NCBI GenBank assembly: GCA_947630085.1
Contig: CANRGP010000008.1
Coordinates: forward strand, 1 to 44,563
DNA: 44,563 nt
Source of the DNA: an uncultured Lachnospiraceae bacterium
Lineage (GTDB): Bacteria; Bacillota; Clostridia; Lachnospirales; Lachnospiraceae
Reading direction: 5' to 3'
The translations under genes were made by a program, and so were the position numbers. The notes under the pieces were generated by a model that worked only from the letters and a program-made list of their open reading frames with translations, did not search any database and was not told the DNA's origin. Numbering within the stretch: the first letter of the stretch is position 1; every line of letters starts with the position of its first letter. Shown in pieces: positions 1-44,563 of the stretch.

Positions 1-275
1 CGGGGCGTGAACTTCGTTGCGATCACAAAATCGTCCCGCTTTGCGAAATCCCGCAGCGCCTTGCCCACATACTGCTCGCTGGTGCCGCTTTGATAGGCAA
101 TGGCGGTGTCGTAGAAGTTGATACCCAGATCAAGGCCGTGCCGGATGATCTCGCGGGTCTGCGTCTCGTCCACCGTCCAGCTGTGCTGTCCGGCGGATGC
201 GTTGCCGAAGCCCATACAGCCCATGCAGATACGGGAAACAATCAGGTTGGATTTCCCTAATTTTGTGTACTTCAC
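1..275 (-). CDS. Aldo/keto reductase, N-terminal part (runs off the window)
   Basis: Reading the minus strand from a GTG at 275 gives VKYTKLGKSNLIVSRICMG and then a stretch containing GINFYDTAIAYQSG, the typical opening of NAD(P)H-dependent aldo/keto reductases. The conserved Asp (in YDTA) and Tyr (in AIAY) belong to the catalytic tetrad; the Lys and His lie beyond the window edge. An AAGGGGG stretch 8-14 bases upstream supports the GTG start. An ATG at 282 is in another frame and gives no family match. The gene follows the flavodoxin remnant by 13 bases and is probably the last gene of the TetR-controlled redox operon. The C-terminal part is missing only because the window ends. Confidence 0.85.
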   Translation of the reverse strand, partial: MKYTKLGKSNLIVSRICMGCMGFGNASAGQHSWTVDETQTREIIRHGLDLGINFYDTAIAYQSGTSEQYVGKALRDFAKRDDFVIATKFTP

Positions 276-288
276 TCTCCATGCCCCC

Positions 289-372
289 TTAAAGAACTGT
301 CTCAGCCCATGCTTTCAGGCTTTCCGCCGTCGTACCGCTGGCGCTGAAATAGGCGACTAATGTTTTGCTCAT
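289..372 (-). pseudogene. Flavodoxin remnant with internal deletion (27 residues)
   Basis: The frame starts at an ATG at 372 behind a good ribosome binding site (AAAGGAG, 9 bases away). It reads MSKTLVAYFSASGTTA, the conserved N-terminus and FMN-phosphate loop of short-chain flavodoxins. It then passes directly into ESLKAWAETVL and stops at 289. The second part looks like the C-terminal helix of the same family, so about 120 internal residues seem to have been removed in frame. The product cannot bind FMN. It sits between the TetR gene and the aldo/keto reductase, a usual place for a flavodoxin partner. The assignment of the C-terminal half is an inference from its length and character. Confidence 0.7.
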
Positions 373-431
373 ATTCTCTCGCTCCTTTTTTATTTGATAA
401 TTTCTTCTTTTATTTGTTGTGAAACCCTCCT

Positions 432-1055
432 TTATACGTTCAGCAGCCTTTTCACGCAGCTATATGTGATCTCATAAATTGTCATAAATACATAATTGAC
501 ATTTGCTTCTTCCATTGCGGCTCGCTGCTTTTCTGTAACGAATGTGTATGGATAGATACCGAACATAAACGGGAAGAATGTATAAATGAAATCCTGTTTC
601 TCGGAAACGGCCATATCCGGGAAATATTTATTAAGGCCGGCCATTACGGTTCGGATCGATTCTCCATATACCACCTTGAACGCCGCCAGGTGCTCCGGGC
701 GGCTGCCGGTTTCCATGTCATAATGGTTCATAGACATGATCTTGAGGAGCTGGGCGCGTGTTTCCAAAGAATGAGCCATCATATCGGCAAATTCATCCCT
801 TGTCATTGCCTCGGCCTGCGCCATTCTTTCTTTCAGCGAGCCGATCCACAGCTCATACTCACGCTTCAGCAGGGCCAGGAAGATTTCTTCCTTCGTCTGA
901 AAGTAGTTATAAATGGAGGTGCGCGTGAAGCTGGTTACATTCCCGATCTCCTTGATGGTGATTTCCTTGAAGCTCATCGTCTGATAGAGCTTTTCGCAGG
1001 CGTTAATGATTTCCTCTCTGCGGGCTTCTGTCAGCTCCGGTGATCCTTTTGGCAT
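432..1055 (-). CDS. TetR/AcrR family transcriptional regulator
   Basis: A 207-residue protein with an N-terminal helix-turn-helix at about residues 10-55 (EIINACEKLYQTMSFKEITIK, then TSFTRTSIYNYFQTKEEIF), the TetR signature, followed by an all-helical ligand domain typical in length. The start is the ATG at 1055 behind AAGGAGG. It lies 12 bases downstream of the flavin reductase gene and is probably co-transcribed with it. The likely operators are the two 13-bp palindromes at 1655-1667 and 1691-1703 around the operon promoter, so autorepression is inferred. The ligand is unknown; the neighbours (flavin reductase, flavodoxin remnant, aldo/keto reductase) suggest an electrophile or redox signal. 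Confidence 0.9.
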   Translation of the reverse strand: MPKGSPELTEARREEIINACEKLYQTMSFKEITIKEIGNVTSFTRTSIYNYFQTKEEIFLALLKREYELWIGSLKERMAQAEAMTRDEFADMMAHSLETRAQLLKIMSMNHYDMETGSRPEHLAAFKVVYGESIRTVMAGLNKYFPDMAVSEKQDFIYTFFPFMFGIYPYTFVTEKQRAAMEEANVNYVFMTIYEITYSCVKRLLNV

Positions 1056-1067
1056 CTTGCGTCCTCC

Positions 1068-1622
1068 TTAATTTTCCGGTATCTTTTTGAAAGACAGGCA
1101 TTTTCCGATCACTTCGCCGGTTTTCAGGTATTGATAGGTAGGAAATTCAAACAGTACCGGTTTCAGGGTCTCATAATCGACTTTGCCTTTTTCATTCAGA
1201 TGTTCCTCTGCCACATAGGTGTTGTCGATGGTACAGATGAAGCTCTCAAAATTCGGCGTGTTGTAGACATCCTGGACGCTGCACTCGATCGTCAAAGGAG
1301 ATTTGCGAATGACCGGCGAACCTGCGCCGCCAAGGTCGTATTCAAACACAGCGGATTTATCCGTCTTTGCCCCGCTGACCGATCCCACATAGTCCGCTTC
1401 CGGCAGCATGGCCTCGTCCACAAGGTTGATCGAGAGCTTTTTCGTTTCCTTGATACACCCGTTGATAAAGTGCGGCGCGGCGAGACTGACCAGCACCCGG
1501 TCATGACCGATAATGCCGATATGGGCAACCAACGTCCATGTAGGCTTATCGCCGTTCATAGCACCGATCACTGTTGCCGGTGTGGGATAAAGCGCCAGTA
1601 ACGATCCGACATTTTTCTTCAT
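1068..1622 (-). CDS. Flavin reductase family protein (FMN-binding split barrel)
   Basis: A 184-residue protein of the flavin-reductase-like domain family. It opens with LYPTPATVIGA and continues with TLVAHIGIIGHDRVLVSLA and later FESFICTIDNTYV, the pattern of NAD(P)H:FMN oxidoreductase or flavoredoxin proteins of anaerobes. No membrane segment is seen, so it should be cytoplasmic. The start is the ATG at 1622 behind GGAGAG. It is the first gene of a minus-strand operon with a TetR gene, the flavodoxin remnant and the aldo/keto reductase, and the promoter lies at 1676-1704. The natural electron acceptor is not evident. Confidence 0.85.
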   Translation of the reverse strand: MKKNVGSLLALYPTPATVIGAMNGDKPTWTLVAHIGIIGHDRVLVSLAAPHFINGCIKETKKLSINLVDEAMLPEADYVGSVSGAKTDKSAVFEYDLGGAGSPVIRKSPLTIECSVQDVYNTPNFESFICTIDNTYVAEEHLNEKGKVDYETLKPVLFEFPTYQYLKTGEVIGKCLSFKKIPEN

Positions 1623-1654
1623 GATTCAGCACTCTCCTGACTTGCAATATGTTC

Positions 1655-1667
1655 TGACGCCGTGTCA
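1655..1667. promoter_or_regulatory. Second TetR-type operator just downstream of the -10 box
   Basis: TGACGCCGTGTCA differs from the operator at 1691-1703 by one base on the comparable strand. It covers the predicted transcription start. Two copies flanking the -10 element point to cooperative repression by the neighbouring TetR protein (inference). Confidence 0.7.
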
Positions 1668-1675
1668 GTATAGTT

Positions 1676-1704
1676 AATATAGCACCATTCTGACACGGTG
1701 TCAA
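1676..1704 (-). promoter_or_regulatory. SigmaA-type promoter of the TetR/flavin reductase operon
   Basis: On the minus strand TTGACA (1704-1699) is followed by exactly 17 bases and TATATT (1681-1676). Transcription should start near 1669, leaving a leader of roughly 45 bases before the ATG at 1622. Confidence 0.85.
1691..1703. promoter_or_regulatory. TetR-type operator overlapping the -35 box
   Basis: The 13-bp palindrome TGACACGGTGTCA is perfect around its central base. It covers most of the -35 element, so a bound repressor would block RNA polymerase. The near-identical site at 1655-1667 lies 36 bp away, centre to centre. Confidence 0.75.
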
Positions 1705-1869
1705 TACGCTTGGGAAAGAAATTTTAAATTTACAGGTTGTTAATATTTTCCCGCGGCCTGCCAAAAAGGTTTTCTGTGAACCGCTTCCTCCCGGCTTGAT
1801 TTTTCAAAAAAGGAAGTATAATAAGCAACATGAGTTGCATAACAAGAACTGTTTGATGGCGGGAGGAAT

Positions 1870-1959
1870 ATGGTTATGCCGCCGAAATTGAAATTCACAC
1901 GGAATGAGATCACAAACGCCGCGCTGAATGTGACTTGGAAACCATCAGCCAAATACTGA
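1870..1959 (+). pseudogene. Truncated TetR-type N-terminus (29 residues)
   Basis: Behind a GGGAGG ribosome binding site, an ATG at 1870 opens a frame reading MVMPPKLKFTRNEITNAALN, the usual first helix of a TetR regulator. It then runs into unrelated residues and a stop at 1959. It has no helix-turn-helix and no ligand domain, so it is a decayed or deletion-truncated gene. Fragments in other frames follow directly. Confidence 0.55.
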
Positions 1960-1992
1960 CGGATGCCTATATGGGGCTGAAAACACGTTTCT

Positions 1993-2154
1993 GTGAAGCG
2001 CGGGAAAGAAGAGGAGAACCGCCTCGTTATCCGCGTTGAGGACAAGGGAATCGGTGCGTCTGACGAGCAGATCCCGCCGCTCAGGAGTCTGTCCGCCGGA
2101 CATCTTAATAAAATTTGCGAAGAATTCTATAAAAAAATAAAAAACTTTATTTAA
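1993..2154 (+). pseudogene. Unidentified decayed ORF fragment (53 residues)
   Basis: A frame from the GTG at 1993 to the stop at 2154 contains EENRLVIRVEDKGIGASDEQ. This faintly resembles the G1 box of a histidine-kinase ATPase domain, but nothing else of that fold is present. No ribosome binding site precedes it. Together with the TetR-like stub just upstream it suggests that the 1741-2160 interval is a gene graveyard. I would not assign a function. Confidence 0.3.
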
Positions 2155-2159
2155 TCGAC

Positions 2160-2188
2160 TTGATTCTATAATATGGAAATGGTATGAT
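2160..2188 (+). promoter_or_regulatory. Promoter of the surface-protein gene
   Basis: TTGATT (2160-2165), a 17-base spacer and TATGAT (2183-2188). A good GAGAGGAG ribosome binding site lies between this promoter and the ATG at 2253. An alternative -10 (TATAAT at 2167-2172) has no convincing -35. Confidence 0.6.
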
Positions 2189-2252
2189 ATGCATACCCAT
2201 AATAGTATAGGGCAGAGGTGCAAATCCACAAGCGTAAAGAGAGGAGATTACT

Positions 2253-4760
2253 ATGAAAAAGATTTTGCAGAAAAAACCAATCCTCCTGGTTTGCGCGTTG
2301 CTGCTGCTTTCCTTGGGATGTGCAGGAGCGTTCGCACTTATGAACCCGTCCGAGGGCGCGGAAGCAGCCGTCACGACGGAAAACATAGGTGAGGAAAAAA
2401 TTCCGCTTGCTGCGGGAATGGATACCGAGGAACGGACAGAAGATAAAGCGACGCCTCAGGATGCCGGCAGAGAGATCCGGCTCCATGCAGGAGAGGGAAG
2501 TCTGGGTACAGACACGGTAAATCTGGACGAGAACGGCAAGCTGCCGGCTCTGCCTGTGCCGTCCCGCGAAGGCTGGGAATTCGTCGGCTGGTATACGGAC
2601 CAGGTACAGGAGATCTATTTGAACGGCGGCGACACGATCGGCGACGGAATTCCGAATGAGATCAACAACGGAAAAATCGCAGACAAAATAAAAGAGCAGC
2701 TGGCCGGCACCACATTGGAGGCCAAGATAGAAAGCGGAGAGCTGAAGGATGCCGATATTATAGAGATGCATCATTCCTGGCTCATCGATACGACCGGCAA
2801 GCTGGTAAAGAAGGGAGAGGTCCTTTCCGAGGAATTCTCTGAACTTTACGCCATGTATAAGCCTAAGACCGTTGAGGTGAAATGGAATTACAACGGCTGG
2901 AAGGGCAGCAACGGAACGCTGAAATCCAGCGGAGGCTATGGCGGCTATGCTTACACGGGTGACTGGACCGATGAGAAATGGGGAGACCGCACATTCGAAG
3001 GCTGGAGCTTTACCCGGGACGGGGAACCTGTACTCCAGCCCGGATATGTATATGAGCTCGGCGGCAAATACCTGGATTTCTCGAAGGGAAACAGCATTGA
3101 GCTTTATGCAATCTGGAGCGGCGGCGCAGGCAGAGATGTTACGGATGTCAAGATCAGCATCCTATCGAACGGCAGCCACTATTCAGGCCATATAGGAAGC
3201 CAGTGGCAGTATTATCTCGAATACGAGCTGCTTCCGAAGGAAGAAGCGTTTAACGATCCGGTCGTCTGGAATATAGAGCAGTCTGACGTGGGCTGGTTTG
3301 TGGAGCAGGCGACGGACAACAGGACTCTGGTGGTTATTTCCGCAGAGGCGGCGAAGGCAAAGAACCTGTCGTCGGTAACCGTTACCGCTACGGCAGTGAA
3401 CGGCGTAAAAGGTTCGATCGAGATCCCGCTGGAGCATTCCTGGCGTCAGAACTATGTTTTCCCGGCCACCTGCCAGCATACAGGATACGCTGTTTATGAA
3501 TGTACTGTGTGCGGAATGAATAAGCAGCCCACGATTCCCAAAACGGGGCATTCTTTCAGCAGCAGGCCGACAGCGGCCACCTGTACGGAACCCGGATATG
3601 TGGAGCGGGTCTGCAATAACTGCGGCTACAAGGAGATCCAGTACAATCAGGAAGCTCTGGGACATACATGGGGCGAATACCACATCGTACAGAGCTGCGG
3701 CGGTGCGGTAAAGACCCGGACGTGTGAGGTCTGCGGATATTCAGAGACGGATGTGGATATCAATGACGCGGCGCACGTATGGGCGTCAGTACCGACGGTT
3801 GACAAGGCCCCGACCTGCCATGAGGCAGGGAGCCAGTCTTATCACTGCACGGTATGCGGCCTGACAAAGGACAGCGAGGTGATCCCGGCAAATCCGGAGC
3901 TTCACCGCTGGACAGGATGGACCGTGACGCAGCAGCCCGCGGTAGGAGTCATGGGTGTGAAGTCACGCAGATGCCTCACCTGCAAACAGGTGGAGACAGA
4001 GAATATTGACGCTCTTATACCGCCTCCGGAATCGGTCGGTGAAACCGGAGATGATGACCAGGATATCAGCGGCGAGGTTGGTTCCGATCCTGCAGGGGAT
4101 AACGGAAATCCGGCAGACCCCGATCAGAACGCAGGCAATTCTCAGCCGCAGACAGGTAACGGAGGCACATCCGGAAGCAGCGGCGGAAGCTCAGGCGGAA
4201 GCTCCGGTGGCGGCGGAAGCTCAAGCGGAAGTTCCGGCGGCGGTGGCAGCTCAGGCGGAAGTTCCGGCGGCGGTGGCAGCTCAGGCGGAAGCGGCGGCGG
4301 TCCGGCAGGAGGCCCGGCAGCGGGTCCGGCGGCAGAGCCGAGCGAAGCGGTTCTTGCATCTCTGCCCGCGTATGTGGAGGTAGGAAACTGGACGCAGAGC
4401 ACGGACGGAAGCTGGAAGTTCAGCGACAGCGACGGCGTAGCCTACACGAACCGCTGGGCGGCGATATACAATCCCTATGCGGATACATCCGCGGGCGTTG
4501 AGGCATATGACTGGTTCCGCTTCGACGCTTCGGGAAATCTGATTACCGGCTGGTATGTGGATCCGGTGGATGGAAACACCTATTATATGAATCCCGCTTC
4601 GGACGGAACGAAGGGCAAGATGATGACCGGATGGGTCGTGATCGACGGAAAAGAGTATTATTTCAATCCCAGCTCGGACGGCCAGAGGGGAAGAATGTAC
4701 CGGAATGAAATGACGCCCGACGGACATTTCGTAGGTGCGGACGGAGCAAAGATCCGATAA
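2253..4760 (+). CDS. Large secreted surface protein with InlB-type units, CxxC modules, Gly/Ser linker and cell-wall-binding repeats
   Basis: An 835-residue protein. Residues 1-28 form a signal peptide (KK, a long hydrophobic core, then GAFA). Residues 76-117 and about 207-288 look like InlB/Listeria-Bacteroides-type repeats (EGWEFVGWYT, FEGWSFTRDG, LYAIW). Residues 400-580 carry five short modules with CxxC knuckles (CTVCG, CNNCG, CEVCG, CTVCG, CLTC) separated by GH-T-W-like segments. Residues 635-683 are a pure Gly/Ser linker. Residues 712-835 are aromatic-Gly repeats (TGWYVD, NTYYMNP, TGWVV, EYYFNP) of the choline/cell-wall-binding type, which would hold it non-covalently on the wall. No sortase motif and no catalytic domain were recognised. 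Adhesion or matrix binding is only a guess from the architecture. Confidence 0.8.
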   Translation: MKKILQKKPILLVCALLLLSLGCAGAFALMNPSEGAEAAVTTENIGEEKIPLAAGMDTEERTEDKATPQDAGREIRLHAGEGSLGTDTVNLDENGKLPALPVPSREGWEFVGWYTDQVQEIYLNGGDTIGDGIPNEINNGKIADKIKEQLAGTTLEAKIESGELKDADIIEMHHSWLIDTTGKLVKKGEVLSEEFSELYAMYKPKTVEVKWNYNGWKGSNGTLKSSGGYGGYAYTGDWTDEKWGDRTFEGWSFTRDGEPVLQPGYVYELGGKYLDFSKGNSIELYAIWSGGAGRDVTDVKISILSNGSHYSGHIGSQWQYYLEYELLPKEEAFNDPVVWNIEQSDVGWFVEQATDNRTLVVISAEAAKAKNLSSVTVTATAVNGVKGSIEIPLEHSWRQNYVFPATCQHTGYAVYECTVCGMNKQPTIPKTGHSFSSRPTAATCTEPGYVERVCNNCGYKEIQYNQEALGHTWGEYHIVQSCGGAVKTRTCEVCGYSETDVDINDAAHVWASVPTVDKAPTCHEAGSQSYHCTVCGLTKDSEVIPANPELHRWTGWTVTQQPAVGVMGVKSRRCLTCKQVETENIDALIPPPESVGETGDDDQDISGEVGSDPAGDNGNPADPDQNAGNSQPQTGNGGTSGSSGGSSGGSSGGGGSSSGSSGGGGSSGGSSGGGGSSGGSGGGPAGGPAAGPAAEPSEAVLASLPAYVEVGNWTQSTDGSWKFSDSDGVAYTNRWAAIYNPYADTSAGVEAYDWFRFDASGNLITGWYVDPVDGNTYYMNPASDGTKGKMMTGWVVIDGKEYYFNPSSDGQRGRMYRNEMTPDGHFVGADGAKIR
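4155..4304 (+). repeat. In-gene Gly/Ser-coding tandem repeat
   Basis: Degenerate tandem copies of GGCGGAAGCTC / GGCGGTGGCAGCTCAGGC units encode residues 635-683, (GGSS)n-like. Near-identical 27-30 base units make the tract prone to length change by slippage, while units that are multiples of three keep the frame open. Confidence 0.85.
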
Positions 4761-4809
4761 AGGGATCTTCCGTGACAGACAATACAGAGACAGGATAGAA
4801 ACCATGATC

Positions 4810-4840
4810 AGAAAGCAGGGCCAAAGCGGCCCTGCTTTCT
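4810..4840. terminator. Strong stem-loop after the surface-protein gene
   Basis: A perfect 13-bp inverted repeat (AGAAAGCAGGGCC / GGCCCTGCTTTCT) with a 5-base loop, 49 bases after the stop codon. The T-tract is short, so it may terminate inefficiently or protect the mRNA end. Confidence 0.6.
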
Positions 4841-4906
4841 ATAGATAGCCTGAGCGAAACGCGGACGACGCGAAAGAAATGGCGCAGGCGGAAAAGGAGG
4901 ATTCTG

Positions 4907-5455
4907 ATGAGCAGCCTTGCAATTTTTCTGGCGGACGGATTTGAGGAGATCGAGGGTCTGACGGTTGTCGATGTGTGCCGCCGCGCGGATCTGGAGATTA
5001 CGATGGTATCCGTCGGGCAGTCGCTTACGGTGACCGGCTCCCACGGAATAGCGGTGACGGCCGATAAGAAACTGGATGAAGTGGATTTTGACGCGATGGA
5101 AATGCTGGTCCTCCCCGGAGGAAAGAAGGGAACCGAGAATCTGGAGAAATGCGGGTTCCTGATGGAAAAGCTGGACGAGTTTTACGGGAAGGGCAGATAT
5201 GTGGCCGCCATCTGTGCCGCTCCCAGCATCCTGGCACACAGGGGGATGCTGAACGGGCGCAGGGCCTGCTGCTACCCGACATTTGAAGAGCACCTGAAGG
5301 ACGCGCAGATCGTCCGGGAGCCGGCAGTCACATCGGGAAATGTGATCACAGGGCGGGGAATGGGATGCTCGATCCCATTCGCCCTGGCAGTTGTGGCGGC
5401 GTTAAGCGGGCCGGACAAGGCGGATGCCATTGCCCGGCAGATCGTATACGCATAA
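4907..5455 (+). CDS. DJ-1/PfpI (ThiJ) family protein
   Basis: A 182-residue protein covering a whole DJ-1-like domain. It opens with LAIFLADGFEEIE, where Glu16 matches the conserved Glu beside the active Cys. It carries the nucleophile-elbow motif AAICAAPSIL with Cys103, and ends with GRGMGCSIPFAL. These features match the YajL/DJ-1 subgroup, proposed to act as oxidative-stress chaperones or glyoxalase-like enzymes; the actual activity cannot be told from sequence. The start ATG at 4907 is preceded by AAAGGAGG. It converges on the DegV gene with only 7 bases between the stop codons. Confidence 0.9.
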   Translation: MSSLAIFLADGFEEIEGLTVVDVCRRADLEITMVSVGQSLTVTGSHGIAVTADKKLDEVDFDAMEMLVLPGGKKGTENLEKCGFLMEKLDEFYGKGRYVAAICAAPSILAHRGMLNGRRACCYPTFEEHLKDAQIVREPAVTSGNVITGRGMGCSIPFALAVVAALSGPDKADAIARQIVYA

Positions 5456-5462
5456 GGGAATG

Positions 5463-6305
5463 TTATTTCCGATAGAACAGGATTCCCAGGGTTCCGGGAC
5501 CGCAGTGACAGGAGACGGTGCAGCCGGCGCGTGTGTGAAGGACTTCCTGAAAGGGAGCCAGGCTTCGCACGGCATCCTCCACCGCGGCCCGGATCCCGTC
5601 GTCGATCCCGGAGTCGGTGATGAAGATGCGGCGGGTGTCCACGGTGGAGACGTCGCCGAGCTGATCTTTTACATATGATGTCAGGCAGTGCGCCATAGTC
5701 CCGCGGTACTTTTTCCCTACGCCCATTTCCCCATCCTTCACAAAAATACAGGGATGCAGCTTTAAAAGATTGGCGCCGAGCGCAGCCAGCGCCGTGCAGC
5801 GGCCGCCCTTGCGCAGATAATCCAGCGTGCTTACCAGAAAGCTGACATCCAGCTTTTCTTTCCGGCTGTTTAAGACCGACGCGATCTCTGCCGGATCCGT
5901 TCCTTCCGCGGCCATTTCGCAGGCGTCCAGAACCAGAAGCGCGATGCCGGTGGACAGGTTCCGGCTGTCTATCACGTACACATTATCCAGTTCTGCGGCG
6001 GCGAGGCAGGCGTTCTGATAGCAGGAGGACATATCCGAACTGATGGTGAAGTGGATGATGGCATCGTATTCTTTGAGGATGCCGCCGAATATATCCAGGT
6101 ACTCCTGAACATTGACAGCCGCCGTGGATCCAAGCTTTCCGCTCGCTTCGATCCTGGCGTAGAGCTCATCCGGGGAGATGTCGACTCCATCCTTGTAGCT
6201 TTCTCCCGCGCAGTTAACCGTCAGGGGAACGATCGTAATGCCGTACTGTTCTACAAGCTCCGGGGTCAGGTCGCAGGTACTGTCTGCGGTTATTTTGATG
6301 CGCAT
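5463..6305 (-). CDS. DegV family (fatty-acid-binding, FakB-like) protein
   Basis: A 280-residue protein. ITADSTCDLTPELVEQYGI at the N-terminus, then TISSDMSSCYQNA and later STLDYLRKGGR are the classical DegV markers. In Gram-positives, DegV/FakB proteins hold a fatty acid for phosphorylation by FakA; binding here is inferred from the family. The start chosen is the ATG at 6305, which has GGAGG at the right distance. An upstream in-frame ATG at 6341 would add 12 basic residues, has no ribosome binding site and is less likely. Cytoplasmic, apparently monocistronic. Confidence 0.88.
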   Translation of the reverse strand: MRIKITADSTCDLTPELVEQYGITIVPLTVNCAGESYKDGVDISPDELYARIEASGKLGSTAAVNVQEYLDIFGGILKEYDAIIHFTISSDMSSCYQNACLAAAELDNVYVIDSRNLSTGIALLVLDACEMAAEGTDPAEIASVLNSRKEKLDVSFLVSTLDYLRKGGRCTALAALGANLLKLHPCIFVKDGEMGVGKKYRGTMAHCLTSYVKDQLGDVSTVDTRRIFITDSGIDDGIRAAVEDAVRSLAPFQEVLHTRAGCTVSCHCGPGTLGILFYRK

Positions 6306-6545
6306 ATTGCTTTTCCTCCGTTTTCTCTGCTTTTGCAGCACAGGGACAGGAATCCGACAGGCATTCCTCCCTTTTCTCTAGCATATCATATCCAGGTATT
6401 CTTTTCCACCCCCAAAACCGTTTGTTTTCCCGGATAAAACCGTTTATTCCTCCAGACGGGCAATTCGTGTAAACCGTTGTACTTTTGCGATGCCTTATAA
6501 TAAAATCAGGACACCAGTATATTCAAAAAAAGGGAGATAGTACAT
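6306..6545. other. Intergenic region between divergent genes
   Basis: No gene was found. On the plus strand TATAAT occurs at 6496-6501 but without a good -35 at 16-18 bases. The leader carries AGGGAGA about 10 bases before the ATG at 6546. On the minus side no convincing DegV promoter was identified. Confidence 0.4.
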
Positions 6546-6777
6546 ATGAATAAAGTCAAAAAGTCAGGCAATTTCCGTCACTGGTCACTGGCTTCAGGCC
6601 GCCTGGTTCGCGCTGACCAAGGGATACGCCACGGGATACCTTCAGGGCAAAATATTCACCGGGAAAACGAAGAGCCTGTGCCTTCCGGGACTTAACTGCT
6701 GCTCCTGCCCGAAGGGCGCGATCACTACAACGACAAAGGAACTGCGTGAAAAGATCACCGCGAGGAAAACGGCCTGA
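6546..6777 (+). pseudogene. Truncated 4Fe-4S binding protein, frameshifted by a 7-bp duplication
   Basis: The frame starts MNKVKKSGNFRHW. After a +1 shift it continues LQAAWFALTKGYATGY, then QGKIFTGKTKSLCLPGLNC and CSCPKGA, and stops at 6777. This is the N-terminal region of the clostridial NosR/NapH-like 4Fe-4S proteins that usually accompany CD1871A-type CXXC proteins. The shift is caused by TCACTGG being present twice in tandem (6578-6591); removing one copy restores one open frame of 74 codons. Even the repaired gene is short: the membrane segments and second ferredoxin part of the family are missing. It sits 32 bases before the small CXXC gene. Confidence 0.75.
6578..6591 (+). repeat. 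7-bp tandem duplication TCACTGG x2
   Basis: Two abutting copies of TCACTGG lie inside the 4Fe-4S gene fragment. One copy fits the conserved RHWLQAAW reading frame; the second shifts it. Confidence 0.85.
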
Positions 6778-6809
6778 CGGTGCAGGATGAATAAAAGGAG
6801 GAGAGGATC

Positions 6810-6974
6810 GTGAAGACAGATTTCAAAATGAATGAAAAACAGAAAAGGATCTTACGGTGGGGCCTTGTGGTTCTTTCCGCGGCCCTGATCGTCATCGGTG
6901 CGATGCAGGGAGAGATCGTAGCCGTGTACAATAAAGCGGCGAACATCTGTCTGGAATGTATCGGGCTTGGCTGA
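6810..6974 (+). CDS. Small CXXC protein of the CD1871A type
   Basis: A 54-residue protein starting at GTG 6810 behind AAAGGAGGAG. It has one membrane segment (WGLVVLSAALIVIGAM), then RGEVAVV-like residues (QGEIVAVYNKA) and the tail ANICLECIGLG with its CxxC motif. This pattern matches the short clostridial 'CD1871A family CXXC motif-containing protein', whose role is not established but which is commonly encoded beside 4Fe-4S and thioredoxin-like genes. Here the 4Fe-4S partner upstream is broken, so the protein may be an orphan. An in-frame ATG six codons in (6828) is an alternative start without a comparable ribosome binding site. Confidence 0.8.
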   Translation: MKTDFKMNEKQKRILRWGLVVLSAALIVIGAMQGEIVAVYNKAANICLECIGLG

Positions 6975-7260
6975 ACTCTCAGCCGGATACTATTCGTTCA
7001 GGAGGAAGAAAAACGTGTTATGAGATCAGAGGAGAGTCCTTGGCGGGCCGGCTGCTTCCCTATTTTCCGCAGAATACGGGAGGAAAATGATACGGCAGGG
7101 CCTTCCGGAGAACATTTCACAGCCGCTGGTGAAAAGGCAAAAAGCATAATTTAAACAGTTTTATCTCGAAAAATCGGCAGGATTTAATTGTGAAAATGCA
7201 CAAAAAAGTTTGCAAATAATATATAATATACACAAAGTTGCGCCGAGTAAAAAAAATAAC
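6975..7260. other. AT-rich intergenic region with possible gene debris
   Basis: A 44-codon frame from the ATG at 7020 shows no family resemblance. A second frame (LAGRLLPYFPQNTGGK) could be debris of the thioredoxin-like gene that often follows CD1871A-type genes, but this is weak. From about 7130 on, the sequence is AT-rich leader leading to the operon promoter at 7261. Confidence 0.35.
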
Positions 7261-7289
7261 TTGCTTTTTACTGGAGAAAGAGGTACAAT
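7261..7289 (+). promoter_or_regulatory. Promoter of the maltodextrin-type operon
   Basis: TTGCTT (7261-7266), a 17-base spacer and TACAAT (7284-7289). The predicted start is near 7296, just upstream of the palindrome at 7304-7317, giving a leader of about 67 bases. Confidence 0.7.
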
Positions 7290-7303
7290 AAACACACAAA
7301 AGT

Positions 7304-7317
7304 TGGAAACGTTTCCA
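7304..7317. promoter_or_regulatory. LacI-family operator / cre-like site
   Basis: TGGAAACGTTTCCA is a perfect 14-bp palindrome with the central CG typical of LacI-family and CcpA (cre) sites. It lies immediately after the predicted transcription start, where binding would block transcription. The LacI-type gene at 10616 in the same operon is the obvious candidate; CcpA is a second one. Sequence alone does not separate them. Confidence 0.8.
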
Positions 7318-7362
7318 GCCTTTGGTTACCCATTTATTCACCATTTTTTAGGAGGATGAACT

Positions 7363-8754
7363 ATGAAAAAGAGAGGTTTGGCTTTACTGCTGACCGCGTC
7401 CATGGCGCTGACCCTGCTTGCAGGCTGCGGCGGCGGGACGACAGAGACACAGGCTCCGGAGACACAGGCTCCGGCCGCTACTGAGGCTGGTACAGAAGCC
7501 CCGGCGGAAACAGAGGCTCCGGCGGAGACGGCGGCGCCTGCAGCGGGCGGTTCCGTTTACTACCTGAACTTCAAGCCCGAAGCGGATCAGGCATGGCAGG
7601 ATCTGGCTAAGACCTATACCGAGCAGACCGGCGTACAGGTCAAGGTTGTTACTGCTGCCAGCGGTACATATTCCGATACTCTGACTGCAGAGATGGCTAA
7701 GAGCGAGGCTCCCACCATCTACAATATCGGAAATGCTCAGGGTCTGAGCGACTGGAACGATTACGCTCTGGATCTGACCGGGACCTCCATCTACGATGAG
7801 AGGATCAATGACGACTATGTCCTGTTCGACGAGACCGGTGCTCCCAAGGCTCTTGGCTACTGCTACGAGTCCTTCGGCATCATCGTGAACAAGGCTCTGC
7901 TGAGCGAGGCCGGATACACCCTTGACGATATCAAGGATTTCGCTTCCCTGAAGGCTGTTGCGGATGACATTCATGCCCGCGCTTCCGAGCTTGGCTTCGA
8001 CGCTTTCTCCGCTCCCGGACTTGACGGATCTTCCAGCTGGCGCTTCTCCGGCCACCTTGCCAATGTTCCGCTGTTCTACGAGTTCCGTGATGACGGCGTG
8101 ACCTCTCAGCCCGCTACGATCACCGGAAAGTATCTGGATCAGTTCCGCAACATCTGGGATCTGTACATTACGGATACTGCGGCTAACCCCACCAGCCTTT
8201 CCACCAGCACCGGCGACGAGTCCGAGGCTGAATTCGGAAACGGCCAGGCAGTCTTCTATCAGAACGGCGACTGGGAGTTCGCGAATCTGACCGGCAACTT
8301 CAGCATGGATCCCGATGATCTGGCTATGATCCCGATCTACTGCGGCGTTGACGGCGAGGAGAAGGCAGGACTTAACTCCGGTACCGAGAACTGCTGGGCG
8401 ATCAATTCCCAGGCTTCCGCCGAGAACATCCAGGCCAGCATCGACTTCCTGTACTGGGTAGTTACCTCCGAAGAGGGAACCACGATGCTTGCTGAGCAGT
8501 TCAGCGGAATCCCCTTCAAGCATGCGATTGATTCCAACAACGTATTCGGTGCTGATGCGAAGGCATATGCCAGCGCCGGCAACTACACTCTGTCCTGGGC
8601 GTTCAACTACACCCCGAACGTGGACAGCTGGCGCGCTACCGTTGTCACGGCTCTGACCGCTTACTCCGCAGACCCGACGGATGCCAACTGGGAAGCTGTA
8701 GTGGAAGCTTTCGTAGACGGCTGGGCTTATGAGTACAACGTACAGAACGGCTGA
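7363..8754 (+). CDS. ABC transporter sugar-binding lipoprotein (family 1, maltodextrin type)
   Basis: A 463-residue protein with a lipoprotein signal peptide ending in LLAGC (Cys22), then a low-complexity linker of repeated ETQAP / AETEAP units to about residue 62. The family 1 solute-binding domain follows (YYLNFKPEADQAWQDLAKTY, GQAVFYQNGDWEF, GLNSGTENCWAIN). It would be anchored on the outer face of the membrane and hand a sugar to the permeases at 8837 and 9751. The neighbouring 4-alpha-glucanotransferase points to maltodextrins. Codon use is strongly biased to GCT, TCC and CTG, as in highly expressed genes. The ATG at 7363 follows AGGAGG. A stem-loop right after the gene probably keeps its transcript in excess. 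Confidence 0.92.
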   Translation: MKKRGLALLLTASMALTLLAGCGGGTTETQAPETQAPAATEAGTEAPAETEAPAETAAPAAGGSVYYLNFKPEADQAWQDLAKTYTEQTGVQVKVVTAASGTYSDTLTAEMAKSEAPTIYNIGNAQGLSDWNDYALDLTGTSIYDERINDDYVLFDETGAPKALGYCYESFGIIVNKALLSEAGYTLDDIKDFASLKAVADDIHARASELGFDAFSAPGLDGSSSWRFSGHLANVPLFYEFRDDGVTSQPATITGKYLDQFRNIWDLYITDTAANPTSLSTSTGDESEAEFGNGQAVFYQNGDWEFANLTGNFSMDPDDLAMIPIYCGVDGEEKAGLNSGTENCWAINSQASAENIQASIDFLYWVVTSEEGTTMLAEQFSGIPFKHAIDSNNVFGADAKAYASAGNYTLSWAFNYTPNVDSWRATVVTALTAYSADPTDANWEAVVEAFVDGWAYEYNVQNG

Positions 8755-8769
8755 TAGCAGCAACTGACC

Positions 8770-8796
8770 AGGGCGGGCTTTGTCCCGCCCTATTTT
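8770..8796 (+). terminator. Intra-operon terminator/attenuating stem-loop
   Basis: AGGGCGGG and CCCGCCCT pair in an 8-bp GC-rich stem with a 6-base loop, followed by ATTTTT. It sits between the binding-protein gene and the first permease gene, so partial termination would give more binding protein than permease. Confidence 0.8.
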
Positions 8797-8836
8797 TAAA
8801 CGCGAAAGAATATTCAGAAAAGAAAGGAAAATCATC

Positions 8837-9754
8837 GTGAAGAAAAAAAAGAAGACCCACGATGCAGCTGCCGTTAACGGACTGCTGGTACGCCGGCCCA
8901 TCCGGCGTTGGTTCCCTCTGTTCATATTGCCTACGTTCGTCTGCTTTATCATCGGATTCGTATGGCCGTTTATCCAGGGTATCTATCTGTCCTTCTGCAA
9001 TTTCAATACGCCGAAGGATGCGTCCTGGGTAGGATTCGCGAATTATGTAAAGGCTTTCAGCGACACGGGATTCATTCACGCATTTACCAACACGGCCTCG
9101 TTTGCGGTCGTATCCATTCTGACCATCAATGTGATCGCATTCCTCATCGCATATGCTTTGACACAGAAGATGGCGGGCGCGAACCTGTTCCGTACCGTAT
9201 TCTTCATGCCCAACCTGATCGGCGGCGTGGTCCTGGGTTATATCTGGTCCATGATCTTCGACGCTATTCTCAAGGGCTACAATACATATCTGACCGCCAA
9301 TGCCACTTATGGCTTCTGGGGCTTGGTGATCCTGGTCGCCTGGCAGCAGATCGGATACATGATGATCATTTACATCGCCGGGTTCCAGGCTGTTCCCGGA
9401 GATATGCTTGAGGCGGCCAAGATTGACGGCGCCACGGGCTGGCAGACGCTGACTCGTGTCATCATTCCCAATATCATGCCGTCGATCACGATCTGTACGT
9501 TCCTGACGCTGACCAACTCCTTCAAGATGTTCGACCAGAACCTGGCCTTGACCGGCGGCGCTCCGAACATCATGTTCAACGGAGCGAAGGTGAATATGAC
9601 GGAGCTGCTTGCCCTGAACATTTATAACACCTACAATATCAATGCGAAATGGCACGGGGCGGCCCAGGCCAAGGCCGTCGTATTCTTCCTGCTTGTGGCC
9701 GTACTTGCTATCGCGCAGCTGACGGCTACCAGAAGTAAGGAGGTGCAGCAGTGA
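8837..9754 (+). CDS. ABC transporter permease (MalF type)
   Basis: A 305-residue inner-membrane protein with about six membrane segments, the first at FILPTFVCFIIGFVWPFI. The EAA loop near residues 205-225 reads EAAKIDGATGWQTLTRVIIP, where the ATPase docks. The start is taken at the GTG at 8837 (VKKKKKTHDAAA) because AAAGGAAA lies at the right distance. An upstream ATG at 8780 would put the start inside the terminator hairpin. It overlaps the next permease gene by 4 bases. No ATPase subunit is encoded here, so a shared MsmX-type ATPase must serve it. Confidence 0.9.
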   Translation: MKKKKKTHDAAAVNGLLVRRPIRRWFPLFILPTFVCFIIGFVWPFIQGIYLSFCNFNTPKDASWVGFANYVKAFSDTGFIHAFTNTASFAVVSILTINVIAFLIAYALTQKMAGANLFRTVFFMPNLIGGVVLGYIWSMIFDAILKGYNTYLTANATYGFWGLVILVAWQQIGYMMIIYIAGFQAVPGDMLEAAKIDGATGWQTLTRVIIPNIMPSITICTFLTLTNSFKMFDQNLALTGGAPNIMFNGAKVNMTELLALNIYNTYNINAKWHGAAQAKAVVFFLLVAVLAIAQLTATRSKEVQQ

Positions 9755-10611
9755 TGAAAGAAAAGAAGAGAACAGAATATTCGCCGGGCAGCAAGATCCT
9801 CACCGCGTTTTTTATCCTGCTCTGCCTTGTGTGGATCATGCCCATTTTCGAGGTTCTGATCAACTCCTTTAAGGAGAACGCCTATGTCAATACCAATGCC
9901 TTCGCCCTGCCCAACAAGGACAGCTTCGTGGGCTTCGCAAACTATATCAAGGGCGTTACCTTTGGAAACTATCCGTTCTTTAAGGCGCTTGGCTACAGCT
10001 TCTTTATTACGGTCGTTTCCGTGGCTATGATCCTGCTGTTTACATCCATGACGGCGTGGTACATCGCCCGCGTGGATTCTCCGTTTGCCAAGATTTTTTA
10101 CTATCTCTGCCTCTTTTCCATGATCGTGCCGTTCCAGATGGTTATGTTTACGCTGACCTTCACGGCGGATCAGCTGAAGCTCAACACACCGTATACGATT
10201 CCGATTGTATATCTGGGATTTGGAGCCGGTATGGCGATCTTCATGTTTGTAGGCTTTATCAAGGGACTTCCTCTGGAGATCGAGGAAGCGGCGGCGATCG
10301 ACGGATGCGGTCCGGTGCGCACCTATTTCTGGGTGGTCCTGCCCATGCTGAAGCCGACGCTGATCTCTGTGGGTATTCTGGAAGCGATGTGGGTTTGGAA
10401 CGATTATCTGCTTCCGTACCTGGTTCTTGACCGCACCAAGTACATGACGGTTCCCATCCTGGTTCAGTACCTCAAGGGAAGCTACGGTTCCGTAGATCTG
10501 GGTGCGACGATGGCCGTGATCATGCTGAGCATTATCCCCATCATCATTATCTACATCTTCTGCCAGAAGTACATTATCAAGGGCGTGGCGGCCGGAGCTG
10601 TCAAGGGGTAA
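9751..10611 (+). CDS. ABC transporter permease (MalG type)
   Basis: A 286-residue membrane protein with six predicted segments and the EAA loop EEAAAIDGCGPVRTYFWVVLP near residues 175-195. It pairs with the preceding permease to form the channel. The gene opens with GTG-ATG (9751/9754) overlapping the TGA of the upstream gene, which suggests translational coupling. AGGAGG lies 7 bases before the GTG and 10 before the ATG, so either could be used. The LacI gene follows 4 bases later. Confidence 0.9.
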   Translation: MMKEKKRTEYSPGSKILTAFFILLCLVWIMPIFEVLINSFKENAYVNTNAFALPNKDSFVGFANYIKGVTFGNYPFFKALGYSFFITVVSVAMILLFTSMTAWYIARVDSPFAKIFYYLCLFSMIVPFQMVMFTLTFTADQLKLNTPYTIPIVYLGFGAGMAIFMFVGFIKGLPLEIEEAAAIDGCGPVRTYFWVVLPMLKPTLISVGILEAMWVWNDYLLPYLVLDRTKYMTVPILVQYLKGSYGSVDLGATMAVIMLSIIPIIIIYIFCQKYIIKGVAAGAVKG

Positions 10612-10615
10612 AGAC

Positions 10616-11632
10616 ATGACCATTAAAGACATTGCCCGGGAATCCGGATATGCTGTTGGGACGGTTTCACGAGTTCTTAACAACCATCCCGACGTGTCGC
10701 AAAAAGCGCGCGAAAGCATTATGACGGTAGTAGAAAAATATAATTTCCGGCTGAACAGCAATGCCAAACATCTGAAGCAGCAGGCAAAAAAAGGGATTGT
10801 GATCATAGTAAAGGGTTCCGGAAATATGCTGTTTGCAGCGATTCTGGAACGGATCCAGGGGCTGGTGGAGCAGAGCGGATACGTTTGCCAGATCTGTTAC
10901 ATCGACGAAGAGAACAACGAGATGGAACAGGCGATCCAGCTTTGCAGGGAACGCCAGCCCCAGGGGATCTTTTTTCTGGGAAGCAACAGGGATTATTTCC
11001 GGAACCATTTTGCCGAGCTGACGGTTCCGTGTGTCCTGGTGACAAACTCCGCCGCGGGATGGGGCTTCGGAAACCTCTCAAGCGTGAGTACCGACGATGC
11101 CGCGGCCGCGGCTGCGGCCATCGATCACCTGATCATGCTGGGACACTATCATATCGGGATCCTGGGAGGACAGATGGAGCGCTCTCAGGCGGCGCAGACA
11201 CGGTATAAAGGCTGTGTCAGATCCTTTGCCGAACACGGAAGGGATTTTTATCCCAACCGGCAGTACGAGCCTGCCAGATTTTCTGTGGAGGCGGGCTATC
11301 AGGCTATGGGACGCCTGCTGAACAAGATGCCGGAGCTGACGGCGGTGTTCGTGATGTCTGATGTAATGGCGATCGGCGCGATCCGGGCCATTCAGGACAG
11401 GGGACTTAAAGTTCCGAACGACGTCTCGGTTCTCGGCTTTGACGGGATCGAGCTGGGGAGCTATCTGGTCCCGCAGCTTGCTACGATCCGTCAGGATGAA
11501 GAAAAGATCGCCAGGAGAAGCGTGGAGATCCTTCTTTCTATGATTGAGAATGAGGATTCGGCGGTTCATGAATTTGTTCCGTTTAAGGTGGTATCCGGTG
11601 AAAGTGCAGTAAGTATGAATCGAAGGACGTGA
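10616..11632 (+). CDS. LacI family transcriptional regulator
   Basis: A 338-residue protein. Residues 1-50 hold the LacI helix-turn-helix (TIKDIARESGYAVGTVSRVL) and the hinge AKHLKQQ. The rest is a periplasmic-binding-protein-like ligand domain with the typical HYHIGILGG, DVMAIGAIRAIQDRGLKVP and SVLGFDGIELGSYL segments. It is embedded in the sugar operon after the permeases and before malQ. It probably controls the operon through the palindrome at 7304-7317, with a maltose-related sugar as inducer (inference). AAGGGG 7-12 bases before the ATG, at the very end of the preceding gene, serves as ribosome binding site. Confidence 0.93.
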   Translation: MTIKDIARESGYAVGTVSRVLNNHPDVSQKARESIMTVVEKYNFRLNSNAKHLKQQAKKGIVIIVKGSGNMLFAAILERIQGLVEQSGYVCQICYIDEENNEMEQAIQLCRERQPQGIFFLGSNRDYFRNHFAELTVPCVLVTNSAAGWGFGNLSSVSTDDAAAAAAAIDHLIMLGHYHIGILGGQMERSQAAQTRYKGCVRSFAEHGRDFYPNRQYEPARFSVEAGYQAMGRLLNKMPELTAVFVMSDVMAIGAIRAIQDRGLKVPNDVSVLGFDGIELGSYLVPQLATIRQDEEKIARRSVEILLSMIENEDSAVHEFVPFKVVSGESAVSMNRRT

Positions 11633-11637
11633 TTGCT

Positions 11638-13134
11638 TTGAAAAAGAGCGGTATTTTGATGCACCTTTCCTCTCTGCCGACACCGGGAGGCATCGGCAGC
11701 ATGGGAAAGGACGCACTGGATTTTATAGATTTCCTGTATAAGGCGGGCCAGTCCTACTGGCAGCTTCTGCCGATCTGCCCCACCAGCTACGGGGATTCGC
11801 CCTACCAGTCTTACTCCAGCTATGCCGGGAATCCGTATTTTATCGATCTGGATGAGCTTGCCGGCGAGGGATTCCTTTTAAAGGAAGAGTATGAGGATAT
11901 TGACTGGGAGAGCGAGCCGGACGAGGTGAACTACGGGGCCCTTTATACGAAGAAATTTCCCGTTCTCCGCATTGCGGTGGAACGCTTTCTTGCCGCCCCC
12001 CGGCCCGGATTTGCGGAATTCTGCGGTGAAAACGCGTATTGGCTGGAGGACTATGCCCTGTTTATGGCTCTCAAGGATCTGAACGGGGGAAGCACCTGGG
12101 CTGCCTGGGAGCCGGAGCTTCGAAACAGGGACCCGCAGGCGATGGAAGAGGCCAGGCGGGACCATGCGGACAGCATTCTTTTCTGGAAGGTCCTTCAGTA
12201 TTTCTTTTTCCGCCAGTGGGACACGGTGAGGGCCTATGCCAACAAGAAGGGGATCCGCCTGATCGGAGATATGCCGATCTATGTTTCCATGGACAGTGTG
12301 GATGTATGGGCCCATCCGGAGCTTTTCCAGCTGGATGAGAATAAGACTCCGGTCGAGGTCGCGGGATGCCCGCCCGACGGATTTTCCGCTACAGGGCAGC
12401 TCTGGGGCAATCCTCTCTTTGACTGGGACTATATGGCCCGCGAGGGCTATAGCTGGTGGATCGACAGGATCCGCTACCTTTGCGGGGTGTACGATGTGCT
12501 CCGCATCGACCATTTCCGCGGATTTGATGCTTACTATGCCATTCCCTATGGAGATGAAGACGCCAGGAACGGCAGATGGAAAAAGGGACCGGGAATGGAT
12601 CTGTTCCGGGCGGTGGAGAAGGCGATCGGGAAGCCGCCCATCATTGCCGAGGATCTTGGATTTTTGACGGATTCCGTCCGCAGGCTTCTGGCGGACAGCG
12701 GGTTCCCGGGAATGAAGGTACTGGAATTTGCTTTTGACAGACGCGATCCCAACGGGGAATCGTATCTGCCGGAAACATACACGGACAACTGTGTGGCATA
12801 TACCGGAACTCATGACAACGACACTATTAACGGGTGGATGACATCCGCCGACCCGGAGGATCGGGATTATGCCATAAAGTATCTGGGACTTAATGAGAAG
12901 GAAGGGTACAACTGGGGCATGATGCGCGCCCTCTGGAAAAGCAACGCGGGCTGGACGATCGTGCAGGCTCAGGACCTTTTGGGGATCGGGAGCGAAGGAC
13001 GGATGAATACGCCGTCCACCGTCGGAGAGAACTGGCGCTGGCGAGCGCTTCCGGGAAGCTTTACCGATGAGCTTGCGGAGCGGATCCGCGCGGAGATGGT
13101 TACATATGGCCGGCTGGCCCAGCCGGGAGGCTGA
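11638..13134 (+). CDS. malQ: 4-alpha-glucanotransferase (amylomaltase, GH77)
   Basis: A 498-residue cytoplasmic enzyme that transfers alpha-1,4-glucan segments and releases glucose from maltodextrins. GH77 hallmarks are all present: GDMPIYVSMDSVDVW, PPDGFSATGQLWGNPLFDW, RIDHFRGF (nucleophile Asp291), IIAEDLG (acid/base Glu338) and GTHDNDT (Asp395). The TTG at 11638 is preferred as start because AAGGA lies 10 bases upstream and the protein then begins KKSGILMHLSSLP as in relatives. A GTG at 11629 overlapping the LacI stop is too close to that site. It is the last gene of the operon and is followed by the terminator at 13177. Confidence 0.95.
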   Translation: MKKSGILMHLSSLPTPGGIGSMGKDALDFIDFLYKAGQSYWQLLPICPTSYGDSPYQSYSSYAGNPYFIDLDELAGEGFLLKEEYEDIDWESEPDEVNYGALYTKKFPVLRIAVERFLAAPRPGFAEFCGENAYWLEDYALFMALKDLNGGSTWAAWEPELRNRDPQAMEEARRDHADSILFWKVLQYFFFRQWDTVRAYANKKGIRLIGDMPIYVSMDSVDVWAHPELFQLDENKTPVEVAGCPPDGFSATGQLWGNPLFDWDYMAREGYSWWIDRIRYLCGVYDVLRIDHFRGFDAYYAIPYGDEDARNGRWKKGPGMDLFRAVEKAIGKPPIIAEDLGFLTDSVRRLLADSGFPGMKVLEFAFDRRDPNGESYLPETYTDNCVAYTGTHDNDTINGWMTSADPEDRDYAIKYLGLNEKEGYNWGMMRALWKSNAGWTIVQAQDLLGIGSEGRMNTPSTVGENWRWRALPGSFTDELAERIRAEMVTYGRLAQPGG

Positions 13135-13176
13135 AAGGATCATCAAACACTGCCAAAACAGGCGTTAACAAAGGCT

Positions 13177-13226
13177 AAAGACCGCATGGAAGGCAAAATG
13201 CTTTCTGTGCGGTCTTTCTTTTTTTG
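13177..13226 (+). terminator. Rho-independent terminator of the maltodextrin operon
   Basis: AAAGACCGCA / TGCGGTCTTT arms enclose a second inner stem (GGAA, GCA / TGC, TTC) and are followed by CTTTTTTTTG. A strong terminator on the plus strand, in the gap between two convergent operons. Confidence 0.9.
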
Positions 13227-13265
13227 TTCACGTTCGGAATGAACAGGCCGGATGGAGGAGCGGTC

Positions 13266-15092
13266 TTAAGCCTGATCGCTTTTCTGAAGCTCATAAAGCT
13301 TTTTATAGATCCCGCCCTGCTCCAGAAGCTCCTGATGGGTTCCGCTTTCCCGGATCCGGCCATGGTGCATGACGATGATCTTGCTGGCGTGCTGGATGGT
13401 GGAGAGACGGTGGGCGACCATGATGGTGGTGCGCCCTTTCATGAGCGTGGCAAGGGCCTCCTGGATCCACTGCTCGGTTTCCGTATCAATGTTTGCCGTG
13501 GCCTCGTCCAGGATCAGAATGACCGGATCGAAGGCGAGCGTGCGGGCGAAAGAGAGGAGCTGACGCTGCCCGGCGGAGAAGGTGGAGCCGCGCTCGGAAA
13601 CCGGTTCGTCATAGCCGTCCGGGAGCCGCTCGATAAATTTATTGGCATTGACCTGGCGGGACGCCTCACGAATGGCCCGGGTGCTGATCTCCTCATTGCG
13701 CAGGCGGATGTTGCTCTTAATATCCCCGGTGAAGATGAACACGTCCTGCTGAACCTGGCCAATGGCGCTCCGGATCTGTGACCGGGTCAGGTCCCGGATA
13801 TTGACGCCGTCTATAAGGATTTCACCTTTCTGAATATCATAATATCGCCCGATCAGGTTCAGGATCGAGGATTTACCGGCTCCGGTGGCTCCTACGAATG
13901 CGATCTTCTCACCCGGCTCGATCACGAAGCTGACATCCTTCAGCACATAATCCTCATCGCTGTAGGCAAACCATACATTTTTAAATTCAATGCGTCCCCG
14001 GATCTCGGGAAGGATCACAGGATCCTTCGGATCTTCGATCATGGGCTTTACGTCCATCAGGGTAAAGATCTTCTCCGCCGCCGCGATAGCCGACTGAAGG
14101 GTCGCCAGCTGATCGGTCAGCTCCTGAATCGGCTCAAAAAAGGACTGAATGTACTGAATAAAAATATACATGGTTCCCAGAGTCAGGGCCCCGCTCTGCA
14201 CGCCCAGACTTCCCGCGGCGATTACAATGATCAGGGCGATAACCGACGCCATATAGATGCTGGGCCGGAAAATGGCGTTGACCATGATCTCCCGATAATT
14301 GACGCGGTAGAGCTCTTCACTCTTTTCCCGGAATTCCCTGTGCTTTACGTCCTCCCGGTGGAAGATCTGCGTGATCTTCATGCCGGACAGATTCTCGGAC
14401 AGAAAGGTATTCAGCGCCGTAAGCCTTGTGCGGGTCATTTGGAAGGTCTTGTGGGCGATGTTGCGGAAGATAACCGTAAGGACCGTTACCACGGGGACCA
14501 TGATGAACGAAAACAGCGCCATTCTCCAGTCCAGCGCCAGCATGATGACCGCCAGACCGATGATCCGGACAATATTTTTGAACAGCCGGACCAGGATATT
14601 GGAATACAGCTCGTTTACGGACTCCACGTCGTTGGTGACGCGGGTGACGATCTTGCCTACCGGAGTCAGGTCAAAAAAGCGCATGGAGAGGCTTTCGATA
14701 TGCTCAAAAAGCTGATTGCGCATTTCATAAATGATCTTCTGCCCGGTAGTCTGGAGAAGAAGGTACTGGATCCTGTTAAAGATAAAGAGCGCGCCCAGGA
14801 CGGCCAGATATTTGGCCGCGGCGATCAGCACGCCTGTAAACCGCTGGGCGACCATCTCGCCGGGGGCATAATTTCCGGTGATGTAGAGATCGATCGCGTC
14901 GCCGATCAGGAGCGGCCGGTACAGGTCGAGAAGGGTAGCGGCCAGGACAAGCGCCATACAGAGAGCGAAGGTGCCCCGATAGGGTTTGACGTAGGACAGC
15001 ATCCGGAGAAGGGCATTTCCTTCATAATGGACATCCGAGGGCTCGTCGGAACCGAACAGACGTGAAAAGAGTCCGCGCTTGGGAGAAGCCAT
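13266..15092 (-). CDS. ABC exporter half-transporter, ATP-binding/permease (MdlB/YheH type)
   Basis: A 608-residue protein with an N-terminal six-helix exporter domain (about residues 30-325) and a C-terminal ATPase domain. The Walker A motif is GATGAGKSS, the signature is FSAGQRQLLSFARTL rather than the canonical LSGGQ, and Walker B is ILILDEATANID with the catalytic Glu. It overlaps the stop codon of the upstream half-transporter by one base (TAATG), so the two should form a heterodimer. Such pairs usually export drugs, lipids or peptides; the substrate is not shown by sequence. Confidence 0.93.
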   Translation of the reverse strand: MASPKRGLFSRLFGSDEPSDVHYEGNALLRMLSYVKPYRGTFALCMALVLAATLLDLYRPLLIGDAIDLYITGNYAPGEMVAQRFTGVLIAAAKYLAVLGALFIFNRIQYLLLQTTGQKIIYEMRNQLFEHIESLSMRFFDLTPVGKIVTRVTNDVESVNELYSNILVRLFKNIVRIIGLAVIMLALDWRMALFSFIMVPVVTVLTVIFRNIAHKTFQMTRTRLTALNTFLSENLSGMKITQIFHREDVKHREFREKSEELYRVNYREIMVNAIFRPSIYMASVIALIIVIAAGSLGVQSGALTLGTMYIFIQYIQSFFEPIQELTDQLATLQSAIAAAEKIFTLMDVKPMIEDPKDPVILPEIRGRIEFKNVWFAYSDEDYVLKDVSFVIEPGEKIAFVGATGAGKSSILNLIGRYYDIQKGEILIDGVNIRDLTRSQIRSAIGQVQQDVFIFTGDIKSNIRLRNEEISTRAIREASRQVNANKFIERLPDGYDEPVSERGSTFSAGQRQLLSFARTLAFDPVILILDEATANIDTETEQWIQEALATLMKGRTTIMVAHRLSTIQHASKIIVMHHGRIRESGTHQELLEQGGIYKKLYELQKSDQA

Positions 15093-16858
15093 TACAGATC
15101 GCCTCCTTCCTCCTGGAGCTGACGCTCCAGCTGCTGTTTGTCGTATATTTTCCGGTAGATCCCGTTCTGCTCCATCAGTTCCCGGTGGGTTCCGTATTCA
15201 GCCGCCCGCCCGTCGTCGAGGACCAGGATGTGATCCGCGTTTTGAATGGTGGAAATGCGGTGGGCGATGATAAGGGTGGTTCTGCCGGCCCGATCGGTCC
15301 GGAGATTATGCAGGATCCGGTCCTCCGTATCCGTATCCACGGCGGAAAGCGCGTCGTCGAGAATGAGGATCGGCGCGTTTTTCATCAGGGCCCTGGCAAT
15401 GGAGCAGCGCTGCTTCTGACCGCCGGATATGGTCACGCCGCGCTCGCCGACCACCGTCTGATAGCCGTCGGGAAATTCCATGATGTTGTCGTGCACACAG
15501 GCGGCTTTGGCCGCCCGGATCACGGCGTCCGGATCCTTTTCGGCGGATCCGAAGGCAATGTTGTTTTCCAGAGTGTCGGAAAAAAGGAAGTTGTCCTGCG
15601 GCACATAGGCAATGTTCTCACGGAGGGTGGCCAGAGGGATCTCGGACAGGGAATAACCGTCTATACGGATCATATCGGGCTCCGTGTCGTAAAGGCGCAG
15701 CAGCAGATTGGCCAGAGTGGACTTGCCGCTCCCGGTCCTTCCGATAACAGCCAGTGTTTCTCCGGCCTTTATGTGCAGCTGAATATCTTTCAAAACCGGC
15801 TGGGAAGCCTGACCGGGATACGAGAAGGTCAGGTGATCAATGTCGATCTGCCCGGACAGGGCATCAATGGAAAAGTTGGCGTCGGGTCCGTCTACGATGT
15901 CCGGACGCTCATGGAATATGACCATAACGCGCTTCAGAGAGGCCAGTCCCTGGGAGATGTAGGTGATGCAGTCTCCCGCGGCAAACATGGGCCAGACGAG
16001 CATGGAAATATACTGATTGAACGCCACGAACTGCCCCAGTGTGATCCGCCCGGCGATAGCCAGGTAGCCGCCGTAGAGAAGCGTCAGGAGCCCGCTTATG
16101 CCGATGACCAGTTCAAGAAGCGGCATAAAGAGGGCCTGCAATTTCACGACCCCCATATTTTTCTCCTGATTATATAGGTTGGTTCTGGCAAAGGCCATCC
16201 GTTCGCGGCGCTCCTGGACGAACGCCTTGATGACGCGGATCCCGGATACGGCTTCCTGGACCTGATCGGTCAGATCCGAGAATGCCTGCTGCTTTTCCAG
16301 GAATTTTCGGTGCATGATCTTGCCGTAGTAGTAATCTCCGAACATGATCAGAAGAAGCGGGATCACGGCCACTACGGTGAGCGAAGGGCTGACATAGACG
16401 ACCATCTGTGCCAGGACCAGGACCAGCATGACGGATGCGTCGAAGGCAGTGATGATCGTAAAACCCAGAAGCATACGGATGGACTGCAGATCGTTGGTAA
16501 AATGGGCCATCAGATCTCCGGTCTTGTTTTCATTAAAGTAACGCATGGAGAGAGTTTCCAGATGCCCGAACATATCGTCGCGCAGCTCTTTCTCGACGGA
16601 ACGGGCCGGCCCCAGGATAAAATAGCGCCAGCAGAACCGCCCGACGGCGATCAGGGCGCCAAACAGCAGGATCTTGCCGATCAGGAACCAGATCTGTTGC
16701 ATAGAGATGGTCCCGCTTTCCAGTCCGTCCGTGATCTGTCCGGTAAAGCGGGGAATGTAGACATTGAGCAGATCAACCAGCAGAAGCGACGCGATGCCGA
16801 TGATATAAAAGACGGCATAGCGCCGGACATAGCGGCCGGCGAATTTTATCTCCCTCAT
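15092..16858 (-). CDS. ABC exporter half-transporter, ATP-binding/permease (MdlA/YheI type)
   Basis: A 588-residue exporter subunit: membrane domain to about residue 310, then the ATPase with Walker A GRTGSGKST, a canonical signature SGGQKQRCSIARAL and Walker B ILILDDALSAVD. The residue after Walker B is Asp rather than the catalytic Glu, so this half carries the degenerate catalytic site while its partner has Glu, the usual asymmetry of heterodimeric exporters. The start is the ATG at 16858 behind AGGAGG; the frame extends 14 codons further upstream but without a ribosome binding site. Confidence 0.93.
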   Translation of the reverse strand: MREIKFAGRYVRRYAVFYIIGIASLLLVDLLNVYIPRFTGQITDGLESGTISMQQIWFLIGKILLFGALIAVGRFCWRYFILGPARSVEKELRDDMFGHLETLSMRYFNENKTGDLMAHFTNDLQSIRMLLGFTIITAFDASVMLVLVLAQMVVYVSPSLTVVAVIPLLLIMFGDYYYGKIMHRKFLEKQQAFSDLTDQVQEAVSGIRVIKAFVQERRERMAFARTNLYNQEKNMGVVKLQALFMPLLELVIGISGLLTLLYGGYLAIAGRITLGQFVAFNQYISMLVWPMFAAGDCITYISQGLASLKRVMVIFHERPDIVDGPDANFSIDALSGQIDIDHLTFSYPGQASQPVLKDIQLHIKAGETLAVIGRTGSGKSTLANLLLRLYDTEPDMIRIDGYSLSEIPLATLRENIAYVPQDNFLFSDTLENNIAFGSAEKDPDAVIRAAKAACVHDNIMEFPDGYQTVVGERGVTISGGQKQRCSIARALMKNAPILILDDALSAVDTDTEDRILHNLRTDRAGRTTLIIAHRISTIQNADHILVLDDGRAAEYGTHRELMEQNGIYRKIYDKQQLERQLQEEGGDL

Positions 16859-16885
16859 AAGAATCCTCCTCGCGCACAGGCGCAA

Positions 16886-16897
16886 GTAATATATTAC
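16886..16897. promoter_or_regulatory. 12-bp palindrome upstream of the ABC exporter operon
   Basis: GTAATATATTAC is perfectly palindromic and lies 28 bases upstream of the exporter start codon, overlapping a possible -10 (TAATAT on the minus strand). It could be an operator for an unlinked regulator. Low confidence because the element is AT-rich. Confidence 0.35.
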
Positions 16898-16973
16898 CAT
16901 ACGCCGGCAGATTTGAGAAGTAGGGTTCGGACAAAAAGTTATCAGGAAAAATGAATAAATTTCTGATAAGGTA

Positions 16974-17002
16974 TTGCCATTTCCCGGAAACTGTGATAGA
17001 AT
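16974..17002 (+). promoter_or_regulatory. Promoter of the catabolic island
   Basis: TTGCCA (16974-16979), 17 bases, TAGAAT (16997-17002). Transcription should begin about 17009. No other good promoter was seen before the GntR gene, so this one may drive the co-directional genes up to 30552. Confidence 0.65.
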
Positions 17003-17017
17003 TCAAATCATATACAA

Positions 17018-17035
17018 TATATCATATATGATATA
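17018..17035. promoter_or_regulatory. 18-bp perfect palindrome, probable operator of the catabolic island
   Basis: TATATCATATATGATATA is a perfect palindrome placed about 9 bases after the predicted transcription start, a repressor position. The FCD-type GntR gene at 30727 at the far end of the island is the best candidate to bind it. This pairing is inferred from position. Confidence 0.65.
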
Positions 17036-17064
17036 CGAAAGGACGAACCATAGGAGGCGAGAAA

Positions 17065-18282
17065 ATGGAGAGCGGCAATTATTACAAACAGGGAGCCTGG
17101 TGGGTAAGCCCGTACAATTTTGAGGAAACAGTCAGAAATGAGCTGGATCTGGCCGAGAGAGTCCAGATCCACGACGCGACGCTGCGGGACGGAGAGCAGA
17201 CGCCGGGAGTAGTATTTTCCGTAGATGATAAAGTCAGGATCGCGGAGGGACTGAAAGAGGTAGGGATCGAGAGGATCGAGGCGGGAATGCCTGCCGTGTC
17301 CAAGAGCGACCAGCAGGCGGTAAAGGAGATCAGCAGGAGGAAGGGAAACTGCCGGATCTATACGTTTGCGAGGGCTATGAAAACGGATATCGATATGGCC
17401 TCCGACTGCGGGGCTGACGGCGTATTGATCGAGGTACCCATTGGATATCCTAAGCTGAGAGATCAGTTCCACTGGACATGGGAAAACGTCCTGGAAAAGA
17501 GCGTTGAAAGCATCCGCTATGCCAAGGAAAAGGGACTGGATGTGGTGTATTTTCCGTATGATACGACCAGAGCCAGAAGAGAAGATCTGGAAAACCTCCT
17601 GAAGGGTCTCATGAAGGATGCCAGACCGGATTCGATCGGCCTGGTGGATACCATGGGATGCGCACTGCCGCAGACGATCGGATATATGGTCAGGTGGCTG
17701 AAGAAAATGACGAACCTGCCCATTGAAGTGCATACCCACAACGATTTCGGCATGGCGCTCGCCACGGAGTTGGCCGGTATCGCGGCGGGGGCGTCCGTGG
17801 TACATACCTGCGTCAACGGGCTGGGGGAGAGGACGGGTAATGCGGCGCTGGAGGAGATGGTTCTTCTGTTCCATGTGCTCCTGGGTCTTGACAATCCCTA
17901 CAGGATCGACCGGCTCGTACCCCTGTGCAGGATGGTTGAGGAGATATCCGGCGTGCCGGCGGCGTCCAATAAACCGGTGACCGGGCTTCGGAATTATATG
18001 AGAGAATCCGGGATCGGCATCGATCAGGTGCTGGAAAATCCGCTGGCGATGTTTGCCACGGACCCGGCGTTCCTGGGGCGGAAAGCAAAGGTGGTCCTGG
18101 GAAAGAAAAGCGGACGTACCTCCATTGAATACGTCCTGAAAAAGGAGGGGATCCAGGCCGACCAGGCCCAGATCGCCGATATTCTGGAACAGGTAAAGGC
18201 ATTGTCGGAGCGGGAGAGGAGACTGATCAGCAAAGATGAATTTTCCGGGATTGTGGAGAAATGCCTCGCCGGCAGCAGATGA
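17065..18282 (+). CDS. DRE-TIM metallolyase (LeuA/homocitrate-synthase/HMG-CoA-lyase superfamily)
   Basis: A 405-residue TIM-barrel enzyme. The divalent-metal and catalytic motif HDATLRDGEQTPGV is at about residues 36-49. EVHTHNDFGMALA supplies the metal-binding His pair, and VNGLGERTGNAALEE is the usual third signature. The C-terminal part (KPVTGLRNYMRESGIG, GKKSGRTS) resembles homocitrate/isopropylmalate synthases of the NifV/AksA group. Such enzymes join or split acyl-CoA and 2-oxo acids; which reaction this one does is unclear. It has no N-terminal signal. The ATG at 17065 follows GGAGG. The 3' end overlaps the carboxyltransferase gene by 47 bases. Confidence 0.85.
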   Translation: MESGNYYKQGAWWVSPYNFEETVRNELDLAERVQIHDATLRDGEQTPGVVFSVDDKVRIAEGLKEVGIERIEAGMPAVSKSDQQAVKEISRRKGNCRIYTFARAMKTDIDMASDCGADGVLIEVPIGYPKLRDQFHWTWENVLEKSVESIRYAKEKGLDVVYFPYDTTRARREDLENLLKGLMKDARPDSIGLVDTMGCALPQTIGYMVRWLKKMTNLPIEVHTHNDFGMALATELAGIAAGASVVHTCVNGLGERTGNAALEEMVLLFHVLLGLDNPYRIDRLVPLCRMVEEISGVPAASNKPVTGLRNYMRESGIGIDQVLENPLAMFATDPAFLGRKAKVVLGKKSGRTSIEYVLKKEGIQADQAQIADILEQVKALSERERRLISKDEFSGIVEKCLAGSR

Positions 18283-19720
18283 GAGGGAGAATACAGGGAG
18301 ACTGACGGCCAGGGAACGGCTGGAACGGCTGTTTGACCCTGGAAGCTTTGTGGAAATAGGTTCACAGGTACTCAGCCGGAACCGTGAACTTATCGAAAGC
18401 CGGAGAGCGGCGGCGGGAGACGGGGCGATTACGGGATTCGGCGCGGTGAACGGGCAAACCGTATACGCATATGCCCAGGATGTTTCCGTGGCGGGAGGAT
18501 CCCTCGGGGAAATGCAGGCTGCCAAGATCGTAAAACTGATCAGGCTGGCTCTGGATGCCGGAGCGCCGGTCGTCGCGTTTATTGAATCGGGCGGGGCCCG
18601 GATCCAGGAAGGGATCGATGCTCTGGGAGGCTACGGAAATATTTTCTATTGGAACACCAGGGCCTCCGGAAAGATCCTTCAGATCTCCGCCGTCATGGGA
18701 GCGTGTGCGGGAGGCGCCGCGTACTCCCCGGCTCTCAACGATTTCATTTTTATGGTGAAGGGCAAAGGGAAGATGTTTGTCACCGGCCCGGATGTGATCC
18801 GAAGCGTGACGGGAGAGCAGATCACCGCGGAAGAGCTGGGCGGAGCAGAGACCCACGGCACGGTCAGCGGCGTGGCGCATTTTACGGAGGATACGGAGAT
18901 TTCCTGTGTCCGAAGGATCAGGGAGCTTCTGGACTATTTTTTCTGCAGGCGGAAGACTTCGGAGCGGCCAGATGTCCCTGCTTCCGGTGACGGGCGGCTT
19001 CGGACCTGTGTCCCCGACAATATCCGGCGGCCTTACGATATGTATGAAATCATTCGCTGCCTGACGGACGGCGGGACATTTCTGGATTATATGAAAGGCT
19101 ACGCGCCAAATATGATCACCTGCCTGGCCCGGGTGAACGGGATGACGGTGGGGATTGTGGCCAATCAGCCGATGACGCTTGCCGGATGTATTGATATCAA
19201 CGGGGCGGACAAGGCAGCCAGATTTGTGAGGACCTGCGATGCCTACCGGATCCCGGTAGTGTCGCTGGTGGATGTGCCCGGATTTTTGCCGGGGGTGGGA
19301 CAGGAGCACGGCGGCATTATCCGGCACGGAGCGAAAATGTTGTATGCGTATGCGGAATCAACGGTACCTAAAGTTACCATAATTATAAGAAAGGCTTATG
19401 GCGGGGCATACCTGGCGATGGGATGCCGGGAGCTCGGAGCGGATTATGTATTTGCCTGGCCTCAGGCGGAGATCGCGGTGATGGGAGCCGAGGGTGCGGC
19501 GGATATCATTTTCCGGCATATGGAGCCGGAAGAGAAGGAAGAAAAAAAGAGAGCGTATGTGGAGGAATTTTCCAACCCTTACGCGGCGGCAAAAAGAGGA
19601 ATCGTGGACGAGGTGATCGATCCCGGCGATACCCGTCGCATCCTGATCCGGACGCTGGAGGCGCTTGCGCCGAGTACGAAAGAGGCGGAAAGAAAGAGAC
19701 ACGGAAACATCCCGCTGTAG
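18236..19720 (+). CDS. Acyl-CoA carboxyltransferase-like protein (PCC-beta / decarboxylase-alpha family)
   Basis: A 494-residue protein of the crotonase-fold carboxyltransferase family. The N-terminal half has LTARERLERLFDPGSFVEIG, SGGARIQEGIDALGGYG and GACAGGAAYSPAL. The C-terminal half has DVPGFLPGVGQEHGGIIRHGAK, RKAYGGAYLAMG and AEIAVMGAEGAADI. Family members move CO2 between biotin and acyl-CoA. No biotin carrier, biotin carboxylase or membrane decarboxylase subunit is encoded nearby, so the partner is missing or the role is different. The N-terminus is about 20 residues shorter than usual. The ATG at 18236 lies inside the preceding gene; the overlap suggests translational coupling. Confidence 0.85.
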   Translation: MNFPGLWRNASPAADERENTGRLTARERLERLFDPGSFVEIGSQVLSRNRELIESRRAAAGDGAITGFGAVNGQTVYAYAQDVSVAGGSLGEMQAAKIVKLIRLALDAGAPVVAFIESGGARIQEGIDALGGYGNIFYWNTRASGKILQISAVMGACAGGAAYSPALNDFIFMVKGKGKMFVTGPDVIRSVTGEQITAEELGGAETHGTVSGVAHFTEDTEISCVRRIRELLDYFFCRRKTSERPDVPASGDGRLRTCVPDNIRRPYDMYEIIRCLTDGGTFLDYMKGYAPNMITCLARVNGMTVGIVANQPMTLAGCIDINGADKAARFVRTCDAYRIPVVSLVDVPGFLPGVGQEHGGIIRHGAKMLYAYAESTVPKVTIIIRKAYGGAYLAMGCRELGADYVFAWPQAEIAVMGAEGAADIIFRHMEPEEKEEKKRAYVEEFSNPYAAAKRGIVDEVIDPGDTRRILIRTLEALAPSTKEAERKRHGNIPL

Positions 19721-19742
19721 CGGAAGAGAAAGGAGGGAGAGA

Positions 19743-20711
19743 ATGAAGAGAGGAGTGAGCCTTTACAGCTTTCAGGAGGAGTATTTCCGGAAAGAATTAT
19801 CGCTGGAGGGCTGCGTTGCCGCCGCGGCGGATATGGGCGCTCCCGGTATTGAGATCGTATCGGAGCAGATGGTGTTCGGCTTCCCCCGGGTGGACGACGG
19901 CTTTTACAGCCGGTGGAAGCAGTGGATGGAAAAATATCATACCGTCGCGCTGGCCCACGACATGAACCTGGATACCAAGAGGTTTCCGGGACGGCTTCTG
20001 ACTCAGAAGGAGATGGTGGACTGGACGGTTTTGAATCTGAGGTACGCCGCCAGGATGGGCTTTAAAAATGTAAGAGCCAATCAGGTGACGCCGCCGGAGA
20101 TCTGGAAGGATATTCTTCCCGTTGCGGAAGAACTGGGACTGAATGTGGGAGTCGAACTTCATCCGCCCTTTACATTCCGGCACCCCAGGATCCTGCAGCA
20201 CCTTGAGGAAATGGAACGGCTCGGATCGCCGCGCCTGGGCCTGGTGGTAGACACCGGGATCTTTGAGAAGCGCTATTCGCGGGTGAAAAAGGAATATTAT
20301 ATCCGACACGGGGCCTCACAGAGATGGGCGGATTATATTGAGGCCGCCTACAATGCCGGAGAGTCGGGCCCGGATCTGTGGCAGAAGGTGGAAGAGCTGG
20401 GCGGAGAGCCGAAGGATGTCCAGATGGCCAGGGAGACAGGCCGTATGGTCTACACACCGCCCGGAGAAATGAAGGAGCACGCCCGGAGGATTCTGTGGCT
20501 CCACGCCAAGTTTTATGAAATGACGGAGGACGGCGAGGAATACAGCATCCCGTTTGATGAGATCGTGGAAGCGCTGAATGAATGCGGATTTGACGGGTAC
20601 CTGTGCAGCGAATACGAGGGGAACCGCTATATTCAGGATCTGGGCCGGGTGGACAGCATTACGCAGGTCAAAAGGCAGCAGGCTATGCTGAAACGTCTGC
20701 TGGGGCAGTAA
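19743..20711 (+). CDS. Probable C-glycoside deglycosidase alpha subunit (AP-endonuclease-type TIM barrel)
   Basis: A 322-residue metal-dependent TIM barrel of the sugar phosphate isomerase/epimerase-like family. Four ligands expected for a Mn-type site are visible: Glu138 (GVELHPP), Asp170 (LVVDTG), His254 (LHAKFYEM) and Glu290 (SEYEGNRY). Length and the motifs around His254 and Glu290 (HAKFYEM, EYSIPFDEIV, GYLCSEYEGNR) resemble the alpha subunit of C-glycoside deglycosidases such as DfgA. These cleave the C-C bond between a 3-oxo sugar and an aromatic aglycone. The next gene encodes the matching beta subunit, which strengthens the call. The ATG at 19743 follows AGGAGG; the frame is open further upstream without support. 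Confidence 0.75.
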   Translation: MKRGVSLYSFQEEYFRKELSLEGCVAAAADMGAPGIEIVSEQMVFGFPRVDDGFYSRWKQWMEKYHTVALAHDMNLDTKRFPGRLLTQKEMVDWTVLNLRYAARMGFKNVRANQVTPPEIWKDILPVAEELGLNVGVELHPPFTFRHPRILQHLEEMERLGSPRLGLVVDTGIFEKRYSRVKKEYYIRHGASQRWADYIEAAYNAGESGPDLWQKVEELGGEPKDVQMARETGRMVYTPPGEMKEHARRILWLHAKFYEMTEDGEEYSIPFDEIVEALNECGFDGYLCSEYEGNRYIQDLGRVDSITQVKRQQAMLKRLLGQ

Positions 20712-20723
20712 GGAGGTGGCGGA

Positions 20724-21116
20724 ATGTTTGATCGCTATATGCTGGTAGAAGACTCTCTGACAAGGGGAACGGAAAACGGGAGGGAATTTATCCAGGTGGG
20801 GATCCGCTATCCCCATCACTGCGGGATCTGGGTATCCATCATCGAGAAGCTGGAGCTGTGGATCGATGGAGAGCCGGTTCCCGGGGAGGATATGACCCTG
20901 GTGCTCCACGGAAACGAGTATCCGGTCACCCGGCTGGGAGAGGAGGAGGAGGACCGCTGGAACTTCGGGGAGATCGGATGGCTCCGGATCTGGACCGAGA
21001 AGCTCCCGGAGGCAGGGGCGCATGAGCTGACGCTGGAGATCGGCCTGCGCGTTTCGTTTCTTGCCTGGCTGCTGACGGGAAGCGATACCAAACAAATGCT
21101 GTTGAAATCACAATAA
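20724..21116 (+). CDS. Probable C-glycoside deglycosidase beta subunit (DUF6379/CGDB-like)
   Basis: A 130-residue protein: MFDRYMLVEDSL, ENGREFIQVGIRYP, ELWIDGEPVPGEDMTLVLHG, then RWNFGEIGWLRIW and a hydrophobic end HELTLEIGLRVSFL. This layout (ENG-K/R, an xVDGExVP turn, RWxFGE, HELxLEIxLRISF) is what I recall for the small beta-sandwich subunit of C-glycoside deglycosidase. That subunit forms a complex with the TIM-barrel subunit and closes its active site. The gene starts 12 bases after the TIM-barrel gene behind AGGAGG, as expected for partners made in equal amounts. No signal peptide. The match is by pattern memory, not by search. Confidence 0.72.
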   Translation: MFDRYMLVEDSLTRGTENGREFIQVGIRYPHHCGIWVSIIEKLELWIDGEPVPGEDMTLVLHGNEYPVTRLGEEEEDRWNFGEIGWLRIWTEKLPEAGAHELTLEIGLRVSFLAWLLTGSDTKQMLLKSQ

Positions 21117-21132
21117 AAGAAAGGTGGTAAGT

Positions 21133-22221
21133 ATGGAAAAACTGAAGATCGGTATGATCGGCTGCGGAGGGATCGCGAATCAGAAGCATTTCCCGGCGCT
21201 GAGCCGGATCGGAGATGTCGAGATGACAGCGTTCTGCGACGTAAAGGAGGAGAAGGCGCGGGAAGCGGCGGCCAAATATGGCGCGCCGGGTGCGGCCGTT
21301 TACGTTTCCTACAGGGAAATGCTGGAAAAGGAAGAACTGGATGTGGTCCATGTGATGACACCGAACAGGGCGCACTGCGAGATCACGGTCGCCGCCCTGG
21401 AGGCGGGCTGCCATGTAATGTGCGAGAAGCCCATGGCGGCTACAAGCGCCGACGCGAAAAAGATGCTGGATGCCGCCAAAAGGACCGGGAAAAAGCTGAC
21501 CATCGGTTACCAGAACCGGTTCCGCCCCGACAGCATATATCTGAAGAAAGCCTGCGCGGACGGACAACTGGGGGAGATCTATTTTGCCAAGGCCCGCAAC
21601 ATCAGACGCAGAGGCGTGCCTACCTGGGGAGTTTTTCTGGACGCCGAAGCGCAGGGAGGCGGCCCGCTGATCGATATCGGGACACACGCCCTTGACCTGA
21701 CGCTTTGGATGATGGACAACTATCAGGTGCGCAGCGTCACCGGAATCTCCTACCGGAAGCTGGCAGACCAGGTGCCGGGCAGCGGCAACGGCTTCGGCGA
21801 CTGGGACCCCAACATCTTTACGGTGGAGGATTCCGCCTTTGGATTTGTAACCATGCAGAACGGCGCTACGGTACTTGTGGAGAGCAGCTGGGCACTGAAC
21901 ACGCTGAACTGTACGCCTCTCGGCCCCAGGACGGAGCTGTGCGGCACACTGGGAGGGGCGGATATGAACGACGGCCTTCGGTTCAACTTTGTTGAATACG
22001 GAAAGCTGGCTACCAAGGCCCCGGCTCTCACCGGAGTGGGCGTCGATTTCTTTGACGCCAAACAGGAGCTGCAGCCTCACGAGCTGGAAGCGGAGGCATG
22101 GATCCGGGCGATCCGGGAAGACACGGATCCCGTCACCAAACCGGAGGAGGCGTTTGTGGTCACTCAGATCCTGGAGGCAATCTATGAATCCGCAAGAACC
22201 GGAAAGACAATTTACTTCTAG
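21133..22221 (+). CDS. Gfo/Idh/MocA family dehydrogenase (1)
   Basis: A 362-residue NAD(P)-dependent enzyme. The Rossmann start GMIGCGGIANQKH lies at residues 7-19. CEKPMA (Glu98-Lys99-Pro100) is the catalytic-Lys motif. GGGPLIDIGTHALDLTLWMM holds Asp181 and His185 of the active site. In C-glycoside and 3-keto-glycoside pathways such an enzyme (DgpA type) oxidises the sugar at C3 before cleavage. Its place right after the putative deglycosidase subunits fits that role, which is inference. The ATG at 21133 follows AAAGGTGG. An in-frame GTG at 21124 lies inside that ribosome binding site and is rejected. Confidence 0.9.
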   Translation: MEKLKIGMIGCGGIANQKHFPALSRIGDVEMTAFCDVKEEKAREAAAKYGAPGAAVYVSYREMLEKEELDVVHVMTPNRAHCEITVAALEAGCHVMCEKPMAATSADAKKMLDAAKRTGKKLTIGYQNRFRPDSIYLKKACADGQLGEIYFAKARNIRRRGVPTWGVFLDAEAQGGGPLIDIGTHALDLTLWMMDNYQVRSVTGISYRKLADQVPGSGNGFGDWDPNIFTVEDSAFGFVTMQNGATVLVESSWALNTLNCTPLGPRTELCGTLGGADMNDGLRFNFVEYGKLATKAPALTGVGVDFFDAKQELQPHELEAEAWIRAIREDTDPVTKPEEAFVVTQILEAIYESARTGKTIYF

Positions 22222-22271
22222 GCCATTGCCGAAAGCAGTGGACGCGAAGGAAAGACAAAGGAGGTGAGAGT

Positions 22272-23324
22272 GTGAAGAAAAGCGTAACGGCGGCAGTCAT
22301 AGGATATGGCGGAATGGGGAGCCGGCACGTCAAACAGATGAGCCAGGTTCCCGGGATCCGGATGAAGGGAGCTTATGATATCCTCCCTGAGAAGCAGAAG
22401 CAGATCCGGGAAGACGGATTTGAGGCATATCCGGATCTGGAATCGCTGCTGGCGGATAAAGAGGTAGAGCTGGTGGTGATCGCGACTCCCAATCAGGAGC
22501 ACATGATCCAGTCCGTTCGCGCGCTGCAGGCAGGGAAACACGTAATCTGTGAAAAGCCCGTAACGGTGAGCGTCCAGAACCTGGAGCAGATCATCCGGGT
22601 AAAGGAAAGCACGGGGAAGCAGTTTTTTGTCCATCAGAACCGGCGGTGGGATGAAGATTATGCAGCGGTAAAGAAGTGCCTGGATTCGGGAAAGCTTGGC
22701 CGGGTGTACCATATCGAGTCAAGGGTTATGGGGGCGAGAGGCGTTCCCAATGACTGGAGAAGGATCAGCGCGTGCGGAGGAGGAATGCTTCTGGACTGGG
22801 GCGTCCATCTGATCGATCAGATGCTGTGCCTGGTTCCGGGAAAGCTGGTTCGGCTGGCCTGCCGGCTGTCCTATCAGCAGGGCCTGGAAGTAGACGACGG
22901 ATTTACGATCTTCCTGGAATTTGACAGCGGGGTCACGGCGGTCCTGCAGGCGGCCACCTGGAATTTCGAGACACTGCCCAGATGGTATGTCAACGGGACC
23001 GAAGGGACGCTAAGGATCGACCGGTGGCATGATAACGGAACAGTGACCTGCTTAAAGAAAGCATTGGAGAAGGACGCGGTTCCGGTGGTGACGGCGGCAG
23101 GCATTACCAAGACCATGGCGCCCAGGGATCCGGATTCCGTCCGGCAGGAAAAACTGATGCTGGAGGAAGGAACTCCGTTCGCCTTCTACGAAAATGTGCG
23201 CAGAGTGCTTACGGAGGGAGACAGCCCGGCGGTCACGGTGCCGCAGGTGCTGCGCTGCATGAAGGTCATCGAGGCCGCAATGCGCTCCGCACAGCTGGAA
23301 AGCCCGGTAACGGTTGAACCGTAA
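22272..23324 (+). CDS. Gfo/Idh/MocA family dehydrogenase (2)
   Basis: A 350-residue enzyme from a GTG at 22272 behind AGGAGG. It shows the Rossmann motif AAVIGYGGMGSRH, the CEKPVT motif (Glu94-Lys95-Pro96) and GGGMLLDWGVHLIDQ (Asp175, His179). It is clearly a paralog of the preceding gene but not a recent copy, because most positions outside the motifs differ. Two such dehydrogenases side by side may oxidise the glycoside and reduce the freed 3-oxo sugar, recycling NAD(H); this is inference. The protein is cytoplasmic. Confidence 0.9.
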   Translation: MKKSVTAAVIGYGGMGSRHVKQMSQVPGIRMKGAYDILPEKQKQIREDGFEAYPDLESLLADKEVELVVIATPNQEHMIQSVRALQAGKHVICEKPVTVSVQNLEQIIRVKESTGKQFFVHQNRRWDEDYAAVKKCLDSGKLGRVYHIESRVMGARGVPNDWRRISACGGGMLLDWGVHLIDQMLCLVPGKLVRLACRLSYQQGLEVDDGFTIFLEFDSGVTAVLQAATWNFETLPRWYVNGTEGTLRIDRWHDNGTVTCLKKALEKDAVPVVTAAGITKTMAPRDPDSVRQEKLMLEEGTPFAFYENVRRVLTEGDSPAVTVPQVLRCMKVIEAAMRSAQLESPVTVEP

Positions 23325-23349
23325 AAAATATGCACAAGGGGGAACTGAA

Positions 23350-24156
23350 ATGTTCAAAGGAAAGAAGGTAATTGACTTAAGCCTCCCGCTGGCGGAAAAC
23401 GCGGGGTATGAGGTCAGACCGCTCTCGATCAACCGGAAGACCCACGAGGAGGGGCTTAAGGATCACATGGAAAAATTCCATGTAAAACCCGGAGAGCTGC
23501 CTTCCGGCGGACAGGGATATGCCGTGGAGATCATGAGCGTGGCAACTCATGCCGGGACTCACATGGACGCTCCGTGGCACTACGGCCCGGTCTGTGAAGG
23601 AAGACCCTCTCCGACCATCGACCAGATGCCTCTGGAATACTGCATGGGCGACGGTGTTTGCCTGGATTTCCGGAAATTTGGAGACGGATATGTGATCACG
23701 AAGGCGGACATCGAGGCGGAGCTTGCGAGGATCGGCTATGAAATTAAGCCGCTGGATATTGTGTTTATCATGACGGGATGCGATAAGAAGATCCAGCCCG
23801 GCTATGAGGAGGCCAATAAGAGGTTTGACAGAGAATACTTTAAGCAGCCCGGACTGGGAAGAGAGGCGGTGCTTTATCTGACCGGGCTCGGCGTGAAGGT
23901 CATCGGGATTGATGCCTGGGGAATGGACACGTCTTTCCCGGCCATGCAGAGGCAAAGGGAGGAAACCGGAGACACTTCCGGGGTATGGCAGGCTCACTAT
24001 GCCGGGATCGAGAAGGAGTATTACCATATCGAAAAGCTGGTGAATCTCGATCAGCTTCCGCCATTTGGATTTGAGGTGATCTGCGCTCCCATCAAGATTG
24101 AGCGGGCAAGCGCGGGATGGGTGAGGGTACTGGCATTTGTGGACGAAAAGCAGTAA
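23350..24156 (+). CDS. Cyclase family protein (kynurenine-formamidase-like hydrolase)
   Basis: A 268-residue metal-dependent hydrolase. The signature HAGTHMDAPWH gives His67, His71, Asp73 and His77, the usual metal and catalytic residues. VIGIDAWGMD and the C-terminal GWVRVLAFV complete the fold. The family opens cyclic amides, lactones and 1,3-diones (isatin hydrolase, formamidase, polyketide-type cyclases). In this island it might open a lactone or a ring of the released aglycone. The ATG at 23350 has AAGGGGG upstream; the frame extends 12 codons further but overlaps nothing useful. Confidence 0.88.
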   Translation: MFKGKKVIDLSLPLAENAGYEVRPLSINRKTHEEGLKDHMEKFHVKPGELPSGGQGYAVEIMSVATHAGTHMDAPWHYGPVCEGRPSPTIDQMPLEYCMGDGVCLDFRKFGDGYVITKADIEAELARIGYEIKPLDIVFIMTGCDKKIQPGYEEANKRFDREYFKQPGLGREAVLYLTGLGVKVIGIDAWGMDTSFPAMQRQREETGDTSGVWQAHYAGIEKEYYHIEKLVNLDQLPPFGFEVICAPIKIERASAGWVRVLAFVDEKQ

Positions 24157-24210
24157 CGGAACATTCATGCGCCGCAGACGCGGCATACTATCACAAAAAG
24201 GAGAAGAGAA

Positions 24211-25590
24211 ATGTTAAAGAGAAAATGGATCAGCATTATTGTGGCAATGTCCATGGTACTTACGGCAGCAGGGTGCGGCAGTACGGGTAATACAAATAAT
24301 ACGACAGGGGAGACACAGGCGCCTGCCGCGCAGGCGGAGACGCAGAAACAGGAAACAGAGGCCCAGAGTCCGGAAACCGAGACAGAGGCGGAGGCAAAGG
24401 AGCCGGTTACGCTGAAGCTGATGGCGATGTCAACCGGTGACGGAAATCCGGAATATGACGCGCTGATCGCGGCGTTTGAGGAAAAATATCCCTGGATCAC
24501 CATCGAGCCGGAGTACCTGGGAATCGGCGACGCCTATAACAACGCCCTGCTGACCAGACTGAGAGGAAGCGACGCTCCGGATCTGTTCCATGTCGCCAGC
24601 GGAACAGGATCCGTATACTCCGGTATCCTGCTTGCGGAGGCCGGATACATCATGGATCTGAGCGGAATGCCCTGGGCGGACGGACTGGTTCCCGAGGCGA
24701 ACCATGATTCCTGGTATTACGGCGATATGCTTACGGCAGTTCCGCTGCAGGTAGCTCCCATCATTGTGGAATATAATGTAAAAGCATTTGAGGATCTGGG
24801 GATCAAGGTTCCCACCACAATGGAGGAATTCTTTGAGGCGGGAAGAAAGGCCAAAGAGCAGGGACAGAATTTCCTGGTCCTGTCCGGCGCACATACGGGA
24901 CATTCCGTTCATATGCTGACTTCCATCGCCATGTCCATGGTATACTCTGAGAATCCCAACTGGGATGCGGACCGGTATGCGGGAAAGGTCAGCTTTGCAG
25001 ACAGCGAAGGCTGGAAGAAGACGGTGGATTACTTTATGCAGATGTGCGATGAGGGATTCTTTGTTCCCGGCTCCGAAGGAATGGATACCAATTCCGGGCA
25101 TATCGCCCTTGCCAACGGCGACGGAATCGCCCGTGTGTGCCCGGCCGGAAACATCCACATCGTGGAAGCCATCAATGAAGATCTGGAGCTTTCCTCCTTT
25201 GTAATGCCCGGCGAGACGGCGGACAAGACGGCCGTATCCGGCATGATGGTGGACGGTATCGCCGCCTGGTCGGGAACTAAGTACCCGGAGGAAGTGAAGC
25301 TGTTCATGGATTTCATGGTTGTGGACGGTGGTCTCAATACGTATACGAATATCACGGGGAACATTGCCATCGGCGATCTGCTTACCGGCACGGTCCTGAA
25401 CGAAAAGCTGGCCTGCGTGTCTCCGCTGATCGAAGAAAAGAAGCTCTTCTCCCATCCGCAGGAGGCATGGCCGGGAACTGCCTATGACACTCTCGGCGCG
25501 GGCGTGCAGTCCCTGATGCTGGGTCTTGTCACACCGGACGAGTTCCTGAAACAGCTGGACGAGGCGTGGGACGAAGGAATGGCAAACTGA
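24211..25590 (+). CDS. ABC transporter solute-binding lipoprotein (family 1)
   Basis: A 459-residue lipoprotein: signal peptide with LTAAGC (Cys22), an ET/QA-rich linker to about residue 62, then the family 1 fold (TLKLMAMSTGDGNPEYDALIAAFEEKYPWITIEPEYL, LRGSDAPDLFHVASGTGSV). It differs strongly from the maltodextrin-binding protein at 7363, so its ligand is probably different. The neighbours suggest a glycoside. It lies 54 bases after the cyclase gene with AAGGAGA in front of the ATG. A stem-loop at 25631 follows, as after the other binding-protein gene. Confidence 0.9.
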   Translation: MLKRKWISIIVAMSMVLTAAGCGSTGNTNNTTGETQAPAAQAETQKQETEAQSPETETEAEAKEPVTLKLMAMSTGDGNPEYDALIAAFEEKYPWITIEPEYLGIGDAYNNALLTRLRGSDAPDLFHVASGTGSVYSGILLAEAGYIMDLSGMPWADGLVPEANHDSWYYGDMLTAVPLQVAPIIVEYNVKAFEDLGIKVPTTMEEFFEAGRKAKEQGQNFLVLSGAHTGHSVHMLTSIAMSMVYSENPNWDADRYAGKVSFADSEGWKKTVDYFMQMCDEGFFVPGSEGMDTNSGHIALANGDGIARVCPAGNIHIVEAINEDLELSSFVMPGETADKTAVSGMMVDGIAAWSGTKYPEEVKLFMDFMVVDGGLNTYTNITGNIAIGDLLTGTVLNEKLACVSPLIEEKKLFSHPQEAWPGTAYDTLGAGVQSLMLGLVTPDEFLKQLDEAWDEGMAN

Positions 25591-25630
25591 TCCCGGGATC
25601 GGAAAGAGCAATGTGAGGATCAAAGCATGA

Positions 25631-25664
25631 CGGCTGCCCCGGACAGGGACTGTTCGGGCAGCCG
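25631..25664 (+). terminator. Stem-loop between binding-protein and permease genes
   Basis: CGGCTGCCC / GGGCAGCCG, continued inwards by GGACAG / CTGTTC around one bulged C, form a stem of about 15 bp with a 3-base loop. Only CCTTTC follows, so it is more likely a partial terminator or mRNA stabiliser. It mirrors the stem-loop at 8770. Confidence 0.65.
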
Positions 25665-25725
25665 GACCTTTCATCCGTAAGCGAAAACAGGCAGCCGGAA
25701 CGGTCTGCCGGAAAAGGAGGAACCG

Positions 25726-26628
25726 GTGACATTGCAAAGAAAAAAGACCAAAAAGTACAATTACATCAAGGCTCCCTGGTTTTGGATACTTCCGGCAGTG
25801 GCTCTGGTATTTGTGATGCGTTATGCCACGGTAGCCGCAGGGGGATGGTATGCTTTTACAGACTGGAACGGAATCAGCTTTAAGGCGGACTTTGTAGGAC
25901 TTAAAAATTTCCAGACACTGTTTCAGAAGAAGGAAAATTACAGGAGCCTGTTTACCACGATCCGCTATACCCTGTGCCTCATGATAGGCTCCAATATCCT
26001 GGGAGTGGTGTTTGCGTCGCTGCTGAACCGCGGCGTCAGGATGAAAAACTTCCTCAGGGTGCTCATCTTTATTCCGGTTATCATGCTTCCCATGTCGGTT
26101 TCCTACACATGGAAGTTCATCTATCAGTACGACGGCCCTCTGAATACATTATTGAACAGCGTGCATCTGTCAAACCTGGCAACGATCTGGCTTGCCCACC
26201 CCAAGCTGTCTTTCTGGGCGATCATGGTGGTGGTGATCTGGCGCTGGGCAGGAAGATGTATGCTGATCTACCTGGCGGGCCTGCAGAACATATCCGAAGA
26301 CGTGGAGGACGCCGCGATCATTGACGGGGCCTCGGCGTGGCAGAGGTTTACCAAAATCTCCCTGCCGCTTCTGGCGCCGTCCATGACCATCACGTTCACG
26401 CTGACACTGACGGCGGGACTTAATATTTTTGATGAGATCATGGCCCTTACCAACGGCGGTCCCAACAAGCTGACGGAATCTCTGGCCACCGTGATCTATA
26501 AGGAAACCTATGTGCTCGGAAACTTCGGCTACGGCGCGGCACTGTCGCTGGTTCTGACGATCCTTGTGGTCGTTGTGGCCCTGGCACAGCTCCTTGCCCT
26601 TCGCAAGAGAGAGGAGGAGATGCAGTGA
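25726..26628 (+). CDS. ABC transporter permease (sugar type, MalF-like)
   Basis: A 300-residue membrane protein with about six segments, the first at FWILPAVALVFVMRY. The EAA loop reads EDVEDAAIIDGASAWQRFTKISLP. The GTG at 25726 follows AGGAGG at a short spacing of 5 bases. It overlaps the next permease gene by 4 bases. It forms the channel with the gene at 26625 and imports the ligand of the lipoprotein at 24211. No ATPase gene is present in the island. Confidence 0.9.
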   Translation: MTLQRKKTKKYNYIKAPWFWILPAVALVFVMRYATVAAGGWYAFTDWNGISFKADFVGLKNFQTLFQKKENYRSLFTTIRYTLCLMIGSNILGVVFASLLNRGVRMKNFLRVLIFIPVIMLPMSVSYTWKFIYQYDGPLNTLLNSVHLSNLATIWLAHPKLSFWAIMVVVIWRWAGRCMLIYLAGLQNISEDVEDAAIIDGASAWQRFTKISLPLLAPSMTITFTLTLTAGLNIFDEIMALTNGGPNKLTESLATVIYKETYVLGNFGYGAALSLVLTILVVVVALAQLLALRKREEEMQ

Positions 26629-27464
26629 TGAAACAGGTCAGGCAAAAAAGAAAAAGGAAGACCGCTGTAAAAACAGCGCTGATGTTTATCGTTGCCATTC
26701 TCTGGGTATTGCCTTTTATTTATCCGATCCTGATCTCTGTAAAGCCCGGGAACGAAGTTTTCTCAGATCTTCTTGGTCTGCCGTCCAGGCTTGACTTCTC
26801 GAACTATGTGGTGGCATGGACCAAGGGAAATATGGGAAGGGCGCTTCTGAATACGGCAATTATAACCGTGTCTACGGTTCTGATCCTTGTAATATTCGGC
26901 TCTCTGTGCGCGTACACGATCGCCAGGAGGCGGGGATGGATATGGAATGCCCTGTACCTGTTTTTTGTAGTCGGGACCATTCTCCCCTACAAGCTGGGTC
27001 TGCTTCCTACGTATGTAGCTTTCAATAAAGCCGGCCTTACAGGGACCTTTCCCGGGATCATCCTTCTGCAGGCTGGGATCCAGATGCCGATGACGGTATT
27101 TCTGTTTACCGGATTTATCCGGGCCACGCCTACCATGTATGAGGAGGCCGCCCAGATCGACGGGGCTTCGCCCCTGCAGACGTTTGCCCATGTGATATTC
27201 CCTCTTCTGGCGCCTGTGACGGCTACGGTGGTGATCCAGAATGGAATCTCCGTATGGAACGATTTCTTCCTTTCTCTCATATTCCTGGGGGGATCCAAGA
27301 GGCTTCCGCTGTCGGTGACGCTGTATTCGTATATCGGGGACAACGCGACTCAGTGGAATCTGGTGTTCGCCTCGGTGATTCTTTCCCTGATTCCGGTCGT
27401 GATCCTCTTCCTTCTGCTGCAGGAGAATATGATGAAAGGATTTGCGGGAGGCATAAAGGGCTGA
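26625..27464 (+). CDS. ABC transporter permease (sugar type, MalG-like)
   Basis: A 279-residue membrane protein: basic N-terminus, six predicted segments, EAA loop MYEEAAQIDGASPLQTFAHVIFP, and the characteristic C-terminal NMMKGFAGGIKG. As in the maltodextrin operon, it begins with GTG-ATG (26625/26628) overlapping the TGA of the previous permease, so the two are probably translationally coupled. Its partners are the permease at 25726 and the lipoprotein at 24211. Confidence 0.9.
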   Translation: MMKQVRQKRKRKTAVKTALMFIVAILWVLPFIYPILISVKPGNEVFSDLLGLPSRLDFSNYVVAWTKGNMGRALLNTAIITVSTVLILVIFGSLCAYTIARRRGWIWNALYLFFVVGTILPYKLGLLPTYVAFNKAGLTGTFPGIILLQAGIQMPMTVFLFTGFIRATPTMYEEAAQIDGASPLQTFAHVIFPLLAPVTATVVIQNGISVWNDFFLSLIFLGGSKRLPLSVTLYSYIGDNATQWNLVFASVILSLIPVVILFLLLQENMMKGFAGGIKG

Positions 27465-27510
27465 TAAGGGCATGATGCAGGATGCTTAAAGACAGCTAAG
27501 GAGGGTAAAT

Positions 27511-29208
27511 ATGGAATGTTTAAAGACAGTAAATGAGGACAATATGAGGATCTGCTATGATATCCGTATCCCGATGCGGGACGGGGCCTATATCTGCGCC
27601 GATGCCTACTGCCCGGAGGAGGAGGGGGCGTATCCCGTGATCATGACGTTCGGGCCCTATGGAAAGCAGCAGCCTTTCCAGTACCAGACTCCGGCCCCCT
27701 GGCAGAGGCTGTGCCGTGAGACGGAGGAGGTGTTTGAGGACAGCTCCTGCCGGCATCTGACCTGGGAAACGGTAGATCCGGAGAAATGGGTACCGGCCGG
27801 ATACATCGTGGTGAGGGCGGATTCAAGGGGAAGCGGAAGGACGCCCGGAGTCATCGACCCGTTCTCCTGGCAGGAGGCGGAAGACTATTACGACTGCATC
27901 GAATGGATCGGGCAGCAGCCCTGGTGCAGCGGCCGGGTGGGGCTTCTGGGGATCTCCTATTTTGCCATCACCCAGTGGAATGTGGCGTCTTTAAATCCTC
28001 CTCATCTGGCCGCTATGTGCCCGTGGGAGGGATCCTCCGACATCTATCGGGAACAGCTGCGCAAAGGAGGGATCCTTTCGGGGATCGGGAGTATCGACGG
28101 GAACTGGTGGAATGTGATGATCCTGCCGGGACAGTACGGGACAGGCGTCCGTTCCATTAAAAACCCGGTGAGCGGGCTCTATGCCGGCGGAGACGAGACG
28201 CTTCCGGAGGACGAGCTTGCCCGGAATCGGATCAATAACAATGAGACGGCCAGAAACCACGAGCTGCTTGACGACTGGTATAAAAACAGAACACCAGTTC
28301 TGGAGAATATCAAAGTGCCGCTCCTGTCGTGCGGAAACTGGGGCGGGCACAATCTCCATCTGAGGGGTAATATTGAAGGCTTTATGAGGGCTTCCTCCGA
28401 AGAAAAATGGCTGGAGATCCACGGAGGAACCCATTTCACCGATTTTTACAAAAAAGAAGGATATCGGATGCAGCGCAGATTCTTTGACCATTACCTGAAG
28501 GGCGAGGATAACGGCTGGGAAAAAGAGCCGCGGGTGAAGCTCCACATCCGCCATCCGTATGAGCGGTTTTCGGTGCGGACGGAGGAATCCTGGCCGCCTG
28601 CAAACGCCGAGTGGAAAAAATTTTATCTGCACCCGCAGGCCGGTGCGATTTCCCGGGAGCCCGCAGGAAAGGAGGGCAAAATCTCTTTTCGGGCCCAGTC
28701 CGAGAGCGTTACGTTTGTAACGGACGCGTTCCTGAAGGATACGGAGTTTACGGGTCCCGCGGCTGTCAAGCTGTGGATATCCTCTTCGCGGAGGGACGCC
28801 AATCTGGTGGCGGTTCTGCGGCTTCTGGATCCGGAGGGGAAGGAAGTGACTTTCCAGGGGGCCAGCGCTCCCAGCGTGCCCGTGGCGATGGGCTGGTTAA
28901 GAGCGTCGCACCGAAAGCTGGATCCGGACAGATCTCTGCCCTACAGACCGTGGCACTCTCACGATGAGCTGCAGTATCTGACGCCGGGCGAGATATATGA
29001 GCTGGATATTGAGCTGTGGCCCACATCCATCGTTGTGCCGGAGGGATACCGCCTGGCTTTGACCATCCAGGCCCATGACTGGGAGAAAAGCACTTCTTTC
29101 CAGAAGGACAAATGGGACCAGAGGCCGGAGCTTTACGGCGGGATCACCACCATCTGCTCCGGTGAGGAGCATCCGTCGTATCTTCTGCTTCCGCAGATCG
29201 GGGAGTAG
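27511..29208 (+). CDS. CocE/NonD family hydrolase (X-Pro dipeptidyl-peptidase-like)
   Basis: A 565-residue alpha/beta-hydrolase with a C-terminal jelly-roll domain, the layout of cocaine esterase and X-Pro peptidase relatives. VRADSRGSG lies near residue 101. The nucleophile elbow GISYFA places Ser149, and GGTHFTDFY probably supplies the His. The elbow has Ala where Gly is more usual (GxSYxG). The C-terminal part (TGPAAVKLWISSS, GWLRASHRKLDP) is typical. It has no signal peptide, so it should work on something imported, probably splitting an ester or amide. The ATG at 27511 follows AAGGAGG. Confidence 0.88.
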   Translation: MECLKTVNEDNMRICYDIRIPMRDGAYICADAYCPEEEGAYPVIMTFGPYGKQQPFQYQTPAPWQRLCRETEEVFEDSSCRHLTWETVDPEKWVPAGYIVVRADSRGSGRTPGVIDPFSWQEAEDYYDCIEWIGQQPWCSGRVGLLGISYFAITQWNVASLNPPHLAAMCPWEGSSDIYREQLRKGGILSGIGSIDGNWWNVMILPGQYGTGVRSIKNPVSGLYAGGDETLPEDELARNRINNNETARNHELLDDWYKNRTPVLENIKVPLLSCGNWGGHNLHLRGNIEGFMRASSEEKWLEIHGGTHFTDFYKKEGYRMQRRFFDHYLKGEDNGWEKEPRVKLHIRHPYERFSVRTEESWPPANAEWKKFYLHPQAGAISREPAGKEGKISFRAQSESVTFVTDAFLKDTEFTGPAAVKLWISSSRRDANLVAVLRLLDPEGKEVTFQGASAPSVPVAMGWLRASHRKLDPDRSLPYRPWHSHDELQYLTPGEIYELDIELWPTSIVVPEGYRLALTIQAHDWEKSTSFQKDKWDQRPELYGGITTICSGEEHPSYLLLPQIGE

Positions 29209-29211
29209 ACA

Positions 29212-30552
29212 TTGAAGCTGGATGAGCGATACCGGCTGGCTGCGGCTATCGCCTGCCCCGCCATGATAGAATCGGGGTTTACCTCGGTGGTGGGGATCAT
29301 CGATTCTCTGATGGTCAGTTCGCTTGGGACATATGCGGTGGCGGCGGTGGGACTGTGCAACCAGCCGAAGCTGGCGGCATTTTCCTTCTTCTTTGCACTG
29401 AATATTGCCGTTTCCGCGCTGACAGCCAGGAGAAAGGGCGAGGGACAGACGGATGCCATGCATCAGATTGTAGTTTGCGCCCTGGTCATAAGCGCTGTTT
29501 TTGGCATCGTGATCGGACTGGCAGGATTCATCGGCGCCGACCGTATCATCCGCCTGTGCGGCTCCGACAGGGATACCCACAGGGATGCGGTCGCCTACTT
29601 TCGGATCATTATGGCCGGAACGGCGGTCCAGGCGCTGTCGTTTACCATCAATGCGGCGCTGCGGGGGACGGGGTGCACGGCCGCGGTTATGAGGATCAAT
29701 GTGGCTTCTCAGTGCCTGAACCTGGTGGGCAATTATCTTCTAATCGGAGGGCATTTCGGGTTTCCGGCGATGGGAACGGCGGGAGCGGCGGCTGCCACAG
29801 TGCTTTCCTATCTGGCGGCGCTGATCCTGGGAATTGCCTGTATTCTGGAAAAGAAATATGATATCCGCATCGATTACCTGATAAAAGCCGCGCGTTCCCG
29901 GTGCCCGGGCGCCCTGAGAAAGATCTGGAGACTCCAGCTTCCGTCTCTGGCGGAGCAGATCCTGATGCGCATCGGGTTCCTTGCCACAGCGGTGATGGCC
30001 GCAAGACTGGGAACGGAGGCGTTTGCGGCAAACCAGGCCGGGATGAATATTTTTAACCTGACATATGCTTTCGGAGAAGGAATGCAGGTCGCGGCAGTAT
30101 CACTGGTAGGGCGAAGCCTGGGAGAGAAAAACGCGGAGGCAGCCGGGTCGTATCTGTCCGTCCTCCTGCGGGGAGGGCTCCTGATCTCCGCGGTACTGTC
30201 CGTCCTGTATCTGACCGGGGCTGCTTTCTATATGGGGCTTTATTTTGACGGGGAAGAGATCCTTGAAACAGGAAAGAGGATCATGTATGTCAGCGCGGTG
30301 ATCGTGTATATCCAGATGCTCCAGCAGACGGTGACCGGAGGACTGAAGGGGGCGGGAGACATGGTGTATATCACCTGTTCCACCATTGTCAGCGTCACCC
30401 TGATCCGTCCGTTAAGTACATATCTTCTCTGCTATACGGCGGGTATGGGAGTCCTGGGGTGCTGGTTCGGGATCCTCCTGGATCAAAGCTGCCGCCTGGC
30501 GTTTGTGACGTGGCGCTACAGAAAAAACAAATGGCAGGCGATAGGGATCTGA
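29212..30552 (+). CDS. MATE family efflux transporter
   Basis: A 446-residue membrane protein with about 12 segments in two homologous halves. YRLAAAIACPAMIESGFTSVVGIIDSLMVSSLG and the second-half LAEQILMRIGFLATAVMAARLG are typical MATE openings. The start is a TTG at 29212, only 3 bases after the hydrolase stop, with GGGGAG as ribosome binding site inside the end of that gene. Being last in the co-directional run, it may export an aglycone or waste product of the pathway (inference). Na+ or H+ coupling cannot be told. Confidence 0.9.
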   Translation: MKLDERYRLAAAIACPAMIESGFTSVVGIIDSLMVSSLGTYAVAAVGLCNQPKLAAFSFFFALNIAVSALTARRKGEGQTDAMHQIVVCALVISAVFGIVIGLAGFIGADRIIRLCGSDRDTHRDAVAYFRIIMAGTAVQALSFTINAALRGTGCTAAVMRINVASQCLNLVGNYLLIGGHFGFPAMGTAGAAAATVLSYLAALILGIACILEKKYDIRIDYLIKAARSRCPGALRKIWRLQLPSLAEQILMRIGFLATAVMAARLGTEAFAANQAGMNIFNLTYAFGEGMQVAAVSLVGRSLGEKNAEAAGSYLSVLLRGGLLISAVLSVLYLTGAAFYMGLYFDGEEILETGKRIMYVSAVIVYIQMLQQTVTGGLKGAGDMVYITCSTIVSVTLIRPLSTYLLCYTAGMGVLGCWFGILLDQSCRLAFVTWRYRKNKWQAIGI

Positions 30553-30581
30553 TCCGCCGGATCGGATAAGCCCAAACTTTA

Positions 30582-30610
30582 TTGTCAAGTTTAGGGGGAT
30601 TTGTTATAAT
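30582..30610 (+). promoter_or_regulatory. Promoter of the GntR gene
   Basis: TTGTCA (30582-30587), a 17-base spacer and a perfect TATAAT (30605-30610). An imperfect inverted repeat, CCCAAACTT / AAGTTTAGGG (30571-30597), spans the -35 and may be an autoregulatory operator. Confidence 0.8.
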
Positions 30611-30726
30611 GTATTGGAAAATGGCAGCAGTTCAGCGGCTCATCTTATTCAGCGGCCCCGGCCGCGGGAAAGCACCGGATGTCCTCCCCGCCGAACTGCG
30701 CAGAAACCGAGGGAAGTGACAAGACG

Positions 30727-31368
30727 ATGCAGTACAAGAGCAAAGTAGACATTATTTATGAAAAACTGATGCAGGAGATCATTGAAGGTACATACCGAAA
30801 CGGAGACCGCCTGGTCATCAGCAAGATCGCGAATCAGAACGAGATCAGCGAGATCCCGGTGAGAGAGGCTATCCGGCGTCTGGAGAGCGAAGGCTATGTG
30901 ACGGTGAAGGCAAACCAGGGAGCAGTGGTGAATATCCTTGGAAAAGATGACGTCACGGAGATCTTTCAGATCAAGGGGATCCTGGAGGGGTATGCCGCCC
31001 GTCTTGCCATTGATTATCTGACTGCTGAGGATTACGCAAAATTACGGAACATCAATCACGAACTGAAGATTGCGCAGGATAATGATTCCAACAAGGACAG
31101 CGCGGAATTAAATATGAGCTTTCATCTTTATATGTATGAAAGGATCCCGCAGAAGCAGCTGTATAATATGATCATGGAGCTGTGGAAGAAGTGGAGCATC
31201 ACCAAGGCCGTGTTCTCTCTGGTTCCTGCCAGAGGAGAGGAATCGGTTCGGGAGCACGAGGAGATCCTTGTCTATATGGAGAACAATCAGCCGGATCTGG
31301 TGGAGAAAGCGGTAAGAGAGCACAAGTTTAAGGCCGGATATGCGCTGGCGCGGAGGATCGGATCGTGA
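30727..31368 (+). CDS. GntR family regulator, FCD (FadR-like) subgroup
   Basis: A 213-residue protein with an N-terminal winged helix (DIIYEKLMQEIIEGTYRNGDRL, then EIPVREAIRRLESEGYVTVKAN) and a helical FCD domain. The first FCD helix is IFQIKGILEGYAARLAI; the metal-binding His residues of the subgroup may be in MSFHLYMYE and VREHEEIL. Such regulators sense organic acids or sugar acids. It has its own promoter at 30582 and closes the island, so it probably controls the palindrome at 17018. The ATG at 30727 is used; 16 upstream in-frame codons have no ribosome binding site. Confidence 0.9.
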   Translation: MQYKSKVDIIYEKLMQEIIEGTYRNGDRLVISKIANQNEISEIPVREAIRRLESEGYVTVKANQGAVVNILGKDDVTEIFQIKGILEGYAARLAIDYLTAEDYAKLRNINHELKIAQDNDSNKDSAELNMSFHLYMYERIPQKQLYNMIMELWKKWSITKAVFSLVPARGEESVREHEEILVYMENNQPDLVEKAVREHKFKAGYALARRIGS

Positions 31369-31395
31369 TTGTCTCAAGAGAAGGAGGCAATATTT

Positions 31396-32307
31396 ATGGA
31401 ACTTGGGCTTTTAAGCGCTATACTGGCGGATATGGATTTTGATCAGGTCATAGAATTTGCGGAGAAGACAGGTTTTTCCTGCGTGGAGGCGGCCTGCTGG
31501 CCCGCCGGAAAAGCGGCGCGCAGATACGCCGGCGTTTCCCACATTGATGTGGACGGGCTGACAGACGAAAGGATAGCCCATATTCAGTCGATGTGTGAAA
31601 AACACCATGTGCGGATCAGCTCCCTGGCCTACTATCCCAATCCGCTTGATCCCGACCCCGAAGCGGCCGCTCTGGCTGCGGAGCACATCAAGAAGCTGAT
31701 CGTGGCGAGCCGGAGGCTGAATGTGGGAATGGTTACTACCTTCATTGGACGCAATCAGTATGAGACGGTGGAGAAAAACCTGGAGCGGGTCGCCCAGGTA
31801 TGGCCGCCGATCCTCAAACTGGCGGAGGAACAGAATGTGCGTGTCGCCATTGAAAACTGTCCCATGCTTTTCGACGGCGGTCAGTGGCCGGGAGGCCAGA
31901 ACCTGATGACCTCGCCCAAATTGTGGAGAGAGATCTTCCGAATCCTGCCAAGCAGGATGCTCGGACTGAATTTTGACCCCTCGCATTTTGTATGGCAGAT
32001 GATGGATGAGGTCAGTCCTCTGTATGAATTTCGGGACAGGCTGTTCCACGTCCATATCAAGGATATTAAGCTGTATCCCGACAAGCTGCGCCAGGTGGGC
32101 ATTATGGCCTACCCGCTGGAGTATATGTCCCCCAAGATCCCAGGACTTGGAGACATCAACTGGGGGAGATTTATCAGCGCCCTGACGGATATCGGCTATT
32201 CCGGACCGGTAGTTGTCGAGATCGAGGACAAGTCGTTCGAGGGCTCCGAGGAGGAGGTTTTTTCCGCGATCCGGCAGAGCTTCCGTTATATTCGTCAGTA
32301 CGTGTAA
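31396..32307 (+). CDS. Sugar phosphate isomerase/epimerase-like TIM barrel
   Basis: A 303-residue AP-endonuclease-2-type TIM barrel. Expected metal ligands are Glu in VAIENCP, Asp in NFDPSHFVW, His in FHVHIKDIK and Glu in VVVEIEDKS. It is distinct from the deglycosidase-like protein at 19743. Relatives beside Gfo/Idh enzymes act on keto sugars, including as epimerases, isomerases or hydratases of 3-keto-glycal intermediates, so a role in returning the released keto sugar to a hexose is plausible but unproven. The ATG at 31396 follows AGGAGG, 27 bases after the GntR gene; the two are co-transcribed. Confidence 0.85.
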   Translation: MELGLLSAILADMDFDQVIEFAEKTGFSCVEAACWPAGKAARRYAGVSHIDVDGLTDERIAHIQSMCEKHHVRISSLAYYPNPLDPDPEAAALAAEHIKKLIVASRRLNVGMVTTFIGRNQYETVEKNLERVAQVWPPILKLAEEQNVRVAIENCPMLFDGGQWPGGQNLMTSPKLWREIFRILPSRMLGLNFDPSHFVWQMMDEVSPLYEFRDRLFHVHIKDIKLYPDKLRQVGIMAYPLEYMSPKIPGLGDINWGRFISALTDIGYSGPVVVEIEDKSFEGSEEEVFSAIRQSFRYIRQYV

Positions 32308-32335
32308 GGACATTCATGATACGTTCGGGAGATGC

Positions 32336-32364
32336 TTGTATTTTTTTCTCAAATATGATATCAT
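32336..32364 (+). promoter_or_regulatory. Promoter of queT
   Basis: TTGTAT (32336-32341), 17 bases, TATCAT (32359-32364). The -10 lies inside the palindrome TATGATATCATA (32354-32365). The start near 32371 would put the whole hairpin and aptamer below into the leader. Confidence 0.55.
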
Positions 32365-32374
32365 AGCCTGCGGA

Positions 32375-32429
32375 CCGGAGCGGCGAAAAAGCCCCGCCTC
32401 ATCAGAGTGCCGGCTTTTCGCGGCTCCGG
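32375..32429 (+). other. Long leader hairpin upstream of the queT riboswitch
   Basis: CCGGAGC-GGCGAAAAAGCC pairs with GGCTTTTCGC-GGCTCCGG across an 18-base loop, leaving only small mismatches (about 16 pairs). It has no T-tract and directly precedes the aptamer, so it could insulate or help the leader RNA fold. Confidence 0.5.
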
Positions 32430-32433
32430 AAGC

Positions 32434-32476
32434 GGTGAGTTCGAGACCTTCCTCACCTAAAACAAAACTAAAGGAG
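32434..32476 (+). ncRNA. Probable preQ1 (class I) riboswitch
   Basis: A 6-bp stem GGTGAG / CTCACC closes a 12-base loop beginning TTC (32440-32451) and is followed by the A-rich tail TAAAACAAAACTAAAGGAG, which runs into the ribosome binding site. Stem, loop length, the first loop bases and the AAAACTAA tail match the compact class I preQ1 aptamer, which controls translation by burying the Shine-Dalgarno bases in a pseudoknot. The downstream queT gene, a preQ1-type precursor transporter, is the classic target. The pseudoknot pairs are not all obvious, hence the moderate confidence. Confidence 0.65.
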
Positions 32477-32484
32477 AATGTACC

Positions 32485-32988
32485 ATGAAAAAACAAACAA
32501 ACAGGGCCGTCTATTACACGGTCCAGGGCGCGGTGATCGCCGCGATCTATGTGGCTCTGACAGGGCTGGTGATGCCCATCGCTTTCGGGCCCGTGCAGTT
32601 CCGTATTTCGGAGGCGCTCTGCGTACTCCCCTATTTCACGCCGGCGGCGGTTCCGGGAGTTTCCATCGGGTGCCTGCTTTCAAACCTGATCTACGGAGCG
32701 GCAATGCCGGATGTGATCTTCGGGACACTGGCGACTTTCATCGGCGCGGTGGGTTCTTATCTTCTGCGCAGGAAGAAATGGCTGGTCTGCGTACCGCCGA
32801 TCCTTTCCAATACGATCATCATTCCCTGGGTGCTGCGCTGCGCGTACGGTTCTGCCGATCTGATCCCCGTGGCGATGCTGACGGTGGGGATCGGAGAGGT
32901 GCTTGCCATCGGCGTGGCGGGCAATCTTCTCCTGGCAGCCCTGGAAAAATACCGGGGAGTCATTTTCCGCGAACAGTCCGCGGGATGA
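32485..32988 (+). CDS. queT: QueT family queuosine-precursor transporter
   Basis: A 167-residue membrane protein with five to six segments. It contains AAIYVALTGLVMPIAFGPVQFRISEALCVLPYF and GCLLSNLIYGA, diagnostic for the QueT (former COG4708/DUF988) S component of energy-coupling-factor importers. It brings in a queuosine precursor such as preQ1 or preQ0 together with a shared ECF module encoded elsewhere. The gene stands alone behind a probable preQ1 riboswitch and ends at a strong terminator. Confidence 0.92.
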   Translation: MKKQTNRAVYYTVQGAVIAAIYVALTGLVMPIAFGPVQFRISEALCVLPYFTPAAVPGVSIGCLLSNLIYGAAMPDVIFGTLATFIGAVGSYLLRRKKWLVCVPPILSNTIIIPWVLRCAYGSADLIPVAMLTVGIGEVLAIGVAGNLLLAALEKYRGVIFREQSAG

Positions 32989-33003
32989 CCCGGCTTTATA
33001 CCG

Positions 33004-33034
33004 AAACTCCGCTTATCGAAAGCGGAGTTTTTTG
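33004..33034 (+). terminator. Rho-independent terminator of queT
   Basis: AAACTCCGCTT / AAGCGGAGTTT, a perfect 11-bp stem with a 5-base loop followed by a run of T. Very clear. Confidence 0.95.
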
Positions 33035-33061
33035 TGTTTCCGGGCGCGCTTCAGGAAATGA

Positions 33062-33091
33062 TTGCCACTGACAGGCTTTTTGTATTATAAT
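33062..33091 (+). promoter_or_regulatory. Promoter of murC
   Basis: TTGCCA (33062-33067), 18 bases, TATAAT (33086-33091). A second candidate, TTGACT-N17-TACAAG, lies at 33106-33134; either or both may be used. Confidence 0.6.
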
Positions 33092-33186
33092 ACAGTAAAA
33101 GAGCATTGACTTTGAGACGAAAAAGCGGTACAAGTAAGTCGTCAGGCCATTGCCCGCGGAATAAATAAAAGTGAAAAGGTGAGGCT

Positions 33187-34617
33187 ATGTATCAGATCGA
33201 TTTTGGGAAACCGGAACATATACATTTTATCGGTATCGGCGGTATCAGCATGAGCGGCCTTGCGGAGATCCTGATGGATGAGGGCTTTACCGTATCCGGC
33301 TCGGACGCGCACCGGACGGAGCTTACAGAAGCTCTGAGCCGGAAGGGAGCGCGGGTGTTTTACGGACAGAGGGCTTCCAACGTGACCGACGGTATCCGGG
33401 CGGTGGTATATACGGCCGCCATACATGAGGACAACCCGGAGCTCACGGAAGTGCGCCGCCGCGGGATCCCCGCCCTGACCCGGGCGGAGCTCCTGGGACA
33501 GCTGATGAAGAATTACGGAAGGGCCATTGCCGTCGCGGGGACGCACGGCAAGACGACGACCACATCCATGATCGCGGAGATTCTTCTGGCCGCGGATACG
33601 GACCCCACGGTCAGTGTGGGCGGCGTCCTGCGGTCGATCGGCGGAAATATCCGGGTGGGCGGATCCGATCTGTTTGTCGCGGAAGCCTGTGAATATACCA
33701 ACAGCTTCCTTTCCTTTTATCCGAATATAGAGGTTATTCTGAATATCGAGGAGGATCACCTGGACTTTTTTAAGGATCTGGAGGACATCCGGAACTCTTT
33801 TCGGCAGTTTGCGCGGCTCGTCCCCGCAGATGGCATCGTGGTGATCAATAAGGACATCGAACGTCTGGATGAGATTGTGGGAGATCTTCCGTGCAGGATT
33901 GTCACGTTTGGACGGAGCGCTGATGCGGATTATTGGGCGGAAAATGTCATCCATGACGAGTTCGGCAGGGCGCGCTTCGACGTGGTATGGAGAGAGGGCC
34001 CGATAAAGGCGGGAGAAGACGGGGGAGCTGCCGGAACGGAAGAGAGGCTCTGCCGGAGACACATCGTGCTGGACGTACCGGGCGAGCACAATGTGAACAA
34101 TGCCCTGGCGGCTATTGCCGTCTGCCGTCAGATCCCGGTGAGCATGGAGGCTGTCTGCGGGGGGCTTGCCCGCTTTACCGGAGCTGACAGGCGTTTTCAG
34201 GTGAAGGGAAGGATCGGAGGAGTCACCATTGTAGACGATTACGCGCACCATCCCAGCGAGATCCGGGCGACGCTGGAGGCGGCCCGGAACTATCCCCACA
34301 GGAAGCTGTGGTGCGTTTTTCAGCCCCACACCTATTCCAGGACCAAAGCGTTCCTTTCGGAGTTTGCCCAGGCGCTTTCGGCGGCGGATGAGGTGATCCT
34401 GGCGGAGATCTATGCCGCCCGGGAGACGGATGATCTGGGCATCAGCTCGGCGGACATTGCGGAACGCGTTGCGGCCCTGGGGACGCCGGCCAGAAGTATG
34501 AAGACGTTTGACGAGATCGAAAAATTTATTTTAAAAAATTGTGTTAACGGCGATCTGTTGATAACTATGGGGGCCGGAGATGTTGTAAATATCGGGGAAG
34601 AGCTGCTTAAAGGGTAA
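33187..34617 (+). CDS. murC: UDP-N-acetylmuramate--L-alanine ligase
   Basis: A 476-residue cytoplasmic enzyme that adds L-Ala to UDP-MurNAc with ATP, the first peptide step of peptidoglycan synthesis. The N-terminal UDP-binding motif is HFIGIGGISMSGLA. The ATP loop is AGTHGKTTTTSM, followed by VAEACEYTNSFL and ILNIEEDHLDFF. The C-terminal domain has VDDYAHHPSEIRATL. The order and length match MurC. The ATG at 33187 is preceded by AAAGGTGAGG. A DnaA-box-rich intergenic region follows directly. Confidence 0.97.
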   Translation: MYQIDFGKPEHIHFIGIGGISMSGLAEILMDEGFTVSGSDAHRTELTEALSRKGARVFYGQRASNVTDGIRAVVYTAAIHEDNPELTEVRRRGIPALTRAELLGQLMKNYGRAIAVAGTHGKTTTTSMIAEILLAADTDPTVSVGGVLRSIGGNIRVGGSDLFVAEACEYTNSFLSFYPNIEVILNIEEDHLDFFKDLEDIRNSFRQFARLVPADGIVVINKDIERLDEIVGDLPCRIVTFGRSADADYWAENVIHDEFGRARFDVVWREGPIKAGEDGGAAGTEERLCRRHIVLDVPGEHNVNNALAAIAVCRQIPVSMEAVCGGLARFTGADRRFQVKGRIGGVTIVDDYAHHPSEIRATLEAARNYPHRKLWCVFQPHTYSRTKAFLSEFAQALSAADEVILAEIYAARETDDLGISSADIAERVAALGTPARSMKTFDEIEKFILKNCVNGDLLITMGAGDVVNIGEELLKG

Positions 34618-34635
34618 TTATCCACATTATCCACA
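34618..34635 (+). promoter_or_regulatory. Two abutting DnaA boxes
   Basis: TTATCCACA twice in direct tandem (34618-34626, 34627-34635), both perfect consensus, starting at the base after the murC stop codon. Confidence 0.85.
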
Positions 34636-34772
34636 TAGTTTTCAACAAAACAAAGAGGAAAACGATGTGGATTTCTTATTTGATAGAATGCTTTATGTGT
34701 CAGATGAATTTGCCTAGGTAAACAGGGCTTATTTGCATAAAACGACAGATTTCGAGCGTCTGCGCAGATCTG

Positions 34773-34799
34773 TTATTCACATTATCCACATTGTCCACA
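34773..34799 (+). promoter_or_regulatory. Three abutting DnaA boxes
   Basis: TTATTCACA, TTATCCACA and TTGTCCACA follow one another without spacers (34773-34781, 34782-34790, 34791-34799). The first two fit TTATNCACA; the third differs by one base. About 90 bases downstream begins the primosomal dnaD-like gene. Confidence 0.85.
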
Positions 34800-34890
34800 A
34801 GGGATAAAGTGGGAGAGGAGCCCCTATTTTCTTTTGGAAAAACTTGTGTTATAGTATCAAAAGAGGGAAAAACAGGGGGAGAGTGGAGAC

Positions 34891-36195
34891 ATGAAGAGCA
34901 GCCTGAGAATCGGCGCTACGATGGTGGCGGATGAGTTTATCGACAAATATATGCCGGAGGCCAACGGGGAGTATGTGAAGGTATATCTGTACCTGCTCCG
35001 GCACCAGGACCGCACCGTGACGGTTCTCGAGATGGCGGATGCCCTTGACCATACGGAGTCGGATATCCGGAGAGCGCTGGCCTACTGGGAGAGGCAGGGT
35101 GTCCTTTCGGGCGAGGCTGACGGGGGCATGGAGAGAGGGAACGCGGCGGAGGCTGTGAAGACGGCGCGGAAGCTGCCTGCGGAGGGGCCGCAGACGGAAA
35201 AGGCCGCCTCCCCGGCCGGTATGCCGCAGGGAGAGGAGAGACCCGCTTCGGCTCCGCAGCTTTCTTCCGACGGTGTCCGGGCGGAGACGGAGACGGCGGC
35301 TTCCGCTTCCGGGCGCGGCGCCGCGGAGGATCGGAGAGAAGCGCCGGAAGCCGCGGAACAGGCCGGACCGGACGGAGGCATCCCGGAGACGGAGGATGCG
35401 CAGGGTACGGCGGTCCCGGCGTCCCGCCCTTCGTATACGCCGGAACAGATGAAAGCGCTCTCCGACAGGGAAGAGGATTTTTCACAGCTTCTTTATATTG
35501 CCCAGAAATACCTGAATACGGTGTTTACGTCAAGGGAGTGCGAGGTATTCGCGTATCTTTACGACGGCCTGAAGCTTCCGCCGGAGCTTTTGGAATATCT
35601 TGTGGAATACTGTGTCCAGAACGGCCATACCAGCATCCGGTATCTGGAGACGGTGGGCCTGAACTGGCACAAGAAGGGGATCCGCACCGTGGAGGCCGCC
35701 AAGAGATACACGGCTTCCTTCTCGGCGGAGGGATTCGCGGTCATGCGGGCCTTCGGCTTAAACGACCGCAGGCCCGGCGATTCGGAGATGGATATGATAC
35801 GCCGCTGGTTCCGGGAATGGGGGTTCTCCCGCGAACTGGTCCTGGAAGCGTGCGCGAGGACGCTGAAGGCCACCAACAAGCCCAGCTTTGCCTATGCGGA
35901 CCGGATCCTGATGGAGTGGAGGAAATGCGGGATCCGCACCATGGACGATGTGCGCAGGCGGGATGAAGAGCGAAGCGGGGCGGCGCAGGCCGCGGCTTCG
36001 GGACAGACGCAGCCCGGCACGGTATCTTCCCGCGGCAGGGACGGCGGGAACGGAGCGCAGTCATCCGGACAGGCTTCCAGGAGTCCCGGACGGACGGCGC
36101 AGAGCCGCAACCGTTTCCATAATTTTGAACAGAGAGATACGGATTATGACGCCATCGTGCTCCGGCAGCTCAAGGACAGGCTGAAGGAGCAGTAA
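34891..36195 (+). CDS. dnaD: DnaD/DnaB-like replication initiation (primosome) protein
   Basis: A 434-residue protein. Residues 1-75 form a winged-helix-like N-domain (GEYVKVYLYLLRHQDRTVTV, ALAYWERQGVLSG). Residues 80-185 are an Ala/Glu/Pro-rich linker. Two DnaD/DnaB_2 domains follow (ECEVFAYLYDGLKLPPELLEYLVEYC, and WFREWGFSRELVLEACARTL with KPSFAYADRILMEW). A low-complexity tail precedes the C-terminal LRQLKDRLKEQ. Such proteins help load the replicative helicase. It precedes the dnaC/dnaI-type loader gene by 9 bases. A TATAGT at 34850 with a weak -35 may be its promoter. Confidence 0.88.
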   Translation: MKSSLRIGATMVADEFIDKYMPEANGEYVKVYLYLLRHQDRTVTVLEMADALDHTESDIRRALAYWERQGVLSGEADGGMERGNAAEAVKTARKLPAEGPQTEKAASPAGMPQGEERPASAPQLSSDGVRAETETAASASGRGAAEDRREAPEAAEQAGPDGGIPETEDAQGTAVPASRPSYTPEQMKALSDREEDFSQLLYIAQKYLNTVFTSRECEVFAYLYDGLKLPPELLEYLVEYCVQNGHTSIRYLETVGLNWHKKGIRTVEAAKRYTASFSAEGFAVMRAFGLNDRRPGDSEMDMIRRWFREWGFSRELVLEACARTLKATNKPSFAYADRILMEWRKCGIRTMDDVRRRDEERSGAAQAAASGQTQPGTVSSRGRDGGNGAQSSGQASRSPGRTAQSRNRFHNFEQRDTDYDAIVLRQLKDRLKEQ

Positions 36196-36204
36196 GGAGA
36201 GGAT

Positions 36205-37182
36205 ATGTCACTGAGCCATTCGCAGTATCAGGCGATCATGAGGATCTACAACGAGAGGCAGTACCAGGACAAGCATGACCAGGACAAGCGCCGCGAAGAG
36301 ATCTACGGAAGGTTCCCCCGGGTGCGCGCGCTGGAGGAGGAGATCGCCGCACAGGCTGCCGCCCATGCCAGGCGGCTTCTGGACGGAGACGCGCAGGCCG
36401 GAGAACGGCTGAAGGAGAAGACGGCGGAGCTCCGCGGACAGATCGACGGGATCCTTCGGGAGAACGGATATCCCGCCGATTATATGCAGATGCGCTATGT
36501 ATGCCCTCTGTGCGGGGACACCGGGTATGTGGACGGGAAGAAGTGCCGCTGCTTCGTGCGGGAGCAGATGAACCTCCTTTACGCGCAGTCCAATATTGCC
36601 GATGTGCTCCGGCGCGAGAATTTCAGCACATTTTCGTTTGACGTCTATGACGGCAGTACGGTGATCCCGGAGCTGGACATGACGGTGTCGGATTATATGA
36701 GGCGGGTGCACGGGTGGTGCCTCAGGTACGTGGAGGAATTTCCGGAACGCCACGGAAGCCTTCTGTTTACCGGCGGCACCGGCGTTGGCAAGACATTTCT
36801 GACCAACTGCATAGCCCGGGAGCTGATCGACCGCTGCTATTCCGTGATCTATCTCTCCGCAAACGATCTTGTGGATGTGTTTTCCGGGAGCAAATTCCAT
36901 TCGGATTCGGAGGAGGACATGAAGGAGACGTACCGGCATCTGCTGGAATGCGATCTTCTTATTATCGATGATCTGGGAACGGAGCTGAACAATTCCTTTG
37001 TTTCTTCCCAGCTTTTTTACTGCATCAATGAGAGAATGGTCCGCAGGGCAGGAACGATCATTTCCACGAACCTGTCCGTCCCCATGCTTCGGGACGTATA
37101 TTCCGACAGGGTCTCCTCGCGGATCATCAGCGGGTATGAGATCATCCCCCTGTACGGTGAAGATATCCGCACAAAACGCTAA
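36205..37182 (+). CDS. DnaC/DnaI-type helicase loader ATPase
   Basis: A 325-residue AAA+ protein. The N-terminal part is helical and carries four Cys (CPLCGD, CRCF at about residues 95-113), probably a zinc site. Walker A is GGTGVGKTFLTN and Walker B LLIIDDLGTE, and the C-terminal SDRVSSRIISGYEIIPL fits the Arg-finger region of DnaC/DnaI. It should load the DnaB-type helicase together with the DnaD-like protein encoded just upstream. The ATG at 36205 follows AAGGAGAGG. Confidence 0.92.
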   Translation: MSLSHSQYQAIMRIYNERQYQDKHDQDKRREEIYGRFPRVRALEEEIAAQAAAHARRLLDGDAQAGERLKEKTAELRGQIDGILRENGYPADYMQMRYVCPLCGDTGYVDGKKCRCFVREQMNLLYAQSNIADVLRRENFSTFSFDVYDGSTVIPELDMTVSDYMRRVHGWCLRYVEEFPERHGSLLFTGGTGVGKTFLTNCIARELIDRCYSVIYLSANDLVDVFSGSKFHSDSEEDMKETYRHLLECDLLIIDDLGTELNNSFVSSQLFYCINERMVRRAGTIISTNLSVPMLRDVYSDRVSSRIISGYEIIPLYGEDIRTKR

Positions 37183-37189
37183 GATATCC

Positions 37190-37218
37190 TTGACGAAACA
37201 ACGGGGGAATGGTATAAA
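37190..37218 (+). promoter_or_regulatory. Promoter of the PRPP synthetase gene
   Basis: TTGACG (37190-37195), 17 bases, TATAAA (37213-37218). A 7-bp stem-loop (TCCGGCA / TGCCGGA, 37229-37246) lies in the leader. Confidence 0.75.
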
Positions 37219-37288
37219 GAGTATGTTCTCCGGCACTTCTGCCGGAACAGCAGCCGAGGTACCGACAATCACATAATTGGAGGAAAAC

Positions 37289-38470
37289 ATGATATACGAG
37301 GAGAAAACCATCGAAACCATTCCGGTGGGACCGCTTGGACTGGTTCCGCTCCGCAGTATTCGGGAGCTTGGGGAAAAAGTAAACGATTATCTTGTCACAT
37401 GGCGGCACGAGAGGGAGAGCGAGCACAAATCCACCATCGCGTTTGCGGGGTATCAGAGAGATTCTTATATCATCGAGAGCCGGACGCCCCGGTTCGGATC
37501 CGGAGAGGCCAAGGGAACCATCGAGCAGTCTGTCCGCGGAGACGATCTGTATATCATGGTGGACGTCTGCAACTACAGCCTGACTTATTCCCTGTGCGGG
37601 CAGACCAACCATATGTCCCCCGACGATCACTTCCAGGATCTGAAGAGGGTCATCGCGGCAGCAGCGGGAAAAGCCAGAAGAGTCAATGTGATCATGCCGT
37701 TCCTGTATGAGGGGCGTCAGCACAGACGCTCAGGCAGAGAGTCGCTGGACTGCGCTCTGGCGCTGCAGGAGCTTGCCAATATGGGAGTCGAGAACATCAT
37801 TACGTTTGACGCCCATGATCCCAGGGTGCAGAATGCCATTCCCCAGATCGGCTTCGAGACGGTACAGCCCATCTATCAGTTTATCAAGTACCTCCTCAGG
37901 GAAGAGACGGAGCTTCAGATCGACAGCGACCATATGATGGTTATCAGTCCCGATGAGGGAGGGATGGCCCGCGCCGTGTATTTTGCCAATGTGCTGGGAC
38001 TTGATATGGGTATGTTTTACAAGCGCCGGGACTATACCCGCATCGTTAACGGGCGGAACCCGATCGTTGCCCATGAGTTCCTGGGATCGGATGTGGCCGG
38101 CAAGGATGTGCTGATCATCGACGACATGATTTCCTCGGGAGAAAGTATGCTGGATGTGGCAAAGGAGCTGAAACGCCGCAAAGCCAGAAAGGTCTTTGTA
38201 TGCGCCACGTTCGGGCTCTTTACCAACGGGCTTGCCCAGTTTGACAAGTATTATGAGACGGGCCTGATCGATCGGATCCTGACCACCAATCTGGTCTACC
38301 AGACGCCGGAGCTGCTGGCCCGCCCCTACTACATCAACGTGGATATGAGCAAATACATTGCGCTTATTATAGACAATCTGAATCACGACGCGTCCCTGTC
38401 CGAGCTTTTGAATCCCACCAAGAGGATCAACCGCCTTTTGGATGCTCATCGGAACAAAAACGCGGGATAG
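37289..38470 (+). CDS. prs: Ribose-phosphate pyrophosphokinase (long clostridial type)
   Basis: A 393-residue enzyme making PRPP from ribose 5-phosphate and ATP. The PRPP-binding loop is LIIDDMISSGESMLDVA. RRSGRESLDCALALQEL, FDAHDPRVQNAIP and MMVISPDEGGMARAVYFA are the other Prs landmarks. It is about 70 residues longer than the common form and has a modified N-terminal region (RESEHKSTIAFAGYQRDSYI), as in other Clostridia. The ATG at 37289 is chosen because GGAGG stands before it; an upstream in-frame TTG at 37277 overlaps that site. Confidence 0.92.
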   Translation: MIYEEKTIETIPVGPLGLVPLRSIRELGEKVNDYLVTWRHERESEHKSTIAFAGYQRDSYIIESRTPRFGSGEAKGTIEQSVRGDDLYIMVDVCNYSLTYSLCGQTNHMSPDDHFQDLKRVIAAAAGKARRVNVIMPFLYEGRQHRRSGRESLDCALALQELANMGVENIITFDAHDPRVQNAIPQIGFETVQPIYQFIKYLLREETELQIDSDHMMVISPDEGGMARAVYFANVLGLDMGMFYKRRDYTRIVNGRNPIVAHEFLGSDVAGKDVLIIDDMISSGESMLDVAKELKRRKARKVFVCATFGLFTNGLAQFDKYYETGLIDRILTTNLVYQTPELLARPYYINVDMSKYIALIIDNLNHDASLSELLNPTKRINRLLDAHRNKNAG

Positions 38471-38514
38471 TTCAGGGAGCTGTTCCCGGAAGAAGCCAAG
38501 CTCCGCATCCGCAG

Positions 38515-39843
38515 CTATGCGCGCCGCCGGATCAGACCTTTCTGACGCCATTTTCCGCTCTGCCAGCGGAGAATCATGCAGACCGCGCGGACGCATTCGT
38601 CCATCGCCAGGCCGATGTAAGCGCCGACCACCATCATCTGAAGATGGATACCGAAAAACCAGGTGCCGCCCGCGGCGCACAGATACATGAAAATCGCTCC
38701 GATCAGGGTGGTAAACAGCGCGTCGCCGCTGGCCTTTAAGGCGTTGCCGAAGACGAGATTGGTGGTCCGTCCGATTTCCAGAAAAATGTCGATCACCAGG
38801 AGCTTCCCGACAAGAGAGATCATGACGGGATCGTCCGTGAAAAAGCGCATCAGAACCCCCGAGGACAATGCAATCACGGTTTCCAGAACCGCAGCCGTTA
38901 CAATACCGATAACGGCTGCTTTTTTTGTTCCTCTGTCGCACTCCGCATACTGTTCCGCGCCGATGTGCCATCCGGTCAGGATCGCGTTGGCCTGGGCAAG
39001 AGCGGCTCCCGCGCAGTAGGAAAAGTTGGTCAGCTGAGAGGCATAGGAGCGGGCTGTTACATTGAGCCCTTCAGGATCCATCTGATTCAGGAAACGGATG
39101 ATGAGGGTCATTGCAAAATTGTATAATGCGGTCTCCATGGCGGAAGGAAGTCCGATGCTTATGATCTGCGTCAATACTGTCCGGGTGGAGATCCGCTCCG
39201 GGTCTTTTCCGGCGTCTACCAGACGGCGGGAGGCCAGCATGACGAACAGAAGGTTCAGGAATTTGGAGATTACCGTAGCCAGCGCCACTCCCGCGACGCC
39301 CATATGGAATACGAACAAAAAGACGGCGTTCAGTATCAGATTGGCGACATTTCCCGCAACCGTGGCGGCGAGGGACTGCCGGGTGTGGCCGAAGGCCCGC
39401 AGATAGCCGGAGAAGATCGGAATGACGGCGTTCAGCACGCAGAATCCGCCGACGATCTTAAAATAGATAACCGCATACTCCATGAGCTGGTCCGCGACGC
39501 CCACCGCGCGCAGGATATTGCCCGCAAAGAAATAGAGAAAGAAAGAGAGAAGGACGCCGACCGTCAGATTGAACAGCATCCCAAGCTGCCTGGCCTGGTA
39601 TGCGACCCCGTTCCTTCCGGCTCCGATATATTGGGTCATGACGGCCAGAACTCCCGAGGAGATGATCGAGAACATGATGATGAAAATTCCTATGTAGGAG
39701 TTAGCTGTTCCGACGGCGCCGACCGCCTGATCGCTGACCGACGCGGTCATCATGGTATCCGCCATACCGGTCAGCATATAGCACAAGGTCTCCAGAAAAA
39801 TGGGAATAAAGAGCTGCCGGAGTGTTTTTCGTTCGCCTTTCAT
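38515..39843 (-). CDS. MATE family efflux transporter (second)
   Basis: A 442-residue membrane protein with about 12 segments (LFIPIFLETLCYMLTGMADTMM at the start, IGLPSAMETALYNFAM opening the second half). The ATG at 39843 follows GGAGG. It lies 37 bases after the sensor kinase gene on the same strand, so the two-component system may control it and respond to its substrate (inference). It is only distantly similar to the MATE protein at 29212. Confidence 0.92.
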   Translation of the reverse strand: MKGERKTLRQLFIPIFLETLCYMLTGMADTMMTASVSDQAVGAVGTANSYIGIFIIMFSIISSGVLAVMTQYIGAGRNGVAYQARQLGMLFNLTVGVLLSFFLYFFAGNILRAVGVADQLMEYAVIYFKIVGGFCVLNAVIPIFSGYLRAFGHTRQSLAATVAGNVANLILNAVFLFVFHMGVAGVALATVISKFLNLLFVMLASRRLVDAGKDPERISTRTVLTQIISIGLPSAMETALYNFAMTLIIRFLNQMDPEGLNVTARSYASQLTNFSYCAGAALAQANAILTGWHIGAEQYAECDRGTKKAAVIGIVTAAVLETVIALSSGVLMRFFTDDPVMISLVGKLLVIDIFLEIGRTTNLVFGNALKASGDALFTTLIGAIFMYLCAAGGTWFFGIHLQMMVVGAYIGLAMDECVRAVCMILRWQSGKWRQKGLIRRRA

Positions 39844-39880
39844 AATTCCTCCGCGCACCCGAGGGATGCGTCCTGAAATG

Positions 39881-41293
39881 CTACAGATTCGTTGAACGCG
39901 GGAGCGTAAAGATAAACTCGGTTCCTACGCCTTCCGTGCTGATTACATCAATGGTTTCTCCGTGATTTTGTATGATCTCTTTTACGATGGAAAGTCCAAG
40001 CCCGGTTCCCTTTTTGTCTTTTCCACGGGAGAGATCCGTTTTGTAGAACCGCTCCCAGATCTTTTTCTGGCTGTCCCGGGGAATGCCGATCCCGGTGTCC
40101 TTGACGGACACGAAGACTTTTTCGTATTTGATGGTGGTCTGTATAAATATAGTCGAATCGGTGTTGCTGAATTTGATCGCATTGTCGATCAGGTTGTAGA
40201 GAACCTGCTGGATCTCTCCCAGATCCGCGTACACCATGGTGATGCTTTCCGAGAAGGTCAGATCCAGGATGATATTTCTGGTCTTGCAGGTTCCTTCAAA
40301 GCTTGCCGCGGTATCCTTGATGACCCGGTTTATGTCGAAATTGCTCCGGGTAAGGCTCTCCTTCTGATCCAGAGAATTCAAAAGAAGAAGCCTCTGCGTC
40401 AGCCTGTTCAGGCGTTCGGTCTCGGAAATGACAAGCCGAAGATATTTCTCCTGCAGCTCCGGGGGAACGGTTCCGTCCAGAATGGCCTCCAGATATCCTT
40501 TGATCGATGTCAGGGGGGAGCGGAAATCATGAGAAACGTTGGCGATAAAGTTCTTCTGGTACTCGTCGCCCTTTTCCAGCTTTTCCGACATAAAATTCAG
40601 GGTATCCGCGAGATAGCCGATCTCATCATGGGTGTGCACCGTGACCCGGTGGCTTAAATGCCCCTCCGCGTACTGGTTGGCTGCCGCGGTGATCTTCTTC
40701 AGCGGAAAATAGACGGTGATCGTGAATACCAGAAGAATGATCAGCGAAAGCCCGAAGATGATGCAGGAGGTGACATACAGGACATTCAGGAACTGGTCGC
40801 AAAGCCCCTTGATCTCGCTGATGGGGAGATGGATCAGTACATAACCGTGCACCTGGTAGTTCCCGGTGATGGGGGCGCAGACGCTGAGGACATCTTCGCT
40901 GAAACAGTTGTAGAAGCTGCTGACTGCATATCCCCGGTTGCCGGTAAACGTAGGATCAAAGCCCTGGATATCTGTCCGGGTCCGCGTACCGTGAACGCTG
41001 TCCTCAACGACGGAGCCCCGGCTGTCCACGATCCAGATCTCCGAATTGAGATAGGTGGAGACCGTCTCGATCAGCATCTGCGTATCACCCTGGGAGGGAG
41101 CCGCGCCGCGATAGACCGAGCTGTAACGGGACGCCAGGAGCCGCGCTTCGTCATAGAGCATATCGGCTCTGTGCGACAGGAGCAGCCGATATGCCCAGCC
41201 CGAAGAAAGGGTGGCAATGACCAGAAAGCTGAGCACACCGAAAACCAGATATCCCAGTATAAATTTGTAATAAAGGGAATGCCATCTTTTCAA
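39881..41293 (-). CDS. Sensor histidine kinase with HAMP domain
   Basis: A 470-residue membrane kinase. Membrane segments lie at about residues 13-35 and 170-195, enclosing an extracellular sensor domain of about 130 residues. A HAMP linker follows (about 197-245). The DHp domain carries NVSHDFRSPLTS with the phospho-acceptor His255. The ATPase domain has NLIDNAIKFSN (N box), VKDTGIGIP (G1) and KGTGLGLSIVKEI (G2). It overlaps its response regulator gene by 4 bases. The signal is unknown; cell-envelope or antimicrobial stress is common for this layout next to an exporter. Confidence 0.94.
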   Translation of the reverse strand: MKRWHSLYYKFILGYLVFGVLSFLVIATLSSGWAYRLLLSHRADMLYDEARLLASRYSSVYRGAAPSQGDTQMLIETVSTYLNSEIWIVDSRGSVVEDSVHGTRTRTDIQGFDPTFTGNRGYAVSSFYNCFSEDVLSVCAPITGNYQVHGYVLIHLPISEIKGLCDQFLNVLYVTSCIIFGLSLIILLVFTITVYFPLKKITAAANQYAEGHLSHRVTVHTHDEIGYLADTLNFMSEKLEKGDEYQKNFIANVSHDFRSPLTSIKGYLEAILDGTVPPELQEKYLRLVISETERLNRLTQRLLLLNSLDQKESLTRSNFDINRVIKDTAASFEGTCKTRNIILDLTFSESITMVYADLGEIQQVLYNLIDNAIKFSNTDSTIFIQTTIKYEKVFVSVKDTGIGIPRDSQKKIWERFYKTDLSRGKDKKGTGLGLSIVKEIIQNHGETIDVISTEGVGTEFIFTLPRSTNL

Positions 41294-42000
41294 CGTTTTA
41301 CCTCAAATTTATATCCGATGCCCCAAACGGTGGTCAGGGCCCAATGATCACTGTCCTTGATCTTTTCCCGCAGGCGTTTGATATGTACGTCTACGGTGCG
41401 GGTATCGCCGATGTATTCGTAGCCCCAGATATGATCCAGAAGCTGTTCCCGGGTAAATACCTGATTGGGCGAGGAGGCCAGGAAGTACAAAAGCTCCAGC
41501 TCCTTCGGAGGCATATCGACCGAATGCCCCCGGTATATAACGGAGTAATTGGTCAGGTTGACGGTCAGATCCGGGTACTCCACGTATTCGCCCTGGGGCG
41601 GCGCGGCGGGAGCCGGGGATGCAGGAACGGCCTGGTAACGGCGCAGAACAGCCTTCACACGGGCCACCAGCTCCTTGGAGTCGAAGGGCTTGATGATATA
41701 GTCGTCCGCCCCCAGCTCAAGGCCGAGAACCTTGTCGAAGATCTCGCCCTTGGCGGAGAGCATGATGATGGGGACCTGCGAGTGAGCGCGCAGCTCCCGG
41801 CAGACCTGATAGCCGTCGATCCCCGGAAGCATCAGATCCAGAAGAATGATATTGGGACGGAACGAGGGGAAGACCTTGAGGGCCTCCTCGCCGTCCAGAA
41901 CGATCTTCGTCTCGTAACATTCCTTTATCAGGTACAGGGAAATCAGCTCGGCGATGTTTTGATCGTCATCGACGATCAGGACTCGTTGTTTTTCTGCCAT
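41290..42000 (-). CDS. OmpR/PhoB family response regulator
   Basis: A 236-residue protein. The receiver domain has the acidic pocket VDDD, phospho-acceptor Asp55 (IILLDLMLPG) and Lys in DYIIKPFD. A Pro/Ala linker follows, then the winged-helix DNA-binding domain (FTREQLLDHIWGYEYIGDTRTVDVHIKRLREK). The ATG at 42000 follows AAAGGAG and is 18 bases after the mutS2 stop codon, so read-through from mutS2 is likely. Confidence 0.95.
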   Translation of the reverse strand: MAEKQRVLIVDDDQNIAELISLYLIKECYETKIVLDGEEALKVFPSFRPNIILLDLMLPGIDGYQVCRELRAHSQVPIIMLSAKGEIFDKVLGLELGADDYIIKPFDSKELVARVKAVLRRYQAVPASPAPAAPPQGEYVEYPDLTVNLTNYSVIYRGHSVDMPPKELELLYFLASSPNQVFTREQLLDHIWGYEYIGDTRTVDVHIKRLREKIKDSDHWALTTVWGIGYKFEVKR

Positions 42001-42018
42001 TTGCTCTCCTTTTTGCGT

Positions 42019-44403
42019 TTATTTGAATGTGACGATGGTTACTCCGCTGTCGCCCTCCCCGAATTCGCCCAGCCGGAAGCCGCTGACGTAGTTCAGCCGT
42101 TTCAGCCGTTTGTGCACGGCGTTTCGCAGGGCTCCGGTGCCGCGCCCATGAACAACGCGGACCTGAGGAAGATGGGCCAGGTAGGCATCGTCCAGATATT
42201 TATCCAGCAGGGGAATGGCCTCGTCGGTAGTCATACCGATCAGGTTGATCTCGGGAGATACGGACAGGGATTTGGACATTTTGATCTTTCCGCTCCCGGT
42301 GCTGCCGCCCGCTGAAGTCCGGCCGGGACCGGAAACCGTATCCTCCTCGATAAATTCCAGATCCCGGATATTTACCTGGGAGCGCAGGATCCCCATCTGG
42401 ACATAGAGGTCGCCCCTGGCGTTGGGGAGTGTGCTGACAGTTCCGTTCAGGTTCAGGGACAAAACCTTTACGGCGTCGCCTACCCGGATATTTTTGGGTG
42501 ATATGGTCTTTTTCGGCCCCTTCTGACGGATCGCCAGCTTCTCGTCCACGCGGTTCATCTGCTCGCGCAGATTGGCGCGCTCGGCCTCCAGCTCCTTGCC
42601 AAGACCGGACGAGGAAGCGATCCGGTTGATATTTTTGATGGTCTGGTCGGCAGTCTCCTTCGCTTCCCGGAGAATGCGCTGCGCCTCCTCGTTGGCCTGC
42701 CGGATCAGACGGTCGCGCCTCTCATCCAGGCGCTCCTCCTTCTGGGAGAGGCGGGAGCGGAGCTGCTCGGCCTCCTTCCGGTAGGATTCCGCTTCTGCCC
42801 GCTCTTTTTCGATCAGAACACGGCTCTCTTCCAGATGAGCCAGCAGATCCTCAAAGGTTTCATCATTGGCTTCCAGATGGGTGCGCGCGTCGTCGATAAT
42901 GAAGTCCGGGAGTCCCAGCTTGCGGGAAATGGCAAAGGCATTGCTCTTGCCGGGGATCCCGATAAGGAGGCGGTAAGTCGGCCGCAGGCTCTCTACATTG
43001 AATTCGCAGCAGGCGTTCTCCACACCCGGGGTGGTCAGCGCAAAAACCTTCAGTTCGCTGTAATGCGTCGTAGCCATCGTCCGGCATTTCATATTGTGAA
43101 GAAACGTCAGGATGGAAATGGCGAGCGCGGCTCCCTCCGTGGGATCCGTCCCCGCTCCAAGCTCGTCGAACAGGCAGAGAGAGCGGCTGTCGGCCTGCTC
43201 CAGGATGGAAACGATATTGGTCATATGTGCGGAAAATGTGCTCAGACTCTGCTCGATGCTCTGCTCGTCGCCGATATCCGCGAACACTTCATCAAAAACA
43301 GCCAGCTCCGATCCCTCAAACGCCGGTATATGAAGCCCGGCCTGCCCCATCAGGGTAAACAGGCCGACGGTCTTCAGGGAAACCGTCTTTCCGCCCGTAT
43401 TGGGGCCGGTAACGATCAGAAGATCGAATTCCCCGCCCAGATAAATATGAATGGGAACCACCCTGGAGGGGTCCAAAAGCGGATGCCGCCCGTCTTTGAT
43501 ATCCAGATAGCCGCGGGTGTTGAATCTGGGAGCGCTTCCCCGGTAATGACGGGAGAGCGCAGCCTTTGCAAAAATAAAGTCCAGCTCGGCCAGCAGACTC
43601 TGGTCTGCCCGGATCTGCCCGATATACGGACAGACCTTGCCGCTTAAGTCGGCCAGGACCGCTTCGATCTCTTTCTTTTCCTGGAGCTCCAGTTCGCGAA
43701 GCCGGTTGTTCAGCTGAACGACCGCCATCGGCTCAATAAAAAGCGTAGAACCGGTAGAGGACTGGTCATGTATCATTCCCGGAACCTGGGATTTATGTTC
43801 CGCCTTTACCGGGAGACAGTAACGTCCGTCCCGCATGGTAATGACCGCGTCCTGGAGGTAGGTGCGGCTGGAGTTGAGCAGGGAGTTCAGCTGGCTGTGG
43901 ACCTTTTCCTGGGTGGCGCGCATCTGCCGGCGGACCTTGTGGAGGCCGGGACTCGCGTCATCGCTGATCTCCTCCTCGGACAGGATGCAGCGCTGGATCT
44001 CCGCGTTGAGCCCCGTGAGAGGCTCCAGGGTCCGGAACATATCTTCCAGAGAGTCAGCGGAGCCGTCTTCCGTATCCTCATGCAGACCGTAGGCTCTGGC
44101 GCGTGCCGCGACGGTCAGAAGGGCGCTGACGGATAAAAGCTCCGCCGCCGAAAGAGAGCTTCCGATCTCAAGGCGCTTCAAAGAGGCCCCTACATCCCGG
44201 AGCCCGGAGAAGGAAAGGCTTCCTTTCATCCGGATCCGGTCCAGGGCATCGGTCGTTTCCTTCTGGGCCTTTTCGATCGTGCCGATATCCGTGAACGGGA
44301 CAAGTTCCCTGCAAAGGCTCTTCCCCAGGGGGGAGGCGGCATATTCGGAAAGCTGAGAAATTATTTTATCATATTCAAGCGTTTTTAAAGCTTTCGGATT
44401 CAT
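42019..44403 (-). CDS. mutS2: MutS2 family protein (ATPase with Smr nuclease domain)
   Basis: A 794-residue protein. The core and lever region leads to the ABC-type ATPase with Walker A TGPNTGGKTV and Walker B CLFDELGAGTDPTEGAA. A long charged coiled coil follows (about residues 515-630), then the C-terminal Smr domain (INLIGMTTDEAIPLLDKYL, VRVVHGRGTGALR). MutS2 limits recombination and in Firmicutes also rescues collided ribosomes; it does not do mismatch repair. The ATG at 44403 follows GAGGAA. It is first in a minus-strand run with the two-component system and the MATE gene. Confidence 0.96.
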   Translation of the reverse strand: MNPKALKTLEYDKIISQLSEYAASPLGKSLCRELVPFTDIGTIEKAQKETTDALDRIRMKGSLSFSGLRDVGASLKRLEIGSSLSAAELLSVSALLTVAARARAYGLHEDTEDGSADSLEDMFRTLEPLTGLNAEIQRCILSEEEISDDASPGLHKVRRQMRATQEKVHSQLNSLLNSSRTYLQDAVITMRDGRYCLPVKAEHKSQVPGMIHDQSSTGSTLFIEPMAVVQLNNRLRELELQEKKEIEAVLADLSGKVCPYIGQIRADQSLLAELDFIFAKAALSRHYRGSAPRFNTRGYLDIKDGRHPLLDPSRVVPIHIYLGGEFDLLIVTGPNTGGKTVSLKTVGLFTLMGQAGLHIPAFEGSELAVFDEVFADIGDEQSIEQSLSTFSAHMTNIVSILEQADSRSLCLFDELGAGTDPTEGAALAISILTFLHNMKCRTMATTHYSELKVFALTTPGVENACCEFNVESLRPTYRLLIGIPGKSNAFAISRKLGLPDFIIDDARTHLEANDETFEDLLAHLEESRVLIEKERAEAESYRKEAEQLRSRLSQKEERLDERRDRLIRQANEEAQRILREAKETADQTIKNINRIASSSGLGKELEAERANLREQMNRVDEKLAIRQKGPKKTISPKNIRVGDAVKVLSLNLNGTVSTLPNARGDLYVQMGILRSQVNIRDLEFIEEDTVSGPGRTSAGGSTGSGKIKMSKSLSVSPEINLIGMTTDEAIPLLDKYLDDAYLAHLPQVRVVHGRGTGALRNAVHKRLKRLNYVSGFRLGEFGEGDSGVTIVTFK

Positions 44404-44449
44404 ATAGTCGGTTCCTCACTGCCTGGAATGACCAGCTGTATCTGTGCAA

Positions 44450-44478
44450 AGTATAGCACATTTCTATTTTTTCCGCAA
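44450..44478 (-). promoter_or_regulatory. Promoter of the mutS2 operon
   Basis: On the minus strand TTGCGG (44478-44473), 17 bases, TATACT (44455-44450). The start would be about 40 bases upstream of the mutS2 ATG. Confidence 0.75.
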
Positions 44479-44563
44479 CTGATTGAGATTCTTGAGTTTC
44501 CGCAGTTCTGTTCACCGATAATACATTACTTATGAACATCTTTGAAAAAATCTCAAAAATATA

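Follow-up and report, generated by a model that had tools for sequence, protein, structure and literature searches.

C-glycosides are present in food and medicine, and according to PMC8563793, their cleavage governs aglycone release. In DgpABC (strain PUE) and DfgABCDE (E. cellulosolvens), a DgpA-type dehydrogenase adjoins an alpha/beta C-glycoside deglycosidase (CGD). CarABC and PurABC of soil actinobacteria belong to the same alpha/beta CGD family. The C-glucosyl deglycosidase locus of Deinococcus aerius reportedly relies on an FAD oxidase to begin the pathway. As described in PMC12724307, the first enzyme of CarABC and PurABC is likewise an FAD- and O2-dependent oxidase, DgpABC homologues are nearly confined to Bacillota, and PurABC, with its oxygen-using oxidase, occurs mainly in other phyla. 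For Agrobacterium, PMC10628242 describes a pathway that processes glycosides by oxidation, elimination, hydration and reduction.

The window analyzed here is a 44,563-nucleotide stretch of DNA from an uncultured Lachnospiraceae bacterium, and it probably carries an acquired island for the catabolism of glycosides, including C-glycosides. Like DgpABC and DfgABCDE, the island has a DgpA-type dehydrogenase next to an alpha/beta CGD, but its CGD alpha shares 28-33% identity with the DgpC and DfgA chains, and, relative to the described gene sets, it adds an importer, hydrolases, a LeuA-like enzyme, a carboxyltransferase and a MATE exporter. Of the solved chains from soil bacteria, AgCarB2 is 28% and Microbacterium testaceum CGD 31% identical, no nearer to the island CGD than the gut ones. 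In contrast to the D. aerius locus and to CarABC/PurABC, the predicted first enzyme is a DgpA-type dehydrogenase; Pfam, applied to 13 of the 14 island genes, gave no match to the GMC-family oxidase that lies beside CGD in PurABC and CarABC. The two Gfo/Idh and two sugar-isomerase-like proteins recall the Agrobacterium GlycDH-AtOGE-AtHYD-Gfo operon as described in PMC10628242, but elimination there falls to AtOGE, a protein unrelated to CGD in sequence. We found no paper linking C-glycoside deglycosylation with 2-isopropylmalate synthase and a carboxyltransferase, a statement confined to our literature search.

RESULTS

Layout of the island

Fourteen genes, all on the plus strand, span positions 17065-32307, giving an island of about 15 kb (Table 1). 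The first-pass annotation had described fourteen codirectional genes with short gaps or overlaps, and this was confirmed when coordinates and families were rederived. The largest intergenic gaps separate the SBP gene from the first permease gene (135 bases) and the MATE gene from GntR (126 or 174 bases, depending on the GntR start). The carboxyltransferase start overlaps the end of the LeuA-like gene by 47 bases. Families were assigned by Pfam for 13 genes and by homology for permease 2. No ABC ATPase gene was detected among the fourteen. Downstream lies queT (32485-32988), in a frame different from that of the open reading frame at 32478-33071; its leader presumably resembles a preQ1-type leader. 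Rfam at gathering thresholds gave no match anywhere in the window.

Table 1. Features of the island, in window coordinates
Feature	Position	Strand	Basis
Promoter-like site, TTGCCA-17-TAGAAT, TG before second hexamer	16974..17002	+	consensus match
AT-rich palindrome array just past the -10, putative GntR operator	17007..17036	not assigned	
LeuA/homocitrate-synthase-like enzyme, 405 aa	17065..18282	+	HMGL-like 1e-63, HCS_D2 5e-10
Acyl-CoA carboxyltransferase, MmdA/PccB-like, 494 aa	18236..19720	+	Carboxyl_trans 1.3e-166
CGD alpha subunit, 322 aa (predicted metal-dependent C-C eliminase)	19743..20711	+	
CGD beta subunit, 130 aa	20724..21116	+	PF19906 6.6e-17; 8qvc_B 8.9e-21
Gfo1, DgpA-type Gfo/Idh/MocA glycoside 3-dehydrogenase	21133..22221	+	9m3d DgpA1, 7xr9 DgpA
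Gfo2, second Gfo/Idh/MocA oxidoreductase	22272..23324	+	3e18 3.1e-92; P581a DgpA2 1.8e-48
Cyclase-family metal hydrolase (PF04199)	23350..24156	+	Pfam; isatin hydrolase 2.3e-11
ABC importer solute-binding protein (SBP)	24211..25590	+	SBP_bac_1 5.3e-24
ABC importer permease 1	25726..26628	+	BPD_transp_1 5.4e-18
ABC importer permease 2	26625..27464	+	39-43% to permeases near CGD, nine actinobacterial loci
CocE/NonD-family hydrolase (esterase or amidase)	27511..29208	+	TIGR00976 5.9e-81, above cut-off; 3ib3 1.9e-96
MATE-family exporter	29212..30552	+	MatE 3.5e-52
Second promoter-like site, TTGTCA-17-TATAAT, before GntR	30582..30610	+	11/12 matches
GntR/FCD regulator	30727..31368 (alternative start 30679)	+	FCD 1e-20, GntR 1.3e-15
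TIM-barrel protein, probable 2-hydroxy-3-keto-glucal hydratase	31396..32307	+	

Insertion and co-occurrence

In two of the 12 genus relatives, the position of the island is empty. The MurC flank is conserved in all 12 genus regions (66-72%) and the exporters flank in 9 of them (76-84%). Judged from this comparison, the island is a discrete insertion. An assembly or binning artefact joining foreign DNA to the contig would be highly improbable: genus-typical genes stand on both flanks of one contig, the GC content is 0.50-0.59 for the genes and 0.54 and 0.56 for the flanks, and Gfo1 and the TIM-barrel protein have relatives of 50-63% within the same family or order. Against this stand a metagenome-assembled genome that is 79% complete and a CGD alpha set with no other row from the window's family or from Bacillota. 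A chimera was judged unlikely from synteny, composition and the kinship of neighbours.

The genes for the LeuA-like enzyme, the carboxyltransferase, the cyclase and CocE were absent from 20 CGD regions of related genomes (tblastn, 1e-10), which cover 24 of 32 non-own CGD places and some of which ended early at contig ends. The idea that all fourteen genes co-occur in relatives was thus partly contradicted, the complete set being found nowhere else. A conserved 14-gene cluster, encountered neither in CGD loci nor in regions of related genomes, was rejected.

CGD subunits

The TIM-barrel alpha protein adjoins a DUF6379/CGDB beta protein after a 12-base gap, and the latter scored 61.8 bits with PF19906, "C-glycoside deglycosidase beta subunit" (cut-off, 27.6). 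Matched by equal spacing, E138, D170, H254, K256 and E290, plus H140 and E292, correspond to the AgCGD2 metal residues E147/D179/H269/K271/E305, plus H149/E307, reported in PMC8563793. The position of H254 is occupied by Q in some actinobacterial CGD alpha rows. By kinship, at the level of sequence and model, the pair is a CGD alpha/beta complex, with predicted cleavage of 3-oxo-C-glucosides. The CGD identity given in the first-pass annotation was borne out by Pfam and by matches to solved chains, and a better fit of the two proteins to non-CGD families, which would have spoken against it, was not found.

In the CGD alpha tree, the island protein falls in a clade whose other members all come from environmental phyla. 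At 1e-45, a similar CGD alpha was found in none of 298 other genomes of the phylum; 5 of 194 relatives from a separate survey passed this threshold (34-38% identity) and lie outside the island's set in the tree. A GMC-type oxidase is nearby in 21 of the 73 CGD loci of this clade. A CGD of environmental type beside a DgpA of gut type is a less ordinary pairing.

CGDs can also act on 3-keto O-glucosides, as stated in PMC10628242, which means that the natural substrate may be other than a C-glycoside. An O-glycoside or another glycoside as natural substrate, with the CGD in the role of a general 3-keto-glycoside eliminase, appears rather unlikely. PuCGE does cleave both 3-keto O- and C-glucosides (PMC10628242) and D3dgpA oxidises both kinds of glycoside (PMC11239390), but the nearest solved relatives carry the title C-glucosyl deglycosidase (D. 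aerius; PDB 8qvc, 8qvd and 8umc), and the Agrobacterium system is described as handling O-glycosides without an alpha/beta complex (PMC10628242).

Dehydrogenases and hydratase candidate

Gfo1 is far closer to solved DgpA (9m3d, 9.5e-129; 7xr9, 6.3e-122) than to the next Gfo/Idh protein (3.4e-35) and is DgpA-type by kinship. Gfo2 is a probable 3-keto-glucose reductase, or a second glycoside oxidase. The TIM-barrel protein at 31396-32307 is probably a 2-hydroxy-3-keto-glucal hydratase: a putative kinship with AtHYD emerged with a profile built with four relatives, 27-33% identical. A single-sequence search did not return AtHYD among matches at 1e-8, and the predicted structure is only fair (pLDDT 78.2), its fold match being tied with unrelated TIM barrels. 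The proposed logic of import, 3-oxidation and elimination was supported. Gfo2 and this TIM-barrel protein are not extras, since both fit the oxidation-elimination-hydration-reduction pathway as outlined in PMC10628242.

Accessory genes

Five components count as accessory: the LeuA-like enzyme, the carboxyltransferase, the cyclase, the CocE hydrolase and the MATE pump. The LeuA-like protein carries RDGEQ, HTHND and GERTGN motifs. Its best NCBIfam model, TIGR02090, gave 355 bits (cut-off, 485), and all LeuA, NifV and homocitrate synthase models among the matches listed (25 of 28) stayed below their cut-offs. Close relatives were found in none of 298 other genomes of the family at 1e-100 and in none of 255 of the order at 1e-85; at 1e-95, 7 of 298 other genomes of the phylum had one (best, 51%). 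These relatives occupy eight loci in the seven genomes, all without CGD, with neighbours including a DctM permease and NMT1_3 receptor, a TctC receptor, CoA transferases and a CoA ligase. The carboxyltransferase missed the cut-off for MmdA, the methylmalonyl-CoA decarboxylase alpha subunit (655 versus 999 bits), and has relatives of 51-58% in 159 of the 298 other phylum genomes at 1e-130, among the matches listed. The cyclase contains HAGTHMDAPWH and missed the kynurenine formamidase cut-off (TIGR03035; 34 versus 223 bits). Of 73 CGD loci, 8 have a cyclase-type gene no more than 10 kb from CGD, and all of these belong to another phylum, Pseudomonadota; this recurrence lends some support to a part in aglycone or acyl-group processing for the cyclase alone.

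Promoters and regulator

The front promoter-like match is weak on its own, because the region holds 8 such sites against the 10.1 expected from shuffled sequence. Its first base is position 16974, where the first-pass annotation began the island. The palindrome array behind it is the sole copy in the genome at up to 2 mismatches. Among 194 loci searched, it was present only in the window and at L116, a locus of another family, where it also precedes a GntR operon. L116 holds the best match of the island GntR and one of two tied best LeuA-like matches; among the 298 other phylum genomes, the best GntR relative (47%) is in genome G643. The shared palindrome suggests that the island front and the rear GntR may form one regulon, with the palindrome as putative operator, on evidence from two genomes. 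At up to 3 mismatches, no copy was present at two weaker GntR relatives (L169, L170) or at seven other LeuA-like loci (L117-L123).

Alternatively, the island might comprise two side-by-side modules without a shared substrate, one for organic acids (LeuA-like enzyme, carboxyltransferase, GntR and operator) and one for glycosides (CGD, Gfo1, Gfo2, TIM barrel and importer). This is possible, at a modest probability: LeuA-like relatives sit without CGD among organic-acid and CoA genes, a GntR relative heads such a locus at L116, and the LeuA-like and carboxyltransferase genes are missing from the 20 related CGD regions. However, the parts interleave: the operator and the LeuA-like gene lead the island, GntR stands towards its rear end and the glycoside genes lie between; 22 bases separate the carboxyltransferase stop from the CGD alpha start; and no promoter-like site with at least 10/12 matches lies between 17002 and 30582.

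Further plus-strand promoter-like sites with 9/12 matches occur at 25732, 26401 and 29834, and six plus-strand terminator-like sites lie inside genes, from 21822 to 30221. Terminator-like sites are commoner than in shuffles (24 versus 13.3). Given these sites and the one before GntR, the genes need not form a single transcript, a point against the explanation favoured here.

DISCUSSION

In the acquired glycoside island that we favour, the ABC importer, with an ATPase from elsewhere, would take up the glycoside, and Gfo1 with NAD would oxidise C3 of its glucose. Elimination by the two-subunit, metal-dependent CGD would then break the C-C bond, release the aglycone and yield 2-hydroxy-3-keto-glucal, which the TIM-barrel hydratase may convert to 3-keto-glucose. 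With Gfo2 or Gfo1 itself reducing this to glucose, the cycle would be closed, redox-neutral and independent of oxygen. The MATE pump may expel the aglycone, and the rear GntR would use the palindrome to repress transcription from the front promoter. Our guess is that the cyclase, CocE, LeuA-like enzyme and carboxyltransferase could act on the remainder of the substrate, a ring, ester or acyl group.

In a more specific and doubtful version, acylated or otherwise decorated C-glycosides would be broken down anaerobically: CocE would remove an ester, the cyclase would open or hydrolyse a portion of the aglycone, the acid set free would be fermented by way of CoA chemistry by the LeuA-like enzyme and the carboxyltransferase, and an intermediate of that branch would be the signal for GntR.

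With an environmental-clade CGD adjoining DgpA, the island stands between two camps and offers a testable case of module swapping. It also supplies candidate genes for the fate of the non-sugar part of the molecule. If the reading for decorated C-glycosides is true, C-C deglycosylation and use of the non-sugar part would be united under one regulator, and environmental-clade CGDs would work with the oxygen-free DgpA system.

Insertion site of the island

The window corresponds to contig C8; the MAG to which it belongs measures 2.06 Mb and is 79% complete. The gene families assigned to the island in the first-pass annotation agreed with Pfam for all 13 genes scanned. The GC content of the island genes is 0.50 to 0.59, and that of the flanks is 0.54 and 0.56.

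Of 23 genus relatives that gave a match, 12 were used to compare the surroundings of MurC. The exporter pair and MurC were both present in nine of the 12 regions; five regions were arranged differently, and three had no exporters in the stretch. The order exporter, QueT, MurC was shared with the window by L190 and L192, where the distance from exporter start to QueT start was 246 and 257 bases, compared with about 15.6 kb in the window. Between exporter and QueT, L188 had a single gene (216 aa), which looks HAD-like, and L189 had about 5 kb of other genes. Since this junction is empty or differently filled in relatives, we conclude that the island is a discrete insertion at a variable locus.

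Features of the window
Feature	Position	Strand	Remark
Second solute-binding protein and neighbors	7363-13134		
Exporter pair	13266-16900		one of two checked as ABC exporter
Exporter-QueT-MurC junction	13266-34617		
Perfect palindromic 18-mer	17018-17035		within array
Fourteen-gene island	17065-32307	+	
QueT-family transporter	32485-32988		PF06177

Across the whole junction, different species carried different genes (L183 to L194), and it was variable within the genus. The QueT leader was kept in genus relatives; it looks like a preQ1-type leader, an identity for which Rfam gave no confirmation. The stretch at 7363-13134 encodes another solute-binding protein, two permease-like proteins, a LacI-type regulator and a 4-alpha-glucanotransferase; as with the island importer, no adjoining ATPase gene was seen.

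A known pathway core

PMC10628242 sets out a four-step route in which two Gfo/Idh and two sugar-isomerase-like proteins carry out oxidation, elimination, hydration and reduction; both protein pairs are also present in the island. By analogy, the pathway would close with the island's own genes, in that order of steps, with a probable hydratase.

We examined 20 regions around CGD genes in 13 related genomes, covering 24 of the 32 CGD matching places outside the window's genome. Relatives of Gfo1 (50 to 63% identity) were present in nine regions, and relatives of the TIM barrel protein encoded at 31396 (56 to 62%) in five. A profile of the latter, built with four relatives of 27 to 33% from other CGD loci, matched the solved hydratase AtHYD at 2.4e-42; with the single sequence as query, AtHYD was not among the matches at 1e-8, and in the fold ranking it was tied with unrelated TIM barrels. 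Given the published four-step pathway, the related CGD regions and the profile match, the second Gfo/Idh protein and the TIM barrel are probably not extras.

Three related CGD loci (L129, L133 and L140) carried an FMN-reductase-like gene (Pfam on L133) and large AraC-type proteins in place of GntR, one of which, in L129, is a fusion with a glycosyl hydrolase 39 domain. One relative (G092; L126, L130, L131, L137 and L138) had 12 CGD-alpha matching stretches, two of them probably one gene, a large set for C-glycoside use.

Accessory enzymes

The LeuA-like enzyme retains the RDGEQ, HxHND and GERxGN motifs and scored below every one of the 25 NCBIfam cut-offs among the matches listed. A CoA transferase, CoA ligase or ATP-grasp_5 gene was near its relatives in four of eight loci, adjoining in L118 and L119 and about 2 to 3 kb away in L117 and L120; the other four, inspected by eye only, showed no such gene. 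The island carboxyltransferase is MmdA/PccB-like. A second one (35 to 37%) in this genome lies on contig C38, near genes for a biotin carrier and for PYC_OADA, and we guess that this locus may supply the carrier.

Relatives of the cyclase-type hydrolase (41 to 46%) lay within 10 kb of CGD in eight of 73 loci, all from Pseudomonadota of four families; these genomes have one to three cyclase copies each at 1e-20. In L075 the relative adjoins an FAA_hydrolase gene. This neighbor and the recurrence near CGD hint that the hydrolase may act on the aglycone. In a blastp survey around CGD in the same 73 loci (1e-15), island-like solute-binding proteins were found in 10 loci, all actinobacterial, CocE relatives in two, and a MATE relative (26%) and a LeuA-like relative (35%) in one each; GntR and carboxyltransferase relatives were detected in none of the 73.

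A candidate operator

The AT-rich palindrome array starts five bases past the front -10. No other copy of the palindrome with up to two mismatches was found in the window's genome, and among 194 loci compared it occurred outside the window at one place only, in genome G643, ahead of genes for a GntR regulator, an NMT1_3 receptor, DUF6282, a DctM permease and a LeuA-like protein. G643 had been picked via its LeuA-like gene, before the regulator or palindrome there were inspected. Its GntR was the best match to the island GntR in 298 other genomes of the phylum (47%). The best LeuA-like matches were nearly tied (G643, 431.0 bits; G588, 430.2 bits), and G588 has no such palindrome. This agreement of palindrome, GntR and LeuA-like gene with G643 suggests that the rear GntR may act on the front promoter via the candidate operator and that GntR and the LeuA-like gene may be functionally linked. 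Against a regulon, however, neither the two weaker GntR relatives nor any of the other seven LeuA-like loci had the palindrome, and promoter and terminator scans allow internal promoters and terminators. Judged from sequence, a regulator-operator pair in the island is probable.

CGD and dehydrogenase of different camps

A quick tree built from 133 CGD alpha sequences placed the window's protein inside a set of 70 (support 97), the others being from Pseudomonadota (36), Actinomycetota (25), Chloroflexota (5), Bacteroidota (2) and Acidobacteriota (1). Searching 298 further genomes from the phylum for CGD alpha gave no match at 1e-45; five relatives from a separate search of related genomes pass this threshold, at 34 to 38%. 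Near CGD, a GMC oxidase relative was present in 21 of the 73 loci (one of the 21 verified by Pfam) and a Gfo1 relative of at least 300 bits in three; no locus of the 73 had both. Since two of these three, L034 and L055, combine a same-set CGD with a DgpA of 51 to 52%, the pairing of this CGD set with DgpA is rare among the compared loci, not unique.

According to PMC12724307, DgpABC homologues are almost confined to Bacillota, and PurABC occurs in Actinomycetota, Pseudomonadota, Bacteroidota and Deinococcota. The island is a cross of these two camps, with the CGD of one and the dehydrogenase of the other. In the trees, the DgpA and CGD sequences of Schaedlerella (L101), the one named member of the Lachnospiraceae there, clustered with those that share the family of the window. 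This suggests that the bacterium belongs to the Lachnospiraceae and, more tentatively, that it may live in the gut. In summary, the island is real and acquired, of the C-glycoside type, with a known core and an accessory set beside it, and its pairing of CGD and dehydrogenase is unusual.
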